From Stenotrophomonas maltophilia (lineage in GTDB: Bacteria; Pseudomonadota; Gammaproteobacteria; Xanthomonadales; Xanthomonadaceae): a DNA stretch of 64,000 bases. The translations under genes were made by a program, and so were the position numbers. Location: positions 3,871,501 to 3,935,500 of the forward strand of contig NZ_CP106759.1 of the NCBI RefSeq assembly GCF_025642255.1. The letters run 5' to 3'. Shown piece after piece: positions 1 through 64,000 of the stretch. The notes under the pieces were generated by a model. That model had not been told where the DNA came from, searched no databases, and saw only the letters and a program-made list of their open reading frames with translations. Positions within the stretch are counted from its first letter, which is position 1, and every line of letters begins with the position of its first letter.

Positions 1-90
1 TTCGATGGCTCGATTCTCGGCCTCGCGGCGGGGACTGTCAGTCGCCTATTGGTCGTAGGACGGCATCGCGCCCCTGCCCGGCAGCCCCTG
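1..90. other. Window edge, no gene recognised
   Basis: No convincing coding sequence or RNA gene is visible in the 90 bases before the ubiA stop codon. Any gene here would continue beyond the left edge. Confidence 0.4.
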
Positions 91-984
91 TCAGCGCAGC
101 GCCAGATCCAGCGCGATACCGGCAAACAGCGCCGCGCCGACCCAGTTGTTGTGCAGGAACGCCTTGAAGCATGGCCCCCGCTCGCGGTTGCGGCAGATCC
201 AGAATTCGTACACCACCAGCGCCGCAGCCACCGCCAGGCCGGCCAGGTACCCGCTCCCCAGGCCGGCGCGCACACCGACCAGCGCCATGGTCGCCAGGAA
301 CAGGGCGTAGAGCACCCCTTGGATCACCAGATCCAGGTCCCCGAACAGGATCGCCGTGGAGCGCGAGCCCATCTTGAGGTCGTCCTCGCGGTCGACCATG
401 GCGTACCAGGTGTCATACGCGGTCGACCAGAGGATGTTGCCGGCGTACAGCAGCCAGCCCAGCAGCGGCACTTCGCCCTGCACCGCGGCGAATGCCATGG
501 GAATACCCCAGCCGAACGACATGCCCAGATAGACCTGCGGCAGGTGCGTATAGCGCTTCAGGTAGGGATAGCTGGCGGCCAGGAACACGCCGATGAAGCT
601 CATGCCGATGGTCAGCCCGTTCAGGGTCAGCACCAGTCCGAATGCCACCAGCATCAGTACCGCGAACAGCACCAGCGCGGCACGGCCACTGATCGCCCCC
701 GTCGCCAGCGGACGGGCCTTGGTGCGCTCCACATGCGGGTCGAGCCAGCGATCGGCGTAGTCATTGATGACACACCCCGCCGAGCGGGTCAGCCAGACAC
801 CCGCGGTGAACACGAACAGGGTCCACAGCGGCGGCATGCCGCCTGCCGCCAGCCACAGCGCCCACCAGGTGGGCCACAGCAGCAGCAACGTGCCGATCGG
901 ACGATCCGCACGCATCAGACTCCAGTAATGCCGCCAGCGCGGCGTCGCCGGCGAATGCGGCGAAGTGAGGGGGGTATCGGCCAT
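91..984 (-). CDS. ubiA: 4-hydroxybenzoate octaprenyltransferase UbiA
   Basis: An integral inner-membrane prenyltransferase that attaches the polyprenyl tail to 4-hydroxybenzoate in ubiquinone synthesis. The 297-residue product has the family's length. It carries the first Asp-rich substrate motif ([15 protein letters not shown], in the segment after CVINDY) and the second ([13 protein letters not shown]), separated by several hydrophobic helices. The frame stays open upstream, but I chose the ATG at 984 (MADTPLT...) because the longer N-terminus is Pro/Cys-rich and unlike the family, and the homologous part begins at [14 protein letters not shown]. The gene stands alone and diverges from the tRNA-Arg gene. 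Its identification is secure; only the start is inferred. Confidence 0.95.
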
Positions 985-1133
985 GGGGATAGGATACTCC
1001 GGCGCTGCTGGAACGACTTTGCCAGCCGGGGGGAGATTTGTGCGGCAAAACTGGATAGAATGCCCCTCCCGCACCGCCTCATGGCGCTGCGATGCCCGCC
1101 TCGGTCAACCTGATGGCGTGGCGGTTCTACAAC

Positions 1134-1210
1134 GCGCCCGTAGCTCAGCCGGATAGAGTAGTGGCTTCCGAAGCCATTGGTCGGGGGTTCGAATCCCTCC
1201 GGGCGCGCCA
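1134..1210 (+). tRNA. tRNA-Arg (anticodon CCG)
   Basis: A 77-nt cloverleaf can be folded by eye. The acceptor stem GCGCCCG pairs with CGGGCGC, followed by discriminator G and an encoded CCA (1208-1210). The D-arm contains TAGCTCAGCCGGATAGAG. The anticodon arm GTGGC-TTCCGAA-GCCAT presents CCG, which reads the Arg codon CGG. The T-loop has the TTCGAAT sequence. There is no neighbouring tRNA, and no U-rich terminator is evident just after it. Confidence 0.97.
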
Positions 1211-1360
1211 TCTTTCCCTGCTCAGGCCATCGATTGTTGGCCCACCGGCACGGCCCCGGAATCAGCAGGGCGCTGATCTTCCACGCTAAGAACTGGAAGC
1301 CGGCAGCCGCCGAGCGCAGGCCCAGCGCCACAGGGGCGAGCACACCGGTCCACACAGCAA

Positions 1361-1383
1361 CGCCGGGCATGGCCCGGCGCTAC
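1361..1383 (-). repeat. SMAG/REP palindrome, single copy
   Basis: CGCCGGGCATGGCCCGGCG followed by CTAC, which is GTAG on the minus strand. It lies 15 bp after the stop codon of the GH109-type gene and could form a transcript-end hairpin. It is one of about ten copies of the same element in the window. Confidence 0.85.
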
Positions 1384-1397
1384 CGTGGGTGTACGGA

Positions 1398-2753
1398 TCA
1401 GTACGTGCCGTCGAAGGCAAAGATCGGCTTGCGCTGCTTCCACGCGCCAGCGGTGAAGTCAGGGAACTCCAGCGTCTGGAAGCCATTGGCAATGGACTGC
1501 TCGGACAGCGGGGTGATCGCGCTCCAGGTCACTGCATCGTAGATGTCGATCGGCATCGGCGCCTTGGCCTTCAGTGCCTCGACGAACGCATGGATGACGA
1601 ACCAGTCCATGCCGCCGTGACCGGCGCTGGCCGCGGTGTCGGCATGCTGCTTCCACAACGGGTGCTCGTACTGATCCTGGTAGGTCTTGAACTCTTCCCA
1701 CTGGTGCGGCGGGCTGCGGCCTTCAATGTGGATCGAGTGGTTGACGTCCATCCACAGACCCTTGGTGCCCTGCACGCGGAAGCCCATCGAGTACGGTCGG
1801 GGCAGCGAGGTGTCGTGCTGCAGCAGGATGGTCTCACCGTTCTCGCAGGCAAGCGTGGTGGTCACGATGTCACCCAGCTTGAACTTCACTTGGGTGCTGG
1901 GGTGGGTGGTGCCACCGCTCTTGGCCACGGTGTACTCGTGCAGGCCGCGTGCCTTGGTCGCGAAAGCGTTGATATGGGTGAAGCGGTTGCCGCGGTTGAT
2001 GCCGGTGTACATCGCGCACGGGCCGATGCTGTGGCTGGGGTAGAGCTCGCCGTTGCGCTCCACCGAATGCTCGGTGCGCCAACGTGCCTCGCTCCAGCCC
2101 TTGGGACCGAACTCCACGCCACTGTCGTAAGGCTGGCTGGGATCACCGGAGTTGAACTTCACCCCGCGCAGGTCGTGCTGGTAGCCGGCCTGCAGATGCA
2201 CCAGCTCGCCGAACAGGCCCTGTCGCACCATCTGCAGGGCGGCCATCACATCGCGGCGGTAGCAGACGTTCTCCAGCAGCATGTACGGCGTGCCGGTCGT
2301 GAGCTGGGTCTTCAGCACATCCCAGTGGTCCTGCAGGGTGATGCCGGCCACCACCTCGCAGCCTACGGCCACGCCCGCCTGCATGGCGGCGATCGCCATC
2401 GGCGCGTGGTATTCCCACGGCGTAGCGATGATCACGCCATCGATGCCCTTCTGTTCCAGAAGGCGCTTCCAGGCGTTGCTGTCGCGATCCTGGCCATAGG
2501 CCTTCGGCGCAGGCTTGCCGGCCTTGGTTACCATGTCCACGGCACGACCCAGCATGATCGGCTCGATGTCGCACAGTGCAATGACCTCGACATCGTCGCG
2601 GCGCACCAGCTCCTTCAACAGCACCTGGCCGCGCATGCCGGTACCGATCATGGCCAGGCGGAGCGTGCGCCCGCGCGCCCAGGCCGGGGTCTGTGGCAAC
2701 AGGCTGCTGGCGGCGACGGCGGCACTGGCCGCGATGAACTCCCTGCGTTTCAT
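1398..2753 (-). CDS. Gfo/Idh/MocA-type glycosidase, GH109 alpha-N-acetylgalactosaminidase-like
   Basis: Probably removes terminal alpha-linked GalNAc by the NAD-dependent oxidation-elimination mechanism of GH109. The 451-residue protein begins with a twin-arginine type signal (KRREFIAASAAVAASS). A Rossmann motif GTGMRG follows near residue 39. GH109 signatures follow: GCEVVAG near 133, ENVCYRRDVMA near 162, and YPSHSIGP near 238, where the Tyr and His match catalytic residues described for the Elizabethkingia enzyme. The ATG at 2753 is preferred over the one at 2762 because AGGAGA then lies about 10 bases upstream rather than touching the start. It is the last gene of the leftward operon GH31-receptor-GH109. 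A plain dehydrogenase of the same fold is the alternative, but the signal peptide and neighbours favour GH109. Confidence 0.8.
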   Translation of the reverse strand: MKRREFIAASAAVAASSLLPQTPAWARGRTLRLAMIGTGMRGQVLLKELVRRDDVEVIALCDIEPIMLGRAVDMVTKAGKPAPKAYGQDRDSNAWKRLLEQKGIDGVIIATPWEYHAPMAIAAMQAGVAVGCEVVAGITLQDHWDVLKTQLTTGTPYMLLENVCYRRDVMAALQMVRQGLFGELVHLQAGYQHDLRGVKFNSGDPSQPYDSGVEFGPKGWSEARWRTEHSVERNGELYPSHSIGPCAMYTGINRGNRFTHINAFATKARGLHEYTVAKSGGTTHPSTQVKFKLGDIVTTTLACENGETILLQHDTSLPRPYSMGFRVQGTKGLWMDVNHSIHIEGRSPPHQWEEFKTYQDQYEHPLWKQHADTAASAGHGGMDWFVIHAFVEALKAKAPMPIDIYDAVTWSAITPLSEQSIANGFQTLEFPDFTAGAWKQRKPIFAFDGTY

Positions 2754-2818
2754 GGCAAACATCTCTCCTCTTGGAAGCGCGCCGGCCGCAACCGGCGCGC
2801 TGGATCACTCGAACCTGC

Positions 2819-5794
2819 TTACTTGAATCGATAACCGATGGTCACACTGTAACCACGGCCGAAGATCGTCGCGTAGTCGCTGGAGTCACCCAGGAAGCTG
2901 TTCGGATCGTAGAACGGCAGCCGGTCGAACAGGTTCTTGACGGTGAAGCTCAGGTTCCAGGCGTCATCGGGGCGCCAGGTGACGCTCAGGTTGGCGGTCC
3001 ACCAGGACGGCGCGCCGTCGCACTTGCTGGCCTGCAGCGCCAGGTAGCCGGCGGTGCAGGTCTCCTTGTTGTTATCCACTTCATCCACGCGGTCACGGGC
3101 CCACTTGGTACCGCCCACATAGTTGACGAACATGCTGGTGGTCACCTGCTTGTAGGTCCAGTCGGCGTTGAGCGTGGCGCGCAGGCGCGGGTTGTTGTAG
3201 TAGCCCACCACGTCGCCGTAGTACCAGCCGCTTTCCTCATCCATGTAGTAGCGGTTGCGATTGGCGATGGTGGCGGCCAGGCCCACGTTCAGCCCGCCCC
3301 ACTCGCCCAGCGAGAAGCGGCTGCGTGCGTCCACGTCGAAGCCGTCGACCAGGGTCTTGCCGCGGTTCTTGTACTGGCCGACCACGCTGGCCACGTTGCC
3401 CACGCTGTAGCCGGGCAGGACCGAGGGGCAGCTCACACCGCTGGCCGGGTCGGCGCACATCGCCGCCAGCTGGGCCAGGTTTGCACGATCGGCATCAGTG
3501 ATCGGCGAACGGGTGGAGGAGATGATGTCGGTATCACGGCTGAAATCCGGGGCGACGATCTCGTTGTTGCGGTAGATGAACCAGTAGTCGGCCGACACCG
3601 ACAGCCAGCTGGCCGGCTCGTAGACGAAGCCCAGGGTGGCGATCTTGGCCTTCTCCGGCTTCAGGTCCTGGTTGGGCTGGGTCATGCGGGCCACGGTGCG
3701 GCTGCAATCGACGTTGGCCAGGCTCTTGCCCAGGTCCACGTCACCGGCGCGCTGCGACTGCCGCAACAGGTCGGCGATCGCGTTGGTCTCGGCGCAGCGC
3801 ACCTCATCGCGGTAGCCACCGAGCTGGGCGAACACGCCACCGCTGCCGGACTCGGCCAGGCTCGGCGCACGGAAGCCGGTCGAATAGGTGCCGCGCAGCA
3901 TCAGTTGATCGAATGCCTGGTACTTGAAGCCGATCTTCGGTGCGACGTTGGCGCTGAAGTTCGGGTATTTGTCCACGCGGACCGCGGCATCCAGTTCCAG
4001 CTTGTCGGTGATCGGCGCCACCGTTTCGGCGAACAGTGCATAGGTGTTGCGCGCACCGTCGAACCACGAGCCGCCCTGCTGGGTGATCAGGCCGGCGGCT
4101 GCGTCGGCATTGCCCGGCGTGTAGAAGGTTTCGCGGCTGGCATTGAAGCCGAACGCGGCGCGCATCTCACCGGCCGGCAGCTGGAACAGCGGGCCTTCGA
4201 TCTTGCCGTCCAGGGTGTGCAGGCGCGTCCAGGACTGGATGTCGAAGGTCGGGAACGCCTCGCGGATCAGCGCTGCGTTGGCTTCGCTGATCTCACCGAA
4301 CTTGTATGCCGGATGGTCGGAAATGATCACCCGCCCGGTACCCGGATCCACCGAGTAGGGGCCGAAGGCCTTCTCGAAGCCCTTCAGGTTGACGTTGATG
4401 GTCTGGTAGGTGGTGGAGTGCGTGCCGGCGGTGGCGAAAGCAGTTTCCCAGTTCCAGTCACCCATGTTGCCACGTGCACCGGTCAGCACGCGGTAGCTCT
4501 TGTCGGTGTTGCGCTGGCCGAAGTAGTTGGCGCCGGCATCCTGCAGCAGGTACTGCAGGCCGACTACGCCGCCCATCATCGCCTTCAGTTCAGGGCTGGC
4601 GTGGTTGTACTCGTTGTTCGGCCCCAGGTAGGGATACAGGAACTGGTTGACCGTAGTGCCGGTATCGCGGGAGAACCAGCTGGTCGGATTACCGGTGGTG
4701 GTGCCATAGCTGCGGGGTGTACCGCCATTGGCACGCAGATCGATGTCGGTGTAGGTCGCCTCGGCGAAGATTTCGGTCGAGTCGCCCACCAGGAAGGTGC
4801 CATTGAGGTAGGCGGTGTTGCGCTCGGACTTGGCGCCGGCGTCGATCTCGTTGTTCATCCAGGTCTCCCAGACACAACGCGGACCGGCGGCCTCGCCCTG
4901 CAGCACGTTCTTGCACCCGGGTGCGGCCTCCTGCACGCGGCGGCCGGTGACCGGATCGAAGGCGAAGTAACTGCCCGGGTTGAACTCACCCGGCTTGCTG
5001 CCCACGCCCAGGCGCAGGTTCGTCAGGTAATTGGGATTGTTGACGTAGTACTGCTCGGGACGCTTGTCGTAGAAATCACGCAACGGGATCGCGTCACGGC
5101 GGTACATGTTGACCGCACCGTAGATGTTGAAGCGGTTCTCGGCCAGGTCGCCGAAGCCGGCGGTGATGCTGGCCTGGCGCTCACCGTAGGAGTCGATGCG
5201 CGATGACGTATCGTTGGTGAAGTTGATCTCCGCGCCCTGGAAGTTGCGCTTGGTGATCACGTTGATCACACCGGCCACGGCGTCGGTGCCGTACACCGCC
5301 GAAGCACCATCGGTGAGCACTTCCATGCGTTCGATGGCGGCAGCCGGGATCGCATCGATGTTGACGAACTGGGTCTGGAAGCCGGCGGGTGCGCCGTAGT
5401 ACGACAGGCGACGACCGTTCAGCAGCACCAGCGTGCCCTGTGCGCCCAACCCACGCAGATTGGCCTGCGAGGCACCATCGGAGCCGGTGAACAGCGAGCG
5501 CGAATCCTGCTGCGCCGGGCGGGCAGCCGGCAGGTTGTCGAGCACCTGCAGCAGCGTACGCGCACCCATGTTCTGGATGTCCTGCTTGCTGATGACCTGG
5601 ACCGGCGAAGCGGTTTCCACATCGGTACGGCGGATGTTGGAGCCGGTGACCTCGATGCGGGCCAGGTCGGTGGCGTTGTCCTTGCTGTCCTGCGCAGCGG
5701 CAGGCAGGGCGACCGACAGCAGCGCGCCGGCAATGGCCAGCGTCAGCGGAGCGATCGTGCGACAGGGGGGGCGGCGGTAGCGTGCGGGCAACAT
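2819..5794 (-). CDS. TonB-dependent outer-membrane receptor
   Basis: A 991-residue outer-membrane beta-barrel with an N-terminal plug, expected to import an oligosaccharide or GalNAc-containing ligand using TonB energy. It has a signal peptide ending near PAAAQ, then the TonB-box region LARIEVTGSNIRR. The plug motifs are ASPVQVISKQDIQ, NLRGLG, LVLLNGRR, IERMEVLTDGASAVYGTDAVAGVINVI (shown in part). The C-terminus RGYSVTIGYRFK is a last beta-strand ending in an aromatic plus one Lys. AGGAGA lies 8 bases before the ATG. It sits between two glycosidase genes, with gaps of 119 bp and 65 bp, so it is most likely co-transcribed with them. The substrate is inferred from context only. Confidence 0.9.
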   Translation of the reverse strand: MLPARYRRPPCRTIAPLTLAIAGALLSVALPAAAQDSKDNATDLARIEVTGSNIRRTDVETASPVQVISKQDIQNMGARTLLQVLDNLPAARPAQQDSRSLFTGSDGASQANLRGLGAQGTLVLLNGRRLSYYGAPAGFQTQFVNIDAIPAAAIERMEVLTDGASAVYGTDAVAGVINVITKRNFQGAEINFTNDTSSRIDSYGERQASITAGFGDLAENRFNIYGAVNMYRRDAIPLRDFYDKRPEQYYVNNPNYLTNLRLGVGSKPGEFNPGSYFAFDPVTGRRVQEAAPGCKNVLQGEAAGPRCVWETWMNNEIDAGAKSERNTAYLNGTFLVGDSTEIFAEATYTDIDLRANGGTPRSYGTTTGNPTSWFSRDTGTTVNQFLYPYLGPNNEYNHASPELKAMMGGVVGLQYLLQDAGANYFGQRNTDKSYRVLTGARGNMGDWNWETAFATAGTHSTTYQTINVNLKGFEKAFGPYSVDPGTGRVIISDHPAYKFGEISEANAALIREAFPTFDIQSWTRLHTLDGKIEGPLFQLPAGEMRAAFGFNASRETFYTPGNADAAAGLITQQGGSWFDGARNTYALFAETVAPITDKLELDAAVRVDKYPNFSANVAPKIGFKYQAFDQLMLRGTYSTGFRAPSLAESGSGGVFAQLGGYRDEVRCAETNAIADLLRQSQRAGDVDLGKSLANVDCSRTVARMTQPNQDLKPEKAKIATLGFVYEPASWLSVSADYWFIYRNNEIVAPDFSRDTDIISSTRSPITDADRANLAQLAAMCADPASGVSCPSVLPGYSVGNVASVVGQYKNRGKTLVDGFDVDARSRFSLGEWGGLNVGLAATIANRNRYYMDEESGWYYGDVVGYYNNPRLRATLNADWTYKQVTTSMFVNYVGGTKWARDRVDEVDNNKETCTAGYLALQASKCDGAPSWWTANLSVTWRPDDAWNLSFTVKNLFDRLPFYDPNSFLGDSSDYATIFGRGYSVTIGYRFK

Positions 5795-5913
5795 CGGGGT
5801 TCTCTCCTGGCAGGGGTGCGGCGCGAATGTGGATCAGCGGGCAAAACGCTCCCGGGCCACGGCCAGCAGGCCGCAGTCGGTATGGGCGGGGGAGGAGCGG
5901 TGTTACGAAGGGG

Positions 5914-8900
5914 TCATGGGGCGACGATGCTGGCGGAGTCGCCCTCCTGGCCGATCAGCACGGCGTTGGCCCAGTTGGCACAGACCTGGGCGGGTTGACT
6001 GCCCTGCGCACCCAGCGTGCGCAGGCTCAGGGTGGTAAGGCCACGGATGTCCAGCTCCGGCTTGACCACGCCGGGCGCCTTCACCAGGCCGCTGTCGTAG
6101 AGCAGGCGGTTGTCGCCCCAGACCTGGAACTGCAGGCCGCCTGCGCTGCGGCAGGCATCATCAATGCCCAGATCCGCACGCAGCAGGCGCCAGCCGCCCT
6201 GCAGACGCAGGTCGATGCGGCTGTTCGCGCCCACTCCCAGGCCACGGCGGAACTGCAGGCCGTTCATGCGCATGCCGGCCTCGCCACGGAACGCCTGGTC
6301 GGCGCGCACCTGGCTGGCCAGCGCGGCCGGCACCGGCAGCTCGGAGAGATAGCGCTGCCGGGCCGGTCGCTCCGGTTCCTGGTGCTCGAGGATGTGGAAG
6401 GTGGACAGCGCGATCGGGCCGACATCGCGTGGCTGCAACGCGTCGAACGCGCGGGCGCTGCCCTGTGCCGCAGTGACCATCGGGTCGGTGCTGCTGGCGC
6501 CGTCACCTTCGGGGTTCTGCACGCTCAGCACCCGGAAACGCAGCAGGCGACCGGCGTGTGCGGGGAAGTCGATGCGCTGCATTCCTTCCTTCAACTGCAG
6601 CCGGCCCCGGGCGATCGGCTCGCCCCATTCGCCATTGCTGTCGCCCAGGTACACCTCGTAGTCGCGAACCTGGCCATGCTTCCAGTTCTTGTCGTTGCGT
6701 GGCGCCAGCTCGATGCCGTCGATCATCCGGCGCTCACCGAAGCCGACCACCCATTCGTGGGCGCCGGTGCGCACGGCCTGGTTGCGCACGCTGCGGAACC
6801 AGGTGGACGGGTCATCGTCGAACGCGTTCTCCAGCGGATGGCCAGGCTCTTCCGCTGGGCGGTTGACCACCAGCAGGCTGTCGGCCGGCAGCTCGCGGCC
6901 GAGCACCGGCGCGGCCGGATAAGCATCGTCCGCAGCGGCGGCGGTCACGGCGAAGTCCAGCTGCACCTGCAGTGGCTGGCGGATATCCTGCGTGGCGGTA
7001 CGCACATGGACGGTGCCGCCACGCTCACGGGCATCGAAATACCAGCCTTCGTCGGCACCGTTGAAGGCTGCCGCGTCGGCCAGCGCGGGCAGCACACGGG
7101 CGCCGGCCTGCACTGCGCGCGGGGCCTGCCGGCTCAACACGCGCAGGCCGTAGCGACGCTGCGCCAGCTGGCCCTGGTAGGTGCCCTGCACGGCCGCGAT
7201 CTGCACCTGGACCGGGCCACTGCCCTGTGCCGGCGCCTGCACGCGGATCTGCTGCGTGCTCGATTCGCCCTGCTGGTAGCGGCGGGTGTTGCCGTCGTCT
7301 TCGTACAGCGTGTACTGCGAATCGCCCTGCGGATAGAGATCGAAGGTGACCTCGTCCAGCGGCTTCTCGCCATCGAACAGCATCGACGGATACATCGGCA
7401 GGATGGCCCCGGCGCGCACGAACACCGGCAGCGTGGCCAGGTCGACCTGACGGTCGAGCTGGCGGCCCTCGGCGCCGGCCTGCATGCGGCGGCCGTCCCA
7501 GTAGTCGATCCATCCACCGGCCGGCAGATGGATGTCGCGCCGCCAGCCACGGCTGGCCGCCTGGCTGCGGTAGACCGGTGCGATCAGCAGATCACGGCCC
7601 AGCAGGAACTGATACTTGTAGGTTTCGTCCTGCGCGTGCGGATCGCGCGGGTAATCCCACATCAACCCACGCACCGGCGGCGCGCCTGTCTGCGCGGCGT
7701 CGTGCACCAGCCCGTACATGTACGGCGTCAGCCGCATCTTCAGTTTCAGATAGTCGCGGTTGATGCTGCGGTAGGGTTCGTCGTACCACCACGGGTGCTT
7801 GCGCGCGTTCGACGACCAGCCACTCATGCCCATCAGTACCGGAGTGAAGGCCTTCCACTGCAGGTCGCGGGTGTAGGTCTCGGCGCTGCCGCCGAAGATC
7901 GCATCGACATCGCCACTGGCATAGGCCATGCCGGACAATCCCGAGCCGACCAGGGTCGGCACGTGCCAGCGGATGTAATCCCAACTGCTGCTCTGGTCAC
8001 CGGTCCAGGCGACCGCGTAACGCTGGATGCCGGCCCAGCCCATCACCGTCCACAGGAAGGGACGCGAATCGGAATTGTCGACGATGCCATTGAACGCCTG
8101 GCGGTTGGCATCCATCGCGAACTGATAGCCCTTGCCGGTCCAGGCCACATCCAGCTTCTGTACACGGCTGCCGGCCTTGCCGACTTCCCAGGCGATCTTG
8201 TCGACACCGTTCTCCGTCCACAGGCCGGTGCGGAAGCCGTATCCGGCCAGACCCTTCACCGTCTCGGGCAGCTGCTTGTAGCCGCAGCCATAGCCGTCGT
8301 TGGGCAGGATCCAGCCACCGGGCATGTCGTGTGCCCGGTACTGCTTGGCCACGCTGTCGACCACGTCAGGCGTGGTGCCGGTCGGGCCATCGCTCCAGCC
8401 CTCGGGCACGGTGCCCGGCTTCTTCGCGTTGTCGCCGTCGTTGTAGCAATCGGCATCGCCATAGGACAGCGCCCAGCGCGCGACCATGTTGGGACGGCCG
8501 GTCAGCTGCGTGTAGCGCTCGATCAATGCCGGCAGATCGGCACCGACGAAGTAGTAGGCGTCGAAACGATCTTCGCGATGCAGCAGGGTGGACTGATCGG
8601 GCTGGCGCAGGTCGTAGCTGCCGTCGCTCCACGTATTGCGCAGCATGCCCCAGCCGCGGCTGCTCAGCAGCATCGGCGCCGGGCTCGGTCGATCACCCTC
8701 TTCCCAGCCGCCGGAGTAGGACACCTCAAGCTCGCGTCCCTTGAACTGGTAACGGCCATTCTGCTGGCCGCCGCCGAAGAATCCTTCGTCGGGCTGCGAC
8801 GAGAGTACCTGCACGCTCTGTGCAGCATCCAGGTCCAGCGGCTGCAGCTCCTGCCACAACGCAGTGGGCTGGCCATTGTCCAGACGCTCCAACCGCAGGC

Positions 8901-9267
8901 GCAGCGGCTGGCGCTGTACGTGCAGCACGAGTGCGCCGGTGCGCAGACGGATCTCCTGCGCATCTTCTTCCAGCTGTGCCTGCACGTCGGCACTGGGCTG
9001 GGGCAGCACGATCGGCGCGGCCTTGTCGCCGGCTCCGGTCAGTACCCCCTTGCGCCCCGCCTGTACACGGACAATGTCGGCAGCCGGCAGTTCGATGCGC
9101 ACACGCGCGCCGGTGTCGGTCTGCAGGTCCCAGGCGGGCGTGCCCGCCTTGCTGGCGGTGACCGAGCGCAGGTTGCCGATGGGTTCGGCGTGGGCCGACA
9201 TGGACGCCAGCAGCAGCACCGGCAACAGGGCCAGCATCAGCGGCGAGCGACGAATGCAGATTTCCAC
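5914..9267 (-). CDS. GH31 glycoside hydrolase with F5/8-type and NPCBM modules, probable alpha-GalNAc-active
   Basis: A secreted multi-domain glycosidase of 1117 residues. Residues about 150-590 are the GH31 barrel, with nucleophile Asp373 in KLDVAWTG and acid/base Asp424 in WTGDQSSSW. After the beta-sandwich domains comes an F5/8-type (CBM32-like) module around 806-930, recognisable from PLENAFDDDPSTWF and IDGIELAPRNDKNW. An NPCBM-like module lies around 975-1105 (GLGVGANSRIDLRL, FQVWGDNRLLYDSG). Multi-modular GH31 enzymes of this build include the GH31_18 alpha-N-acetylgalactosaminidases, which would fit the locus; alpha-galactosidase or alpha-glucosidase cannot be excluded. I chose GTG 9267, with GGGAG six bases upstream and a good signal peptide ending at AHA. 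A GTG at 9288 in the same frame has no ribosome-binding site. First gene of the leftward operon. Confidence 0.85.
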   Translation of the reverse strand: MEICIRRSPLMLALLPVLLLASMSAHAEPIGNLRSVTASKAGTPAWDLQTDTGARVRIELPAADIVRVQAGRKGVLTGAGDKAAPIVLPQPSADVQAQLEEDAQEIRLRTGALVLHVQRQPLRLRLERLDNGQPTALWQELQPLDLDAAQSVQVLSSQPDEGFFGGGQQNGRYQFKGRELEVSYSGGWEEGDRPSPAPMLLSSRGWGMLRNTWSDGSYDLRQPDQSTLLHREDRFDAYYFVGADLPALIERYTQLTGRPNMVARWALSYGDADCYNDGDNAKKPGTVPEGWSDGPTGTTPDVVDSVAKQYRAHDMPGGWILPNDGYGCGYKQLPETVKGLAGYGFRTGLWTENGVDKIAWEVGKAGSRVQKLDVAWTGKGYQFAMDANRQAFNGIVDNSDSRPFLWTVMGWAGIQRYAVAWTGDQSSSWDYIRWHVPTLVGSGLSGMAYASGDVDAIFGGSAETYTRDLQWKAFTPVLMGMSGWSSNARKHPWWYDEPYRSINRDYLKLKMRLTPYMYGLVHDAAQTGAPPVRGLMWDYPRDPHAQDETYKYQFLLGRDLLIAPVYRSQAASRGWRRDIHLPAGGWIDYWDGRRMQAGAEGRQLDRQVDLATLPVFVRAGAILPMYPSMLFDGEKPLDEVTFDLYPQGDSQYTLYEDDGNTRRYQQGESSTQQIRVQAPAQGSGPVQVQIAAVQGTYQGQLAQRRYGLRVLSRQAPRAVQAGARVLPALADAAAFNGADEGWYFDARERGGTVHVRTATQDIRQPLQVQLDFAVTAAAADDAYPAAPVLGRELPADSLLVVNRPAEEPGHPLENAFDDDPSTWFRSVRNQAVRTGAHEWVVGFGERRMIDGIELAPRNDKNWKHGQVRDYEVYLGDSNGEWGEPIARGRLQLKEGMQRIDFPAHAGRLLRFRVLSVQNPEGDGASSTDPMVTAAQGSARAFDALQPRDVGPIALSTFHILEHQEPERPARQRYLSELPVPAALASQVRADQAFRGEAGMRMNGLQFRRGLGVGANSRIDLRLQGGWRLLRADLGIDDACRSAGGLQFQVWGDNRLLYDSGLVKAPGVVKPELDIRGLTTLSLRTLGAQGSQPAQVCANWANAVLIGQEGDSASIVAP

Positions 9268-9294
9268 GCGGACTCCCAACCCGTTCACCGGGCG

Positions 9295-9388
9295 TTTCGA
9301 AAGCGGTTGGGCCGACTCTAGGGCAGGGATTCGAAAGATGTCAACAAATGGAAAGCAAAAAGTAAGATAAGTTCGACTAAAACGAAAG
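9295..9388 (-). promoter_or_regulatory. Leftward promoter/operator module of the GalNAc locus (candidate AgaR sites)
   Basis: Read on the minus strand, this stretch has CTTTCGTTT (9380-9388), the 20-base core TTATCTTACTTTTTGCTTTC (9351-9370), TTGACA (9339-9344, a consensus -35) and TAGAGT (9315-9320, a 4/6 -10 with an 18-bp spacer). TTTCGAA palindromes overlap or follow the promoter at 9330-9336 and 9295-9302. Five of the eight CTTTC/GAAAG boxes in the intergenic region have this orientation or lie here. AgaR motifs of Proteobacteria are known to be multiple CTTTC boxes. The boxes inside the promoter spacer suggest repression. The promoter should drive the GH31-receptor-GH109 operon. Confidence 0.65.
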
Positions 9389-9464
9389 GTGATGCGGCGC
9401 AGTACTTTGTGTAATCGCTTGCACTCCCCTGTTAAGCTTGGTGCGATACGGCATTTTTCGATTC

Positions 9465-9550
9465 CTTTCGTTTGGGACGATTGCGGTCTGTCAGAAACGC
9501 CAAGCGCTCTTTATCTTTCTTTTTGCTTTCGGTATTTGACATTTCGAAAG
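9465..9550 (+). promoter_or_regulatory. Rightward promoter/operator module of the GalNAc locus (candidate AgaR sites)
   Basis: Mirror image of the leftward module. It has CTTTCGTTT (9465-9473), core TTATCTTTCTTTTTGCTTTC (9511-9530), TTGACA (9536-9541) and the palindrome TTTCGAAA (9542-9549). The core differs from the leftward copy at one position. The -10 is poor: 17 bases after TTGACA stands GATCGT. The module ends 40 bases before the agaS start codon. An AAGCGCT sequence at 9502-9508 could be an additional regulator site but is unproven. This is the expected control region for agaS-kinase-agaZ-agaR-nagA-permease. Confidence 0.6.
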
Positions 9551-9589
9551 AAAACACAGATCGTGCGATGGCCCAACTGGAACCTCCGA

Positions 9590-10756
9590 ATGGACGTCAC
9601 CCTGCTTTCCGATGTGTCCGCCTGGCAGCGCCGGGGCGGAGCCGATACCGCTACTGAAATCGCCCAGCAGCCAGCACTGTGGGACGCGCTTGCACAGGAT
9701 CTGCTGCAGGCCCGCGAACGCCTGCAGGCCTTCCTGGGCGACCGCCTCGACAATCCCGATCAGCGCGTGTTGTTCACTGGCGCCGGTAGTTCCGGCTTCA
9801 TCGCCGAGATGGTGGCCGATGCGATCAACGCGCAGTGGGCCGCTGACGTCCGTGTGGTGCATACCACCAGCCTGCTGACCCATCCGGCGCTGTATCTGCA
9901 ACGCGACCGCCCCACCCTGCTGGTTTCGTTCGGCCGCAGTGGCTCCAGCCCGGAAAGCGTGGCAGCGGTGGACCGTGTGCGCAGCGACGTGGATGACGCA
10001 CGCTTCCTCGACATCACCTGCAACGCTGATGGCGAACTGGCCCGGCGCGGTGCCGGCCGTGCCGATACCTGCACCCTGTTGATGCCGTCGGCCAGCTGCG
10101 ACCGTGCCTTTGCGATGACCAGCAGCCTGACCTGCATGCTGCTGGCCGCGCTGACCGTGTTCGACCGTTCACCGTGGCAGACGCGGGTGGCGCGCCTGAC
10201 GCAGCTCGCTGCGCTGGTCCGCGAAGGCCAGGCGCAGTGGGATGCACCGGTGGCCGCGCTGGCACAGCGCCCCTTCAACCGCGTCATCTACCTGGGCAGC
10301 GGTCCGCTGGAAGCGCTGGCGCGCGAGTGCGCGCTGAAGGTGCTGGAGCTGACCGCCGGCCGCGTGCTGGCGCTGGCCAACACGCCGCTCGGCTTCCGCC
10401 ACGGCCCGAAATCCACGCTGGATGGCAGCACCCTGGTGATCGTGCTGCGCAGCGTGCAGCCGCTTGCACGCCGCTACGAGCAGGATCTGCTGGACGAGCT
10501 GCGCCGCGATGGCGTGGCCGGCCAGGTGCTGGCCATCGGCCCGCATTCGGACATCGGTGCCGACGATGACTACACCCTCGCCGTACCCGTCCTGGAGCCG
10601 GTTCTGGATGATCCCTGGCTGGCGCCGGTGTGGCTGGCCTTCGGCCAGCTGTTCGCACTGCAGCGCTCGGCCGCGCTGGGGCTGACCCCGGACAATCCGT
10701 TCCCCGACGGCACGGTGAACCGCGTGGTCAAGGGTGTCACCATCCACCATGGCTGA
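9590..10756 (+). CDS. agaS: AgaS-type galactosamine-6-phosphate deaminase/isomerase (SIS domain)
   Basis: Expected to convert galactosamine-6-phosphate to tagatose-6-phosphate and ammonia in the cytoplasm. The 388-residue product has two SIS sugar-phosphate-binding domains: FTGAGSSGFIAE (62-73) with SFGRSGSSPESVA (113-125), and a second with YLGSGPLEALARECALKVLEL and a HGPKS motif. Length and motifs fit AgaS rather than GlmS, as no amidotransferase domain is present. I chose ATG 9590 (MDVTLLSDVS). The frame is open back to 9389, but that part runs through the promoter module and has no protein-like sequence. It is the first gene of the rightward operon and overlaps the kinase gene by 8 bp. 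Confidence 0.9.
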   Translation: MDVTLLSDVSAWQRRGGADTATEIAQQPALWDALAQDLLQARERLQAFLGDRLDNPDQRVLFTGAGSSGFIAEMVADAINAQWAADVRVVHTTSLLTHPALYLQRDRPTLLVSFGRSGSSPESVAAVDRVRSDVDDARFLDITCNADGELARRGAGRADTCTLLMPSASCDRAFAMTSSLTCMLLAALTVFDRSPWQTRVARLTQLAALVREGQAQWDAPVAALAQRPFNRVIYLGSGPLEALARECALKVLELTAGRVLALANTPLGFRHGPKSTLDGSTLVIVLRSVQPLARRYEQDLLDELRRDGVAGQVLAIGPHSDIGADDDYTLAVPVLEPVLDDPWLAPVWLAFGQLFALQRSAALGLTPDNPFPDGTVNRVVKGVTIHHG

Positions 10757-11687
10757 GTTGATCGCCCATGCCTGCTACGGCATCGATATCGGCGGCACCA
10801 AGATCGAGCTGGTGGCGTGCGATGCGGCGATGCAGGTCACCTGGCGCCGCCGGGTGGCCACTCCGCAGGGTGACTACGATGGCTTTCTGCGGTCGGTGGT
10901 GGCGCTGGTCGCCGACGCCGACGCCGCACTGGGCCGCAACGATGCGGCCATCGGCATCGCGCTGCCCGGCGTGCGTGACCGCCGCACGGGCCGCCAGCTA
11001 AGTGCCAACGTGCCGGCGCTGACCGGCCACAGTGTGGCGGCCGACCTGCAGGCACGCCTGCAGCGTCCGCTCCATTTCGGCAACGACCTGCAGTGCTTCG
11101 CCTTGTCCGAAGCCCATGGCGGCGCAGCCGACGGCTACCCCAGCATGTTCGGCGCGATCCTCGGCACCGGCGCCGGTGGCGGCTTCTGCCTGCAGGGCCG
11201 CCTGCTGTCCGGCTTCAACGGCCTGGCCGGGGAGTGGGGCCACTGGAGCGTGCCGGGCCACCTGCTGCAGCGTCACGGCCTGCCGTTGATCGACTGCGCG
11301 TGCGGCCTGCAGGGCTGCGTTGAGCGCTATGTATCCGGCAGCGGCCTGGCGATGATCGAACGCCACCTGGGCGGCGCGGCCGTCGATGCCAGTGCGGTGA
11401 TCGCACTGGCCGAAGGCGGCGATGCGCGTGCACGCAGCGCGCTGGACATCCACCGCGACCTGCTCGGCCACAGCCTCGCTGCGCTGGTGCTGGCCCTGGA
11501 CCCGCATGTGATCGTGCTCGGTGGCGGCCTCTCGCAGTACACCCCGCTGTACCAGCAGCTGCCGGCGGCAATCGCTGCCCATCTGTTCAACGGCGTGCAG
11601 GTGCCGCCGATCGTGCCCCCGCGCTTCGGCGATGCCGGTGGCGCCCGCGGTGCCGCGCTGCTTGCCTGCCAACCCTCGTTTTCCTGA
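10749..11687 (+). CDS. ROK-family sugar kinase, probable N-acetylgalactosamine kinase
   Basis: Likely phosphorylates imported GalNAc (or GlcNAc) at C6 with ATP. The 312-residue product shows the ROK layout. The ATP motif GIDIGGTK is at 11-18, catalytic Asp113 is in FGNDLQ, and a second phosphate motif LGTGAGGG is at 138-145. Zinc ligands are His165 and the CACGLQGC cluster (183-190). Start ATG 10749 overlaps the agaS stop as ATGGCTGA, indicating translational coupling; an upstream ATG at 10734 is less likely. ROK kinases vary in specificity, so the GalNAc role rests on the neighbours agaS, agaZ and the deacetylase. NagK (GlcNAc kinase) is the main alternative. Confidence 0.85.
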   Translation: MAELIAHACYGIDIGGTKIELVACDAAMQVTWRRRVATPQGDYDGFLRSVVALVADADAALGRNDAAIGIALPGVRDRRTGRQLSANVPALTGHSVAADLQARLQRPLHFGNDLQCFALSEAHGGAADGYPSMFGAILGTGAGGGFCLQGRLLSGFNGLAGEWGHWSVPGHLLQRHGLPLIDCACGLQGCVERYVSGSGLAMIERHLGGAAVDASAVIALAEGGDARARSALDIHRDLLGHSLAALVLALDPHVIVLGGGLSQYTPLYQQLPAAIAAHLFNGVQVPPIVPPRFGDAGGARGAALLACQPSFS

Positions 11688-11698
11688 TTGTCCGGAGC

Positions 11699-13039
11699 AT
11701 GACCATGTCCCCGTTGCAGACCCTGCTTGCCTCCCACCGCGCCGGCCACAATGTGGGCCTGTACAGCGTCTGCTGCAGCAACGAACAGGTGCTGCGCGCG
11801 GCCATGCACGTGGCACTGGCACACGACACGGTGCTGCTGGTCGAAGCCACCTCCAACCAGGTCGACCAGTTCGGCGGCTACACCGGCATGACGCCGCCGC
11901 AGTACCGCGACTATGTCGGCACGCTTGCGGATGAGGAAGGCTTTCCGCGCACGCGGCTGATCCTGGGCGGCGACCACCTCGGTCCGAACGCCTGGCAGAA
12001 GCGCCCCGCCGCCGAAGCGATGGCCCACGCGCGCGTGCTGATCGAAGCCTACGTGGCCGCCGGCTTCCACAAGATCCATCTGGACTGCAGCATGTCCTGC
12101 GCCGACGATCCGGTGCCGCTGCCTGATGCCACCGTGGCCGCGCGTTCGTCGGAACTGGCGACGATCGCCGAGCGCACGGCTGCCCGGCTCGACCTGCCGG
12201 CGCCGGTGTACGTGATCGGCACCGAAGTGCCCGTTCCCGGCGGCGAAGCCTCGCTGGCCGGTGGCCTGCAGGTGACCACGCCGGCAGCCGCCGCGCAGAC
12301 CCTGGCCATCCACCAGCAGGCATTCGATACCCCCGAACTGCGCGATGCCTGGCAGCGCGTGATCGCGATGGTGGTGCAGCCGGGCGTTGACTTCGATCAC
12401 AGCAGCGTGCACGAGTACGACCCGGTCGCCGCCAACGCGCTGGCCGACTTCCTCGAGCAGCAGCCGCGCATCGTGTTCGAGGCGCACTCCACCGACTACC
12501 AGCGCGAAAGCGGACTGCATGCGCTGGTCCGCGATCATTTCGCGATCCTCAAGGTCGGCCCCGCCGCCACCTTCGCCTATCGTGAGGCGCTGTTCGCGTT
12601 GGCAGCGATCGAACAGGAGCTGCTGCCGGCTGCGCAGTGCTCGCGCCTGCCACAGGTGCTGGAGGAGGTGATGGTGGCGCAGCCGAAGTACTGGCAGCCC
12701 TACTACCAGGGTGACGAGGCGACACTGCGCCTGTTGCGCAGTTATTCCTTCAGTGACCGCTGCCGCTACTACTGGGGCGAACCGGCACTGCTGCGCGCCG
12801 TGCAGACGCTGTTCTCCAACCTGGAGCAGCACACGCCACCGTTGGTGCTGCTGAGCCAGTACCTGCCGGAGCAGTACCGCGCCGTGCGTGACGGCCGCCT
12901 GGCCAACACGCCGACGGCCCTGGTGCAGCACCGCATCGGCCAGTGCCTGGGCGAGTATGCCCGCGCCTGCAGCGCCAACCAGGCAGGCAAGCGCGGTCAG
13001 GACACACGATCCGCTGCCGGCATTGCTGCGAACGGCTAA
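11699..13039 (+). CDS. agaZ: AgaZ/GatZ/KbaZ family protein of tagatose-6-phosphate metabolism
   Basis: A 446-residue protein with the strongly conserved GatZ/KbaZ blocks: EATSNQVDQFGGYTGM, LGGDHLGPNAWQ, and KIHLDCSMSCADDP. In enteric bacteria this family is described as the non-catalytic partner of class II tagatose-1,6-bisphosphate aldolase (AgaY/GatY/KbaY); a kinase role on tagatose-6-phosphate has also been proposed. No AgaY-like aldolase is encoded nearby. Two in-frame ATGs, 11699 and 11705, are possible, and CCGGAGC lies just upstream; the second has the more usual spacing. It follows the kinase by 11 bp and precedes agaR by 34 bp, so it is part of the same operon. Confidence 0.9.
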   Translation: MTMSPLQTLLASHRAGHNVGLYSVCCSNEQVLRAAMHVALAHDTVLLVEATSNQVDQFGGYTGMTPPQYRDYVGTLADEEGFPRTRLILGGDHLGPNAWQKRPAAEAMAHARVLIEAYVAAGFHKIHLDCSMSCADDPVPLPDATVAARSSELATIAERTAARLDLPAPVYVIGTEVPVPGGEASLAGGLQVTTPAAAAQTLAIHQQAFDTPELRDAWQRVIAMVVQPGVDFDHSSVHEYDPVAANALADFLEQQPRIVFEAHSTDYQRESGLHALVRDHFAILKVGPAATFAYREALFALAAIEQELLPAAQCSRLPQVLEEVMVAQPKYWQPYYQGDEATLRLLRSYSFSDRCRYYWGEPALLRAVQTLFSNLEQHTPPLVLLSQYLPEQYRAVRDGRLANTPTALVQHRIGQCLGEYARACSANQAGKRGQDTRSAAGIAANG

Positions 13040-13073
13040 TCTCTACCCCTCACAGCAGACCCGAGACTCCGCC

Positions 13074-13850
13074 ATGCGCAACACCCGCTCCCGCCGGCAA
13101 CAGATCCTGCAGCTGCTGATCGAGCACGGCTCGGTGCAGGTGGCCGATCTGGTCGAGCGCTTCGGCGTGTCCGCGGTGACGATCCGCGCCGACCTGACCC
13201 ACTTCGAGTCGCAGGGCCTGGCCAACCGCACCCACGGTGGCGCCAATCTGGTGCGCACGCCTCCGCAGGAGCAGGACATCCATGAAAAGGATGCGCTGAA
13301 TCTGCCCCTGAAGGAGTCCATCGGCGCCTGCGCGGCGAACCTGGTGCAGGCCGGTGACAACATCATCATCGACTCCGGTTCGACCACCATGACGCTGGCC
13401 CGCCATCTGCGTGGCCGCCGCGATGTGACGGTGATGACCAATGGCCTGAACATCGCGTGGGAACTGGCCAATGCTGCCGGCATCAATGTGCTGCTGACGG
13501 GCGGGCTGCTGCGTCAGCAGTCGTTGTCGCTGCAGGGCAGCCAGGCCGAGGCCAGCCTCAATTCCTACAGCTTCGACACCCTGTTCCTGGGCGTGGACGG
13601 GTTGGACCTGCAGTTCGGCCTGACCACCCACGATGAGGCGGAAGCGCGCCTCAACCACCGCATGGTCGAGCGCGCGCGGCGCATCGTCGTGCTGACCGAC
13701 GCCTCCAAGTTCGGCCGTGTCAGCCTGCATCGCATCGCCCGCCTGGATCAGATCCATACCGTCATCACCGACGCCGGCATCGACGACGCAACCCGCGAGG
13801 GCCTGCAGCGGCTGGGCATCGAAGTGATCATCGCCGAGCCGCCCGCATGA
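13074..13850 (+). CDS. agaR: DeoR-family transcriptional regulator, AgaR-like
   Basis: A 258-residue cytosolic repressor. The N-terminal winged helix covers residues 1-58 (RRQQILQLLIEHGSVQVADL then FGVSAVTIRADL). The C-terminal effector domain resembles sugar-phosphate isomerases, with DSGSTTMTLARHL and LLTGGLLRQQSLSLQG. I chose ATG 13074 because homology begins at MRNTRSRRQQ; the open frame before it overlaps agaZ in another frame. Its stop overlaps the next start as ATGA. It most likely represses the divergent GalNAc promoters at 9295-9550 and is induced by an amino-sugar or tagatose phosphate. Binding has not been shown here. Confidence 0.88.
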   Translation: MRNTRSRRQQILQLLIEHGSVQVADLVERFGVSAVTIRADLTHFESQGLANRTHGGANLVRTPPQEQDIHEKDALNLPLKESIGACAANLVQAGDNIIIDSGSTTMTLARHLRGRRDVTVMTNGLNIAWELANAAGINVLLTGGLLRQQSLSLQGSQAEASLNSYSFDTLFLGVDGLDLQFGLTTHDEAEARLNHRMVERARRIVVLTDASKFGRVSLHRIARLDQIHTVITDAGIDDATREGLQRLGIEVIIAEPPA

Positions 13851-14962
13851 CCGACACCCGTTCCCTGCATGGCCGCATCCTCACCCCGCTGGGGTGGCGA
13901 CGTGGGCATGTCCACTTCGACTCGCATGTGCGCCAGCTGCAGGTGGACGACCACAGCGGCGGTGATGACCCGCAGCTGCAGGTGATCCTTCCCGGTTTCA
14001 TCGATCTGCATGTGCACGGCGCTGCCGGTGTAGACCTGATGCAGGGCGGCGACGTCGCCCGCACCATCGCCCGCACCCACCTGCGCTTTGGTACCACCAC
14101 GCTGCTGGCGACCACCCTGACCGCCGGCCTGGACGAGATCGAGTACGCCCTGCAGGGCGTGGCCGCCACCATGGCAGCACCGGACGACGAGGCCGCATGC
14201 ATCGCCGGCGTGCATCTGGAAGGGCCGTTCATCAGCCCTCAGCGCCTGGGCGCACAGCCCAACCGTACGATCGAGGCGACGCTGGCGCTGGTGCAGCAGC
14301 TGCATGCGCTGGCACCGATCCGGGTGATGACGCTGGCGCCGGAGATCGGCGAACACACGGCGCTGATTCCTGCGCTTTCGGCGATGGGCATCCGTGTGCA
14401 GCTCGGCCACAGCGCGGGTACTTACGAAGAAGGTGTGGCTGCTCTGCAGGCGGGTGCATCCGGCTTCACCCATCTGTTCAACGGCATGACCGGCGTCGAT
14501 CACTATCGCCCGGGCATCGCGGCGGCGGCGCTCGCCCATGCACGTTACGCCGAGATCATTCCCGACCTGCAGCACATCCATCCCGGCGTGATCCGCCTGG
14601 CCGCGCGCGCGATTCCGCGCCTGTACGCGGTGACCGACGCTACGGCCGCCACCGGCATGCCGGATGGCGAGTACGCGCTGGGCGAACAGCGCGTGCACAA
14701 GTGTGGCGGTTGCGTGCGGCTGGCGACCGGTTCGCTGGCCGGCAGCGCGCTGACCATGGACCAGGCACTGCGCAACCTGGTGCGTGTGGGGCTGGATCTG
14801 GCCGACGCCTCGCAGCGCGTTTCCACGTTCCCGGCCGACTACCTGGGCCTGGGCGATCGCGGTCGCATCGCGCCCGACGCCCGCGCCGATCTGGTGGTGC
14901 TGGACGCTGGACTGCGCCTGCAGCAGGTGGTGGTGGGTGGCCGGGTGGTCGAGCTGCACTGA
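13847..14962 (+). CDS. nagA: NagA/AgaA-type N-acetylhexosamine-6-phosphate deacetylase
   Basis: A metal-dependent amidohydrolase of 371 residues that would remove acetate from GalNAc-6-phosphate and supply AgaS. All expected ligand and catalytic residues are visible: His55 and His57 in DLHVHG, Glu125 in HLEGPF, His188 in LGHSAG, His209 in THLFNGM and Asp274-type acid in TDATAATGMP (Asp264). The ATGA overlap with agaR indicates coupling. NagA enzymes also act on GlcNAc-6-phosphate, so GalNAc specificity is inferred from neighbours. I name it nagA at family level; agaA would be appropriate if GalNAc specificity were shown. Confidence 0.9.
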   Translation: MTDTRSLHGRILTPLGWRRGHVHFDSHVRQLQVDDHSGGDDPQLQVILPGFIDLHVHGAAGVDLMQGGDVARTIARTHLRFGTTTLLATTLTAGLDEIEYALQGVAATMAAPDDEAACIAGVHLEGPFISPQRLGAQPNRTIEATLALVQQLHALAPIRVMTLAPEIGEHTALIPALSAMGIRVQLGHSAGTYEEGVAALQAGASGFTHLFNGMTGVDHYRPGIAAAALAHARYAEIIPDLQHIHPGVIRLAARAIPRLYAVTDATAATGMPDGEYALGEQRVHKCGGCVRLATGSLAGSALTMDQALRNLVRVGLDLADASQRVSTFPADYLGLGDRGRIAPDARADLVVLDAGLRLQQVVVGGRVVELH

Positions 14963-15027
14963 GCAACATCCCTGCCGTAGAGCCACGCATCGCGCGGCGC
15001 CACAGAACGCAATCTGCGAAGAACCGC

Positions 15028-15050
15028 CGCCGGGCAGGGCCCGGCGCTAC
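15028..15050 (-). repeat. SMAG/REP palindrome in front of the permease gene
   Basis: CGCCGGGCAGGGCCCGGCG plus CTAC. It lies in the 102-bp gap between the deacetylase and permease genes, only about 15 bases from the permease start and abutting its AGGAA ribosome-binding site. A stem here could lower or modulate permease translation. Confidence 0.8.
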
Positions 15051-15064
15051 CACAGGAACTGCCG

Positions 15065-16852
15065 ATGACTGCAAGCACCGCTCCGCGCTGGCCCGTACGC
15101 TATCTGCTCTTCATCGGCGGCCTCGGCGGCCTGCTGTACGGCATCGATATCGGCATCATTGCCGGTGCCCTGCCCTATCTGGAAGCGACCGCCAGCCAGG
15201 CCTGGCAGCTCAGCAGCCAGCAGCTGGGATTCGTCGTTGCAGCCGTTCTGCTGGGCAGTGTGCTGTCCTCTTTGTTTGCCGGCATGGTGGCCGATCTGAT
15301 CGGACGCCGCGGCGCGATGCTGCTGGCTGGCGTTCTGTTCACCGCCTCCATTCCCATCATGGCGCTCGCTTCGGGCTACACGCCGCTGCTGCTGGGCCGA
15401 CTGCTGCAGGGCATCAGCGGCGGCCTGATCGGAGTGGTGGTACCCCTGTACCTGGCCGAGGTGCTCAGTCCGGAGCGGCGTGGCCGGGGTGCAGCGATGT
15501 TCCAGCTGCTGCTGACCATCGGACTGGTGCTGGCGGCGCTGATCGGCCTGTACCACGCCCAGGCCGTGGATGCCGCTGCCGAAACCGTGCGCTCGCTGCC
15601 GCTGGCACAGCAGGCGCAGGAACTGTTCGCCGTGAAGGACCATGCGTGGCGGACCATCTTCTGGAGCTGCCTGACGCCGGGCCTGGTGTTCTGTGCCGGC
15701 ATTTTCTGGCTGTCGGAGTCGCCGCGCTGGCTGGTCCGCCGTGGTCGGGTGGACGACGCCCGTCGCAGCCTGCTGCGGGTGCTGCCGGCCGCCGAGGTCG
15801 AGCCCACGCTCGCGCGCATCCAGGCACCGGAATCCAGTGGCACGAACGGCAGGCGTGATCCGCTGCTCAGCCGCCGCTACGTGGTGCCCTTCGTGCTGGC
15901 CTGCGTGGTCCTGGCCTGCACCCAGGCCACCGGCATCAACTCGGTGCTCGCCTATGCGGTGAACATCCTCAACCAGGCGGGCCTGTCCGGTTCGGTGGCC
16001 AATGGCGCCGACGTGGCGATCAAGCTGCTCAATGCGGTGATGACCGTGGTCGCGCTGCTGCTGGTGGATCGCAAGGGCCGCAAGTTCCTGCTGATGCTCG
16101 GCAGCGGCGGTATCTGCGTGGCGCTGCTGGCCGCCGCCACCCTGTTTTTCCAGGCCGAACGCAGCCGCGCCGATGTGCAGCCGCAGCTGCAGGCCGCAGC
16201 CAGCGGCGATGGCCTGCATCTGGTACTGGACGAGGCACAGTGGCAACGCCTCACTGACGGCATCGACAGCGAAGGCCGTCCGATGCAGCTGACCGTGTCC
16301 TACGCCTATGGCGACTTCACCAACGTGCGCGCACTTCGCAGTGACAACCTGATCGATCGCGAGCTGCGCATCGACCGTGCCGGCACCGTGCAGCCGGACA
16401 GCGTCATCGGCGCCTTCTTCCGCACCCTGCACCTGAATCCGTTCGCAGACCCGGCCGGCGCCGCGCACGCACCACTGCGCATCGAGCAGGCGCGGATCGG
16501 ACCGGTGCCAACGCCGGCCCACGGCTGGGCGGTGGCCGCCTGCATCCTCGTGTTCGTTGCCTTCTTCGCGGTGGGCCCTGGCGTCTGCGTATGGCTGGCA
16601 CTGTCCGAGCTGATGCCCAACCGGATCCGCTCCAATGGCATGAGCATCGCGCTGCTGATCAATCAGTTCGTGTCCACCACCATCGCCGCGATCTTCCTGC
16701 CGACCGTGGGCCACTATGGCTACGCCAGCATGTTCCTGTTCTGGGCGGCATGCACATTCGTGTTCTTCCTGGTGGCTGCGTTCTGGCTGCCGGAAACCAA
16801 GGGCAGGTCGCTGGAGGAAATCGAGGCCAGATTCGCGACCAGGCAGCGCTGA
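15065..16852 (+). CDS. MFS sugar-porter permease with a large periplasmic insertion
   Basis: An inner-membrane proton/sugar symporter of 595 residues, probably the cytoplasmic-membrane step for GalNAc uptake. Sugar-porter motifs are present: GLLYGIDIGIIAG (TM1), ADLIGRRG (77-84), SPRWLV (219-224), TQATGINSVLAY (286-297), DRKGRK (335-340), PETKGRSLEE (576-585). Typical family members have about 460-500 residues. The surplus is a soluble insertion at about 364-486, between TM9 and TM10, which is periplasmic by standard MFS topology, and a smaller one between TM5 and TM6 (about 165-195). AGGAA precedes the ATG. Its stop lies 7 bp from the convergent lipoprotein gene. The substrate is inferred from the operon. 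Confidence 0.88.
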   Translation: MTASTAPRWPVRYLLFIGGLGGLLYGIDIGIIAGALPYLEATASQAWQLSSQQLGFVVAAVLLGSVLSSLFAGMVADLIGRRGAMLLAGVLFTASIPIMALASGYTPLLLGRLLQGISGGLIGVVVPLYLAEVLSPERRGRGAAMFQLLLTIGLVLAALIGLYHAQAVDAAAETVRSLPLAQQAQELFAVKDHAWRTIFWSCLTPGLVFCAGIFWLSESPRWLVRRGRVDDARRSLLRVLPAAEVEPTLARIQAPESSGTNGRRDPLLSRRYVVPFVLACVVLACTQATGINSVLAYAVNILNQAGLSGSVANGADVAIKLLNAVMTVVALLLVDRKGRKFLLMLGSGGICVALLAAATLFFQAERSRADVQPQLQAAASGDGLHLVLDEAQWQRLTDGIDSEGRPMQLTVSYAYGDFTNVRALRSDNLIDRELRIDRAGTVQPDSVIGAFFRTLHLNPFADPAGAAHAPLRIEQARIGPVPTPAHGWAVAACILVFVAFFAVGPGVCVWLALSELMPNRIRSNGMSIALLINQFVSTTIAAIFLPTVGHYGYASMFLFWAACTFVFFLVAAFWLPETKGRSLEEIEARFATRQR

Positions 16853-16859
16853 GCAGGGT

Positions 16860-17345
16860 TCAGGGCGCCGGCACCCGCTGGCCGGTGATGTGCCATGCCA
16901 GTTCCTGCGCCTCGGCCACGCTGGGCAGGCCACTCAACATCATCGATTCGCCGAACGGGCCACTCACCGTCGCCACCGTCAGCACGCGGCCATCCACGCT
17001 GATCGCCACCCGCTTTCCCACCAGTGCGGCCGTGCCATCGTGGATGCGCTGCTGTGCCTCCTTGCGATAGCGGATCTGCAGGCCGGGCTGCTGGCTCTGG
17101 TCCAGCACGTAACGGACATCGGCGATGTCGGCACTGCCGGCAATCGGCGGCTCACGCAGCGCGAGTGTTTCACCCTGCCACTGTACCGCCGTGCCGTTGC
17201 CGGCAGCATCGATCGCGCTCAGACGCACATCCACGCCCGGACGCGGCGCATGATCCCTGCCAGCCTCCGCATCCGCTGTTGCGCCGGGCATGCAACCGGC
17301 CAGGCCCAGCACCGCGACCAGCAGAAGCGAACCCGCCCGCCTCAC
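16860..17345 (-). CDS. Lipoprotein with SecD P1-head-like domain
   Basis: A 161-residue predicted lipoprotein with lipobox LAGC near residue 14. The rest resembles the periplasmic P1 head of SecD: ADVRYVLDQSQQPGLQIRY, then VGKRVAISVDGRVLTVATV and a C-terminal SVAEAQELAWHI. I chose GTG 17345, which overlaps the upstream stop as GTGA and has GAGGAAG six bases before it; the same frame runs open to 17924 only because it shadows the upstream gene. It is co-translated with the HdeD-like protein. The function is not known; the SecD resemblance suggests peptide handling in the periplasm, but this is speculative. Confidence 0.8.
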   Translation of the reverse strand: MRRAGSLLLVAVLGLAGCMPGATADAEAGRDHAPRPGVDVRLSAIDAAGNGTAVQWQGETLALREPPIAGSADIADVRYVLDQSQQPGLQIRYRKEAQQRIHDGTAALVGKRVAISVDGRVLTVATVSGPFGESMMLSGLPSVAEAQELAWHITGQRVPAP

Positions 17346-17893
17346 TTCAGCTTCCTCAGCTTGAATGCCACCAGCACCTGCAGCAGCCCATACAGCAGGC
17401 TGCCGATGCCGATCCACAGCGTGGTCACGGCCACGCCCGCGTAGGGATTGGCCGCAAACAGCAGGCCCAGCACCACCGCCAGCACACCACTGAGTATCAG
17501 CAACCACTCGCCCTGGATCTGCCTGCGCACGCGGATTGCGTACACGATGCGATAGATGCCGGCCACCAGCAGCCACGCTGCCAGGAACAGCACCAGCACG
17601 CTGGCGGTGGCGAGCGGATTGATCACCGCCAGAATGCCGAAACCGAGCGAGGCGATGGCATACAGCGCCAGCCAGCCACGCGAGGCACCGCTGCCACCGC
17701 TGATCAGCGCGAACAGGCTGATGACACCTTCGATGATGGCCATCACGCCCAGCGTCCAGGCCAGGGCCGTCGCCGCCGACAGCGGCCAGCCGATCGCGAT
17801 GATGCCGAAGCCGAGTGCGACCAGGCCATACAGCAGCAGGATCCACCAGCTGCGACCGACCGCCGACAACAGGGGAGAAAAGGGGGAATTCAT
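17342..17893 (-). CDS. HdeD-family (DUF308) membrane protein
   Basis: A 183-residue inner-membrane protein of about six hydrophobic helices in three repeated hairpins (WILLLYGLVALGFGIIAIGW, WLALYAIASLGFGILAVINP, WLLILSGVLAVVLGLLFAAN). This is the DUF308 pattern found in HdeD, which is linked to acid resistance in E. coli. ATG 17893 has AGGAG five bases upstream. The downstream lipoprotein gene overlaps by 4 bp. The pairing suggests a joint envelope role. Confidence 0.85.
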   Translation of the reverse strand: MNSPFSPLLSAVGRSWWILLLYGLVALGFGIIAIGWPLSAATALAWTLGVMAIIEGVISLFALISGGSGASRGWLALYAIASLGFGILAVINPLATASVLVLFLAAWLLVAGIYRIVYAIRVRRQIQGEWLLILSGVLAVVLGLLFAANPYAGVAVTTLWIGIGSLLYGLLQVLVAFKLRKLK

Positions 17894-17951
17894 GACCACT
17901 CCTTCGATCCGGAATCGGCTTCATCCTAGCCCTTGGCGATGAAGAGGGCGA

Positions 17952-18701
17952 TCACGGAACCCGTGCGCAGACCCACACGCGCACCTCTGCGGCACCCACG
18001 CAGCGTAGTGTCTCGGCGATTTCCATCACGGTGCTGCCGGTGGTCATCACATCATCGACCACGGTCAGCCGCGGCGGCACCGGCGCATGTGCATCGAAGG
18101 CGTCGAACAGGTTGTCCCTGCGCTGTTCGGCCGTGCGTTCGGACTGTGGTGCCGTATGCCGGCGACGGTACAGGCCCTGCCAGACCGGCATCGGCAGCAA
18201 CCGGCATAGTTCGGCGGCCTGGTTGTAACCACGCTGGCGCAGGCGCCGATCATGCAATGGCACCGGCACGAGCGGCGCGCACGACCAGGGCGGCGGCGCG
18301 CGTTGCATCAGCTGCGCGAGCAGGCGTCCGGCCGCCAGGTCCTGATGGAACTTGTAGCGCACCAGCAGCTGGTCCACCGGCGGCAGGTACAGCAGGCTCG
18401 CGTGCGTGGCCAGCTGCGGTGGTACCTCCTCGCGGCAGCTGCCGCAGACGATCAGGGCCGCATCCGGCAGCGGCAGCGCGCAGCGCAGGCAGGCGCGACC
18501 CGACCACGGCAGTCCGGCGTAGCAGGCCGGACAGAGATCCAGCTCGTCGTGACCCGGGTCATTGCAGACCAGGCAGCGTAGTGGAATCAGCAGGCGCAGC
18601 AGCCGTTGCAACGGGGCCCCGGCGACGATGCGGTGGACGATGCGCATGCGGCAGGCTCGCGCATGGCAGGCAGCGACGCCATCGGCGGACGGACCAGACA
18701 T
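17952..18701 (-). CDS. ComF-family phosphoribosyltransferase-like protein
   Basis: A cytosolic protein of the ComF/GntX family, associated with DNA uptake and use of external DNA. The zinc-finger region has CLVC...CPACYAGLPW and CLRC...CGSC. The type I phosphoribosyltransferase signature VVDDVMTTGSTV is near the C-terminus, and the RQRGYNQA block precedes it. The start is uncertain: ATG 18701 gives 249 residues and ATG 18647 (MRIVHRIVAG) gives 231. Neither has a clear ribosome-binding site. It stands alone on the minus strand downstream of the ClC gene. Confidence 0.88.
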   Translation of the reverse strand: MSGPSADGVAACHARACRMRIVHRIVAGAPLQRLLRLLIPLRCLVCNDPGHDELDLCPACYAGLPWSGRACLRCALPLPDAALIVCGSCREEVPPQLATHASLLYLPPVDQLLVRYKFHQDLAAGRLLAQLMQRAPPPWSCAPLVPVPLHDRRLRQRGYNQAAELCRLLPMPVWQGLYRRRHTAPQSERTAEQRRDNLFDAFDAHAPVPPRLTVVDDVMTTGSTVMEIAETLRCVGAAEVRVWVCARVP

Positions 18702-18830
18702 GGGTCGGTGAAATGCCCGTCATCGTGTCCCGACGGGTATGACCCACCATGCCCCCTACTGCATGGCCTGCCAGGGTGGCTGCCGGTCGCCTCTCCCTGG
18801 CAGCATCTGCCGGGCACGTACGCGGATCAC

Positions 18831-20171
18831 CTACTTTCGACCGGGATCGACGGACGTGGCATCGGCCGATGGGCCAGGCACCATCAGCAGCTCGGCCAGG
18901 CCACGATAGATCGGCACCCGGCACACCAGACCGGATACCCCACGGGCAATCAGTACCGTGGCCAGAATCGGCAGCAGCAGGTCACCGCTGTCCGTCAGTT
19001 CCAGCGAGATCACGGCGGAGGTCAGCGGCGCCTGGGTGACGCCGGTCAGATACGCACACATGCCGAGCAGCACGAACGCGCGTGGATCCACGCCGGGCAT
19101 CAGTACCGCCAGGTTGTGGCCCAACCCGGCACCGACCGCGAGCGCAGGCGAGAACAGGCCCCCGGGGATACCGGCCACATAGGAGGCCAGATTGGCCAGC
19201 AGCTTCATCAACCCGAACTCATGACCCACCAGCGCGTGACCCTGCACCAGACTGCGTGCCTGTTCGTAGCCGGTGCCGAACGCACCTTCACCAAACAGCA
19301 TCGCCAGCGCCACCACCACCAGGCCGCAGCCGGCGGCCAACAGCACGGGATGGCGCTGGCGCAGTTGCCCCAGCCAGCGCGGACGGCCTGCCGCGCTCGC
19401 CAGTACGGCGCGCGCGAACAGTCCTCCCAGCAATCCCGCCACCACACCGCACAGCAGGATCGCCAGCCAGCCCTGGCCCAGCGGAAGCCGCGCCGAAACA
19501 CGGCCGAAGTAGGTGTAGTTGCCCAGCAGACCCAGCGATACCACACCACCGACGATCACCGCCGTCAGCAGCGTGCCCGAGAACCGGTGCTCGAAGCGGC
19601 CGCTGAGTTCCTCGATGGCGAACACGATGCCTGCCAACGGGGTATTGAAGGCTGCCGCGATGCCTGCGGCGCCGCCCGCCAGCAGGAAGTGCGACAGCTC
19701 ACGCGGGTCCTTGAAACCAAACCAACGACCGAACAGGTACATCAGGCTTGCACCCACGTGCACGGTCGGACCTTCGCGGCCGACCGAAGCACCGCCCAAC
19801 AACGACAGTGACGTCAGCAGCAGCTTGCCGGCCGATACCGCCGGTGAAAGATTCGTCGCGCGGAACGAGGCATCCGGCTTGTCCAGCGCAGCGATGACCT
19901 GGGGAATGCCGCTGCCGCGGGTAGGCTTCAGTACACCGCTGGTCAGCCATGCCAGCAGCGCGAAGATGCCTGGCGTCAGCAGCAGCGCCCACCACGGCGA
20001 ATGGGTGGTGATGCGCTGGAACAGATGGAACGCCGCGTCGCTGGCCTCGGCGAACAGAATGGCCACCAGCGCCACGGCCACGGCACCGCCCCAGAGTGCG
20101 GCGCGGCGGCGCCAGGCCTCGCTGAGGACCAGCGCGGCGATGCGTCCGCGAAGACGATGGAGATCGGTCAT
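18831..20171 (-). CDS. ClC-family chloride transporter
   Basis: A polytopic inner-membrane protein of 446 residues that moves chloride, most likely by H+/Cl- exchange. The selectivity-filter motifs GSGIPQV, GREGPTVHVG and the GIPGGLFSPALAVGAG block (shown in part) are conserved. The gating glutamate of GREGP is present, and the IVFAIEEL segment retains the acidic pair that contains the internal proton glutamate, so an exchanger is favoured over a channel. I chose ATG 20171 (MTDLHRLRGR). The 44 residues of open frame above it overlap the bioB operator region and look non-protein. It diverges from bioB. Confidence 0.9.
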   Translation of the reverse strand: MTDLHRLRGRIAALVLSEAWRRRAALWGGAVAVALVAILFAEASDAAFHLFQRITTHSPWWALLLTPGIFALLAWLTSGVLKPTRGSGIPQVIAALDKPDASFRATNLSPAVSAGKLLLTSLSLLGGASVGREGPTVHVGASLMYLFGRWFGFKDPRELSHFLLAGGAAGIAAAFNTPLAGIVFAIEELSGRFEHRFSGTLLTAVIVGGVVSLGLLGNYTYFGRVSARLPLGQGWLAILLCGVVAGLLGGLFARAVLASAAGRPRWLGQLRQRHPVLLAAGCGLVVVALAMLFGEGAFGTGYEQARSLVQGHALVGHEFGLMKLLANLASYVAGIPGGLFSPALAVGAGLGHNLAVLMPGVDPRAFVLLGMCAYLTGVTQAPLTSAVISLELTDSGDLLLPILATVLIARGVSGLVCRVPIYRGLAELLMVPGPSADATSVDPGRK

Positions 20172-20284
20172 GGGACAGAGTCTGCGCGCAAGCGCTTCCG
20201 TTGGGCGGTAGTCACTGTGGCCGCAAGCCTTGCAGGAAGCGGTGAAACGCGGCCATCCGCGTCGGGCCTGATCAACCGATGCAC

Positions 20285-20316
20285 TGTAAACCACTAAAAA
20301 CACTCACGGGTTGACA
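20285..20316 (+). promoter_or_regulatory. Candidate BirA (BioR-type) biotin operator
   Basis: TGTAAACC-N16-GGTTGACA, an imperfect palindrome with one mismatch to the BirA operator arms (TTGTAAACC and GGTTTACAA) and the same 16-bp spacing as the E. coli bio operator. It lies 58 bp before bioB and its right arm contains TTGACA, so bound BirA would cover a possible -35 element. This predicts repression of bioB-F-H-SDR-C when biotin is plentiful. Confidence 0.7.
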
Positions 20317-20373
20317 GCCTTTCCACCCCCCTCCACACTGCCGCCCTCGCTCCACTCGTACCCGGGTCCCGCC

Positions 20374-21417
20374 ATGGCCACTGCCGTCCGCCACGACTGG
20401 CAACACGATGAACTGCAGGCGCTGTTCGAACTCTCCCTCCCCGACCTGTTGTTCCGCGCCGCTGCAGTCCATCGCGAGCACTTCGACCCCGCCCGGGTGC
20501 AGGTCTCCACGCTGCTGTCGGTGAAGACCGGCGGCTGCCCGGAGGACTGCGCGTACTGCCCGCAGGCCCAGCGCTACAGCACCGGCGTCAACGCACAGAA
20601 GCTGATGGACACCGAAGCGGTACTGGCCAAGGCGCGCCAGGCCAAGGCTGCCGGTGCGTCGCGCTTCTGCATGGGCGCGGCCTGGCGATCGCCGAAGGAT
20701 CGCGACATCCCGAAAGTGGCCGCGATGATTGCCGGGGTGAAGGCACTGGGCCTGGAAACCTGCGCCACGCTGGGCATGCTCAGTGGCGACCAGGCACGGG
20801 CACTGAAGGACGCAGGCCTGGACTACTACAACCATAACCTCGACACCGCGCCGGACTATTACGACTCGATCATCCATACCCGCCAGTACCAGGACCGCCT
20901 GGACACGCTGGAGCACGTGCGGGATGCAGGCCTGAAGACCTGCTGCGGCGGCATCGTCGGCATGGGCGAGACGCGGGCGCAGCGCGTGGGCCTGCTGCTG
21001 GCCCTGGCCACGCTGCCGGCCCATCCGGATTCGGTGCCGATCAACAGACTGGTGCAGGTGGCCGGTACGCCGCTGCACGGCAGTGCCGAACTGGACCCGT
21101 TCGAGTTCGTGCGAATGATCGCGGTGGCACGCATTGCCATGCCGCGTTCGATGGTGCGCCTGTCGGCCGGCCGCGAGGCGATGAGCGACGAACTGCAGGC
21201 GCTGTGCTTCCTGGCCGGCGCCAACTCCATCTTCTATGGCGACAGGCTGCTGACCACCGGCAACCCGGAAAGCGAGCGCGATCTGGCATTGTTCGCGCGG
21301 CTGGGCCTGCAGCCGATGGCGGTGCAGGTGGACGCCGAGGGCCACGACCACGGCGGTACCGTGCATGCCGATATCGGCAGCGATGCACCCGGCTGCGGCT
21401 GCGCTCACGCAGCCTGA
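20374..21417 (+). CDS. bioB: Biotin synthase BioB
   Basis: A radical SAM enzyme that inserts sulfur into dethiobiotin. The 347-residue product has the CxxxCxxC cluster motif in [11 protein letters not shown], the YNHNLDT block and the [11 protein letters not shown] block. It ends in a Cys/His-rich tail (PGCGCAHAA). ATG 20374 is chosen because the family homology starts with the [13 protein letters not shown] segment; the in-frame ORF begins earlier, inside the operator, and that part is Pro-rich. No clear ribosome-binding site precedes it. It is the first gene of the biotin operon. Confidence 0.96.
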
Positions 21418-21484
21418 GACGGGGCCCGAGCAGGCGTCGCGGCAACGCGCTACCCTAGCCGCCCCGTCGCCGCCTCCCGCCGCC

Positions 21485-22708
21485 ATGGCCCGCCCCGACC
21501 TCACCGCCCGCATCCAGGACCAGCGCGCGCTGCGCGATGCCCAAGGTCGTCGCCGCCCACGGCGCACGGTCACCCGCCGCGATGGCGTCTGCCTGGAAGT
21601 GGAAGGCCGCTGGCTGACCGGCTTCTGCAGCAACGACTATCTGGGCCTGGCCCAGCAGTTCAGCGTGGTCAATGCATTGCAGGACGCGGCCGCCCGCGAA
21701 GGCGCCGGGGCCGGCGCATCGCACCTGGTCTGCGGCCACCACGCGATGCACGATGCTCTGGAACGCGAAATGGCCGAGTGGCTGGGCTACCCGCGCGCAC
21801 TGCTGTTCGGCAGCGGTTTTGCCGCCAACCTGGCGGTGCAGCAGGCGCTGCTGAGCGAAGAAAACGACGTCTGCGTGCAGGACAAGCTCAATCACGCCAG
21901 TCTGCTCGATGCCACGCGGCTAGCCGGTGCGCGTCTGCGCCGCTACCCGCACCTGGATGCGGAAGGGGCCATGCGCCAGCTCAGGCACGCAGCCGATGGC
22001 GCAGCGATGCTGGCCACCGATGGTGTCTTCAGCATGGACGGCGACGTCGCGCCGCTGCGCGCACTGTCACTGGTCGCGCGCCTGCAGCAGGCACTGTTCT
22101 ATGTGGACGATGCACATGGCGTTGGCGTGGTCGGCGATGGCCGGGGCACGGTGGCGGCCGCCGGTCTGGGCGTGGACGACGTGCCGTTGCAACTGGTCAC
22201 CCTGGGCAAGGCGCTGGGCAGCGCCGGCGCGGTGGTGCTGGGCCGCGAAGACCTGATCGAGCATCTGGCCGAAACCGCCCGCCCCTACATCTACACCACC
22301 GCGATGCCGCCGGCGCTGGCGGCGGCGGCACTGGAAGCAGTGCGCCTGGCACGCCGCGACAACTGGCGCCGCACCAAGCTGGTCGACCTGATCGCACTGT
22401 TCCGCGGCGAAGCGCGCCGCCACGGGCTGGACCTGATGGCATCGGAGACACCGATCCAGCCCCTGCTGTGCGGCGATGACCACACCGCACTGGCGCTGTC
22501 CAAGGCGCTGGAGCAGGCGGGATGGCTGGTCGGAGCGATTCGCCCGCCGACCGTTCCAGAGGGCAAGGCACGCCTGCGCGTCACCCTCTCTGCCCTGCAC
22601 ACGGCAGACCAGGTGCGGGGGCTGGTCGAGGCCATCGCCAGCGCGCGTGATCGCCTCTCGATCACGCCGCGCGAGGCCACGCCACCGCCGTTGCCGGCCC
22701 TGGCTTGA
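21485..22708 (+). CDS. bioF: 8-amino-7-oxononanoate synthase BioF
   Basis: A PLP enzyme that condenses pimeloyl-ACP and alanine in biotin synthesis. The 407-residue product shows [33 protein letters not shown] and the Schiff-base lysine in [11 protein letters not shown]. The start ATG 21485 ([10 protein letters not shown]) fits family length. It follows bioB by 67 bp and precedes bioH by 18 bp. Confidence 0.95.
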
Positions 22709-22726
22709 GGTTCGGCTGGTTTCCGC

Positions 22727-23506
22727 ATGCATATCGAAGTCGCCGGCCAGGGGCCGGACCTGGTACTGATCCACGGCTGGGCCCTGCAGGGCGGTGTGTT
22801 CGCGCCGCTGGTCCAGCGCCTGGCGCAGCAGTTCACCCTGCACCTGGTCGATCTTCCCGGACACGGCCACAGCCGCGGGGACACCACGCCGTTGCGCCTG
22901 CCCTTCGTGGTCAACGCGATCGCCGCCGCCACGCCACCGGCGGTGTGGTGCGGGTGGTCGCTGGGCGGGCTGTTCGCACTGCATGCCGCGGCGACCCTGC
23001 CGAAAGTGCGGGGACTGGCGATGATCGCTGCCACGCCCCGCTTCGTGCGCGGCGACGACTGGCCGCATGCGGTGGAGCCGGCCGTGTTCGAGCAGTTCGG
23101 CCGTGAGCTGGCCGGCGATTTCGGTGGCACGCTGGAACGATTCCTGGCCCTGGATGTAATGGGTTCGGCGCACGCCCGCGAGGAACTGCGCACCCTGCGC
23201 CAGCGCCTGGTGGAACGCGGTGCACCGACCGCACGCGCCCTGCGGGAGGGTCTGCAGCTGCTGGAAAGCACCGACCTGCGCGGCGCCCTGCCGGCACTGG
23301 GCAAGCCCAGCCTGTGGATCGCCGGTCAACGCGACAGGCTGGTGCCACCGGCCGCCATACAGGCTGCAGCGGCGCTCGCGCCCGGCGGACAGGCGCTGAC
23401 CATCGCTCACGGCGGCCACGCCCCCTTCCTCGGCCACGCCGACGAAGTGGCCGCCGTCCTGCAACGCTTCGTTGCCGGCCTGACACCGGCGGATGACGGA
23501 CAATGA
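22727..23506 (+). CDS. bioH: Pimeloyl-ACP methyl ester esterase BioH
   Basis: A cytosolic alpha/beta-hydrolase that removes the methyl cap after pimeloyl chain assembly, matching BioC in the same operon. The 259-residue product has LIHGWALQG, the nucleophile elbow GWSLGG, a GQRD-type acid region and the catalytic His in AHGGHAPFLGH. Confidence 0.94.
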   Translation: MHIEVAGQGPDLVLIHGWALQGGVFAPLVQRLAQQFTLHLVDLPGHGHSRGDTTPLRLPFVVNAIAAATPPAVWCGWSLGGLFALHAAATLPKVRGLAMIAATPRFVRGDDWPHAVEPAVFEQFGRELAGDFGGTLERFLALDVMGSAHAREELRTLRQRLVERGAPTARALREGLQLLESTDLRGALPALGKPSLWIAGQRDRLVPPAAIQAAAALAPGGQALTIAHGGHAPFLGHADEVAAVLQRFVAGLTPADDGQ

Positions 23507-23535
23507 CGTTCCTTCGAACTGCGCAGGGCTGACGC

Positions 23536-24315
23536 ATGGATCTGGGTATCAAGGGCCGCTGGGCCCTGGTCTGCGGTGCAAGCAAGGGGCTGGGCCTGGG
23601 ATGCGCGCGCGCACTGGTGCGCGAAGGCGTGAACGTGGTGATCGTTGCGCGCGGCGAAGCAGCGCTGCAGGCCGCCGCCGAGCATCTGCGCGCACTGCCC
23701 GGCGCCGGCGAGGTGCACGCGGTCGCTGCCGACGTCAGCACAGAAGCCGGACGTGCCGCTGCGTTGGCCGCCTGCCCGCAGGTGGACATCCTGGTCAACA
23801 ACGCGGGCGGGCCGCCGCCGGGCGATTTCCGCAGCTTCGAGCGTGACGACTGGATCGCTGCACTGGACGCCAACATGCTGGCCCCGATCGCGCTGATCCG
23901 CGCCACCGTGGACGCGATGATCGAGCGCGGCTTCGGCCGCATCGTCAACATCACCTCGTCGGCGGTGAAGGCGCCGATCGATACCCTGGCGTTGTCCAAC
24001 GGCGCGCGCAGTGGCTTGACCGGCTTCGTCGCCGGTCTGTCGCGGCGCACGGTCGCCCACAACGTCACCCTCAACAATCTGCTGCCTGGCCAGTTCGACA
24101 CTGATCGCCTGCGCGCCAACTTCGCCCACAGCGCGGGCAAGGATGGCGATGCCGGAGAGATCGCCGAGCGCCGCCGCCAGCAGATCCCCGCCGGCCGCTT
24201 CGGCACCGCCGACGAGTTCGGCGCGTCCTGCGCTTTCCTGTGCAGCGCACAGGCCGGCTACATCACCGGGCAGAACCTGCTGATCGATGGCGGCGCCTAC
24301 CCCGGTACGTTCTGA
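23536..24315 (+). CDS. SDR-fold protein lacking the catalytic Tyr-Lys pair, in the biotin operon
   Basis: A 259-residue short-chain dehydrogenase-like protein. It keeps the cofactor motif GASKGLG (14-20), NNAGG (88-92) and Ser141-Ser142, but the usual YxxxK is SNGAR: position 154 is Ser and 158 is Arg. Bacterial SDR-like proteins with an imperfect catalytic tetrad are a known subgroup, so loss is not a sequencing slip. It is the fourth gene of the operon, with spacings of 29 bp to bioH and 11 bp to bioC. A role in pimelate-chain reduction or in binding an intermediate is possible, but unproven. Confidence 0.85.
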   Translation: MDLGIKGRWALVCGASKGLGLGCARALVREGVNVVIVARGEAALQAAAEHLRALPGAGEVHAVAADVSTEAGRAAALAACPQVDILVNNAGGPPPGDFRSFERDDWIAALDANMLAPIALIRATVDAMIERGFGRIVNITSSAVKAPIDTLALSNGARSGLTGFVAGLSRRTVAHNVTLNNLLPGQFDTDRLRANFAHSAGKDGDAGEIAERRRQQIPAGRFGTADEFGASCAFLCSAQAGYITGQNLLIDGGAYPGTF

Positions 24316-24326
24316 GAGATTCTGCA

Positions 24327-25211
24327 ATGCCGTCCCACTTCGATCCCCGCCATGTGCGCCGTGCGTTCTCCCGCGCCGCCAGCAGCTACGACGCCGCCGC
24401 TGCCCTGCAGCGCGAAGTGCAGTCACGGCTGGTGGAATCGCTGGACTACCTGGAGGCACGCAGGCCCGAGGTGGTGCTGGACATCGGTGCCGGTACCGGC
24501 CATGCCAGCGCACTGATGAAGAAGCGCTGGCCGAAGGCACAGGTGATCGCGCTGGATATCGCCCTGCCGATGCTCGATCAGGCCAGGCGCCAGGCCGGGT
24601 GGTGGAAGCCCTTCCAGCGCCTGTGCGCCGATGCGGCGGCGTTGCCGCTGGCCGACAACAGTGTGGATGTGATCTTCAGCAATCTCTGCCTGCAATGGGT
24701 GGACGATCTGCCTGCAGTGTTCGCCGGCTTCCGCCGCGTGCTCAAGCCCGGCGGCCTGCTGTTGTGCTCGACTTTCGGGCCGGAAACCCTGATCGAGCTC
24801 AACGAAGCGTTCGCTGCTGCCGATGATCGCCCGCACGTCAGCCGTTTCGCGCAGATCGCACAGTTCGGCGACGCGCTGATGATGGCCGGCTTCCGCGACC
24901 CCGTGCTGGACCGCGACCTGTTCACCCTGACCTACGAGGATCTGCCCGCCTTGATGCGCGAACTGCGGGCGATGGGCGCGACCAATGCGCGGGTGGACCG
25001 TCGGCATACGCTGACCGGCCGCGGGCGCTTCGCCGCTGCGGCGGCCGCCTACGAGCCGATGCGCCGTGCCGATGGCACGCTGCCCAGCAGTTGGGAAGTG
25101 ATCTATGCCCATGCCTGGGCACCGGACCCGGGCGCGCCGATCCGCGAAGGCGGCCACGACGTGGCCTCGGTACCGGTGTCGGCCATTCCGATCCGCCGCA
25201 AGCAGACCTGA
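24327..25211 (+). CDS. bioC: Malonyl-ACP O-methyltransferase BioC
   Basis: A SAM-dependent methyltransferase that caps malonyl-ACP so the fatty-acid machinery can build pimeloyl-ACP methyl ester. The 294-residue product has the AFSRAASSYDAAAALQ start block, SAM motif VLDIGAGTGHAS, and LQWVDDLPAVFAGFRRVLKPGG. I chose ATG 24327, preceded by GAGAG at a normal distance; the longer open frame overlaps the SDR gene. It is the last gene of the operon. Confidence 0.94.
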   Translation: MPSHFDPRHVRRAFSRAASSYDAAAALQREVQSRLVESLDYLEARRPEVVLDIGAGTGHASALMKKRWPKAQVIALDIALPMLDQARRQAGWWKPFQRLCADAAALPLADNSVDVIFSNLCLQWVDDLPAVFAGFRRVLKPGGLLLCSTFGPETLIELNEAFAAADDRPHVSRFAQIAQFGDALMMAGFRDPVLDRDLFTLTYEDLPALMRELRAMGATNARVDRRHTLTGRGRFAAAAAAYEPMRRADGTLPSSWEVIYAHAWAPDPGAPIREGGHDVASVPVSAIPIRRKQT

Positions 25212-25232
25212 TCGATCGATCACGGGTGATGC

Positions 25233-25248
25233 GCCGACCAAGGTCGGC
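25233..25248. terminator. Short hairpin between convergent genes
   Basis: GCCGACC-AA-GGTCGGC, a perfect 7-bp stem in the 63-bp gap between bioC and the YdcF-like gene. There is no U tract. The same TGCCGACCAAGGTCGGCA-type hairpin is common in Stenotrophomonas intergenic DNA (from general knowledge). It probably separates two converging transcripts. Confidence 0.5.
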
Positions 25249-25274
25249 ACCCACCCAAGGCAGGCGGCAGCCGC

Positions 25275-25907
25275 TCAGGTATTGGCCGGCGAACTCAGCG
25301 GTGGCCGCACCAGATCGCGATGGAAGAAATAGATTTCCTGCAGCAGGAAACGCCAGCTGGTGTGGAAGCTGCGGAAGCGGGTGCTCGGCGTCGATGACGC
25401 CAGCGCATCGATGCCCAGCGCCCGGCTCAGGCGCAGCGCGCGTGCCATGTGCAGCGGATCGCTGACGATGATCACCCGGTGCAGGTTGCGCTGGTCCATC
25501 AGCCGCTTGGCCTCGATCAGATTCTGCACGGTGTTGCGCGAGGCGGTTTCAATCAGGATCGCGTCGTCCGGAACGCCGTGCTTGAGCGCATAGCGCCGCG
25601 CCACCTGCGATTCGGAGAAGCGGGCACCGCTGCCGCCATATCCTCCGGTGAAGATCAGCAGCGGTGCATACCGGGCCTCGTACAGGTCCAGGCCATGACG
25701 GATGCGCTCCTCGAAGACCGGCGACGGCTTGGCGTCATAGGCGGCCGCACCGAGCACGATGATCGCATCGGCCTGGGCGGCCTGATCGCGCTCTCCCACC
25801 CAGACGATCCATGCGGTCACGCCCAGCAGCCAGATCACCAGCAGCACGAACAGCCGCCACGCCCAACCGAACAGGCCGGTACGCTCGCGGTGCCGGCCGC
25901 GGCTCAA
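25275..25907 (-). CDS. YdcF/ElyC-like (DUF218) membrane-anchored protein
   Basis: A 210-residue protein with one N-terminal transmembrane segment (about 14-35) and a DUF218 domain: ADAIIVLGAAAYDAKPSP, IFTGGYGGSG, ETASRNTVQNLIEAK, and IVSDPLHMARALRLSRALG. Relatives act on the outside of the inner membrane and have been connected with envelope-carrier metabolism; the reaction is unknown. The start is TTG 25907, overlapping the upstream stop as TTGA, so the two genes are coupled. Confidence 0.85.
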   Translation of the reverse strand: MSRGRHRERTGLFGWAWRLFVLLVIWLLGVTAWIVWVGERDQAAQADAIIVLGAAAYDAKPSPVFEERIRHGLDLYEARYAPLLIFTGGYGGSGARFSESQVARRYALKHGVPDDAILIETASRNTVQNLIEAKRLMDQRNLHRVIIVSDPLHMARALRLSRALGIDALASSTPSTRFRSFHTSWRFLLQEIYFFHRDLVRPPLSSPANT

Positions 25908-26866
25908 GGCATGCCCCAGCGCAGGGCGGGAAGATCGACGTTGCCACCGGACAGCACCAGGCCCACCCGCTGCCCGGCAAACCGTTCCGGCTGGGACAGC
26001 ACCGCCGCCAGCACCGTCGCCGAAGACGGTTCAACCACCTGCTTGAGCACCTCCCACAGCAGGCGCATCGCCGCCAGGGTGGCGGCGTCGTCGACCACGA
26101 TGACCTCCGCCCCGGCAGCACGCAGCAGCGCGAAGTTGGGCGCACCGATCAGGGTGCGCAGGCCATCGCAGACGGTATCGGGGGTGAACGCGCCCTGCCG
26201 CTCGCCAGCGGCCAGCGAGCGGGCGGTATCGTCGGCACCAGCCGGTTCGGCCAGCACCAGCCGGGTCTGCGGGCCGGCCAGCTGCAGCGCCAGCGCAGTA
26301 CCGCTGGCCAGGCCACCACCGCCCACTGGCACCACTAGCACGTCGAACGGCCCGTCGCTGTGCAGCAGTTCCAGCGCAGCGGTGCCCTGCCCTGCCATCA
26401 CCGCCGGATCGGCATACGGGTGCACCAGGGTTGCACCGGTGTCGGCCTGCACCCTGGCGCAGGTGGCCTCACGCTCGGCAATGGTCGGCGCGCAACGCCA
26501 GAGCGTGGCTCCATGGCGCGCGATGTTGGCCAGCTTGGCGGCGACAGCGCCCTCGGGCACCACCACATGGCAGGGAATGCCCCGCGTCCGTGCCGCCAGC
26601 GCCAGGGCCGCGCCATGATTTCCCGATGAATGGGTGACCACACCTCGTGCGGCGCGCTCGTCCGACAGCGACCAGACGGCGTTGCAGGCGCCCCGGAACT
26701 TGAACGCGCCGCCCCGCTGCAGGTGCTCGGCCTTGAAGGCCAGGCGTGCGCCGGCAAGCGTGTCGAGGGTGCGCGAGCGCAGCACCGGCGTCACACTTGC
26801 GTGCGGCGCGATCCTCGCGGCGGCAGCCAGGACATCTTCGGCACGGGGCAACAGTGAATCGCTCAT
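25904..26866 (-). CDS. Threonine/serine dehydratase-like fold-type II PLP enzyme
   Basis: A 320-residue cytosolic enzyme. The PLP lysine is in GGAFKFRGA, the phosphate loop is GGGGLASG, and SSGNHGAA is the substrate loop. It lacks the C-terminal ACT-like regulatory domain of biosynthetic IlvA, so it resembles catabolic threonine dehydratases or serine racemases. The exact substrate cannot be told. It forms a two-gene unit with the YdcF-like gene. Confidence 0.85.
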   Translation of the reverse strand: MSDSLLPRAEDVLAAAARIAPHASVTPVLRSRTLDTLAGARLAFKAEHLQRGGAFKFRGACNAVWSLSDERAARGVVTHSSGNHGAALALAARTRGIPCHVVVPEGAVAAKLANIARHGATLWRCAPTIAEREATCARVQADTGATLVHPYADPAVMAGQGTAALELLHSDGPFDVLVVPVGGGGLASGTALALQLAGPQTRLVLAEPAGADDTARSLAAGERQGAFTPDTVCDGLRTLIGAPNFALLRAAGAEVIVVDDAATLAAMRLLWEVLKQVVEPSSATVLAAVLSQPERFAGQRVGLVLSGGNVDLPALRWGMP

Positions 26867-27022
26867 GACGCAAGATTAACGTATGCCCTCGTGCTGGCGA
26901 CCCCGGCACGGGTCATGCCAGCATGCAGGCCTTCGCCGCCATTCATCCTGGGTGGTGGAATTAAGGGCCGATTCAATGCCCACGCCCGAAGCTGACTGCA
27001 CACCCGTTCTGGGGGGACCCAC

Positions 27023-27499
27023 ATGAAAACGCGCCTGATGCTTGCCGGTGGCCTGTTGCTGGCCCTGACCGGCTGCACCACCTACGACTATGTCGGCGGT
27101 GGCCGCAGCGGCAGCTACTACCACGGTGCGCCGTCGGTGGAGTACCGCTACCCCGCCGGCTATCCCTACAACTACGGCCCGTACTACGGAGGCTATGGCG
27201 GCTATTACGGCGGCTATGGCTACCCGTATTACTCGCGTCCGATCTATCGTCCACCGCACAATCACCGCCCGCCACCGCGCCCGCCGGGCAATGGCGAGAA
27301 CCGTCCGCCGCGTCCGCCTCGCGAGAACAATGGTGGTTCACCGTGGCGGAACATGGACTCGATGCGACGCCCGCCGCAGCCGAGCGTGCAGCGCCCGGCA
27401 CCGCCGGCCCGCCCGGCGCCGGCACCGAGTGCGCCCAGGATGAACGGTTCCCCCTGGCGCAACATGGATCGTGCGACGCAGCGCACACTTGAGCGCTGA
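27023..27499 (+). CDS. Tyr/Gly- then Pro/Arg-rich lipoprotein
   Basis: A 158-residue predicted outer-envelope lipoprotein with lipobox LTGC (residues 15-18) after a short signal peptide. Residues about 35-75 are dominated by Tyr and Gly (GGYGGYYGGYGYPYY); the remainder is Pro/Arg/Asn-rich. The motif GSPWRNMD occurs twice (about 105 and 142). GGGG precedes the ATG at normal distance. No known domain is recognised. The low-complexity composition suggests a disordered surface or periplasmic spacer. Confidence 0.8.
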   Translation: MKTRLMLAGGLLLALTGCTTYDYVGGGRSGSYYHGAPSVEYRYPAGYPYNYGPYYGGYGGYYGGYGYPYYSRPIYRPPHNHRPPPRPPGNGENRPPRPPRENNGGSPWRNMDSMRRPPQPSVQRPAPPARPAPAPSAPRMNGSPWRNMDRATQRTLER

Positions 27500-27599
27500 A
27501 CCGTCTTGCATTTCACACGGTCCAAGCGGCAATCTAAAGCGGTTGTGACGGCCCGCGTCACAAAGTGACAAGAAGCGGTATGGGCCGTCGCGGAAAGCT

Positions 27600-27706
27600 C
27601 TACGTCGATATCCGACAGGAACATCTGGATCCCCCCTGTTCCGGCCCTGTCGGATGTCGGCACCTCTGAAGGCAGACGGCCCCGCAATGCGGGGCCGTCT
27701 GTTTTT
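27600..27706 (+). ncRNA. Candidate small RNA with a C-rich loop
   Basis: A long hairpin is formed by TCCGACA (27611-27617) with TGTCGGA (27648-27654), and inner GGAACA (27618-27623) with TGTTCC (27637-27642). Its loop ends in six cytosines. A strong terminator follows 18 bases later. C-rich loops that can pair with ribosome-binding sites are a feature of some Xanthomonas sRNAs. The 5' end is not visible; the start given is approximate. It could instead be the 3' UTR of the lipoprotein mRNA. Confidence 0.4.
27673..27706 (+). terminator. Strong rho-independent terminator
   Basis: A perfect 13-bp stem, CAGACGGCCCCGC / GCGGGGCCGTCTG, with a 3-base loop (AAT), followed by TTTTT. It ends plus-strand transcription after the lipoprotein or the small RNA. 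Confidence 0.9.
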
Positions 27707-27725
27707 GCGGATGCCTTCCGCGAAG

Positions 27726-27762
27726 AAAAACAGGGCCGGACAGTCCCCCGACTGCCGGCCCT
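27726..27762 (-). terminator. Rho-independent terminator of the minus-strand RNA
   Basis: On the minus strand the stem AGGGCCGG-CAGTC pairs with GACTG-T-CCGGCCCT (one bulge, 4-base loop at 27746-27749) and is followed by GTTTTTC. No minus-strand protein gene exists upstream for at least 2 kb, so it must serve a short RNA. Confidence 0.75.
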
Positions 27763-27846
27763 CTGCTCCCCCATCGTGCGCCTGTACCGGCCCCTGTTCC
27801 AATTCCGGTCACGGGCGCCTTCTGCGCCAGCCACGATGGGTGCTAT
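27726..27846 (-). ncRNA. Candidate minus-strand small RNA with a three-way junction
   Basis: Read on the minus strand, the closing stem CCCATCGTG (27832-27840) pairs with CACGATGGG (27770-27778). It encloses two hairpins: GGCGC/GCGCC (27814-27828) and ACCGG/CCGGT (27786-27809). A terminator follows directly. TTGACC (minus strand, near 27882) and GATAAC (near 27855) are weak promoter-like boxes upstream. This self-contained structure with its own terminator, on the strand opposite both neighbouring genes, points to an independent sRNA. I cannot assign it to a named family. Confidence 0.55.
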
Positions 27847-27989
27847 TGGGTTATCTGCAAAAATCCTGCCAACTTTAGGGTCAATTTCGTCCGGCCCTGG
27901 CTTCTCCGGGCGTCGCCCTGCCGAATGGCGCTAAAATCGCCACCCCGGCACCGCCTCCGGCCGCGCCCGCCCCCATCGACTCCGCCCCC

Positions 27990-29879
27990 ATGACCCACTC
28001 CTTCCATCGTTACGACGTCATCGTCATCGGCGGTGGCCACGCCGGCACCGAGGCCGCGCTGGCCGCGGCCCGCACCGGCGTGCGCACCCTCCTGCTGACC
28101 CACAACATCGAAACGGTGGGCGCGATGAGCTGCAATCCGGCCATCGGCGGTATCGGCAAGGGCCATCTGGTCAAGGAGATCGACGCGCTTGGCGGGGCGA
28201 TGGCGCATGCCGCCGACCGCGCCGGCATCCAGTGGCGCACGCTCAATGCCTCCAAGGGTCCGGCGGTGCGCGCCACCCGCTGCCAGGCCGACCGCAACCT
28301 GTACCGCATGGCGATCCGCGCCCTCGTCGAGGGCCAGGCCAACCTGACCGTGTTCCAGGCGGCCGTCGATGATCTGGTCATCGAGGGCGACGCCGTGCGC
28401 GGCGTCATCACCCAGACCGGCCTGCGCTTCGATGCGGAGGCGGTGGTGCTGACCGCCGGCACCTTCCTGGCCGGCAAGATCCACGTCGGTCCGACCCAGT
28501 ACGCCGCCGGCCGCATGGGCGATCCGCCGGCCACCACGCTGGCCGCACGCCTGCGCGAGCGCCCGTTCCAGGTCGACCGCCTGAAGACCGGCACGCCACC
28601 GCGCATCGACGGCCGCTCGCTGGATTACAGCGTGATGGACGAGCAGCCCGGTGATACGCCGCGGCCGGTGATGTCCTTCCTCGGCTCGGTGGACGAACAT
28701 CCGCAGCAGGTCAGCTGCTGGATCACCCATACCACCGAGCAGACCCACCAGATCATCCGTGACGCCCTGCACCGCTCGCCGCTGTACAGCGGCCAGATCG
28801 AAGGCATCGGCCCGCGTTACTGCCCCTCCATCGAGGACAAGGTGGTGCGCTTCGCCGAAAAGGCCAGCCACCAGATCTTCGTCGAGCCTGAGGGGCTGGG
28901 CATCGTCGAGATCTATCCCAACGGCATCTCCACCTCGCTGCCGTTCGACGTGCAGCTGGAGATGGTGCGCAGCATCCGGGGCTTCCAGAACGCGCACATC
29001 ACCCGCCCCGGCTACGCCATCGAGTACGACTTCTTCGATCCGCGCGGGTTGAAGGCTTCGCTGGAAACCAAGCTGGTCAACGGCCTGTTCTTCGCTGGCC
29101 AGATCAACGGCACCACCGGTTATGAAGAGGCGGCCGCGCAGGGCCTGCTGGCCGGCCTCAATGCGGCCCGCCAGGTGCGCGGCCTGGATGGCTGGTGCCC
29201 GCGCCGCGACGAAGCGTATCTGGGCGTGCTGGTGGATGATCTGATCACCCACGGCACCAACGAGCCGTACCGCATGTTCACCAGCCGCGCCGAGTACCGG
29301 CTGCAGCTGCGCGAGGACAACGCCGACCAGCGCCTGACTCCGGTTGGCCGCGACATGGGACTGGTCGATGATCGGCGCTGGATGGCGTTCGAGGCCAAGC
29401 AGGCTGCCGTAGCCGCCGAACGTGCGCGGCTCGGTGCGCTGTGGGCGACCCCGGCCAATGCCCTGGGCCGCGAAGTGCAGGACACGCTGGGGGTGACTGT
29501 CAGCCGCGAAACCAATGTGCTCGACCTGATCAAGCGCCCCGAGCTGGATTACGCGCAGCTGATGCAGGTGCCCTCGCTCGGCCCGGCAGTGGCCGATGGC
29601 AAGGTGGCCGAGCAGGTGGAGATCGGCGTGAAATACGCCGGCTACCTGGACCGCCAGCGCGACGAGATCGCGCGCCAGCAGCGGCACGAAGCCACGCCGA
29701 TCGCTGAAGGCTTCGACTACGCCAGCGTGCGTGGCCTGTCGGCCGAAGTGCTGCAGAAGCTGGAACGTGTGCGTCCGCAGACCATTGGCCAGGCGCAGCG
29801 CATCCCCGGCATGACGCCGGCCGCGATCTCGCTGCTGCTGGTGCACCTGGAGCGTGCACGGCGCGGACGCGTGGCGTAA
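27990..29879 (+). CDS. mnmG: tRNA uridine-5-carboxymethylaminomethyl modification enzyme MnmG
   Basis: An FAD enzyme that, with MnmE, modifies U34 of several tRNAs. The 629-residue product has the normal length. Visible blocks are the FAD motif [12 protein letters not shown] (12-23), [32 protein letters not shown] and the C-terminal [19 protein letters not shown] (shown in part). No strong ribosome-binding site precedes the ATG. MnmE is not in this window. Confidence 0.97.
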
Positions 29880-29892
29880 CGCAGCATCGACG

Positions 29893-29915
29893 GTGGCGCT
29901 GGGCCATGCCCGGCG
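29893..29915 (+). repeat. Degenerate SMAG/REP palindrome
   Basis: GTGGCGCTGGGCCATGCCCGGCG, a decayed copy (GTGG instead of GTAG, and one stem mismatch). It lies 13 bp after the mnmG stop and may serve as a transcript-end structure. Confidence 0.65.
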
Positions 29916-29969
29916 AGCGCAGCGGCCCGCGTATCATCGTCGCGATCGCCCTGATTTCCGGAGACACCG

Positions 29970-30500
29970 ATGACCCCGCTGCGCCCTTTCCGCGACAAGA
30001 TGCCGGTGCTCGGCGCACGCGTATACGTCGACCCGGCGTGTACCCTCATTGGTGACGTGGAGCTTGCCGACGATGTTTCGATCTGGCCGGGTACCGTCAT
30101 CCGTGGCGACGTCAATTTCGTCCGCATCGGCGCCCGCACCAACGTGCAGGACGGCACCATCATCCACGTCAGCCATCACAGCCCGTACAACAAGGCCGGC
30201 CATCCGACCCTGATCGGCGAAGGCGTGACAGTCGGCCACGGCTGCATCATCCATGCCTGCAGCATCGGTGATTACAGCCTGATCGGAATGGGCGCCTGCA
30301 TCCTCGATGGCGCGCGCGTGGAGCGCCACGGCTTCGTCGGTGCTGGTGCAGTGGTGGGCCCGGGCAAGGTGGTCGGCGAAGGCGAACTCTGGCTGGGCAA
30401 TCCCGCCCGGCCGGCGCGCACGCTGAGCGACAGGGAGATCGAGTCGCTGCATTACTCGGCCGACCACTACGTCCGGCTGAAGGACGAATACCTGGGCTGA
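29970..30500 (+). CDS. Gamma-carbonic-anhydrase family hexapeptide-repeat protein
   Basis: A 176-residue left-handed beta-helix protein of the YrdA/CaiE group. Hexapeptide turns run throughout (IGDVELADDVSIWPGTVIRGD, VTVGHGCIIHACSIGDYSLIG in part). Candidate zinc histidines lie in IIHVSHH and VGHGCIIHAC. Members may be carbonic anhydrases or bind other acids; activity is unproven. CGGAGA stands just before the ATG. Confidence 0.9.
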   Translation: MTPLRPFRDKMPVLGARVYVDPACTLIGDVELADDVSIWPGTVIRGDVNFVRIGARTNVQDGTIIHVSHHSPYNKAGHPTLIGEGVTVGHGCIIHACSIGDYSLIGMGACILDGARVERHGFVGAGAVVGPGKVVGEGELWLGNPARPARTLSDREIESLHYSADHYVRLKDEYLG

Positions 30501-30563
30501 GGCCCTCGACTGCCGGCGCGCTCTGCTAAAGTCTGGGCCCGACCAGGAACTGTCGAGACCCCC

Positions 30564-30623
30564 ATGCCTGTGGTTGCCAGCCGGAGAGGACTCCAGCGCC
30601 CACAACGAAGGCCGTCGCTCTGA
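30564..30623 (+). CDS. Possible 19-codon upstream ORF coupled to the RDD gene
   Basis: ATG at 30564 opens a 19-residue frame (MPVVASRRGLQRPQRRPSL) whose TGA overlaps the next ATG as TGATG. It is very basic (six Arg). There is no good ribosome-binding site for it. It could couple translation to the six-gene operon, or be chance in a GC-rich leader. Confidence 0.3.
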   Translation: MPVVASRRGLQRPQRRPSL

Positions 30624-31312
30624 TGGCCGCACCGATGCTCGACACCTACCGCGAGGTGGTGACGCCGGAAGGCGTGCCGCTGCAGCTGCCGGCCGCCGGT
30701 CCGGTGCCACGTGCGCTGGCCTGGCTGGTCGATCTGGCCATTCGTTTCGCGATTCTTGCCGCGCTGTCGATCCCGCTGGCACTGTTGAAGGAATTCGGCA
30801 CCGGCCTCTACCTGGCCCTGATGTTCCTGGTGTACTGGGCGTATCCGATCGTCTGCGAGGCGCTGTGGGGCCGCACCCCGGGCAAGCGCGCGCTGGGCCT
30901 GCGCGTGCTGGCCCGTGATGGCGCGCCGGTGGGCTGGATGGCGGCGATCACCCGCAACCTGCTGCGGACCGTCGACATGCTGCCGTTCGCCTATGCGCTG
31001 GGCCTGCTCAGCAGCCTGTTCGACGCGCACGGCCGCCGCCTGGGCGATCTGGTCGCCGGCACCGTGGTGGTGCACGCGCCGGCGCTGTACCTGCCGCCGC
31101 CGGCCACCATCGACAGCGTGCTGGCGCCGCCGCAGCCGCTGCGGCCGGAGGAACAGGCGGCGCTGCTGGCCTTCGCCGAGCGTGCCCCGCGGCTGGCACC
31201 GCTCCGCCAGCAGGAACTGGCCGCCATCGCCGAACCATTGACCGGCACCCATGGCCAGGTCGGCGTGCTGCGCCTGTATGCGATGGCCAACTGGTTGCTG
31301 GGACGGCGATGA
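30623..31312 (+). CDS. RDD-family membrane protein
   Basis: A 229-residue inner-membrane protein. The RDD motif Arg and Asp residues appear in PRALAWLVDLAIRF and in RRLGDLVAGTVVV, with GRTPGKRALGLRVL between hydrophobic helices. A soluble C-terminal half follows (about 155-229). First structural gene of the operon RDD-SpoIIM-DUF4129-DUF4350-MoxR-DUF58; its last codons overlap the SpoIIM start. The molecular function is unknown. Confidence 0.88.
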   Translation: MAAPMLDTYREVVTPEGVPLQLPAAGPVPRALAWLVDLAIRFAILAALSIPLALLKEFGTGLYLALMFLVYWAYPIVCEALWGRTPGKRALGLRVLARDGAPVGWMAAITRNLLRTVDMLPFAYALGLLSSLFDAHGRRLGDLVAGTVVVHAPALYLPPPATIDSVLAPPQPLRPEEQAALLAFAERAPRLAPLRQQELAAIAEPLTGTHGQVGVLRLYAMANWLLGRR

Positions 31313-32301
31313 AGCAGGAACAGTTCGTCGCCCGCCATCAGCAGGAATGGCTGGACCTGGAGCAGTGGCTGCTGATGCGTGCCGGCGCCTCCCGCCGTCG
31401 CCGCCGCCAGCCCGCGGCCACCACGCTGGACGACACTGCGTTTCCACAGCGTTACCGGCGGCTGTGCCAGCAGCTGGCACTGGCCCGTGAGCGGGGCTAC
31501 AGCCCGCAGTTGGTGCAGCGCCTGCAACAGCTGATGCAGCAGGGCCACAGCGTGCTGTACCGGACACCTCCCACGCGCTGGCGGCGCGCGCTTGAATTCC
31601 TGGTGGCCGATTTCCCGCTGCTGGTGCGCAGCCAGGCACGCAGCATGTGGGCCGCCCTGGCGATGTTCGCGCTGCCGGCGGTGGGCTGCTTCGTGCTGGT
31701 GCAGCTGTACCCGGACCTGATCCACCAGGTGATGGACAACCGCCAGATCGCCGAAATGGAACGCATGTACGACCCGGCTGCCGAACGCCTGGGCCGCGAC
31801 AGCGGTACCGACTGGATGATGTTCGGCCACTACATCATGAACAACATCAGCATCGCCCTGCGCACTTTCGCCAGTGGCCTGCTGGCCGGGCTGGGCACGC
31901 TGCTGGTGCTGTTGTTCAACGGCGTCATCATCGGCGCGGTGGCCGGCCACCTGCAGCACATCGGCCATGGTGATCCCTTCTGGCGCTTCGTGGTCGGCCA
32001 CGGTGCATTCGAGCTCACCGCCATCGTCATCGCAGGCGGCGCCGGTCTGCAGCTGGGCATGAAGCTGCTGGCGCCCGGACGCCGCAGCCGCCTGGACGCA
32101 CTGGTCGAAGGTGGCCGCATCGGTGCCCGGCTGTGCCTGGGCGTGGCCTTCATGTTGCTGGTCGCGGCGTTCGTGGAGGCGTTCTGGTCGTCCATTGCCG
32201 AAGTGCCGGCGTGGGGCAAGTTCAGTGTGGCCGGGGTGCTGTGGGCCGGCGTGCTGCTGTGGTTGTGGCGTGGCGGACGCGGAGGCGGCGATGCGCATTG
32301 A
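31309..32301 (+). CDS. SpoIIM-family (stage II sporulation protein M-like) membrane protein
   Basis: A 330-residue polytopic membrane protein. After a soluble N-terminal region (1-100) come hydrophobic helices with MFGHYIMNNISIALRTFASG and GHGAFELTAIVIAGGAGLQLG, the conserved SpoIIM/DUF95 blocks. This organism does not sporulate, so the name reflects family only. The start overlaps the RDD stop (ATGA) and the end overlaps the DUF4129 start. Confidence 0.88.
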   Translation: MKQEQFVARHQQEWLDLEQWLLMRAGASRRRRRQPAATTLDDTAFPQRYRRLCQQLALARERGYSPQLVQRLQQLMQQGHSVLYRTPPTRWRRALEFLVADFPLLVRSQARSMWAALAMFALPAVGCFVLVQLYPDLIHQVMDNRQIAEMERMYDPAAERLGRDSGTDWMMFGHYIMNNISIALRTFASGLLAGLGTLLVLLFNGVIIGAVAGHLQHIGHGDPFWRFVVGHGAFELTAIVIAGGAGLQLGMKLLAPGRRSRLDALVEGGRIGARLCLGVAFMLLVAAFVEAFWSSIAEVPAWGKFSVAGVLWAGVLLWLWRGGRGGGDAH

Positions 32302-33880
32302 TCGCCTGGACGTCGTGCTGCGCGCACGCAGCGGCTGGGAAGCGATGGAGCTGGGCAGCGCGCTGACCCGCCGGCATGCGCGTGCGGTGTGGGGCAGCTG
32401 GCTGCTGGCCAGCGCACCACTGTTCGTGATCGCCAACGCACTGGGCTGGTGGCTGGACGCATTCGGCCTGGCCTGGCTGCTGATGTGGTGGTGCAAGCCC
32501 GTGTTCGAACGCGCGCCGCTGTATGTGCTGTCACGCGGTGTGTTCGGCGAGCCGGTCACCGCCCTGGCCGCCCTGCGGGCACAGCGGCAGTGGGGCAACC
32601 GTGGTTTCTGGGGCTACCTGGGCTGGCGTCGCTTCAGCGTGCTGCGCAGCCTGTGCCTGCCGGTCAACCTGCTGGAGGGCAACACCGCCGAACAGCGTGG
32701 TCCGCGCCGGCGCGCGGTCGCAGCCGGCGCGGCGGGTCCGGCGCTGGTGCTGACCGTCGCCTGCATGGTGTTCGAGGGCGTACTGGTCGCAGGCGCGATC
32801 GGCGCGGTGTTCATGTTCATCCCGTTCGAGCTGCTCTCCGATTCCTGGCGCGCGGCCTGGGACATGATCGGCAAGGACACGCCCGCCTGGGCGAAGCTGG
32901 GATTCAATCTGGCCTGCTGGCTGGCCTCCGTGCTGATCGGGCCGTTCTACGTCGGCGCCGGGTTCGGCCTGTACTTGAATCGACGTACGCAGATGGAAGC
33001 CTGGGACGTGGAGATCGCCCTGCGCCGGCTGCGCGAACGCCTGCTGCCGGTTGCCTCGTCGCTGGCGCTGCTGCTGTGCCTGGCACTGCCGCTCACCTCC
33101 ATGCCGGTGCACGCGCAGGAGGGTGACGCATCGAGCAACCGCAAGAGCGACGCGCGCCGGGCACCGCAGATCAACCCCGGCGATACACCCGCCATGATCT
33201 TCGGCGACACCCCGGTGGATACCGCGGGCTTCCGCCAGGCCGTGAACCGCGCCTACGAGGATCCATTGCAGCGCCCGACCCGCCAGGTCACGCAGTGGAA
33301 AGCGATCGAAGAGGCGGAAGAGAAAAAGGACGCACGCAAGGAACTGGAACGCGACGGCAGCAGCCAGAGCCAACGCACGTCGCGCAGCAGCAGCATCGCC
33401 TGGCTGGCGCGATTGGCCGAATGGGGCCTGTGGGGCCTGCTCGGTGCCCTCCTTCTGGTGCTGGTGCTGACTGCACGGTTGTGGCTGCCGTGGCTGCGCG
33501 GCTCGGGCCGCCGCCGGGCCGCAGCGGCGCCGCACGTGGTCGAGGAACAGGTCGAGCTGCCGTTGGTGCTGCCGCCGGACGTGGCGACCCAGGCTGGTCT
33601 GCTGTGGGACCAGGGCCGGCCGCGCCAGGCGCTGGCCCTGTTGTACCGGGCCAGCGTGCGCACGGTCAGCGAGCGTGCCGGCATCGCACTGCCTCCGGGC
33701 GCCACCGAATCGCAGTGCCTGCGTGCCTCGCGACGCATGCCCGACAGCGTCGACCGTGAACTGTTCGCGCGCATCGTGCGGATGTGGCAATACGCCGCCT
33801 ACGGTGGTCACCTGCCCAGCCGCGGCGATTTCGATGCGCTGGCCACGACCCTGCGCCAGCAGTACGGGTGGCAGGCATGA
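32291..33880 (+). CDS. DUF4129-containing membrane protein
   Basis: A 529-residue protein. The N-terminal half has several membrane helices (about 30-300), a further hydrophobic segment around 255-272 ends with a signal-like LPLTSMPVHAQ, and a transmembrane helix lies near 385. The C-terminal part is the DUF4129 domain (QGRPRQALALLYRASV, WQYAAYGGHLPSRGDF). I chose ATG 32291, overlapping the SpoIIM stop by 11 bp; the frame extends upstream only as a shadow of that gene. The arrangement looks like a fusion of a membrane module and a DUF4129 module. Confidence 0.85.
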   Translation: MRIDRLDVVLRARSGWEAMELGSALTRRHARAVWGSWLLASAPLFVIANALGWWLDAFGLAWLLMWWCKPVFERAPLYVLSRGVFGEPVTALAALRAQRQWGNRGFWGYLGWRRFSVLRSLCLPVNLLEGNTAEQRGPRRRAVAAGAAGPALVLTVACMVFEGVLVAGAIGAVFMFIPFELLSDSWRAAWDMIGKDTPAWAKLGFNLACWLASVLIGPFYVGAGFGLYLNRRTQMEAWDVEIALRRLRERLLPVASSLALLLCLALPLTSMPVHAQEGDASSNRKSDARRAPQINPGDTPAMIFGDTPVDTAGFRQAVNRAYEDPLQRPTRQVTQWKAIEEAEEKKDARKELERDGSSQSQRTSRSSSIAWLARLAEWGLWGLLGALLLVLVLTARLWLPWLRGSGRRRAAAAPHVVEEQVELPLVLPPDVATQAGLLWDQGRPRQALALLYRASVRTVSERAGIALPPGATESQCLRASRRMPDSVDRELFARIVRMWQYAAYGGHLPSRGDFDALATTLRQQYGWQA

Positions 33881-35060
33881 ACCCGCGCCTGTTCTGGTCA
33901 CTGTTGCTGGGGACGCTGCTGCTGCTCGGCGTGCCACTGGCGATCCTGTTCATGCGTACCCATGAGCGGGTCACCGAAACGGTCACGCTGCCACCGCAGG
34001 GCGAGGCCCGTTACAACCCGCTGTACGTGCTCGGGCAGGCGCTGCGCGCCGATGGCGGCATCGAGGTGCATGCGCGGCCGCGGCTGGACCTGCAGCAGAT
34101 GGCGCTGGGGCCGCAGGACACGGTGGTGCTGCTGCAGGACAGCAGCGAGCTGCCGGCGCCGGCCGCCAGGGCGCTGTTGGCGTGGGTCGACGGCGGTGGC
34201 CATCTGCTGCTGCGCACGCCGCCGCCGGCCGAGGACGATGCCGGCAGCACGCAGGGGCCGCTGCTGGATGCACTCGGCGTGGACAGCCTTTACCAGCGCA
34301 GCGACTGCCAGCCCTTCCATGTCCAGGACGATCCCGGCCACGTGGAATTCTGCCAGGGCCGCCGCTTCACGCTTGGCTTCGCCGCTGAAGCGCGGACCGA
34401 ACGCCGGTGGGGCAGCGGGCACGACCTGGTGTTCGCGCGCCTGCGTCACGGCCAGGGCCGGGTGAGCGTGCTGGCGGACATGGATTTCATGCGCAGCGAA
34501 GTGGAGTCGCAGGCCGCGCGGATGGCCGCAGCCAAGGGCCAGGCCAGCGACGGCCTGCACGACCGTTCCCACCGCGATCTGACCCGCTACCTGCTCGATC
34601 CCAATTACGGCAAGGGCGCCATGTGGCTGGTCTATGCCAGTCGTCCGCCGTCACTGTGGGTGCGCCTGTTCTACCAGGGCTGGCCGCTGTGGGTACCGCT
34701 GCTGATGGCACTGCTGGCCTGGCTGTGGGCGCGCTCGCAGCGGTTCGGCAGCCTGTTGCCATCGCCCGTGATCGAGCGCCGCTCGCTGCTGGAACATGTG
34801 CGCGCCAGCGGCGAACTGCTGCTGCGCTTCGGCCAGGGCGTGCGCCTGTACCAGGCCGTGCATGCCCTGTTCGTGCATCGCCTGCGCCTGCGCGCGCCAC
34901 TCGCTGCTGCGCTGGAAGGCGCGCCACGCGAACAGGCCATCGCCGAGCTGCTGCAGTGGCCGCGCAGCCGCGTTGCCAGTGCCCTGACTCCCCCTCCGCC
35001 GCACGATTCCTCCGCCCTGCGCGAGCGCATCCGCTTGCTGCTCCAGATGAGATCCCTGCT

Positions 35061-35064
<4 letters not shown>
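33877..35064 (+). CDS. DUF4350-domain membrane protein
   Basis: A 395-residue protein with an N-terminal anchor (about 4-22), a soluble domain with YNPLYVLGQALRADG and LLAWVDGGGHLLLRTPP, resembling GATase-like folds, and a second membrane segment near 270-285. Start ATG 33877 overlaps the DUF4129 stop as ATGA, and its own stop overlaps the MoxR start the same way. Family function is unknown. Confidence 0.87.
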
Positions 35065-36043
<979 letters not shown>

Positions 36044-36047
<4 letters not shown>

Positions 36048-37342
36048 GGCCTGCGCCGCTGCTGCTGGTCCTGCTGCTGGCCTGGGCTGCGCTGGGAGGC
36101 GTGGTGCTGGCCGGCGCATTGCCGCGCTGGAGCTGGGCACTGGTCGCCACGGTGATCGGTACGCTGGCGTTGCTGGACCTGTGGCGGCAGGCCCGGCGAC
36201 CGTCGCCACAAGTGCAGCGCGAGCTGCCCGAAGCGCTGGCCCTGGGCGTGCGCCGCGAGGTGGGCCTGCGCCTGCAGACCACAGAGCCGATGCGGGTGCA
36301 GGTATTCGATCTCGTGCCGGGTGGCTGGCCGCTGGAGTCGCTGCCCCAGCGCGTGCAGCTGCGTCCCGGGCATGCCTGCGCGCTGCACTACACCCTGCAG
36401 CCGCAGCAGCGCGGACGCTTCCGCTTCGAGGGCGTGCAGCTGCGCATCCGCTCGCCATGGCGCCTGTGGTGGCAGCAGCGCACCCTGCCCCCTCTGCTGG
36501 ACGTCCGCGTCTATCCGAACTTCGTGCCGCTGACCCGCTTCGCGCTGTTCAGCGCCGATCAGGCCTCACGTCTGGTGGGCGCCCACGTGAAGCGCCGGCG
36601 TGGTGAAGGCACTGACTTCCACCAGATGCGCGAGTACCGCGTCGGCGACAGCCTGCGCCAGCTCGACTGGAAGGCCACCGCCCGCGCACGCAAGCTGATC
36701 TCCCGCGAGTACCAGGACGAGAAGAACCAGCAGTTGCTGCTGATGCTCGACAGTGGCCGCCGCATGCTGGCCAGCGAAGGCGGACTCTCGCACTTCGACC
36801 ATGCCTTGAACGCCTCGCTGGTGGTCGCCTATCTGGCGTTGCGGCAGGGCGATGCGGCTGGCCTGTTCGCCGTCGGCGGCGAGCGTCGGTGGGTGCAGCC
36901 ACAGCGCGGCATGGGCACCGTCGAGCATCTGCTGCGGGCCAGCTACGACCTGCAGCCGCAGCCGGTAGCCACCGATTACCTGGCCGCCGCCACCGAAGTA
37001 TCCCTGCGCCAGCGACGCCGTGCGCTGGTGATGCTGGTCAGCAACGTGCGCGACGAAGACATCGAGGACCTCCTGGCCGCGGTGCGCCTGCTGCAGCGCC
37101 GCCACCTGGTGTGCGTGGCCAGCCTACGCGAGCACGAGCTGGACGGCGCGCTCGAAGGCGAGGTGCATACGCTGGAGGACGCCGCGCAGGCCGGCGCCGC
37201 GGCGCTGTACCTGCAGCAGCGCGCGAAGGCGCACGAGGCACTGCGCAGCGAGAAGGTGATGGTTCTGGACGTGACCGCCGATGCCCTGCCGGCCGCGCTG
37301 GTGGAACGCTACCTGGCCGTGAAGCGCGAAGGCCTGCTCTGA
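36044..37342 (+). CDS. DUF58 (VWA-like) membrane protein
   Basis: A 432-residue protein with two N-terminal membrane helices, then the DUF58 signature at about 185-245: RGEGTDFHQMREYRVGD, LRQLDWKATAR and LLLMLDSGRRM, the last being a VWA-type metal site. It is the usual MoxR partner. It ends the operon, and an inverted pair of SMAG elements follows. Confidence 0.93.
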
Positions 37343-37345
37343 CCG

Positions 37346-37403
37346 GTAGCGCCGGGCCATGCCCGGCGGATCACCGCACACGCCGGGCATGGCCCGGCGC
37401 TAC
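37346..37403. repeat. Inverted pair of SMAG/REP elements
   Basis: GTAGCGCCGGGCCATGCCCGGC (37346-37367) and its mirror ending CTAC (37381-37403), separated by 13 bases. The two copies can also pair with each other into one long stem. The pair fills the gap between the convergent DUF58 and YgiC-like genes and likely acts as a two-way transcript end. Confidence 0.9.
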
Positions 37404-37434
37404 CGTCCACTACGTGTGCGGGTGCGCACCGTGC

Positions 37435-38613
37435 TCAGACGTAGATCCGCGTCGGCGCCTCGTCAACGATCGCGTGCGGTACGAAGCGCGCGCTGTCGCG
37501 GGTGATCGCGCTGTCGTCCTCGCGGATGCCGATGCCACAGGCGTGCTCACCGACCACCCAGCTGCCGATCAGCGGATAACCGCCTTCGAAGCGGGTCAGC
37601 GGATGCGCGCGCTGGATGATCGCCGGTCCATCGTAGGGGCCGTCGCTGCGCTGGGTGCTGCCATCGGCCAGATGCATTTCGATGTTGGCGCCTTCGCGCG
37701 AGAACAGCGGCTTGCGCACCCATCCGGTGGCCAGCGCGCTGCCGTCGTCGAAGTGCGCCTCCAGCAGGTTCGGGTGGCCGACATTGCGCTGCCACAGCAA
37801 TGGCAGGATGCCCTTGTTGCTCAGCACCGCCTTCCATGCCGGTTCCAGCAGCTGCACGCCCGAGCCGGGCAGCGCGCGGCCAAACTCCTCGGCCATCAGG
37901 TCTTCCAGCGGATACAGCTTGAACAGCGTGCCGATCACCGAATCGTCCAGCGCGGTGAAGCGGCCATCCGCGGACAGGCCGATGTCTTCGATGGCGATGC
38001 CCTGCCCGTGCAGGCCTGCCTGCGAAGCACAGTCGCGCAGGTATTCCACCGTGCCGCGGTCCTCTTCCGAACTGCCCACGGCGCTGAAGTACAGCGGTGG
38101 CGGCAGGCGGCCGGCGAGCTCGCCGAAACGTTCGACCAGTGCCTCATGGATGGCGTTGAACTGGTCGGCATGCTGCGGCAGGCGGCCGGCGTTGCGCTGG
38201 TCCTCCAGCCACTGCCACTGGAAGAAACTGGCCTCGAACAGCGAGGTCGGCGTGTCGTAGTTCAGCTCGTACAGCTTGGCCGGACCGGTACCGTCATAGG
38301 CCAGATCGAGCCGGCCGTACAGATGCGGCTGGCGCTGGCGCCAGCTGTCGGCGATCCAGTCGCGGTAATGCGCGGGAATCGCCAGCTGATCCATCAGCCG
38401 CTCGCTGGCCACCACGTCGCCGACAAGGTCGAGCGCCATCTGGTGCAGCTCGGCGCTGGGATCTTCGATGTCCTGTTCGATCTGGCGCAGGGTGAAGGCG
38501 TAATACGCGCTTTCATCCCAGTACGGCTGGCCGTCGATGGTGTGGAAGCGGAAACCGGCTTCCTCCGCGCGCGCCCGCCAGTGGGCGCGCTCGGCGATAC
38601 GGATACGCTGCAT
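37435..38613 (-). CDS. Glutathionylspermidine-synthase-like protein (YgiC/YjfC family)
   Basis: A 392-residue ATP-grasp amide ligase-like protein. Conserved parts are [21 protein letters not shown] (in part), [30 protein letters not shown] (in part) and [16 protein letters not shown], the ATP-grasp metal region. Unlike E. coli Gss it lacks the amidase domain. I chose ATG 38613 ([12 protein letters not shown]). It lies 7 bp after the YgiB-like gene, the same order as E. coli ygiB-ygiC. The substrate is unknown. Confidence 0.9.
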
Positions 38614-38620
38614 GGGTCGA

Positions 38621-39193
38621 TCAGCCGCCGTAGCTGCCGCTGGTGCTGCGACGCGCGCTGGTGTTGCCGAAGCCACCCCGGCTGGCGGTAACGGCACGGT
38701 TCGGCTCGGCGGTGACCGGTGCCAGGCCAGCCTTGCCGGCGCCGATGCCGCTGGCGGTGTTCAGGCCACCCGTACCGCCCGGGGCCGAACGCGCCCAACC
38801 CGCATTCTTGTCCTGGTAGGCCGGTGCCGACGCCGGCGCCTGCGGGGCCAGGCCACCGCGGTTGCTCAGCATCTGGGACATGAAGAAGCCCATCATCATC
38901 GGGCCGATGAACGAGGTACCTGCCGACGTGTGCTGCTGCACGCACTGCTCGGGCTTGTAGTCCTGCTCGCAGGCTTCCTTGGTGGCGTACTTCGGCGCAG
39001 CGTCGGCGGCCTGCTTCTGCGCCTCGGCGAACGCGTTGCGGCACGACGACGGATCACCGGTGGCCTCGGTGCAGGCCTCGACCGAAGTGAACAGGCCTTC
39101 CTGCACCTTCACCTCCGGCTCCTTCTGGCAGGCGGTGAACAGCAGCGGTGCGGCGCTCATCAGCAGCAGCGCGGTGGTGCGGGAACGTTTCAT
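38621..39193 (-). CDS. YgiB-like (DUF1190) lipoprotein
   Basis: A 190-residue predicted lipoprotein with lipobox FTAC near residue 21-24. The DUF1190 core has Cys-containing repeats ([33 protein letters not shown]), and the C-terminal third is Gly/Ser-rich ([14 protein letters not shown]). I chose ATG 39193 rather than 39220, since the signal peptide begins there ([12 protein letters not shown]). Co-transcribed with the YgiC-like gene. Confidence 0.88.
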
Positions 39194-39427
39194 GGCCTCA
39201 TGCCTCAAGCAGCGGATCAATACCCCAATGATGCCCGATCCGGGCCAACAACCGGAATCGGCAAAGTCCGAAAGATGAACGGCGTTTCATTTTCGTCAGG
39301 CCCGATCCGCCATCGCCGCATCGCCCGGCGGCGCCGCGCAGACGAGCGGTGGTTGCAGCAGCAACCGAAAAAATTGGCGATGATCGTCCGACACCCCATG
39401 TCGTACGGCCCGCCCGTTCCGCCAGCC

Positions 39428-41266
39428 ATGCCCGAATACCGCTCCCGCACCTCCACCGCCGGCCGCAACATGGCCGGCGCCCGCGCCCTGTGGCGTGCCA
39501 CCGGCATGAAGGACGGCGATTTCCACAAGCCGATCATCGCCATCGCCAACTCGTTCACCCAGTTCGTACCGGGCCACGTGCACCTGAAGGACCTCGGCCA
39601 GCTGGTCGCGCGCGAGATCGAGAAGGTCGGCGGCGTCGCCAAGGAGTTCAACACGATCGCCGTGGACGACGGTATCGCGATGGGCCACGACGGCATGCTG
39701 TATTCACTGCCCAGCCGCGAGATCATCGCCGACTCGGTCGAATACATGGTCAACGCGCACTGCGCCGATGCGATGGTGTGCATTTCCAACTGCGACAAGA
39801 TCACCCCTGGCATGCTGATGGCCGCACTGCGCCTGAACATCCCGGTGGTGTTCGTGTCCGGCGGGCCGATGGAAGCGGGCAAGACCCGGCTGTCCGGGCA
39901 CAAGCTGGATCTGGTCGATGCGATGGTCATCGCCGCCGACGAGAGCGCCAGCGATGAAAAGGTGGCCGAGTTCGAGCGCAGCGCCTGCCCCACCTGCGGC
40001 TCCTGTTCGGGCATGTTCACCGCCAACTCGATGAACTGCCTGACCGAAGCGCTGGGCCTGTCGCTGCCCGGCAACGGCTCGACCCTGGCCACCCATGCCG
40101 ACCGCGAACAACTGTTCCTGCGCGCGGGCCGCCTGATCGTCGAACTGTGCCACCGCTGGTACGGCGGCGAGGAAGAGAGCGCGCTGCCGCGGGGCATCGC
40201 CACGCAGGCCGCGTTCGCCAATGCGATGACCCTGGACATCGCCATGGGCGGATCGACCAATACCATCCTGCACCTGCTGGCCGCCGCGCAGGAAGCCGAA
40301 GTGGACTTCGACCTGACCCACATCGATGCGCTGTCACGGCGCGTGCCGCAGCTGTGCAAGGTGGCGCCGAACACGCCCAGGTACCACATGGAAGACGTGC
40401 ACCGCGCGGGTGGCGTGTACGGCATCCTGGGCGAACTGGCGCGCGGCGGCCTGTTGGATACCACCGTGCCGACCGTGCACAGCCGCACCCTGGCCGATGC
40501 TCTCGAGCGCTGGGATGTGGCGGTCAGCAGCGAATCAAGCGTGCACGACTTCTTCCGTGCCGGCCCGGCCGGCATCCCCACCCAGGTGGCTTTCAGCCAG
40601 GCCACGCGCTGGCCCACGCTGGACGTGGACCGCGCCGAAGGCTGCATCCGCAGCGTCGCGCATGCCTACTCGGCAGAAGGCGGACTGGCCGTGCTGCGCG
40701 GCAATCTGGCCGAAGACGGTTGCGTGGTGAAGACCGCAGGCGTGGATGAATCCATCCACGTGTTCGAAGGCAGCGCGCGCGTGTTCGAGAGCCAGGACGC
40801 GGCCGTGGCCGGCATCCTCGCCGACGAAGTGAAGGCGGGCGACGTGGTGGTCATCCGCTACGAAGGCCCGAAAGGCGGTCCCGGCATGCAGGAAATGCTC
40901 TACCCCACCAGCTACCTGAAATCGAAGGGACTGGGCAAGCAGTGTGCACTGCTGACCGACGGGCGCTTCTCGGGCGGTACGTCCGGGTTGTCGATCGGGC
41001 ATGCCTCGCCGGAGGCGGCAGCGGGCGGTGCGATCGGGCTGGTACGCGACGGCGACCGCATCCGCATTGATATTCCGGCGCGGCGGATTGATCTGCTGGT
41101 GGATACGGCGACGTTGGATGCGCGCCGTGCCGAGCAGGATGCGTTGGGATGGAAGCCGCGTGAGGCGCGCCCGCGCAAGGTCACCAGCGCGTTGAAGGCC
41201 TACGCCCTGCTGGCCACCAGCGCCGACAAGGGCGCCGTACGCAACACCGCGCTGCTGGGCGATTGA
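39428..41266 (+). CDS. ilvD: Dihydroxy-acid dehydratase IlvD
   Basis: An Fe-S enzyme in valine, leucine and isoleucine synthesis (also feeding pantothenate). The 612-residue product has the expected length. Cluster cysteines lie in [10 protein letters not shown] and [19 protein letters not shown], and [10 protein letters not shown] and [16 protein letters not shown] (in part) are family blocks. I chose ATG 39428 ([10 protein letters not shown]). The frame is open for a further 890 bp upstream, over the YgiB/YgiC genes on the other strand, and has no homology there. Confidence 0.97.
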
Positions 41267-41274
41267 ATTGCCGT

Positions 41275-41311
41275 GGGGTCGGATCCCTTTCGCAGAAAGG
41301 GCTCCGATCCC
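41275..41311. repeat. GGGGTC-type imperfect palindrome, copy 1
   Basis: GGGGTCGGATCCCTTTC (41275-41291), loop GCA, GAAAGGGCTCCGATCCC (41295-41311). The 17-bp stem has one mismatch and one G-T pair. It begins 9 bp after the ilvD stop. A sibling copy lies at 42111, so the two frame the small secreted protein gene. Confidence 0.8.
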
Positions 41312-41482
41312 GGCACAGCATTCCAGTCACTGTGGATCGCAATGATGGTCCAGCCGTGCATGTGACTCGCCGCGCGTGCAATCGCGCAGTATCAGTCCAA
41401 TCTTCGAGGCTGCCGGCCAGCGGCCGGTACTACCCGTACGATCTGCTACGGTGTCCGGGTACTCACCGACACGGAGGTTGTG

Positions 41483-42094
41483 ATGACGTTGCTTTCGCTT
41501 GCCCTGGCCGCTGCGTTGGGCGCCCCACCCGAACCGTCGAAGGCGCCGGACTGCAGCTACGACCGCGATGCGATGCTGACGATGGAACCGGATGCGTTCG
41601 ACCAGGATCTGGAAGGTGGGTGGCGCCCGTTGGCTGACCGCGGCTGCCACCGCGAGGCCGCTGATCTGCTCGCCGCCTACGCTGCACTGCCCAAGGCTGC
41701 AGGCAACACCACGATTCTCTGGCATGAGGGCCAGATGCGCGCCGAGGCGGGCCAGTACAAGCAGGCAGTTGCGCTGATGCAGCGAACCTACAAGCCCAAG
41801 GACACCGACCCCGGTTACTGGAACGCCTACGTGGACGGCACGATCGCCTTCCTGCAGCGCGATCGCGCTGCGCTGGAGAAGGCCCGTGCGACGCTGATTG
41901 AAATTCCCACGCCGGAGGTGCTCGCGGAGGCCGTCAAGAACGGGCGATACCACTTCACCACGCCGGCAGGCCAGGAGGTGGATGTGCCGTGGCCGCCGAA
42001 CCTGGAGGTCCTCGACGGGTTGTTGCGCTGTTTTGAACGCGACTACCCCACTGCGATGGGCGACCAGGCGTGCAGGAAACCGGAAGGGGGCTGA
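41483..42094 (+). CDS. Small secreted hypothetical protein
   Basis: A 203-residue protein with a short signal peptide (MTLLSLALAAALGAPP). The middle is helical and TPR-like in feel (AADLLAAYAALPKAAG, HEGQMRAEAGQYKQAVALM). Four Cys residues are present. GGAGG lies five bases before ATG 41483; GTG 41480 is too close. I recognise no family. Both ends are framed by GGGGTC palindromes, which may mean the gene is a movable cassette or only that both neighbours end with this terminator-like repeat. Confidence 0.75.
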   Translation: MTLLSLALAAALGAPPEPSKAPDCSYDRDAMLTMEPDAFDQDLEGGWRPLADRGCHREAADLLAAYAALPKAAGNTTILWHEGQMRAEAGQYKQAVALMQRTYKPKDTDPGYWNAYVDGTIAFLQRDRAALEKARATLIEIPTPEVLAEAVKNGRYHFTTPAGQEVDVPWPPNLEVLDGLLRCFERDYPTAMGDQACRKPEGG

Positions 42095-42110
42095 GGGGGA
42101 CGTGCTTGCG

Positions 42111-42147
42111 GGGGTCAGAGCCCTTCCTGCGGAAGGGGTCCGACCCC
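42111..42147. repeat. GGGGTC-type imperfect palindrome, copy 2
   Basis: GGGGTCAGAGCCCTTCC (42111-42127), loop TGC, GGAAGGGGTCCGACCCC (42131-42147). It lies between the hypothetical gene and the dinG stop, 3 bp from the latter, so it probably ends both convergent transcripts. Confidence 0.8.
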
Positions 42148-42150
42148 GTC

Positions 42151-44253
42151 TCAGCCGATCACGCGCTTGAACGGGGGCAGTGCGTCGATGATGCGCTTGC
42201 CGTAACGGCGGGTCAGCAGCCGCGAATCGAGGATGACCACGCGGCCGGTATCGGTGGAGGTGCGGATCAGGCGGCCGGCGAACTGGGTCAGCGTGCGCAG
42301 CGCGTGCGGAATGGCGATCAGGTTGAACGCGTTGAGTCCACGCGCCTCGAACCACTCGCTGAGGGTGGCGGTCTGCGGATCGGTCGGCACCGCGAACGGT
42401 ACCTGGGTGATCACCACCGTGGTGCAGGCTTCACCGGGCAGGTCGAGGCCCTCGCCGAACGAGTTCAGCCCGAACAGCACCGAGCCCTCGCCCGCCGCCA
42501 CGCGCCGCAGGTGTTCGTCGATCAGCCGGGTCTTGGACATCTCGCCCTGTACCAGCACCTGCTTGCGGCGCGCGGCAGGCATCAGTCCGGCGACTTTCTC
42601 CATCTTCCAGCGCGAGGTGAACAGCACCATCGAGCCCTTGGCCCAGTCCAGCTCCGTGTCGAGGTAGCGCGCCACCTCGCGGGGATGGCCTTCGCGGTCG
42701 TCGGGCGTGACCGGGAACTTCGGCACGATCAGCTCGGCCTGGTTCGGCAGGTCGAACGGCGAGGACAGCGAAACCATCTCGGCTTCCTCGGGAATGCCAT
42801 TGTCGATCGCCAGCGACTGGAAATCGCCACCGCCGGTCAGCGTCGCCGAGGTCATCACCACCGAGTCCACCTCGTCCCACAGCAGCTTGCGCAGCACATG
42901 CGCGGCCGAGACCGGTGAGCCATGCAGCACCAGATCGCCGTCGCGGGTGGCGGTGACCCAGCGCGCCATCGGCGGCGCACCGTCCTTGTCCTCGCGGCGC
43001 CAGGCCTGCCAGAGGTTGTACTGCTGCTCGATCATCTCCAGCGCCATGCCGAGGTTGCGCTGCAGGCGCTCACGCGCCGGGTCGTCCGGCTTGCCCTTGG
43101 CCACCTGCGCGGTGGCGGCATGCGCCCAGTTGTAGAGGCTGCGGGTATCGTCGGCCAGCGCTTCGATCGGCTCGCGCCACGCTTCCGGCAGGCGACCGTT
43201 GGCCGCGCGCCACATCGGTTCCTCGTCGGCCGGCGCTGGCATCCACACCGCTTCGACATGGTCGCGGAATGCGCGCAGCTGCTTGGCCACGTTGCTGGCG
43301 ACGTCGATGGCTTCGTTCGGCAGCAGGTTGCCGAGGCGGTCCTTGTCGACCGCACGGTACGCGCCGGCAATCAGGATCTGCAGGCGGCCGGTGCGTTTGG
43401 CCATCTCGTCCAGCGCCAGGCTGGCCGCGCCCTGGTCGATGGCGACGTTACCGATGTGATGGCCCTCGTCCAGCACCAGCAGCATCTCCGAGGGCGCGGC
43501 GATCAACGGCTGGCCATTGTCACTGTCGCCGATCGACAGCGCCGACAGCAGCAGCGCGTGATTGGTCACCACGATCTGCGCATCACGCACGGTGTTGCGC
43601 GAGCGCAGCACCGCGCACTGCGCCGAATACGCACAGCGCCGCCCGGCGCAGCCCGAGGCTGGCGTGGTGATGCGGCTGCGCAGGCCGGGGCTGATGGTCT
43701 CCGGTGCGTTGTCAATGTCGCCATCCCAACTGCCACTGGTGAAGGCGTCGGTCAGGCGCTTGGCGATATCCATTTCGATCGGCGCCAGCGGCCGGTCGAA
43801 CAGGGGCGCGTCATCCTCGAACATGCCGCCCTGCGAGCCCTCGCCCTGGGCCTCGGCGGCATTGCGCGTGCACAGGTAGCGGGTGCGGCCCTTGGCCAGG
43901 GCCACGGTCGCTTCCAGTCCGGTGGCCTTGAGGAAGTTCGGGATGTCGCGCTCGACCAGCTGCGACTGCAGCGCCACGGTACCGGTACTGATCACCAGCT
44001 TCTTCTTGCTGGCCAGCGCGATCGGCACGCCGGCGGTCAGGTAGCCCAGGCTCTTGCCGACGCCGGTGGGTGCCTCGACCACGCCCACGCCACCGCTTTT
44101 CGACAACGCGCGCGACACCACGCCGATCATCTGGCTCTGCGAGCGGCGCGTGGAGAAGCCGGGAGTGTTGGCCTGCAGCGTCGTATAAGCCTTGCGGATC
44201 GCGTCCTTCAAGGGCTCATCGAGCGTGCGCGGAGCGGCGACGGTTTCGGTCAC
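42151..44253 (-). CDS. dinG: ATP-dependent DNA helicase DinG
   Basis: A superfamily 2 (XPD-like) 5'-3' helicase of 700 residues, involved in DNA repair and R-loop removal. Walker A APTGVGKS is at 61-68, the DEAH-type box is LDEGHH, and Fe-S cysteines lie in TRYLCTRN and GCAGRRCAYSAQC. The C-terminal motif VI region is ALRTLTQFAGRLIRT. The last gene of a leftward run after aroE and a small membrane protein. Confidence 0.95.
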   Translation of the reverse strand: MTETVAAPRTLDEPLKDAIRKAYTTLQANTPGFSTRRSQSQMIGVVSRALSKSGGVGVVEAPTGVGKSLGYLTAGVPIALASKKKLVISTGTVALQSQLVERDIPNFLKATGLEATVALAKGRTRYLCTRNAAEAQGEGSQGGMFEDDAPLFDRPLAPIEMDIAKRLTDAFTSGSWDGDIDNAPETISPGLRSRITTPASGCAGRRCAYSAQCAVLRSRNTVRDAQIVVTNHALLLSALSIGDSDNGQPLIAAPSEMLLVLDEGHHIGNVAIDQGAASLALDEMAKRTGRLQILIAGAYRAVDKDRLGNLLPNEAIDVASNVAKQLRAFRDHVEAVWMPAPADEEPMWRAANGRLPEAWREPIEALADDTRSLYNWAHAATAQVAKGKPDDPARERLQRNLGMALEMIEQQYNLWQAWRREDKDGAPPMARWVTATRDGDLVLHGSPVSAAHVLRKLLWDEVDSVVMTSATLTGGGDFQSLAIDNGIPEEAEMVSLSSPFDLPNQAELIVPKFPVTPDDREGHPREVARYLDTELDWAKGSMVLFTSRWKMEKVAGLMPAARRKQVLVQGEMSKTRLIDEHLRRVAAGEGSVLFGLNSFGEGLDLPGEACTTVVITQVPFAVPTDPQTATLSEWFEARGLNAFNLIAIPHALRTLTQFAGRLIRTSTDTGRVVILDSRLLTRRYGKRIIDALPPFKRVIG

Positions 44254-44404
44254 GCCGGGAACTACCGTGGCTGGATCAGGCCGGTCATTGTCGCATGGCC
44301 GGCGGCCGGGACCGAGGCGCGTGCGCTGAACAGGGTCAGCGGCGTCGGGCCTTGGCGGTCATGGGCTGGATGGCCGTACAGCGCCGGGGCAGATGCGGCG
44401 CTTC

Positions 44405-44463
44405 CGCCGGGCATGGCCCGGCGCTACCCGCCCATCGACGGTCGCGCCGGGCCATGCCCGGCA
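44405..44463. repeat. Inverted pair of SMAG/REP elements
   Basis: CGCCGGGCATGGCCCGGCGCTAC (44405-44427) and a partly decayed mirror copy GTCGCGCCGGGCCATGCCCGG (44441-44461, in part). It sits between dinG and the upstream small membrane protein gene, both on the minus strand. Confidence 0.8.
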
Positions 44464-44468
44464 CGACC

Positions 44469-44825
44469 TTACCGGCCTGCCACAGGCGGCCGCTGGCGCA
44501 GCAGGCGCACCAGCGCCCAGACCAGCAGCACCATGCCGATCGCTTCCACCATCGCCAGAGCGAAATGCAGCACGCCCAGGATGGCGCTCATGCTCGATAC
44601 CGCGCTGAAGTCACCGCTGCTGACCATCCACATCGGCAGGATGCCCGCTGCCATGCTGCCGAGGCTGGCCAGCAGCAACAGCAGCAGCCCGGCCAGCGCG
44701 CCGCTGCGGGTGGCATCGCGCGGCGCGCCCACCACCCACACCAGGCCCACGCACAGCGCGATCAGCACCGGCAGGCGCACGCCCACCATGCTCAGCACCG
44801 TCACCAGCAGGGTCATGTTGTCCAT
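44469..44825 (-). CDS. Small four-helix membrane protein of unknown function
   Basis: A 118-residue protein with about four hydrophobic segments (VGVRLPVLIALCVGLVWVV, GLLLLLLASLGSMAAGIL, a third near 75-90, and EAIGMVLLVWALVRLL). GAGGA precedes the ATG. The start lies 3 bp after the aroE stop, so it is co-transcribed with aroE. No family recognised. Confidence 0.75.
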   Translation of the reverse strand: MDNMTLLVTVLSMVGVRLPVLIALCVGLVWVVGAPRDATRSGALAGLLLLLLASLGSMAAGILPMWMVSSGDFSAVSSMSAILGVLHFALAMVEAIGMVLLVWALVRLLRQRPPVAGR

Positions 44826-44828
44826 CGC

Positions 44829-45674
44829 TCAGTCCTCGCCGGCCAGCGCCAGGGCGCCCTGCCGCAGCTGCTGGTAGACCTCGTCGGTCTGCGGGCGCAC
44901 ACCGTGCCACTGCAGGAAGCTCTCGGCGGCCTGCTCGACCAGCATGCCCAGGCCATCGACGGTATTGCGGCACTGCGCCGCGCGCGCCCAGGCCAGGAAC
45001 GCGATGGCCGCCTCGCCGTAGTTCAGGTCGACCGCGGTGGTCATCGAATTGACCAGCGACAGCGGCAGCTTGAACTCCACATCGCGGTCACGGCCGGCCG
45101 AGGTGGCGTTGACGATCAGCTCGAAGTCACCCAGCTCGCGCAGGTCTTCCCAGTAGCGGCTGATGGCGCGGCCCGGCTCGCCCATCGCGTCGATCAGTTC
45201 ATCGGCGCGTTCCGGCGTACGGTTGACCACCACCAGCTCGGTGATGCCGGCATCGAGCAGCGCCGGGGCGACGCTGCGGGCCGAGCCGCCGGCGCCGATC
45301 ATCAGCACCCGGCGGCCGCGCAGGTCCAAGCCATGGCGGTCGGTCAGGTCGCGCACCAGGCCGATGCCGTCGGTGGTGTCACCATGCCAGCGCTCGCCCT
45401 TGCGCAGCAGCGTGTTGACCGAACCGGCGCGGCGCGCACGGGCCGTCAGCGTGGTGCAGACCGCAAACGCGGCTTCCTTGTGCGGCAGGGTGACGTTGGC
45501 ACCGACACCACCTTCGGCGGCGAATGCTTCCAGGCCGGCGAGGAAGGCGTCGGGGGCAAGGTCGATCGTGCGGTAGTCGATGGCGATGCCTTCCTGGCGA
45601 CCGAACGTCGCGTGGATCTGCGGCGACTTCGAGTGGGCGACGGGGTGTCCGAAGACGGCGTAACGGTCGGTCAT
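44829..45674 (-). CDS. aroE: Shikimate dehydrogenase AroE
   Basis: NADPH enzyme of aromatic amino-acid synthesis, 281 residues. Blocks seen: [26 protein letters not shown] with catalytic Lys, GAGGSARSV cofactor motif, NATSAGR and [17 protein letters not shown] is three bases from the ATG. It diverges from the PD40 protein gene. Confidence 0.96.
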
Positions 45675-45722
45675 GGATTCCTCAAGCTGGCTAGACTGAT
45701 GCTCTTTCGTGCACGGACCCGG

Positions 45723-46586
45723 ATGATGCGCATCACCCCGACCCTGCTGGTGCTTGCCGCCAGTCTACTCTCTGCCCCCGTGGCGATGGCGTTGAACGAG
45801 TACGGCATCGAAGGCATGGGCGTGGTCTCGACCCGTGCCGACGAGGCTCGCGGCACGATCAGTGCCGACGGCCAGCGCATCGTTTTCGCCCGCCGCGGCG
45901 AGGGCGGCTGGGGCCTGTGGCAGGCCCGCCTGATCGATGGCCGCTGGCAGCAGGCACAGGCCCTGGCGGTCGATGTCAGCGGTGAGGCCCGGGATCCCTA
46001 CTTCAGCCGCGATGGCCGCTGGCTGCTGTTCGCGGCGGGCACCGAAGGCCAGCTGGCGCTGTACCGTGCCGCCGTGACCGGCGATGGCCAGCTTGGCAAC
46101 GCACAGGCCCTGCGCGGCGAGCGTGGGCGGTACGAAGAGCGCGGTCCAGCGCTGAGCATGGATGGCCGGCGGCTGTTGTTCGCGCGCCAGCAGGGCCGTG
46201 ACGCCGGTTGGGATCTGTTCGTGGCCACCCTGGATGCCGAGGGCGCGCGGGGCCCGGCCACCGCGTTGGCGGCATTGAACAGCGCCGATGACGAGACTGA
46301 CGCTGACTGGCTGGGCAACGATGGCGCCGTGGTGTTCAGTCGTGGCAGCGGCACGAGCGCGCAGGTATGGAGCAGCGGGTGCGCCTGGAGCGGCGTGGCG
46401 CTGCAGCCGCTGGGGCTGTCCTTCAACCAGGCAGGCGGCTGGACCGGTGCGCCGGTGATCGACAACGCCAAGCCGGGGGAAATGCTGGTCGCCAGCAGTG
46501 CGGCGAAGGCGCCGCGTGCCGGGGGCGTGGATCTCTACCGGTTGGCGGTACCGAAAGTGCCTGCCGTGGCCGGCTGCATGCGGTAG
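45723..46586 (+). CDS. Periplasmic TolB/PD40-type beta-propeller protein
   Basis: A 287-residue protein with a signal peptide (about 1-24, ending PVAMA) and PD40 repeats: [60 protein letters not shown]. The pattern resembles TolB or peptidase beta-propellers without a catalytic domain. Starts at 45723 or 45726 are equally likely; an ATG at 45699 is possible. Function unknown. Confidence 0.82.
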
Positions 46587-46607
46587 ATCCCGGCCCGGGC
46601 ACCGCAA

Positions 46608-46877
46608 TCAGCGCGACAGCACCTTGGCGCGCTGCTGTTCGTAGTCCGCCTCGCTCAGCTGGCCCCTGTCCTTGCGCTGGTTGAGCGCGGCCAGCTCGGC
46701 CTGCACGCTGTCCGGCAGGGACTGTTCACGGGCGATCCGACGGGCGGCGGAGAGCTGCTCGGGAGGGCGTTTGCTCGCCCGCCAGGCTGCGATGAACACG
46801 CAGACGATGACGGCACCGAACACCAGCGTGCCGACGCCCCAGATCAGCCATTGCATCCATCCCAGTTCGGGTCCCAT
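46608..46877 (-). CDS. Small SHOCT-type membrane protein
   Basis: An 89-residue protein with one N-terminal membrane helix (about 8-30) and a C-terminal SHOCT-like helix pair (AELAALNQRKDRGQLSEADYEQQRAKVL, in part). It is probably co-transcribed with nothing upstream: hemB starts 1 kb away and ends 33 bp upstream of it. Confidence 0.75.
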   Translation of the reverse strand: MGPELGWMQWLIWGVGTLVFGAVIVCVFIAAWRASKRPPEQLSAARRIAREQSLPDSVQAELAALNQRKDRGQLSEADYEQQRAKVLSR

Positions 46878-46910
46878 CAGCCGTTCCTCCCTCCATCGAT
46901 GGCGCTATTG

Positions 46911-48837
<1,927 letters not shown>

Positions 48838-48958
48838 GGGGCAGCCGCGCCGGGCGCGGATTCACAGGCACGCGCAGGCTCGCGCAGCCGTTCATTGTAC
48901 GCCCCTGCCCGGCTGCGGGCCGCAGCCCTGCGACGCCCGGTCGCACCCGGCCGCAGGT

Positions 48959-49207
48959 TCAGATCACGCCACCGCCCAGGCCCAGGCGCAGGATGCCCAC
49001 CACCACCACGATGCCGTTCAGGACCAGGCCGGCCCAGGCCCGGCCGCGCTTGCTCGGGTGGGTGAACAGGATGCCCAGCGCAGCGATCACCGCGCCGACC
49101 GCAGCGAACGGAATGAGGAACCAGTTGCCCCAGCCCAGCAGCGGTATCAGCGCCAGGATCATCCACAGCAGCGCCAGTACACCCCACAACAGACTGATCA
49201 CACCCAT
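48959..49207 (-). CDS. Small two/three-helix membrane protein
   Basis: An 82-residue, almost wholly hydrophobic protein with helices at about 3-20, 25-50 and 58-80 and a basic loop HPSKRGRAW. It resembles small DUF4190-type membrane proteins. GGGAG precedes ATG 49207; the ATG at 49240 would add an unlikely N-terminus. Confidence 0.75.
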   Translation of the reverse strand: MGVISLLWGVLALLWMILALIPLLGWGNWFLIPFAAVGAVIAALGILFTHPSKRGRAWAGLVLNGIVVVVGILRLGLGGGVI

Positions 49208-49389
49208 CGCCGCTCTCCCGCAGTTGGTTCCCGGCCCCAACCATAGACGTTCCGGCCGCCGTCGCCTACTCCCGTTGGCGGGCCGCTCACCTCGGCCGTG
49301 CTAGCGTCTGGATGCCCAGCGCACAGGGCGTTGGCGCCGATTCAGAGTGGCCCACCGATGATCCCATCCAGTCCTGCAGGGGTATTGCC

Positions 49390-49848
49390 ATGAACATCCG
49401 TTGGGCCGCACTGGCGGCCATGCTGCTGGCCGCCGCCGGTTGTGCCAGCACCTCCAAGGTCATGCTGGGCCGCGCGCGGGCGCCAATCGACCCGGCACAG
49501 GTGCAGATCTATTCAACGCCGCCGGCCGGCTCGCAGGAGATCGCCCAGCTGGAATCCGCCTCGGCGGTGGGCTTCGGCACCCAGGGCCAGACCGACGCCG
49601 CCGTGGCGCGGCTGAAGCGCGAAGCCGCAGCACTGGGCGCCAACGGCGTAGTGCTGATGGGCGTGGGCAGCAGCGGCTCGCCGGTGGGCATGTCCGTGGG
49701 CGCCGGCAGCTATGGTTCGCATGTGGGCGGCGGTCTCGGCATTGGTATTCCGACCACGCAGAAGCGCGCCGCAGGCGTGGCGATCTGGGTACCGAACCCG
49801 GCGCCGCCGGCACGGTTGCCGACCCAGGTGATCACGCCACAGCGGTGA
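49390..49848 (+). CDS. Small lipoprotein of unknown function
   Basis: A 152-residue protein with lipobox AAGC (residues 16-19). The core QIYSTPPAGSQEIAQLESAS then AVARLKREAAALGANGVVLMGVG resembles YbjQ/Rcs-type envelope proteins in pattern, followed by a Gly/Ser-rich stretch (VGMSVGAGSYGSHVGGGLGI). AGGGG precedes the ATG. Convergent with the DUF885 gene. Confidence 0.8.
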   Translation: MNIRWAALAAMLLAAAGCASTSKVMLGRARAPIDPAQVQIYSTPPAGSQEIAQLESASAVGFGTQGQTDAAVARLKREAAALGANGVVLMGVGSSGSPVGMSVGAGSYGSHVGGGLGIGIPTTQKRAAGVAIWVPNPAPPARLPTQVITPQR

Positions 49849-49867
49849 CGCAGCAGCGTCACCGCGG

Positions 49868-49938
49868 GTAGCGCCGGGCCGTGCCCGGCGGCATTTCGCT
49901 CTTCCCCGCTGCGCTCGCCGGGCATGGCCCGGCGCTAC
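49868..49938. repeat. Inverted pair of SMAG/REP elements
   Basis: GTAGCGCCGGGCCGTGCCCGGC (49868-49889) and its mirror ending CTAC (49916-49938), filling the space between two convergent genes and touching the DUF885 stop codon. Likely a two-way transcript end. Confidence 0.9.
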
Positions 49939-49940
49939 CG

Positions 49941-51743
49941 TTACTTCTTCCGGTACTTCGGCACGAACACCTGGTTCACTGCGTCGGCCAGCTGATCCGG
50001 CGGCAGCAGGCCCTGGTCGAGCAGGAAGTTGTTGAACGCCAGGCGGTCGAACTTCGCGCCCAGTGCCAGTTCGGTCTGCATGCGCAGCTCCAGGATGCGG
50101 GTGTAGCCATAGAAGTAGCTGCCCGCCTGGCCAGGCATGCGCACGGTGTAGCGGTCCAGCTCCTGGGTGGCCATGGCCTTGGACAGGCCGACCTGTTCGA
50201 TCAGCACCCGTTCGCCGTTTGCACGGTCGGTCAGGCCGAGGTTGAGCATCGGATCAAGCATCGCGCGCGCGGCGCGCAGCAGGCGGAACTGCAGGGCGAT
50301 CATCTGCCCGTCCAGAGGCTCGTACGGCACCATCTCCGCTTCGGCGTACAGCGCCCAGCCTTCCACGTTCACCGAATTGAACGCGAACATGGTGCGCGCG
50401 AGCGAGACGCCCCGCTCGACCATCGCGGTGAACTGCAGCTCATGGCCGGGACGGCCCTCATGTGCGCTTAGGGTCCACGCGGCCGCACCAAAGTTGAAGT
50501 CGTCGTACTGGGCGCCGGCACCGGCCGCCGGGTTGCCCAATGGCAGTACGAAGGTGCCCTGCTGCCCGGTGTTGTTCACCAGCGGTGCCGGCAGGAAATG
50601 CGGTGCCGGGCTGGCGGCGCTCTCGGCAGCCGAACCCAGGCGCATCTGCATGGCGCGCTTGGGCACGTCGACAATGCCGTGCTCGCGGATCAGTGGATCG
50701 ATGGCGTCGATCACCTTGCGATAGTGGCCTTCGAGCTGGTCGTCGGCGATCTTGTCGGCCTTCAGTGCGCGGATCACGGCGACCGGATCGGTCGGGTCGG
50801 CGACCTTCAGGCCCTTCTCCTTCACCACCAGCGGCGCCAGCTGCTGCATCGCCGAGCGGGTTTCCATGAACTCCAGCTGGGCACGCTGCATCAGCAGCTT
50901 CGGGTCGATGTCGATGCCGACCTGCTTGAGCTGGTATGCGTAGAGCGGCGCCGGCAGGCGCGTGTCGGTACGCGCCTTCGGCAGCACCTCCTTGCGCGTC
51001 CAGGCCGCGTACTCCTTCATCTGCCCCGCCAGGGCCCTCATCGCTTCATCGGCGCCGCTGATCTGGTACTTCTTCAGCAGCGACTCGATGCCGCTGATGT
51101 AGGTCTCGACATTGTCCAGCGACTGCTGCACTTCGATCTTCGTCGGCTGCAGCAGCGCGCTGTCCTTCAGGCGTTCTTCGTAGCGCTGGCGCGCCAGCGT
51201 GGTGAAGGCGGTGCCGCCCGGCGTCAGCCCGGCGTACGCCTTGAGGCGATCAAGCGCCTTGGCCCGGCGCTCGGCCGGCACCTGGTCGGACAGCAGAAGA
51301 TTGAGGCCGCTGAACACCGTCTGCGGCGCATCGGTCCACGGCAGCAGGTACTTGTCGTTGAGCTCGCTGCCCTCGATGTTCTGGTTGGCGGCGTGGATCA
51401 TGATCTGCAGGTCCTGGCGGACGTTGGGATCCTTCTCCGTGGCCAGCCTGGCCTGCAGCTCGTCGCGCGCCTTGGCGGTCGCGGCACGGAAGCGCGCGCC
51501 GTTGTCCGGGCCGAGGTCGGCCACCTTGTCGTCATAGCCCGGCACGCCGAAGAAGCCGGTCTGCTCGGGCTGGAACGGTCCCTGCGCGTCGAGCAGGATC
51601 TGCGCCAGCGCATTGCTGCGCGCGACCCAGGCGGGGCTGGCAGGCGTGGTGGCCTTGGCGGCCGGTGCGGCCAGGGCCGGGGGGGCGGACAGCAGCGGTG
51701 CAGCGGTCAGGGCCAGGGCGACGGCCAGCGCGATCGGCTTCAT
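49941..51743 (-). CDS. DUF885-family secreted metallopeptidase-like protein
   Basis: A 600-residue protein with a signal peptide (ending PALAAPA). The zinc-peptidase-like region is ALSAHEGRPGHELQF near residue 422, with a downstream glutamate in VEGWALYAEAEM. The C-terminus has YFYGYTRILELRMQTELALG. DUF885 proteins are predicted peptidases; no substrate is known. GGAG lies six bases before the ATG. Confidence 0.88.
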   Translation of the reverse strand: MKPIALAVALALTAAPLLSAPPALAAPAAKATTPASPAWVARSNALAQILLDAQGPFQPEQTGFFGVPGYDDKVADLGPDNGARFRAATAKARDELQARLATEKDPNVRQDLQIMIHAANQNIEGSELNDKYLLPWTDAPQTVFSGLNLLLSDQVPAERRAKALDRLKAYAGLTPGGTAFTTLARQRYEERLKDSALLQPTKIEVQQSLDNVETYISGIESLLKKYQISGADEAMRALAGQMKEYAAWTRKEVLPKARTDTRLPAPLYAYQLKQVGIDIDPKLLMQRAQLEFMETRSAMQQLAPLVVKEKGLKVADPTDPVAVIRALKADKIADDQLEGHYRKVIDAIDPLIREHGIVDVPKRAMQMRLGSAAESAASPAPHFLPAPLVNNTGQQGTFVLPLGNPAAGAGAQYDDFNFGAAAWTLSAHEGRPGHELQFTAMVERGVSLARTMFAFNSVNVEGWALYAEAEMVPYEPLDGQMIALQFRLLRAARAMLDPMLNLGLTDRANGERVLIEQVGLSKAMATQELDRYTVRMPGQAGSYFYGYTRILELRMQTELALGAKFDRLAFNNFLLDQGLLPPDQLADAVNQVFVPKYRKK

Positions 51744-51822
51744 GAAGCACTCCAGGACAGGGTTGCCCGCACCCTACGCGCTCATGGCGATGGCGACAAT
51801 CGGTGGGAAGTCATGGCGCCGG

Positions 51823-52341
51823 TCAGAACGCGGCCGTCATCGGGCAGCCACCGCGCTCGCGGCAGGCCTGCAGTTCGCACTCCTGCGCAGCCTCCTCATC
51901 GTCCAGCGCGGTCAGATCGAAGGTCTGTTTGTCCGCACCCAGCACATACATCACCGGGTAGTCCCAGACATCGTCGCGGCGGATGCCCTGCACGAACAGG
52001 CGACCTTGCGCATGGGCCCCTTCCAGCGACACGGTCAGGCCCACATCGCGCTCACCGGTGATCGCGGTCTGCATGCTGCCCAATGGCAGCGAGCCGGCGC
52101 GCAGCGGTTCGCCGAAGGCCTCCACCAGCTCGATGCTGCATCCGGCGCGCCGCATCGCCTCACGCATCGGCGGACTCTCGCGTGCGGCTTCGCCCCAGCG
52201 CATCACACTCCATGCCGCGGAACCGCCCAGTACGCCCAGGAACACCACCACGGTCAGTGGCATCGCCCATCGCCAGTGACGGCGCCACCAGCCGGGGGGA
52301 TGGGCGGGATGGCCAGGAACAGGGGGTGGCAGGTGGTTCAT
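51823..52341 (-). CDS. Coa1-like membrane-anchored protein
   Basis: A 172-residue protein with one membrane helix (about 27-46) and a soluble domain resembling cytochrome c oxidase assembly factor 1: CSIELVEAFGEPLRAG, then AQGRLFVQGIRRDDVWDYPVMYVL (in part). Four Cys are near the C-terminus or core (ECELQACRERGGC). AAGGAG precedes the ATG. It lies between two peptidase-like genes on the same strand. The resemblance is moderate. Confidence 0.7.
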   Translation of the reverse strand: MNHLPPPVPGHPAHPPGWWRRHWRWAMPLTVVVFLGVLGGSAAWSVMRWGEAARESPPMREAMRRAGCSIELVEAFGEPLRAGSLPLGSMQTAITGERDVGLTVSLEGAHAQGRLFVQGIRRDDVWDYPVMYVLGADKQTFDLTALDDEEAAQECELQACRERGGCPMTAAF

Positions 52342-52366
52342 CGGCGGGCTCCTTCCCGGTTGTCAC

Positions 52367-54646
<2,280 letters not shown>

Positions 54647-54741
54647 TCAGCCCCCATCCTAACCAAGCCCGTGCGGGAAGGCAGCATGACCTTCTGCCCA
54701 TGGCAGGGACCGGGCACGGCACATCGGCCGTTGACGGACGG

Positions 54742-54764
54742 GTAGCGCCGGGCCATGCCCGGCG
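54742..54764 (+). repeat. SMAG/REP palindrome, single copy
   Basis: GTAGCGCCGGGCCATGCCCGG plus CG, followed by AGCGCAGCGG as in other copies. It lies between the GST stop (54789) and the dipeptidyl-peptidase start. Nothing else is seen in this 193-bp gap. Confidence 0.85.
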
Positions 54765-54788
54765 AGCGCAGCGGCCTGCGCAGGACCC

Positions 54789-55478
54789 TCAGCGCTGGCC
54801 GAACAGATGCTTGCGCTCGTCATCGCTGAGCGGCTTGCCGGCGTTCGGATTGACCTGCTGGCGCAGCGCATACGCCCGCTGGGTGGCCGGGCGCGCGGCG
54901 ATGGCCTGATGCCAGCGCTTGAGGTTCGGGAAGGCATCGAAATCTGCCGGCAGCGCGTCGTAGGCACCGACCCACGGATAGCTGGCCATGTCGGCGATGG
55001 TGTACTCCTCGCCGGCCAGGAAGGCATGCCCGGCCAGCCGCTTGTCCATCACCCCGTGCAGGCGCCGCACCTCGTTGTCGTAGCGCTCGATGGCGTAAGG
55101 AATCTTCTGCGGTGCGTAGACGTTGAAATGCCCCATCTGGCCGCTCATCGGGCCCAGCCCGGCCATCTGCCAGAACAGCCATTCCAGCGTGGCGATGCGC
55201 CCACGCGCATCGCTGGGCAGGAAGCGACCGGTCTTCTCGGCCAGGTACAGCAGGATCGCACCGGATTCGAACACGCTCTGCGGCGCGCCGCCGTCAGCCG
55301 GCGCATGGTCGACGATGGCCGGCATCTTGTTGTTGGGCGAGATCGCCAGGAAGTCCGGCTTGAACTGGTCGCCCGATCCGATGTTGACCGGGTGGATGCG
55401 GTACTCCAGCCCGCTTTCCTCCAGCATCAGGGTGACTTTATGGCCGTTCGGGGTAGGCCAGTAATACAGATCGATCAT
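54789..55478 (-). CDS. Glutathione S-transferase (YfcG/YghU-like)
   Basis: A 229-residue cytosolic GST. The thioredoxin-like N-terminus is LYYWPTPNGHKVTLMLEESG, with the glutathione-binding VFESGAILLYLAEK and cis-Pro in NNKMPAIVD. The C-terminal helical domain has EYTIADMASYPWVGAYD. The Asn-Gly pair in TPNGHK matches the disulfide-reductase-type YfcG/YghU enzymes. Confidence 0.92.
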   Translation of the reverse strand: MIDLYYWPTPNGHKVTLMLEESGLEYRIHPVNIGSGDQFKPDFLAISPNNKMPAIVDHAPADGGAPQSVFESGAILLYLAEKTGRFLPSDARGRIATLEWLFWQMAGLGPMSGQMGHFNVYAPQKIPYAIERYDNEVRRLHGVMDKRLAGHAFLAGEEYTIADMASYPWVGAYDALPADFDAFPNLKRWHQAIAARPATQRAYALRQQVNPNAGKPLSDDERKHLFGQR

Positions 55479-55587
55479 GGCAGCGGCTCGGGTGCGGTAA
55501 GGAACCTGAAGTCTAGTGCGAGAGTTGGCTTGGCACCGTCATGGCGGGCCGGTAACCTCGCTCCTCCCCCGCAACGCACTGTCCTGC

Positions 55588-56193
55588 ATGTCCCCCCAAC
55601 GCCCCCTCTCCCCGCTGTCCTCGCTGATCTTCGCCTCGCGCTGGCTGCAGCTGCCGTTGTACCTGGGCCTGATCGTCGCCCAGGGTGTCTACGTGTTCCT
55701 GTTCGGCAATGAACTGTGGCACCTGATCTCCCACTCGGCCTCGATGGGCGAGCAGCAGATCATGCTGATCGTGCTGGGCCTGATCGACGTGGTGATGATT
55801 TCCAACCTGCTGGTGATGGTGATCGTCGGCGGTTATGAAACCTTCGTCTCGCGCCTGCGGCTGGAAGGCCATCCCGACCAGCCGGAATGGTTGAGCCACG
55901 TCAATGCCAGCGTCCTGAAGGTGAAGCTGGCGATGGCGATCATCGGCATTTCCTCGATCCACCTGCTGAAGACCTTCATCGCCAGCGGTTCGCTGGGCGG
56001 CCTGCCGCTGTGCGCGCCGGAACTGATGAACGTCGCCGCTGCCAACATCGGTGCCGCCAGGTGCTCGACCTTCACCGAGCAGGGCGTGCTCTGGCAGACC
56101 ATCATCCACTGCGTGTTCATCCTCTCGGCGATCGGCATCGCCTGGACCGACAAGCTGATGTCCAACAGCCACGACAAGGCACAGGCGCATTGA
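55588..56193 (+). CDS. YqhA-family (UPF0114, TIGR00645-like) membrane protein
   Basis: A 201-residue inner-membrane protein with about four helices. Family blocks: [40 protein letters not shown] (in part), [19 protein letters not shown]. Function unknown. ATG 55588 is chosen because the homology starts at [11 protein letters not shown]. Confidence 0.9.
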
Positions 56194-56201
56194 GGCGCTG
56201 G

Positions 56202-56229
56202 CCGGTGGTGGCGCGGACGCCACCGCCGG
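56202..56229 (+). terminator. Stem-loop after the YqhA gene
   Basis: CCGGTGGTGGCG (56202-56213), loop CGGA, CGCCACCGCCGG (56218-56229): a 12-bp stem with one G-T pair, 9 bp after the stop. No U tract follows, so it may slow transcription or protect the mRNA end. Confidence 0.5.
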
Positions 56230-56394
56230 TCGTCGCTGCCGCCCTTGTACGCAGCGCTGGCGGGGATGCTAGATTGCTTCCTCGCCGTTGCCGGCGGTGG
56301 CGTCGGGAAACGCCACCCTGCCGTGCTCGGACCCACGGTCCCGGCCATGCGTATCAATGATTTACGTAACGTCGTCTTCTTAGAGGGGAGCAGG

Positions 56395-57393
56395 ATGTCG
56401 CACGTCACAACGATCACCGCCGCGCGCCGGTGGCTGCCGGTTGCCTTGGTACTGGCCCTGGCCGCCTGCTCGGGCAAGGAAGAAACGCCTGCCCCTGCCC
56501 CGGCAGGATCGCCTGCCGCTGCGGCGCCGGCGACACCGGTAGTGGCCGCCAAGGTGCAGTCGATGGGCACCGAGCAGCTGCGCGAGTCGGCCAGCCAGGC
56601 GCTGCGCGAGAACCGCATGTACGCCCCGGCCGGCGACAACGCCATCGAGTACTACCTGGCCCTGCGCGACAAGACGCCGGACGATGCCGCGGTGAAAAGT
56701 GCGCTGACCGACCTGCTGCCCTACACCCTGATCGCGGCCGAGCAGCATCTGGGCCGCGAGGACTTCACCGAGGCGCAGCGCCTGGTCGCCCTGATCGAGA
56801 AGGTGGATGCCTCCGCACCGGCCCTGCCACGCCTGAAGGAAGGCCTGGCCAAGGGTGTGGAGAACGCGGCCAAGCGCACCGAGTCGGAAGCGGAGCGGGC
56901 CAAGAAGGACGCCGAGGACCGTACCCGGCAACAGGCCGAGCAGCAGCGCCTGGCCGAGCAGCGTGCCAAGGAAGCCGATGCGGCCAGGCAGATCGCCGCA
57001 CAGCAGGATGCCGCCCGCCGTGACAGCGAGCGCGAGGAAGCCGAGCGCCAGGCCGCCGCACGGCGTGAAGCGGAGCAGAAGCAGCAACAGGCCGCTGCGC
57101 AGCAGGCCAATGCCGCACGCCAGGCACCTGCCGCCGCGCCCAGCCTGCGTCCGGTCAGTACGCCGGCCCCCCGCTATCCGGCCGACGCCCTGCGCGCTGG
57201 CACGTCCGGCGAGGTACTGGTGGAGATCACCGTGGGTACCGACGGCTCGGTGGTGAACGCCCGCGTGCTGCGTGCGACGCCCGCGCGCATCTTCGACCGC
57301 GAAGCCATGAACGCCGTGAAGCGCTGGCGTTTCGAGCCGGTCAGCGCTCCGGTCACCACCCGCCGCACTCTGGTGTTCGCGCCGGGCGGCTGA
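56395..57393 (+). CDS. Lipoprotein with coiled coil and TonB C-terminal domain
   Basis: A 332-residue protein with lipobox LAAC (22-25), an Ala/Pro linker, a helical part (55-150), a highly charged Gln/Arg/Glu/Ala coiled coil (about 155-242) and a TonB C-terminal domain (252-332; PRYPADALRAGTSGEVLVEI and MNAVKRWRFEPV). A true TonB has an N-terminal membrane helix that contacts ExbB/ExbD; here that is replaced by a lipid anchor. GAGGGGAG precedes ATG 56395; a longer open frame upstream contains the leader. A structured leader hairpin (GGTGGCGT/ACGCCACC near 56293-56315) precedes it. Confidence 0.88.
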   Translation: MSHVTTITAARRWLPVALVLALAACSGKEETPAPAPAGSPAAAAPATPVVAAKVQSMGTEQLRESASQALRENRMYAPAGDNAIEYYLALRDKTPDDAAVKSALTDLLPYTLIAAEQHLGREDFTEAQRLVALIEKVDASAPALPRLKEGLAKGVENAAKRTESEAERAKKDAEDRTRQQAEQQRLAEQRAKEADAARQIAAQQDAARRDSEREEAERQAAARREAEQKQQQAAAQQANAARQAPAAAPSLRPVSTPAPRYPADALRAGTSGEVLVEITVGTDGSVVNARVLRATPARIFDREAMNAVKRWRFEPVSAPVTTRRTLVFAPGG

Positions 57394-57420
57394 GCCGGGA
57401 CATCCCCGCCAACGATCACG

Positions 57421-57447
57421 ACAAGGCCCGGTCTGTCCGGGCCTTGT
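57421..57447. terminator. Two-way stem-loop between convergent genes
   Basis: ACAAGGCCCGG (57421-57431), loop TCTGT, CCGGGCCTTGT (57437-57447), an 11-bp perfect stem. It lies between the TonB-domain gene and the small ORF converging on it. U tracts are weak on both strands. Confidence 0.6.
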
Positions 57448-57452
57448 TCGTA

Positions 57453-57707
57453 TCAGCGCGCGCCGTCGATCAGGTGCTGCAGGGCCGGATCGCGTGCCCT
57501 CAGGATCCGGAACAGGCCCAACGCATGCAGACCCGGCAGCAGCGCGCGCAGGTCGGCTTCCGCCGCTGCCCGGGACGCAGGGCTGCCGGCGGGATCCTGC
57601 CAGTCGCGGACGCTGGCAAGGAAAGCGCCCACGCTGCCCTTGCGCACGGTGAGGCCGTTGGCGACCACGTCGTTCTGATGGTCAGGGAGGATGTCTTGAG
57701 GCTGCAT
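57453..57707 (-). CDS. Small hypothetical protein divergent from the AraC regulator
   Basis: An 84-residue cytosolic protein (MQPQDILPDHQNDVVANGLT...). AGGAG lies six bases before ATG 57707. The sequence has a helical, Ala/Leu-rich C-terminal half. No family recognised. It shares a 77-bp divergent control region with the AraC gene and may be its target. Confidence 0.7.
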   Translation of the reverse strand: MQPQDILPDHQNDVVANGLTVRKGSVGAFLASVRDWQDPAGSPASRAAAEADLRALLPGLHALGLFRILRARDPALQHLIDGAR

Positions 57708-57770
57708 GAGGAACTCCTTTCGGCGAGTGGAGTGCAGTGTGGACGCTGCTGTCTGCCGGATCTGCCGTAT

Positions 57771-57795
57771 AACTGCCAGTTGATATGGCATATCA
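57771..57795. promoter_or_regulatory. Two abutting palindromes over the AraC start codon
   Basis: AACTG-C-CAGTT (57771-57781) followed directly by TGATATG-G-CATATCA (57781-57795). The second includes the ATG (57785) of the AraC gene. Position and symmetry suggest an operator for autoregulation or for control of the divergent small gene. Confidence 0.5.
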
Positions 57796-58570
57796 GACAT
57801 CCCCCGCCCTGATTGACCCGCCCCTGGTCGACACCGCCCGAGGGCCGGTGCTGCTGACCGCGCAACTGGCCCTGGACCGTCCACGCCGGACCGCCCGGCA
57901 CCAGCACGCCCGCGGGCAGCTGCTGGGGGCGCGACAGGGCCTGCTGCGGATCGAGGCAGGCGACCTGCACTGGCTGCTGCCAGCCGGCCATATGGCGTGG
58001 GTTCCTCCCGGACTGCCGCATGCGCTGGCCAGCATCGGCCCGTTCGATGGCTGGAGCCTGTACCTCGACGCAGCGACCTGCACGCGACTCCCGGCACGCC
58101 CACGCATCGTGCAACCGGGCCCCCTGCTGCAGGCAGCCGTGGATCGCGCGCTGCGCTGGGCGCCCGCACCGCTCGACGCGGTGCAGGAGCGTCTTGCCGG
58201 CGTCATTGCCGATGAGATCGACGCCAGCACACCGCTGCCGCTGGCCTTGCCGCAGCCACGCGATCGGCGCCTGCGGCGCGTTGCTGCGGCGTTGGCGCGT
58301 GCACCACAGGACACCCGCAGCGTCGAGGCCTGGTCCCTTGCCATGGGACTGTCCAGCCGCACCCTCGCGCGCCACTGGCGCGCCGAAACCGGCATGACAC
58401 TCAGCCAGTGGCGCCAGCGCCTGCGCGTCCTGCTGGCGCTGCCGCGCCTGTTGGCCGGGGAGCCGGTGATCAGCGTGGCGCTGTCGCTCGGCTACGACAC
58501 CCCCAGCGCCTTCATCGCCGTGTTCAAGCGCGAGATGGGGGTGACGCCTGCGCGGTATGCAGAGGGCTGA
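57785..58570 (+). CDS. AraC-family transcriptional regulator
   Basis: A 261-residue regulator. The N-terminal cupin-like sensor has HQHARGQLLGARQG and HMAWVPPGLPHAL. The C-terminal double HTH (about 165-258) has VEAWSLAMGLSSRTLARHW and VISVALSLGYDTPSAFIAVFKREMG (in part). No ribosome-binding site is seen at ATG 57785, which lies within a palindrome. It is likely a local regulator of small-molecule response. Confidence 0.9.
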   Translation: MAYQTSPALIDPPLVDTARGPVLLTAQLALDRPRRTARHQHARGQLLGARQGLLRIEAGDLHWLLPAGHMAWVPPGLPHALASIGPFDGWSLYLDAATCTRLPARPRIVQPGPLLQAAVDRALRWAPAPLDAVQERLAGVIADEIDASTPLPLALPQPRDRRLRRVAAALARAPQDTRSVEAWSLAMGLSSRTLARHWRAETGMTLSQWRQRLRVLLALPRLLAGEPVISVALSLGYDTPSAFIAVFKREMGVTPARYAEG

Positions 58571-58729
58571 CGTATTCAGCACTTCCTCTGCCTGCCTTCG
58601 CGCCGCAGAGTGCCTGCCGGGGCCGATGTCCCGGATCGGTACCACGTCGCCGATACCTGGGAGAACTTCGACCGACTGGCCCCGGTGATCGCCCGGCGCT
58701 TCGCCGCTTGGCAGGCAACGCGAACCTGA
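58571..58729 (+). pseudogene. Possible remnant coding segment after the AraC stop
   Basis: The AraC reading frame stays open for 52 codons past its TGA, and the last part (DRYHVADTWENFDRLAP then VIARRFAAWQATRT) looks like the C-terminus of a protein. A GTG at 58610 could start a 39-residue peptide, but no ribosome-binding site is seen. It may be a gene relic or chance. No family recognised. Confidence 0.3.
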
Positions 58730-58735
58730 AAACAG

Positions 58736-58760
58736 CGAGGCCCGGAATGACCGGGCCTCG
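58736..58760. terminator. Two-way stem-loop
   Basis: CGAGGCCCGG (58736-58745), loop AATGA, CCGGGCCTCG (58751-58760). On the minus strand it is followed by CTGTTTTC, so it is a fair terminator for the ABC exporter operon that ends at 58802. Confidence 0.7.
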
Positions 58761-58769
58761 TTCCCTATC

Positions 58770-58793
58770 CGCCGGGCAGGGCCCGGCGCTTCC
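58770..58793 (-). repeat. Decayed SMAG/REP palindrome
   Basis: CGCCGGGCAGGGCCCGGCGCTTCC, with CTTC in place of CTAC. It lies 8 bp downstream of the ABC permease stop. Confidence 0.7.
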
Positions 58794-58801
58794 ACTGGCG
58801 G

Positions 58802-59986
58802 TCAGCCGGAAATCGCCAGGCGTTCGTTGTGGTAGCGGCGCACGGCGGCAAACCACAGCAGTGCGGCCAGACCGAGACTGGCGCCCAGATAGATCGCCCA
58901 GACGCTGGGACTGATCACTTCGTGGCGGATGACCTTCAGCAGCATCTGGTTCTGCGACAGGAACGGCACCGCGTACTGCCACAGCTCGCTCTTCAGCGGG
59001 TAAGCGACCAGCGCGTAGCCGGGCAGCATCGGCAGCAGCATCAGCCAGGTCATGTGGCTCTGCGCTTCCTTCATGCTCTTGGCCGCCGCCGACAGGAAGG
59101 TCAGCAGCGAGGTACCGATCAGCAGCATCGGCAGCATCACCAGCAGCATCTGCAGCATCGAGCCGACATTCATGTTGAACTGGCGGCCGATGTTGCCCGG
59201 GGCGATCTGCGCGCTGACCTTGAAAGCCACCAGGGTCAACAGCAGCGACGCGAAGCCGACCACGCAGGCGGCGGCGATCTTGCCACTGACGATCGCGCTG
59301 CGTGAGCCGGGCGTCGCCAGCAGGGGCTCGAGTGACTGCCGCTCGCGTTCGCCTGCCGTGGCGTCCATCACCAGATAGGCGCCGCCGATGAACGAGGTCA
59401 GGGTCAACAGCACCGGCAGCAGCATCGACAGGATCATGCCCCGTTTCGCTTCGGCACTGGCCAGATCCTGGCTGCCCACGTCCAGCGGACGCGCGACCTG
59501 GGCATCCACGCCGCGTGCCATCAGCCGCAGTGCGCCCACCTGGCCGTTGTAGGTGGCCAGCGCCGCTTCCAGGCGTGCGCTGGGCACTTCGGCGGCACGC
59601 CGGGTGCTGTCCTTGATCACCTCCACCAGCGCCGGCCTGCCCGCGGCCCAGTCCTCGCCGAAGTCATCGCTGATGCGCAGCGCGACGTCGATGTCCTGGT
59701 TGCGGATGGCCGCAGCCAGGTCCTTGGGTGCTGCGCTGGCGTTGAGCCCCTGCGCGGCCAGGAAGCGGACCAGGTTCGGTGCGTTGTCCGCGCCGATGGT
59801 CGGAATCTGCAGCGGTTGCTCGATCTGCGTGCGCACGCGGCTCTCGGCCAGCTTGCCCATGCCCAGCAGCAGCACCGGGTACAGCAGCGGACCGAACAGC
59901 AGGGTCAGCATCAGCGTGCGGCGGTCGCGGGAGAGATCACGCAGCTCCTTGCGCATCACCGTCATCAGGGTCGACATCATGCTCAT
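58802..59986 (-). CDS. ABC-2 type exporter permease (NatB-like)
   Basis: A 394-residue inner-membrane protein with an N-terminal helix (about 25-42), a large extracytoplasmic domain (about 43-185) and five C-terminal helices. The block GAYLVMDATAGERERQSLEPLLATPGSR (in part) is typical of NatB/YhaP-type permeases. The start ATG 59986 overlaps the ATPase stop (ATGA). It forms an exporter with the upstream ATPase; the cargo is unknown. Confidence 0.9.
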   Translation of the reverse strand: MSMMSTLMTVMRKELRDLSRDRRTLMLTLLFGPLLYPVLLLGMGKLAESRVRTQIEQPLQIPTIGADNAPNLVRFLAAQGLNASAAPKDLAAAIRNQDIDVALRISDDFGEDWAAGRPALVEVIKDSTRRAAEVPSARLEAALATYNGQVGALRLMARGVDAQVARPLDVGSQDLASAEAKRGMILSMLLPVLLTLTSFIGGAYLVMDATAGERERQSLEPLLATPGSRSAIVSGKIAAACVVGFASLLLTLVAFKVSAQIAPGNIGRQFNMNVGSMLQMLLVMLPMLLIGTSLLTFLSAAAKSMKEAQSHMTWLMLLPMLPGYALVAYPLKSELWQYAVPFLSQNQMLLKVIRHEVISPSVWAIYLGASLGLAALLWFAAVRRYHNERLAISG

Positions 59987-60729
59987 GCGTGCAGGCCCTC
60001 TTCGCTGCCGATCAGTTTCACGAACGCATCTTCCAGATTGGCTTCGCCGGACTGCGCGCGCAGCTCATCGGCACTGCCGGCGGCCATGACCGTGCCCTTG
60101 GCGATGATCACGATGTGGTCGCACAGTGCAGCCACCTCCTGCATGATGTGGCTGGACAGAATCACGCACCGCCCTTCCTCACGAAGTCCCAGCAGGAACC
60201 GGCGCAGTGCACGGGTGGTCATCACATCCAGGCCGTTGGTCGGCTCGTCGAGAATCACATTGCGCGGATCGTGCACGAGTGCGCGCGCGATCGCGGTCTT
60301 GGTGCGCTGGCCCTGCGAGAAGCCATCGGTCTGGCGGTCGAGGATGTCGCCCATGTCCAGCGCCTGCGACAGCACGTCGATGCGCTCGCGGATGCGAGCT
60401 TCGGACAGGCCGTGCAGCCGGCCGAAATAGGCGATGTTCTCGCGCGCGGTCAACCGCTTGTAGACGCCCCGCGCATCGGGCAGCACGCCCAGGTGGCGAC
60501 GGACCTCCACGGGATTGCGCGCGGCATCGATGCCATCGACGCTGATGCTGCCCTGGTCAGGCGTCATCAGGGTGTACAGCATGCGCATGGTGGTGGTCTT
60601 GCCGGCACCGTTCGGGCCAAGCAGACCGGTGATGCGACCGTCCTCGGCGCGGAAGCCGACATCGGCCACCGCCTGGATGCGGCCGGTGCGGGTATCGAAG
60701 GCCTTGTGCAGGTTGTCGGCGACGATCAT
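59983..60729 (-). CDS. ABC transporter ATPase (NatA-like)
   Basis: A 248-residue ATPase. Walker A GPNGAGKT is at 38-45, signature FSQGQ in place of LSGGQ, Walker B VILDEPTNGLD, and the H-loop His in SSHIM. The signature variant is usual in this family. Start ATG 60729 overlaps the upstream hydrolase stop (ATGA); ATG 60738 is a possible alternative. Confidence 0.92.
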   Translation of the reverse strand: MIVADNLHKAFDTRTGRIQAVADVGFRAEDGRITGLLGPNGAGKTTTMRMLYTLMTPDQGSISVDGIDAARNPVEVRRHLGVLPDARGVYKRLTARENIAYFGRLHGLSEARIRERIDVLSQALDMGDILDRQTDGFSQGQRTKTAIARALVHDPRNVILDEPTNGLDVMTTRALRRFLLGLREEGRCVILSSHIMQEVAALCDHIVIIAKGTVMAAGSADELRAQSGEANLEDAFVKLIGSEEGLHA

Positions 60730-62252
60730 GGTTCCCATCCGTTGAACGAGGTGAACGCCGGCACGTAGCTCAGCGTATCCAGGCAGCTGGCATCCAGCGC
60801 CTTGGCATCGGTGCTGTCGATGAACTGGCCCAGCAGGCGGGGCATGCAGCCGGCGGAGAGCGTGCCGTGGCCCTGGCCGCGCGCGACCAGTGCGCGCCCC
60901 TGCGGCAGCCCCTTGAGCACCTGTGCGGCGTAGCGCGGTGGCGTGACCGGGTCCAGTTCACCGGACAGCAGCAGCGCCGGCACCTCACTGCGCAGCGGTG
61001 CGGCATCCGCGGCGGGGGCCGCGGTGTGCGGCCAGACAGCACACGGCGCGAAGAAGGCGCTGGCCACCTCGTTGCCGAACAGGCGCTCGGCATTGGCGGC
61101 TGGCGCGTGGTAGCGCGGAGCGTCCTCGCTGCAGATCACCGACCACTGCATGCCGCGGTTGATCTGGAAGCCCATGCTGCGGTTGGCACCGCGTGCCAGC
61201 GAGGCGAGCGGCGCGTAGCGGCCCTGCGCAGCCTCGTCCAGCACCAGCGGCAACAGCGAGGCGTACTGCGGAACATAGGAGAAGGCGAACGCCAGCCCCA
61301 TCACGCTGTCCGGCGTCAGCACGTCGCGCCGCGGCGCGTTCGTGCCGGGGTCGCGGTAGTCAACGGTCACCGGCGCGGCGCGCAGCGTATCGAGCACGCC
61401 GCGCAGCTGCCTGCTGGTGTCGCTCGGAAAGCGCTTGCTGCACGCCGGGTCCTTGCGGCACTGGGCCGACTGCAGATTGATCGCGTCTTCGAAGGTATTG
61501 GCGAAGTCACCCCCGACCACCAGCTCGTTCGGAACGACGCCGTCGATGACGATGCTGCGGGTGTGCTGCGGATAGGCCGCGGCATAGCGCTGGGCCACGC
61601 GGGTTCCGTAGGAACCACCCACCAGGTTCAGCGCATCCACGCCCAGCGCCTGGCGCACGGCATCCAGATCGGCAACGGCGTCGCGGGTGGTGTAGAACCG
61701 CGCATCGGCACGTCCCTGCAAAGAGCTTGCGCAGCGCTGGGCGTAGTCGCGCAGCAGCGCCTCGCTGGGGGGGGCCTCTTCGTCGAACGCCAGTTCCTTG
61801 CCATCTGCGCCCAGGCAGTTGAGCGGGTTGGAGCCACCGGTGCCGCGCTGGTCGATCAGGAAGATGTCGCGTTGCTTGCGAACCTGGCGCAGGGCGGTAT
61901 CGACGATGACCGCCACCTCGCTGGCCGCCTGCCCGGGCCCGCCGGCGAGGAAGAACACCGGATCCGGTTGGCCGGAGCCACTGTTGCCCGATTCCAGCCA
62001 GGCGATACGGAGGTTGATCTTCCGCCCTTGCGGCTGCGCCCTGTCCTCGGCCACCTGCAGGGTGGCGCACTGTGCCTCGACGTTGGCGCTGGCGCCCATC
62101 GTGGTCAATGTGCAGGGCTGGAAGTCGATCTGTCCGTAGCGGCGGCCGGGCGTTTCCGCCGCCGCATCGGCGCTGCCGGAAGGCGCCGCGCCGCAACCGG
62201 CAAGCAGCAGGCTGGCCAGCGCGCCGGCCAGTGCGAGATGGTGTCTTTGCAT
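60726..62252 (-). CDS. Lipoprotein alpha/beta-hydrolase (tripeptidyl-aminopeptidase-like)
   Basis: A 508-residue predicted lipoprotein (lipobox LAGC, residues 17-20). Blocks: FFLAGGPGQAASEVA, DIFLIDQRGTGGSNPLNC, nucleophile in GGSYGTRVAQRYAAAYP, the acid in LLLSGELDPVTPPRYA and His in GQGHGTLSAGC. It resembles SCO7095/TAP-type peptidases. The stop overlaps the ABC ATPase start. ATG 62252 is chosen; the longer frame covers the divergent promoter region. The hydrolase and exporter may act on the same compound. Confidence 0.88.
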   Translation of the reverse strand: MQRHHLALAGALASLLLAGCGAAPSGSADAAAETPGRRYGQIDFQPCTLTTMGASANVEAQCATLQVAEDRAQPQGRKINLRIAWLESGNSGSGQPDPVFFLAGGPGQAASEVAVIVDTALRQVRKQRDIFLIDQRGTGGSNPLNCLGADGKELAFDEEAPPSEALLRDYAQRCASSLQGRADARFYTTRDAVADLDAVRQALGVDALNLVGGSYGTRVAQRYAAAYPQHTRSIVIDGVVPNELVVGGDFANTFEDAINLQSAQCRKDPACSKRFPSDTSRQLRGVLDTLRAAPVTVDYRDPGTNAPRRDVLTPDSVMGLAFAFSYVPQYASLLPLVLDEAAQGRYAPLASLARGANRSMGFQINRGMQWSVICSEDAPRYHAPAANAERLFGNEVASAFFAPCAVWPHTAAPAADAAPLRSEVPALLLSGELDPVTPPRYAAQVLKGLPQGRALVARGQGHGTLSAGCMPRLLGQFIDSTDAKALDASCLDTLSYVPAFTSFNGWEP

Positions 62253-62463
62253 CGTGCTCGTTTCCCCTGGAAGACGTTCCTGTCGACCACGACGGGCTGC
62301 CGCGGAAGATGTGACCCAACTTACACGGGCAGGAGGCTGGCGGCGATGGGCAATCGTCACTGGAAAGCCAGGCCCATGTCGGCCGGATCGAATGCGGCGT
62401 CGCATCATGGCGAGCAGCGCAGCCGTCGGCCACGCAGACTCATGGAGAACCCAGGAGATTCCC

Positions 62464-62964
62464 ATGAACGCGTGGTACCTCAGCGGCCTCGATCACCGCC
62501 CCTTCCAACACCTGTTCGAACAGAGCGACCGCGCGCTGGCTGCGCAGGGCATCCTGCGACGCTGGGCCGGGGATCGCGGCGGCCATCCGTGCCGGGTCAG
62601 CCTGTCCGACCCCCCAAGTGGCGCCGAACTGCTTCTGCTGCCCCATACCCACCTGGCCACGCACTCGCCCTATCGCGCGTCCGGTCCGATCTTCGTGCAG
62701 CGCGGCGCTACGCGCTGCGTCCTGCCCGCCGGGGTCGTTCCGCCCTACGTCGAGCGACGGCTTATCTCACTGCGCGCCTACGACGAGGATGCACTGATGA
62801 TCAGCGGGCAGGTCTGCCCCGGCAACGAGGTCGGGGTGCAGCTCGATGTGCTGTTCGCCGATCCCGCGGTGGCCTTCGTGCAGTTGCACAACGCAGGCTA
62901 CGGGTGTTTTTCGTGCCAGGCGGACCGGGTGGATCAGGACGCGCTGACACACGGCGTCGCGTGA
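62464..62964 (+). CDS. DUF1203-family protein
   Basis: A 166-residue cytosolic protein with the DUF1203 blocks CRVSLSDPPSGAELLLLP, SPYRASGPIFVQ and VGVQLDVLFADPAVAFVQLHNAGYGC (in part). AGGAG lies six bases before the ATG. Function unknown. Confidence 0.88.
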   Translation: MNAWYLSGLDHRPFQHLFEQSDRALAAQGILRRWAGDRGGHPCRVSLSDPPSGAELLLLPHTHLATHSPYRASGPIFVQRGATRCVLPAGVVPPYVERRLISLRAYDEDALMISGQVCPGNEVGVQLDVLFADPAVAFVQLHNAGYGCFSCQADRVDQDALTHGVA

Positions 62965-63007
62965 TCGGCACCACGCACGACGCGTGACCTTCTGCGCATC
63001 CGTTCAG

Positions 63008-63044
63008 GCCTGCGTGAAGCCTGTGGGAAAGGCTTCACGCAGGC
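63008..63044. promoter_or_regulatory. Perfect 15-bp inverted repeat between DUF1203 and LPMO genes
   Basis: GCCTGCGTGAAGCCT (63008-63022), loop GTGGGAA, AGGCTTCACGCAGGC (63030-63044). There is no U tract. It lies 44 bp after the DUF1203 stop and 134 bp before the LPMO start, so it may be a terminator-like stem or an operator. Confidence 0.6.
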
Positions 63045-63177
63045 AGTCACGGAACGGCACTTCCAAGGTACCGCGCGATGCAGCGCACCTCGATACTCGC
63101 CGAGGTGCCGCCGACCGTCCGCTGCGCAGCGCAACGCCTGCGGTCACCGTTCCCATCGACGACCACAAGGATGCGCC

Positions 63178-64000
63178 ATGTCATTCCGATCCACACGTGT
63201 TGTGCTGGCCAGCTCATTCGCAGCCGCCGGCCTGATCTGCCTGGCCAGCAGCGCATTCGCGCACGGCACCATGACCACGCCGGCCAGTCGCGTCTACGCT
63301 TGTTTCCAGGGCAATCCGGAGAATCCAACCAACCCGGCCTGCGCCGCCGCGAAAGCACTCGCCGGCTCGCAGGCGTTCTACGACTGGAACGGCATCAACC
63401 AGGCCAACGCCAATGGCAACCATCAGGCCGTCGTACCCGACGGCACGCTGTGCAGCGGCAACAACCCGACCTTCCGCGGCCTGGATCTGAACCGCAGTGA
63501 TTGGCAGACCACGCCGATCCAACCCGATGCGAACGGCAGGTTCACCTTCGTGTTCAAGGCCACCGCACCGCATGCCACGCGTGACTGGCGATTCTTCGTT
63601 ACCCGCGAAGGCTGGACACCGGGCAGTCCTCTGCGCTGGGCGGACCTGCAGGAGTTCTGCACACTGGGCAACACCCCGCTGTCCGCCGATGGCACGTACA
63701 GGCTGCAGTGCCCGCTGCCACAGCGCACGGGCCAGCACGTGATCTACAACACGTGGCAGCGCGCGGATTCGACCGAAGCGTTCTACACCTGCATGGATGT
63801 GCGTTTCGAGGGCGGCAGCACTCCCCCGGCATCGCAGTGGCAGGATGCCGGCCCGCTCACCGCGCGTGGCGATCTGCCGGTCGGCACCGTCCTGGCGCTG
63901 CGCGTGTTCAACGCCAGCGGCAACGATGTGGAGCGGGTGGAGGCCACACTGGCCAGCGGCCAGACGGCGGCCACGCAGTGGCCGCTGGTGCTGGCCCGCA
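63178..64000 (+). CDS. GbpA-like chitin-active lytic polysaccharide monooxygenase (AA10), partial
   Basis: A secreted copper enzyme that cleaves chitin oxidatively and may act as an adhesin; the window ends inside it (274 codons seen). Signal peptide 1-28, so the mature protein begins with His29 (HGTMTTPASRVYACF), the first copper ligand. The second is His132 in TAPHATRDW. The AA10 domain covers 29-218 (CMDVRF near its end). From about residue 224 (WQDAGPLTARGDLPVGT) a GbpA2-like domain begins. AAGGA precedes the ATG. A C-terminal chitin-binding module is expected beyond the edge. Confidence 0.93.
   Translation, partial: MSFRSTRVVLASSFAAAGLICLASSAFAHGTMTTPASRVYACFQGNPENPTNPACAAAKALAGSQAFYDWNGINQANANGNHQAVVPDGTLCSGNNPTFRGLDLNRSDWQTTPIQPDANGRFTFVFKATAPHATRDWRFFVTREGWTPGSPLRWADLQEFCTLGNTPLSADGTYRLQCPLPQRTGQHVIYNTWQRADSTEAFYTCMDVRFEGGSTPPASQWQDAGPLTARGDLPVGTVLALRVFNASGNDVERVEATLASGQTAATQWPLVLAR

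Follow-up and report, generated by a model that had tools for sequence, protein, structure and literature searches.

Gene content of the locus

The window analysed here is a stretch of 64,000 nucleotides from Stenotrophomonas maltophilia. Profile searches assigned families to nine genes at positions 1398-16852, which form two divergent operons. The minus-strand operon runs in the order GH31 glycosidase, TonB-dependent receptor (TBDR) and GH109 glycosidase, with gaps of 119 bp (GH31/TBDR) and 56 bp (TBDR/GH109). The plus-strand operon encodes AgaS, a ROK kinase, AgaZ, AgaR, AgaA and an MFS permease, with successive gaps of -8, 17, 34, -4 and 102 bp. An earlier note on this DNA had placed the same nine genes, with their families, in two divergent operons. 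The genes were confirmed by profile searches and by recurrence of the set in relatives, and the operons by gene order and strands. Since the E-values of the locus genes go down to 8e-186 and the same gene set is found in relatives, this grouping reflects more than chance.

The putative glycan-cutting operon

The first gene of the minus-strand operon (5914..9288) encodes a putative GH31 alpha-N-acetylgalactosaminidase with C-terminal F5/8-type-C and NPCBM modules. Its best PDB matches are 6M76, 7F7R and 7F7Q (5e-108), which we take to be the GH31 alpha-GalNAcase from E. faecalis, presumably of subfamily GH31_18; the next group follows at 1.5e-47. In the alignment, D380 occupies the nucleophile position and D431 the acid/base position, and both catalytic motifs are kept in 66/66 GH31 ORFs. 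The true start of the gene is perhaps internal, at Met18 (about 9237).

The outer-membrane TBDR (2819..5794, minus strand; PF00593 1.3e-35, PF07715 2e-21) is presumed to import a GalNAc-bearing glycan. Its similarity to PDB entries is at plug level only, the best being the colicin I receptor (2e-20), and no STN domain was reported by the Pfam profile scan. No SusC/SusD pair was found: the receptor scored 37 bits with the SusC model (cut-off 368.25), and the profile scan of ten genes reported no SusD family.

The last gene (1398..2762, minus strand) encodes a putative GH109-type alpha-N-acetylgalactosaminidase (PF21252, 2.9e-80). Its best PDB match is the alpha-N-acetylgalactosaminidase 2IXA (2.6e-144), followed by the GH109 entry 6T2B (6.8e-72). 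Both the C-terminal domain and the NAD-binding fold are present. Y241 and H244 align with Y225 and H228 of 2IXA, which we take to be the active-site Tyr and His of GH109, and the active-site motif is found in 54/56 ORFs. The N-terminus displays a probable Tat signal (KRREFIAA), so the enzyme is presumably periplasmic.

The predicted catabolic operon

AgaS (9590..10756, plus strand) is a putative SIS-domain GalN-6-P deaminase/isomerase, matching TIGR02815 at 1.6e-119 (399.2 bits; cut-off 529.2). Its best PDB matches, 3ODP, 3C3J and 3I0Z, are named 'tagatose-6-phosphate ketose/aldose isomerase' (to 1.8e-82). The ROK sugar kinase (10749..11687, plus strand; PF00480 3.8e-63) is proposed to be a GalNAc 6-kinase in the AgaK role. 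Its best PDB match is the N-acetyl-D-glucosamine kinase 7P7I (1.8e-75), and its best model is also a GlcNAc kinase (294 bits; cut-off 380). AgaR (13074..13850, plus strand) is a DeoR-family repressor (NF040755, 327.2 bits; cut-off 260). AgaA (13847..14962, plus strand), a putative GalNAc-6-P deacetylase, scored 222.4 bits with the nagA model TIGR00221 (cut-off 225.65), with NagA 2VHL as best PDB match (7.4e-48). The genome also has a separate NagA, encoded in a NagX-NagA-NagB-II cluster; this protein scores above the nagA cut-off and is 43% identical to AgaA. Since none of the three enzymes (kinase, AgaS, AgaA) reaches the curated threshold of the model nearest to it, the kinase's specificity for GalNAc rather than GlcNAc, which its sequence does not decide, rests on context.

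The operon ends with a sugar-porter MFS permease (15065..16852, plus strand; TIGR00879 above cut-off), presumed to import GalNAc, whose model matches STP6, XylE, GlcP and GLUT folds (Z up to 31.3). Between TM9 and TM10 it carries an alpha/beta insert of about 123 residues (16157..16525, plus strand), presumably periplasmic given the usual MFS topology. The insert is conserved across 54 aligned sequences (that of the window and 53 homologues) and matched no Pfam family and no PDB sequence. A model of the isolated insert (pLDDT 73.3) had no Foldseek match at E<=0.001; its best VIA-align Z was 3.9 (rmsd 3.2, 76 aligned), which, for a model of moderate confidence, is not evidence of a new fold. 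No insert was found in 72,556 plasmid records, and a scan of viral contigs revealed no relative.

The divergent promoter region

The operons are separated by a region of about 302 bp (9289..9589) containing eight CTTTC/GAAAG AgaR-type boxes, at 9299, 9333, 9351, 9384, 9465, 9515, 9526 and 9546. AgaR and its boxes were reportedly described by Leyn in 2012, with a CTTTC consensus for operators upstream of aga genes. Repeated putative CTTTC operators upstream of aga genes, a mark of the Aga pathway, are thus present here. In 1000 shuffles the mean was 1.5 boxes and the maximum 6; the region is the densest box stretch of the window, the best elsewhere having 3. When promoter regions were aligned, the box columns were conserved above the remaining columns, except for box 9465, and box 9546 was identical in 29/29 aligned regions. 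Relatives displayed 487 CTTTC boxes versus 95 expected (71/79 regions), and 276 boxes were counted in 43 dereplicated promoter regions. In 13 of the 71 regions, the CTTTC count was not above the largest of that region's 100 shuffles.

The promoter scan found one sigma-70-like promoter (0.2 expected), on the GH31-TBDR-GH109 side (9315..9344, minus strand; TTGACA-18-TAGAGT), with box 9333 within the spacer. Reading the sequence upstream of agaS revealed its mirror image, TTGACA then TTTCGAAAG (9536..9550, plus strand), an element absent from the promoter-scan output. TTGACA and TTTCGAAAG are probably the -35 element and operator of the catabolic operon.

AgaZ and the undetected aldolase

The third plus-strand gene (11705..13039) encodes a protein of the AgaZ/GatZ/KbaZ family (PF08013, 8.4e-186; TIGR02810, 605.6 bits, above the cut-off of 568.8; best PDB match 2FIQ, 1.3e-126). 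It is annotated as a "non-catalytic aldolase subunit" or as a kinase. In the accessible part of the source, C4 epimerase activity is published for GatZ/KbaZ, and the GatZ active-site set, C20, E44, D87, H88, E171, H257 and K279, is matched by C23, E47, D90, H91, E174, H261 and K283 of AgaZ (PMC11907403). Among 68 AgaZ ORFs, the D87/H88, E171 and H257 motifs occur in all 68, E44 in 67, C20 in 66 and K279 in 65. Wichelecki is said to have identified GatZ and KbaZ as C4 epimerases in 2015. AgaZ is best read as a putative D-tagatose-6-P 4-epimerase yielding fructose-6-P.

The textbook GalNAc route depends on two further enzymes, a kinase for tagatose-6-P and AgaY, a class II aldolase. PF01116, the family of class II aldolases including AgaY/KbaY, had 0 matches in the strain's own genome (control positive in 11/14 genomes), and no KbaY/GatY partner for AgaZ was found there. 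Among all 7 PfkB-family matches of this genome, no dedicated LacC-type tagatose-6-P kinase was above cut-off; the best scores, 126.4 of 469 bits and 111.1 of 409.55, both belong to a FruK-like kinase. Thus, with neither a LacC-type kinase nor AgaY/KbaY found, the scheme closes only if AgaZ acts otherwise than annotated or if other enzymes stand in. An overlooked tagatose-bisphosphate aldolase of class I (LacD/DeoC) was considered and rejected, PF01791 being without a match in the same genome (control positive in 13/14).

Over 247 genomes of the family, AgaZ is present in 55 and PF01116 above cut-off in 3, with zero overlap; therefore AgaZ occurs without a visible partner. Weak sub-cut-off PF01116 fragments were detected in 2 of the 55 AgaZ genomes (G016, G091), and two Duganella genomes carry the locus together with a class II aldolase elsewhere. 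The AgaZ family may have a second role, because E. coli KbaZ is reportedly needed for full KbaY activity, according to the accessible parts of two sources (PMC3668189, PMC10101011).

Distribution among relatives

A pattern-based scan, of which the best 80 were kept, yielded 79 loci in other genomes, most of which belong to Xanthomonadaceae; 12 of these loci are shorter than 20.4 kb. All nine genes are present at at least 50% identity in 47 of the 79. S. maltophilia accounts for 15 loci; the others come from further Stenotrophomonas (including S. rhizophila), Lysobacter, Luteimonas, Pseudoxanthomonas, Vulcaniibacterium, Duganella and more, and Xanthomonas is not among these best-scoring loci. 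AgaA is found in 62/79 and the MFS permease in 55/79. AgaZ is found in 76/79, and the remaining three (L034, L048, L076) keep a copy elsewhere in their assemblies. P. winnipegensis (L034) was considered as a counter-example that had lost AgaZ, and rejected: its AgaZ, 50% identical, lies elsewhere, in a second agaR-agaZ-agaS group with GH27, and PF01116 has no match in that genome.

Proposed pathway and alternatives

Directly established are the gene content and its relatedness, the kept catalytic residues, the operator-like array, the conserved co-occurrence and the lack of a class II or LacD-type aldolase match. Altogether, they are best explained, with a probability of about 0.72, by a GalNAc scavenging locus under AgaR control, which would belong to the carbohydrate-utilisation (TonB receptor) class and end with an epimerase. 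Here we infer all enzyme activities, localisation, natural substrate, AgaR binding and flux direction. The TBDR would import small alpha-GalNAc-bearing glycans or glycopeptides. In the periplasm, GH31 would free GalNAc from Ser/Thr, and GH109 from terminal or small alpha-GalNAc compounds. GalNAc would be carried into the cell by the MFS permease, phosphorylated to GalNAc-6-P by the ROK kinase and deacetylated by AgaA, and AgaS would convert GalN-6-P to tagatose-6-P. Finally, C4 epimerisation by AgaZ would give fructose-6-P, which would enter central metabolism with no phosphorylation and aldol cleavage.

The earlier note had proposed a complete GalNAc locus with an AgaR-like regulator. The GalNAc reading agrees with the predicted families, which comprise two glycosidases of the alpha-GalNAcase type, uptake proteins for the outer and the inner membrane, a kinase, a deacetylase, a deaminase/isomerase and AgaR; the proposed regulator agrees with both the NF040755 score and the AgaR-type boxes between the operons. 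Completeness is not supported on the textbook scheme, as family searches of the genome detected neither its LacC-type kinase nor AgaY/KbaY.

The textbook ending could still operate with substitutes: tagatose-6-P would be phosphorylated by a PPi-dependent phosphofructokinase, by a FruK-like kinase or, following an older proposal of a Tag-6-P kinase role, by AgaZ, and a class I fructose-bisphosphate aldolase would split tagatose-1,6-bisphosphate. Indeed, the genome has one PPi-dependent phosphofructokinase (L083), one FruK-like (1-PFK-like) kinase (L086) and one class I aldolase (L084), which could in principle handle tagatose phosphates. The aldolase match (2e-140, in a search whose control was positive in 0/14 genomes) is an intact ORF of 334 aa; an apparent stop within it was rejected, being the normal terminal stop. 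In its accessible part, a 2025 review still has phosphorylation as step 4 and cleavage as step 5, with AgaZ as proposed Tag-6-P kinase (PMC12118421), and excerpts on Streptococcus suis propose substitution by Pfk or LacC (PMC4694137). However, agaZ lies in a nine-gene locus where profile searches found no substitute kinase or aldolase, the residues that form the metal site in the proposed retro-aldol epimerase are present in AgaZ, and the genome's scores with tagatose-6-P kinase models are far below cut-off. We consider such an ending unlikely. It is very improbable that neither glycosidase is an alpha-GalNAcase, GH31 being a glucosidase or xylosidase and GH109 a Gfo/Idh-type redox enzyme in a generic sugar locus. 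Both families are broad, and NCBIfam alpha-xylosidase, alpha-glucosidase and Gfo/Idh-type dehydrogenase models do match, but all below cut-off; alpha-GalNAcases are the closest solved relatives by the wide margin given above, the catalytic residues are kept and the partner genes are aga genes.

Returning to the epimerase ending, we lean slightly towards a wider proposal for the Xanthomonadaceae: an aldolase-free GalNAc pathway closed solely by AgaZ as tagatose-6-P 4-epimerase, giving fructose-6-P and not triose phosphates, together with a GalNAc permease bearing a new kind of periplasmic domain, which maybe captures the sugar or docks the glycosidases.

Natural substrate

Host or mucin use is biochemically plausible, as relatives of GH31 and GH109 act on mucin-type GalNAc in the accessible part of the source (PMC11992087). 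One distant locus also has a GH35 beta-galactosidase. However, a profile scan of the locus genes detected no sialidase, GH101 or M60 peptidase among the nine. Stenotrophomonas other than S. maltophilia, Lysobacter, Luteimonas, Pseudoxanthomonas and Duganella are mostly environmental. The chances appear even that the same biochemistry is directed at alpha-GalNAc glycans from the environment (exopolysaccharide and envelope polymers of bacteria, or glycans of invertebrates or fungi) and not at host mucins. The spread of the locus over the genera listed above and S. rhizophila favours this, as do the biofilm Gal/GalNAc polymers that lectin staining revealed in a soil consortium including S. rhizophila, in the accessible part of that report (PMC11985002); against it, gut-bacterial GH31 relatives are described, again in part of the source, as active on core mucin GalNAc (PMC11992087). 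Fungal galactosaminogalactan was dropped as unsupported: GH114 had no match in the strain's own genome and was not enriched with AgaZ (2/55 AgaZ genomes versus 3/192 others, Fisher p 0.31; 247 family genomes). GH114 would indicate this polymer.

Significance

Among the literature matches listed, none described a Stenotrophomonas or Xanthomonas GalNAc locus, and none placed a tagatose-6-P epimerase within GalNAc catabolism. The near-absence of the aldolase from the family (3/247 genomes, none with AgaZ) is a natural genetic test of a doubtfully labelled protein family. If AgaZ works without KbaY, these bacteria call for a revision of the name 'non-catalytic subunit' and of the two final steps in the textbook GalNAc pathway. 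Moreover, the locus offers new candidate GH31 and GH109 alpha-GalNAcases as O-glycan and blood-group-A tools, as well as a permease whose extra domain fits no recognised family, and makes it possible to test directly if Stenotrophomonas lives on mucin-type glycans.

Comparison with known systems

Xanthomonas CUT loci combine a TBDR and enzymes with an inner-membrane transporter and a regulator. Judged by gene families, the same layout is found here in one locus, with uptake itself putative; the difference is the sugar, GalNAc. A DeoR-type AgaR with CTTTC boxes is common to the locus and the Shewanella-type Aga pathway. In the accessible part of its description, the latter (AgaP/AgaK/AgaAII/AgaS, Omp-Aga; PMC2996990) also resembles the locus in non-PTS uptake via an outer-membrane receptor and a permease, and in a separate kinase, a deacetylase and AgaS, which in the locus are predicted. 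The locus differs in its two putative alpha-GalNAcases on a common promoter region, its sugar-porter MFS with an insert and a genome in which no class II aldolase was found. The GatZ/KbaZ C4 epimerases share PF08013 and all seven active-site residues with AgaZ; that work, in its accessible part, deals with how galactitol is used and tagatose produced, and does not present these enzymes as the last step in the breakdown of GalNAc (PMC11907403). The E. coli aga/gam cluster shares AgaR, AgaZ/KbaZ and the predicted AgaS and AgaA, but relies on PTS uptake and KbaY aldolase in the accessible parts of its sources (PMC3668189, PMC10101011), whereas the locus has neither and the KbaY family has no match in the genome. 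Finally, the Bacteroides thetaiotaomicron PUL BT4240-50 with BT3169, as far as covered by the accessible part of its source (PMC11992087), combines GH109 and GH31 alpha-GalNAcases with TonB-linked uptake, an MFS and a GalNAc kinase, as is predicted for the locus. There, SusCD, an M60-like peptidase, GH2 and an APH-type kinase leading to the 1-phosphate are used, in contrast to the ROK kinase and putative AgaS route of the present locus.

Organization and distribution of the locus

All genes that an earlier note had placed at 1398-16852 were recovered by ORF listing and profile scans. The source genome is a single contig of 4.12 Mb, with the window at 3871501-3935500. GH31, a TonB-dependent receptor and GH109 lie on the minus strand; the divergent catabolic operon on the plus strand (agaS, ROK kinase, agaZ, agaR, agaA and the MFS permease) is tightly spaced, with gaps of -8, 17, 34, -4 and 102 bp. 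The assignment of these genes to an N-acetylgalactosamine (GalNAc) pathway was largely right; to call this pathway complete, one needs AgaZ to act as an epimerase, or substitutes to exist. Gene set, gene order, an array of CTTTC boxes, conserved active sites and the lack of an aldolase match are all observed in the sequence itself. In the proposed pathway, uptake would occur through the receptor, followed by periplasmic release of GalNAc by GH31 and GH109, import by the MFS protein and phosphorylation by the ROK kinase. The deacetylase AgaA and then AgaS would yield tagatose-6-P, which AgaZ would convert into fructose-6-P, with AgaR acting as the putative repressor.

A tRNA-Arg(CCG) at 1134-1210 adjoins the GH109 end and is a possible insertion point. 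Downstream of the permease, the ORF of a convergent gene (16860-17924) has a SecDF P1-head domain at its end, and it is unusual to see this domain standing alone.

Relatives were collected by a pattern-based scan with one genome per species, and the best 80 of 86 were kept, representing 79 distinct loci. The nearest named relative among them was Stenotrophomonas maltophilia IAM 12423, whose nine proteins are 98-100% identical to those of the locus. By record title, these loci belong to Stenotrophomonas (45, including [Pseudomonas] hibiscicola and 15 titled S. maltophilia), Lysobacter (12), Pseudoxanthomonas (6), Luteimonas (3), Duganella (3), Vulcaniibacterium (1) and Dokdonella (1), plus 8 others (MAGs without genus, or odd labels); no Xanthomonas title was found among them. 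Given this spread over Stenotrophomonas, Lysobacter, Luteimonas, Duganella and others, its occurrence is not restricted to clinical species. At a threshold of at least 50% identity, AgaS and the ROK kinase were present in all 79 loci, AgaZ in 76, AgaR in 75, GH31 in 70, the receptor in 65, GH109 and AgaA in 62 each and the permease in 55. The full nine-gene set was found in 47 of the 79 loci, and in 45 of the 67 that span at least 20.4 kb. One Xanthomonadaceae-like aga locus, with a 92% identical GH109, sits on a contig whose title is Bacillus subtilis SK7B5; this assembly is probably contaminated or mislabelled.

Glycosidases, receptor and permease

GH31 (9288-5914, minus strand) combines a GH31 barrel with F5/8-type-C and NPCBM modules, as detected by profile scan. 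Its nearest solved structures are 6M76, 7F7R and 7F7Q (5e-108), presumably all from E. faecalis, and the next GH31 group is far behind (1.5e-47). Both 7F7R and 7F7Q are titled GH31 alpha-N-acetylgalactosaminidase, and Asp380, at the nucleophile position, aligns to a position that reads Asn or Ala in these two entries. Asp431 lies within the WTGDQ acid/base motif, and all 66 GH31 ORFs in the cluster have both catalytic motifs. For GH109 (2762-1398, minus strand), the nearest solved structure is the alpha-N-acetylgalactosaminidase 2IXA (2.6e-144); Tyr241 and His244, which we take to be active-site residues, are kept, and an RRxF twin-arginine pattern occurs within the first 60 residues in 56 of 56 ORFs. 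The receptor encoded between the two glycosidases has plug and barrel domains, and no STN domain was reported in the profile scan of the locus genes.

Scans also revealed other proteins encoded beside the receptor and glycosidases: a DUF5077-DUF3472 protein in a Duganella locus (L080, 5304-6632), with the same cluster in L081, L082, L069 and L073, and a DUF3472-ricin lectin protein in a Lysobacter locus (L042, 2010-3164). The DUF3472 proteins of L080 and L042 are candidates for a new glycan-active family.

The permease belongs to the sugar porters of the MFS and has an alpha/beta insert of 123 residues (16157-16525) between TM9 and TM10, which standard MFS topology would place in the periplasm. 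This insert, with the motif DSVIGxFFRxLHLNPF, is conserved in the 54 aligned sequences from Xanthomonadaceae and Duganella. These comprise the window and 53 homologues, after exclusion of a single member of the 54-member cluster for its length. Searches of the insert gave no Pfam family match, no PDB sequence match and, with a model of moderate confidence, no convincing fold match. Our guess is that it captures sugar at the periplasmic mouth of the permease.

Putative regulator boxes in the divergent region

The 302-bp GH31/agaS intergenic region contains 8 CTTTC/GAAAG boxes, against a mean of 1.5 and a maximum of 6 in 1000 shuffles. CTTTC is reportedly the AgaR consensus (Leyn 2012). This is the densest box stretch in the window (best elsewhere, 3), and 6 of the window's 25 CTTTCG hexamers fall at 9298-9550. 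A divergent region was measurable in 71 of the 79 loci, the 8 without a divergent partner in range being dropped before counting. Summed over these regions, 487 boxes were found for 95 expected; taken individually, 13 of the 71 regions had a count not above the largest of 100 shuffles of that region. After dereplication, 43 regions hold 276 boxes, 3 to 10 each. In an alignment of the window with 28 of the 71 regions, picked by hand for spread, box columns were more conserved than the rest (0.84 vs 0.54, p 2e-9, columns not being independent); the box at 9465 was poorly conserved. On the GH31 side, one box occupies the spacer of a predicted promoter and, on the agaS side, TTGACA is followed by one box. 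Thus, a single repressor could hold both operons.

Catabolic enzymes and the proposed role of AgaZ

AgaR and AgaZ scored above curated profile cut-offs. For AgaS, the ROK kinase and the deacetylase, the nearest models were the expected families with scores below cut-off; therefore it is context that points to the exact substrate of each. A NagX-NagA-NagB-II cluster, of which only NagA passes a cut-off, lies separately in the genome. The locus deacetylase is 43% identical to this NagA, which argues that it is not the housekeeping GlcNAc enzyme.

In the last steps of the textbook GalNAc pathway, tagatose-6-P is phosphorylated and a tagatose-bisphosphate aldolase cleaves the product; a 2025 review still presents it so, listing AgaZ as a proposed kinase (PMC12118421). 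Family searches of the source genome gave no match for the aldolase families PF01116 (control positive in 11 of 14 genomes) and PF01791 (13 of 14). This genome encodes one PFK, which is PPi-dependent, and a single class I FBP aldolase; of its seven PfkB-family matches, none comes close to a LacC cut-off. Of 247 genomes of the family, 55 encode AgaZ, and 54 of these have a completeness of 90% or more. PF01116 scores above cut-off in 3 genomes, none of which has AgaZ; a short PF01116 fragment, below cut-off, occurs in two of the AgaZ genomes. Within the genus, 12 of 13 genomes have AgaZ, this one included. Since its annotation as a "non-catalytic subunit" leaves AgaZ with no catalytic partner in these 55 genomes, it is unlikely to do that job. 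For the epimerase reading, GatZ and KbaZ have been reported to interconvert tagatose-6-P and fructose-6-P (PMC11907403), the GatZ active site given there being proposed, not proven. AgaZ keeps 7 of the 7 residues named there (C23, E47, D90, H91, E174, H261 and K283).

AgaZ is missing locally in L034, L048 and L076, each with a copy elsewhere in the assembly, and L077 has a partial copy at the locus and another AgaZ elsewhere. In Pseudoxanthomonas winnipegensis (L034), the copy sits in a second, diverged aga-like group (L103, 1814-12448; 10 of 27 listed ORFs scanned) with a DeoR regulator (46% to the locus AgaR), a Melibiase/GH31-like protein, AgaZ (50%), AgaS (45%) and a GH27-NPCBM protein. 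The regulator gene is followed by three CTTTC boxes (2706-2790), and a PF01116 match was absent from this genome too. Among seven genomes searched via other loci, with that of L082 left out, a class II aldolase was found elsewhere in 2, both Duganella, and in none of the other 5. Therefore the aldolase-absence argument is firm for Xanthomonadaceae only.

Natural substrate

Mucin-type glycans, the putative source favored by the earlier note, fit the enzymes. A distant locus in a gammaproteobacterial MAG (L068) has a GH35 beta-galactosidase at 13358-15223, between agaZ and agaA, which is what core-1 use would need. Against a mucin source, only 15 of the 79 loci kept in the scan are titled S. maltophilia, the other 64 being from other bacteria, and sialidase or mucin peptidase is absent among the nine genes. 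Gal/GalNAc polymers in biofilms of soil isolates, described in PMC11985002, also weigh against it. Fungal galactosaminogalactan was considered separately, and GH114 gave no support for it. In Bacteroides thetaiotaomicron, according to PMC11992087, mucin GalNAc is a substrate of the GH31, and the GH109 additionally accepts Tn antigen, blood-group A and Forssman sugars; by analogy, the GH31/GH109 pair may split core and terminal GalNAc between them here too.

Follow-up and report, generated by a model that had tools for sequence, protein, structure and literature searches.

A divergent promoter pair with predicted AgaR operators between the GH31 glycosidase and agaS operons of Stenotrophomonas maltophilia

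Two operons diverge from a short intergenic region in the 64,000-nucleotide stretch of the Stenotrophomonas maltophilia chromosome that was analyzed here, referred to below as the window (Table 1). The left operon encodes a GH31 glycosidase, a TonB-dependent receptor, and a GH109-type glycosidase, and just past the end of its last gene lies a tRNA-Arg (CCG) gene at 1134-1210. The right operon starts with agaS and carries agaR as its fourth gene. Judged by the families of these genes, the locus is one for the uptake and catabolism of N-acetylgalactosamine. Its product AgaR contained HTH_DeoR and DeoRC domains, was 100% identical to the AgaR of strain IAM 12423 (S. maltophilia group) and 51% identical to that of Escherichia coli, and shared with the latter the recognition-helix segment VSxVTIRxDL. 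No other regulator gene was seen in the aga locus. The agaZ/kbaZ product belongs to the “noncatalytic” type of tagatose-bisphosphate aldolase subunit, and the class II aldolase family PF01116 had no member in the complete genome, so that the partner subunit is missing; this absence would agree with another role of AgaZ, for instance as a kinase. The gaps between genes inside either operon were short and held no cluster of the boxes described below, and each operon would therefore be driven from the shared region. Since agaR lies in the right operon, it would control itself.

TABLE 1 Features of the two operons and of the region between them (positions in the window)
Feature	Position	Strand	Basis or remarks
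GH109-type glycosidase, left operon	1398..2762	-	PF21252, 268 bits
TonB-dependent receptor, left operon	2819..5794	-	Domain match
GH31 glycosidase with NPCBM domain, left operon gene 1, GTG start	5914..9267	-	Domain match; start codon aligned in relatives
Divergent control region, GH31 gene (-)/agaS (+)	9265..9589	.	Arrangement kept in 55 related loci; 31-representative alignment
Near-private box, GH31 5' leader	9299..9303	-	Exact in 3/31; probably nonfunctional
-10 hexamer TAGAGT, GH31 promoter, within very conserved CTGCCCTAGAGTCGG	9315..9320	-	Scan; mean column conservation 0.89 at 9306-9325
Half-site CTTTC(GAA), just downstream of GH31-side -35	9333..9337	-	Exact in 18/31
-35 hexamer TTGACA, GH31 promoter	9339..9344	-	Consensus scan TTGACA-N18-TAGAGT, 10/12; conserved
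Half-site CTTTC, upstream of GH31-side -35, direct repeat 18 bp from 9333	9351..9355	-	Exact in 14/31
20-nt core, left copy	9351..9370	-	19/20 with 9511-9530; 16-18/20 in sister strains
Upstream half-site CTTTCG, GH31 side	9384..9388	-	Exact in 29/31
Accessory middle half-site CTTTCG	9465..9469	+	Exact in 13/31, clade-specific
20-nt core, right copy	9511..9530	+	19/20 with left copy; within 39/42 Duganella match
Upstream half-site CTTTC, direct repeat 11 bp before 9526	9515..9519	+	Exact in 17/31, CTTT invariant
Main predicted agaS-side operator CTTTCGGTATTTGACATTTCGAAAG	9526..9550	+	Convergent half-sites 20 bp apart around -35; box 9526 exact in 25/31, 9546 in 30/31
-35 hexamer TTGACA, agaS promoter	9536..9541	+	TTGAC kept in essentially all 31 representatives
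Probable -10 GATCGT, 17-nt spacer, agaS promoter	9559..9564	+	Weak consensus; kept as GATnGT in alignment
agaS, first gene of right operon	9590..10756	+	TIGR02815, 400 bits, under curated cutoff of 529
ROK-family amino-sugar kinase	10755..11687	+	PF00480; top NCBIfam match is N-acetylglucosamine kinase, below cutoff
agaZ/kbaZ-type gene	11699..13039	+	TIGR02810, 606 bits, above cutoff
agaR, DeoR-family repressor, gene 4 of agaS operon	13074..13850	+	NCBIfam AgaR NF040755, 327 bits versus cutoff of 260
nagA/agaA-type deacetylase	13847..14962	+	TIGR00221, 222 bits, slightly under cutoff
MFS sugar porter	15065..16852	+	TIGR00879 and PF00083

The divergent region is marked by a dense cluster of the pentamer CTTTC and its complement. 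All eight pentamers claimed in an earlier note on this DNA were located within 322 bp, with CTTTC starting at 9465, 9515, and 9526 and GAAAG at 9299, 9333, 9351, 9384, and 9546, against a window average of 0.28 boxes per 322 bp. In 5,000 composition-matched dinucleotide shuffles of the region, the mean was 1.47 boxes, and eight or more were found in only 1; the excess thus stood, while the expectation of fewer than one box by chance proved slightly optimistic. No other region of the 64-kb window had a cluster of at least four boxes per 250 bp, and no second cluster was found in the window or in related loci. The same note had described two near-identical 20-base cores in opposite orientation, each accompanied by TTGACAT and a palindrome. 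These cores matched at 19 of 20 positions, and outward of each were found TTGACAT and then the palindrome TTCGAA. Of 500 shuffles, 1 contained an inverted 20-nt pair at 19/20 or better; given the many T-tracts of the region, such a pair is rare but not extremely so.

The cores lead into two outward-facing promoters, and boxes flank both -35 hexamers, so that the predicted sites overlap the promoters of the N-acetylgalactosamine genes. The agaS-side -10 scored under the threshold of the consensus scan. The agaS-side operator CTTTCGGTATTTGACATTTCGAAAG occurred once in the genome at up to three mismatches and was the sole perfect pair of half-sites.

A search with AgaR yielded 70 loci, 55 of which keep the divergent GH31/agaS region at a length of 308 to 400 bp, and 31 representatives from Stenotrophomonas, Lysobacter, Luteimonas, Pseudoxanthomonas, and further Lysobacterales were aligned. 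Mean column conservation was 0.87 in the right module, 0.77 in the left module, and 0.89 at the left -10 but 0.50 in the middle; in the 31 Xanthomonadales regions, conservation extended to the two -35 hexamers and to four or five of the boxes but not to the middle. Two conserved islands stood out: on the right, CTTTnnnTTnnCTTTCGATATTTGACATTTCGAAAGAAAA followed by GATnGT in the -10 position, and on the left, read on the minus strand, CTTnCTTTTTnCTTTCAATTTnTTGACATCTTTCGAA followed by CTGCCCTAGAGTCGG with TAGAGT as the -10. The expectation that the boxes would be conserved in related species held for about five of them, which were widespread, and not for the other three, two being clade-specific and one (9299) nearly private. 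A role for all eight boxes was accordingly rejected in the case of 9299 (3/31) and is doubted in that of 9465 (13/31).

Several further observations were made in the relatives. Some clades (L021, L022, L024, L026, and related loci) carried extra divergent GAAAG-N15/16-CTTTC pairs, 20 to 21 bp apart, between the modules. The conservation of CCGACTCTAGGGCAG around the GH31-side -10 (0.89 at 9306-9325) exceeds what a -10 hexamer alone would need, and the CTAGAGT core of this segment was also present in Duganella. In addition, a Stenotrophomonas-like aga locus, with an AgaR 87% identical to the one studied here, was found in a record titled Bacillus subtilis (JAHREJ010000011.1), which is probably contaminated or mislabeled.

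The parallel between the modules had been read in the earlier note as the copying of one ancestral module. That one promoter block was recently duplicated in inverted orientation, a claim about origin that is compatible with AgaR control, is unlikely. In this genome the cores match at 19/20, and in most species the two modules score higher in alignment than shuffled sequence does (mean z, 3.5), but the core match falls to 16 to 18 of 20 in sister strains and to 8 to 16 in other lineages, so that the near-identity of the 20-base cores is species-specific. Left and right modules of the same species were scarcely more alike than those of different species (means of 15.6 versus 14.4; standard deviation, 3.5), and for a given left module, an average of 10 among the 31 right modules gave a better fit than the species' own. 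The geometry of the half-sites also differs, being a direct repeat of 18 bp on the left and a convergent pair of 20 bp on the right. The copying claim was therefore not borne out in this form. Common requirements for an operator and a -35 hexamer, or a very old duplication, account equally well for the parallel; the common requirements are the preferred account, and an ancient duplication may also have occurred.

It is very unlikely that the pyrimidine-rich stretches before both -35 hexamers are mainly UP elements, with the CTTTC boxes as by-products of T-tracts. In both promoters, the T-rich cores do occupy positions around -40 to -60, as UP elements usually do; however, the best-kept boxes are outside the T-tracts, one between -35 and -10 (9546; 30/31) and one far upstream (9384; 29/31), and variation is seen at the middle T's but not in CTTT and TTTCGAAAG.

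The distribution of the operator across genomes followed that of the locus. Among 151 Lysobacterales genomes, a close AgaR (at least 326 bits), agaS, and GH31 co-occurred in the same 12, and there was no genome with GH31 but without AgaR, all 12 GH31 carriers having both. The operator TTTCGATATTTGACWTTTCGAAAG, at up to three mismatches, was found once per genome in 12 of the 12 genomes with a close AgaR, always at the agaS promoter, and in 0 of the 139 others. This co-occurrence ties the operator to the whole locus rather than to AgaR alone, as the locus is fully linked in the sample. In the S. maltophilia genome itself, both module patterns were unique, and no other AgaR target with either full module was found at up to three mismatches.

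Outside this set, the boxes were found beside other genes. In two Duganella species, AgaR was 69% and AgaS 59% identical, and the divergent gene was one for a TonB receptor in place of GH31; in one of them (L057), the agaS promoter was identical to the right module at 39 of 42 positions. In Luteimonas cucumeris, a TonB receptor gene likewise replaces GH31, and the left module persists. As the modules of Duganella and L. cucumeris lie beside a TonB receptor gene, the boxes follow agaR-agaS and not GH31. The Duganella regions span 5180-5545 in L057 and 5250-5605 in L058, and the 39/42 promoter identity (L057) may be set against protein identities of 59 to 69%: either the promoter is under strong constraint, or operon and switch were transferred together. 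The full operator was absent from six Lysobacterales genomes with a distant AgaR just above the family cutoff (42 to 47% identical where compared), and the operator rule is thus limited to close AgaR orthologs. In some Lysobacterales with a distant AgaR, four or five boxes were present upstream of an agaS-like gene. For more distant AgaR-like loci, the flanking DNA was too short for a fair comparison of boxes. A viral scan with the agaS-side core gave no matches.

These results argue strongly for a divergent promoter pair repressed by AgaR, which would control both operons and its own gene. The two outward-facing modules are very probably promoter/operator units to which AgaR is predicted to bind, and the earlier assignment of both as AgaR-type operators agrees with their conservation in relatives and with the presence of matching boxes at those E. 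coli promoters to which AgaR binds, binding here being predicted from sequence. It is very unlikely that another regulator, such as a global one, binds the boxes. Co-occurrence does not tell AgaR apart from other factors linked with the locus, but the operator occurs nowhere else in the genome and the clusters are unique within the loci, which would not be expected of a global regulator; the boxes also match E. coli AgaR promoters, and the locus showed no regulator gene besides agaR.

Binding, repression, and the inducer, like the exact transcription starts (expected near 9571 on the plus strand and 9308 on the minus strand), are what we infer from this arrangement. AgaR would recognize half-sites of the form TTTCG (CTTTC/GAAAG). 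On the agaS side, it would occupy the direct pair 9515/9526 and the convergent partner 9546, flanking the -35 hexamer and extending into the spacer. Its sites on the GH31 side would be 9351 and 9333, which lie on either side of the -35 hexamer, and the upstream box 9384, which is strongly conserved. Once bound, AgaR would keep RNA polymerase off both -35 regions and limit its own synthesis, and an amino-sugar phosphate derived from N-acetylgalactosamine or galactosamine would free it. Its release would then turn on together the left operon, for outer-membrane uptake and glycan cleavage, and the right operon, for catabolism.

The distances between boxes favored whole helical turns (10 to 11, 20 to 21, and 31 to 33 bp), with a period peak at 10.5 to 11; the post hoc test of spacing gave a modest result (P = 0.07 for the Stenotrophomonas genome, 0.07 for E. 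coli, and 0.019 combined). A tentative and rather doubtful extension of the repression model is that AgaR acts as a higher oligomer on mixed half-sites (direct at 11 bp, convergent at 20 bp, and divergent at 21 bp) and joins the two promoters within a single repression complex of about 170 bp. To our knowledge, a loop-type switch has not been described for AgaR.

The analysis provides a precise candidate operator for the use of amino sugars by Stenotrophomonas and related bacteria, and it places an operon for uptake and glycan cleavage under the same proposed repressor as the catabolic operon. That the promoter is nearly identical in Duganella points to inheritance or transfer of operon and switch as a unit.

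Repressors of the DeoR family, such as DeoR and GlpR, use several operator sites, and oligomerization is known in the family; the AgaR studied here likewise has the HTH_DeoR and DeoRC domains and multiple candidate operator sites. A 2012 study by Leyn et al. is said to have described AgaR regulons of Proteobacteria, with a kinase-deacetylase-deaminase type of pathway and outer-membrane components, as at the Stenotrophomonas locus. The two aga control regions of E. coli were found to contain 7 boxes each, 14 in all, or 5.85 per 250 bp compared with 0.70 over the remainder of a 50-kb stretch, and local alignments of the modules with these regions scored marginally above shuffles (P = 0.007 to 0.03; 0.31 in one comparison). 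As reported in PMC3668189, AgaR of E. coli has binding sites at the agaR, kbaZ, and agaS promoters (Ray and Larson 2004), and deletion of agaR raises agaS expression 175-fold and makes the regulon constitutive. Besides the related AgaR, the two systems share dense CTTTC/GAAAG clusters, CTTTC direct pairs 10 to 11 bp apart, a repressor gene within its own regulon, and a divergent arrangement (agaR-kbaZ in E. coli). The E. coli boxes, however, are mostly CTTTCGTTT-like and are spread over about 250 to 350 bp at separate promoters, and the regulon includes PTS genes, whereas in Stenotrophomonas a single region serves two operons, one of which encodes glycosidases and a TonB receptor, and the -35 hexamer sits between two convergent half-sites. 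The assignment of the feature as AgaR operators at a divergent promoter pair is thus well supported and makes it a new example, in a compact arrangement, of a known kind of gene switch.
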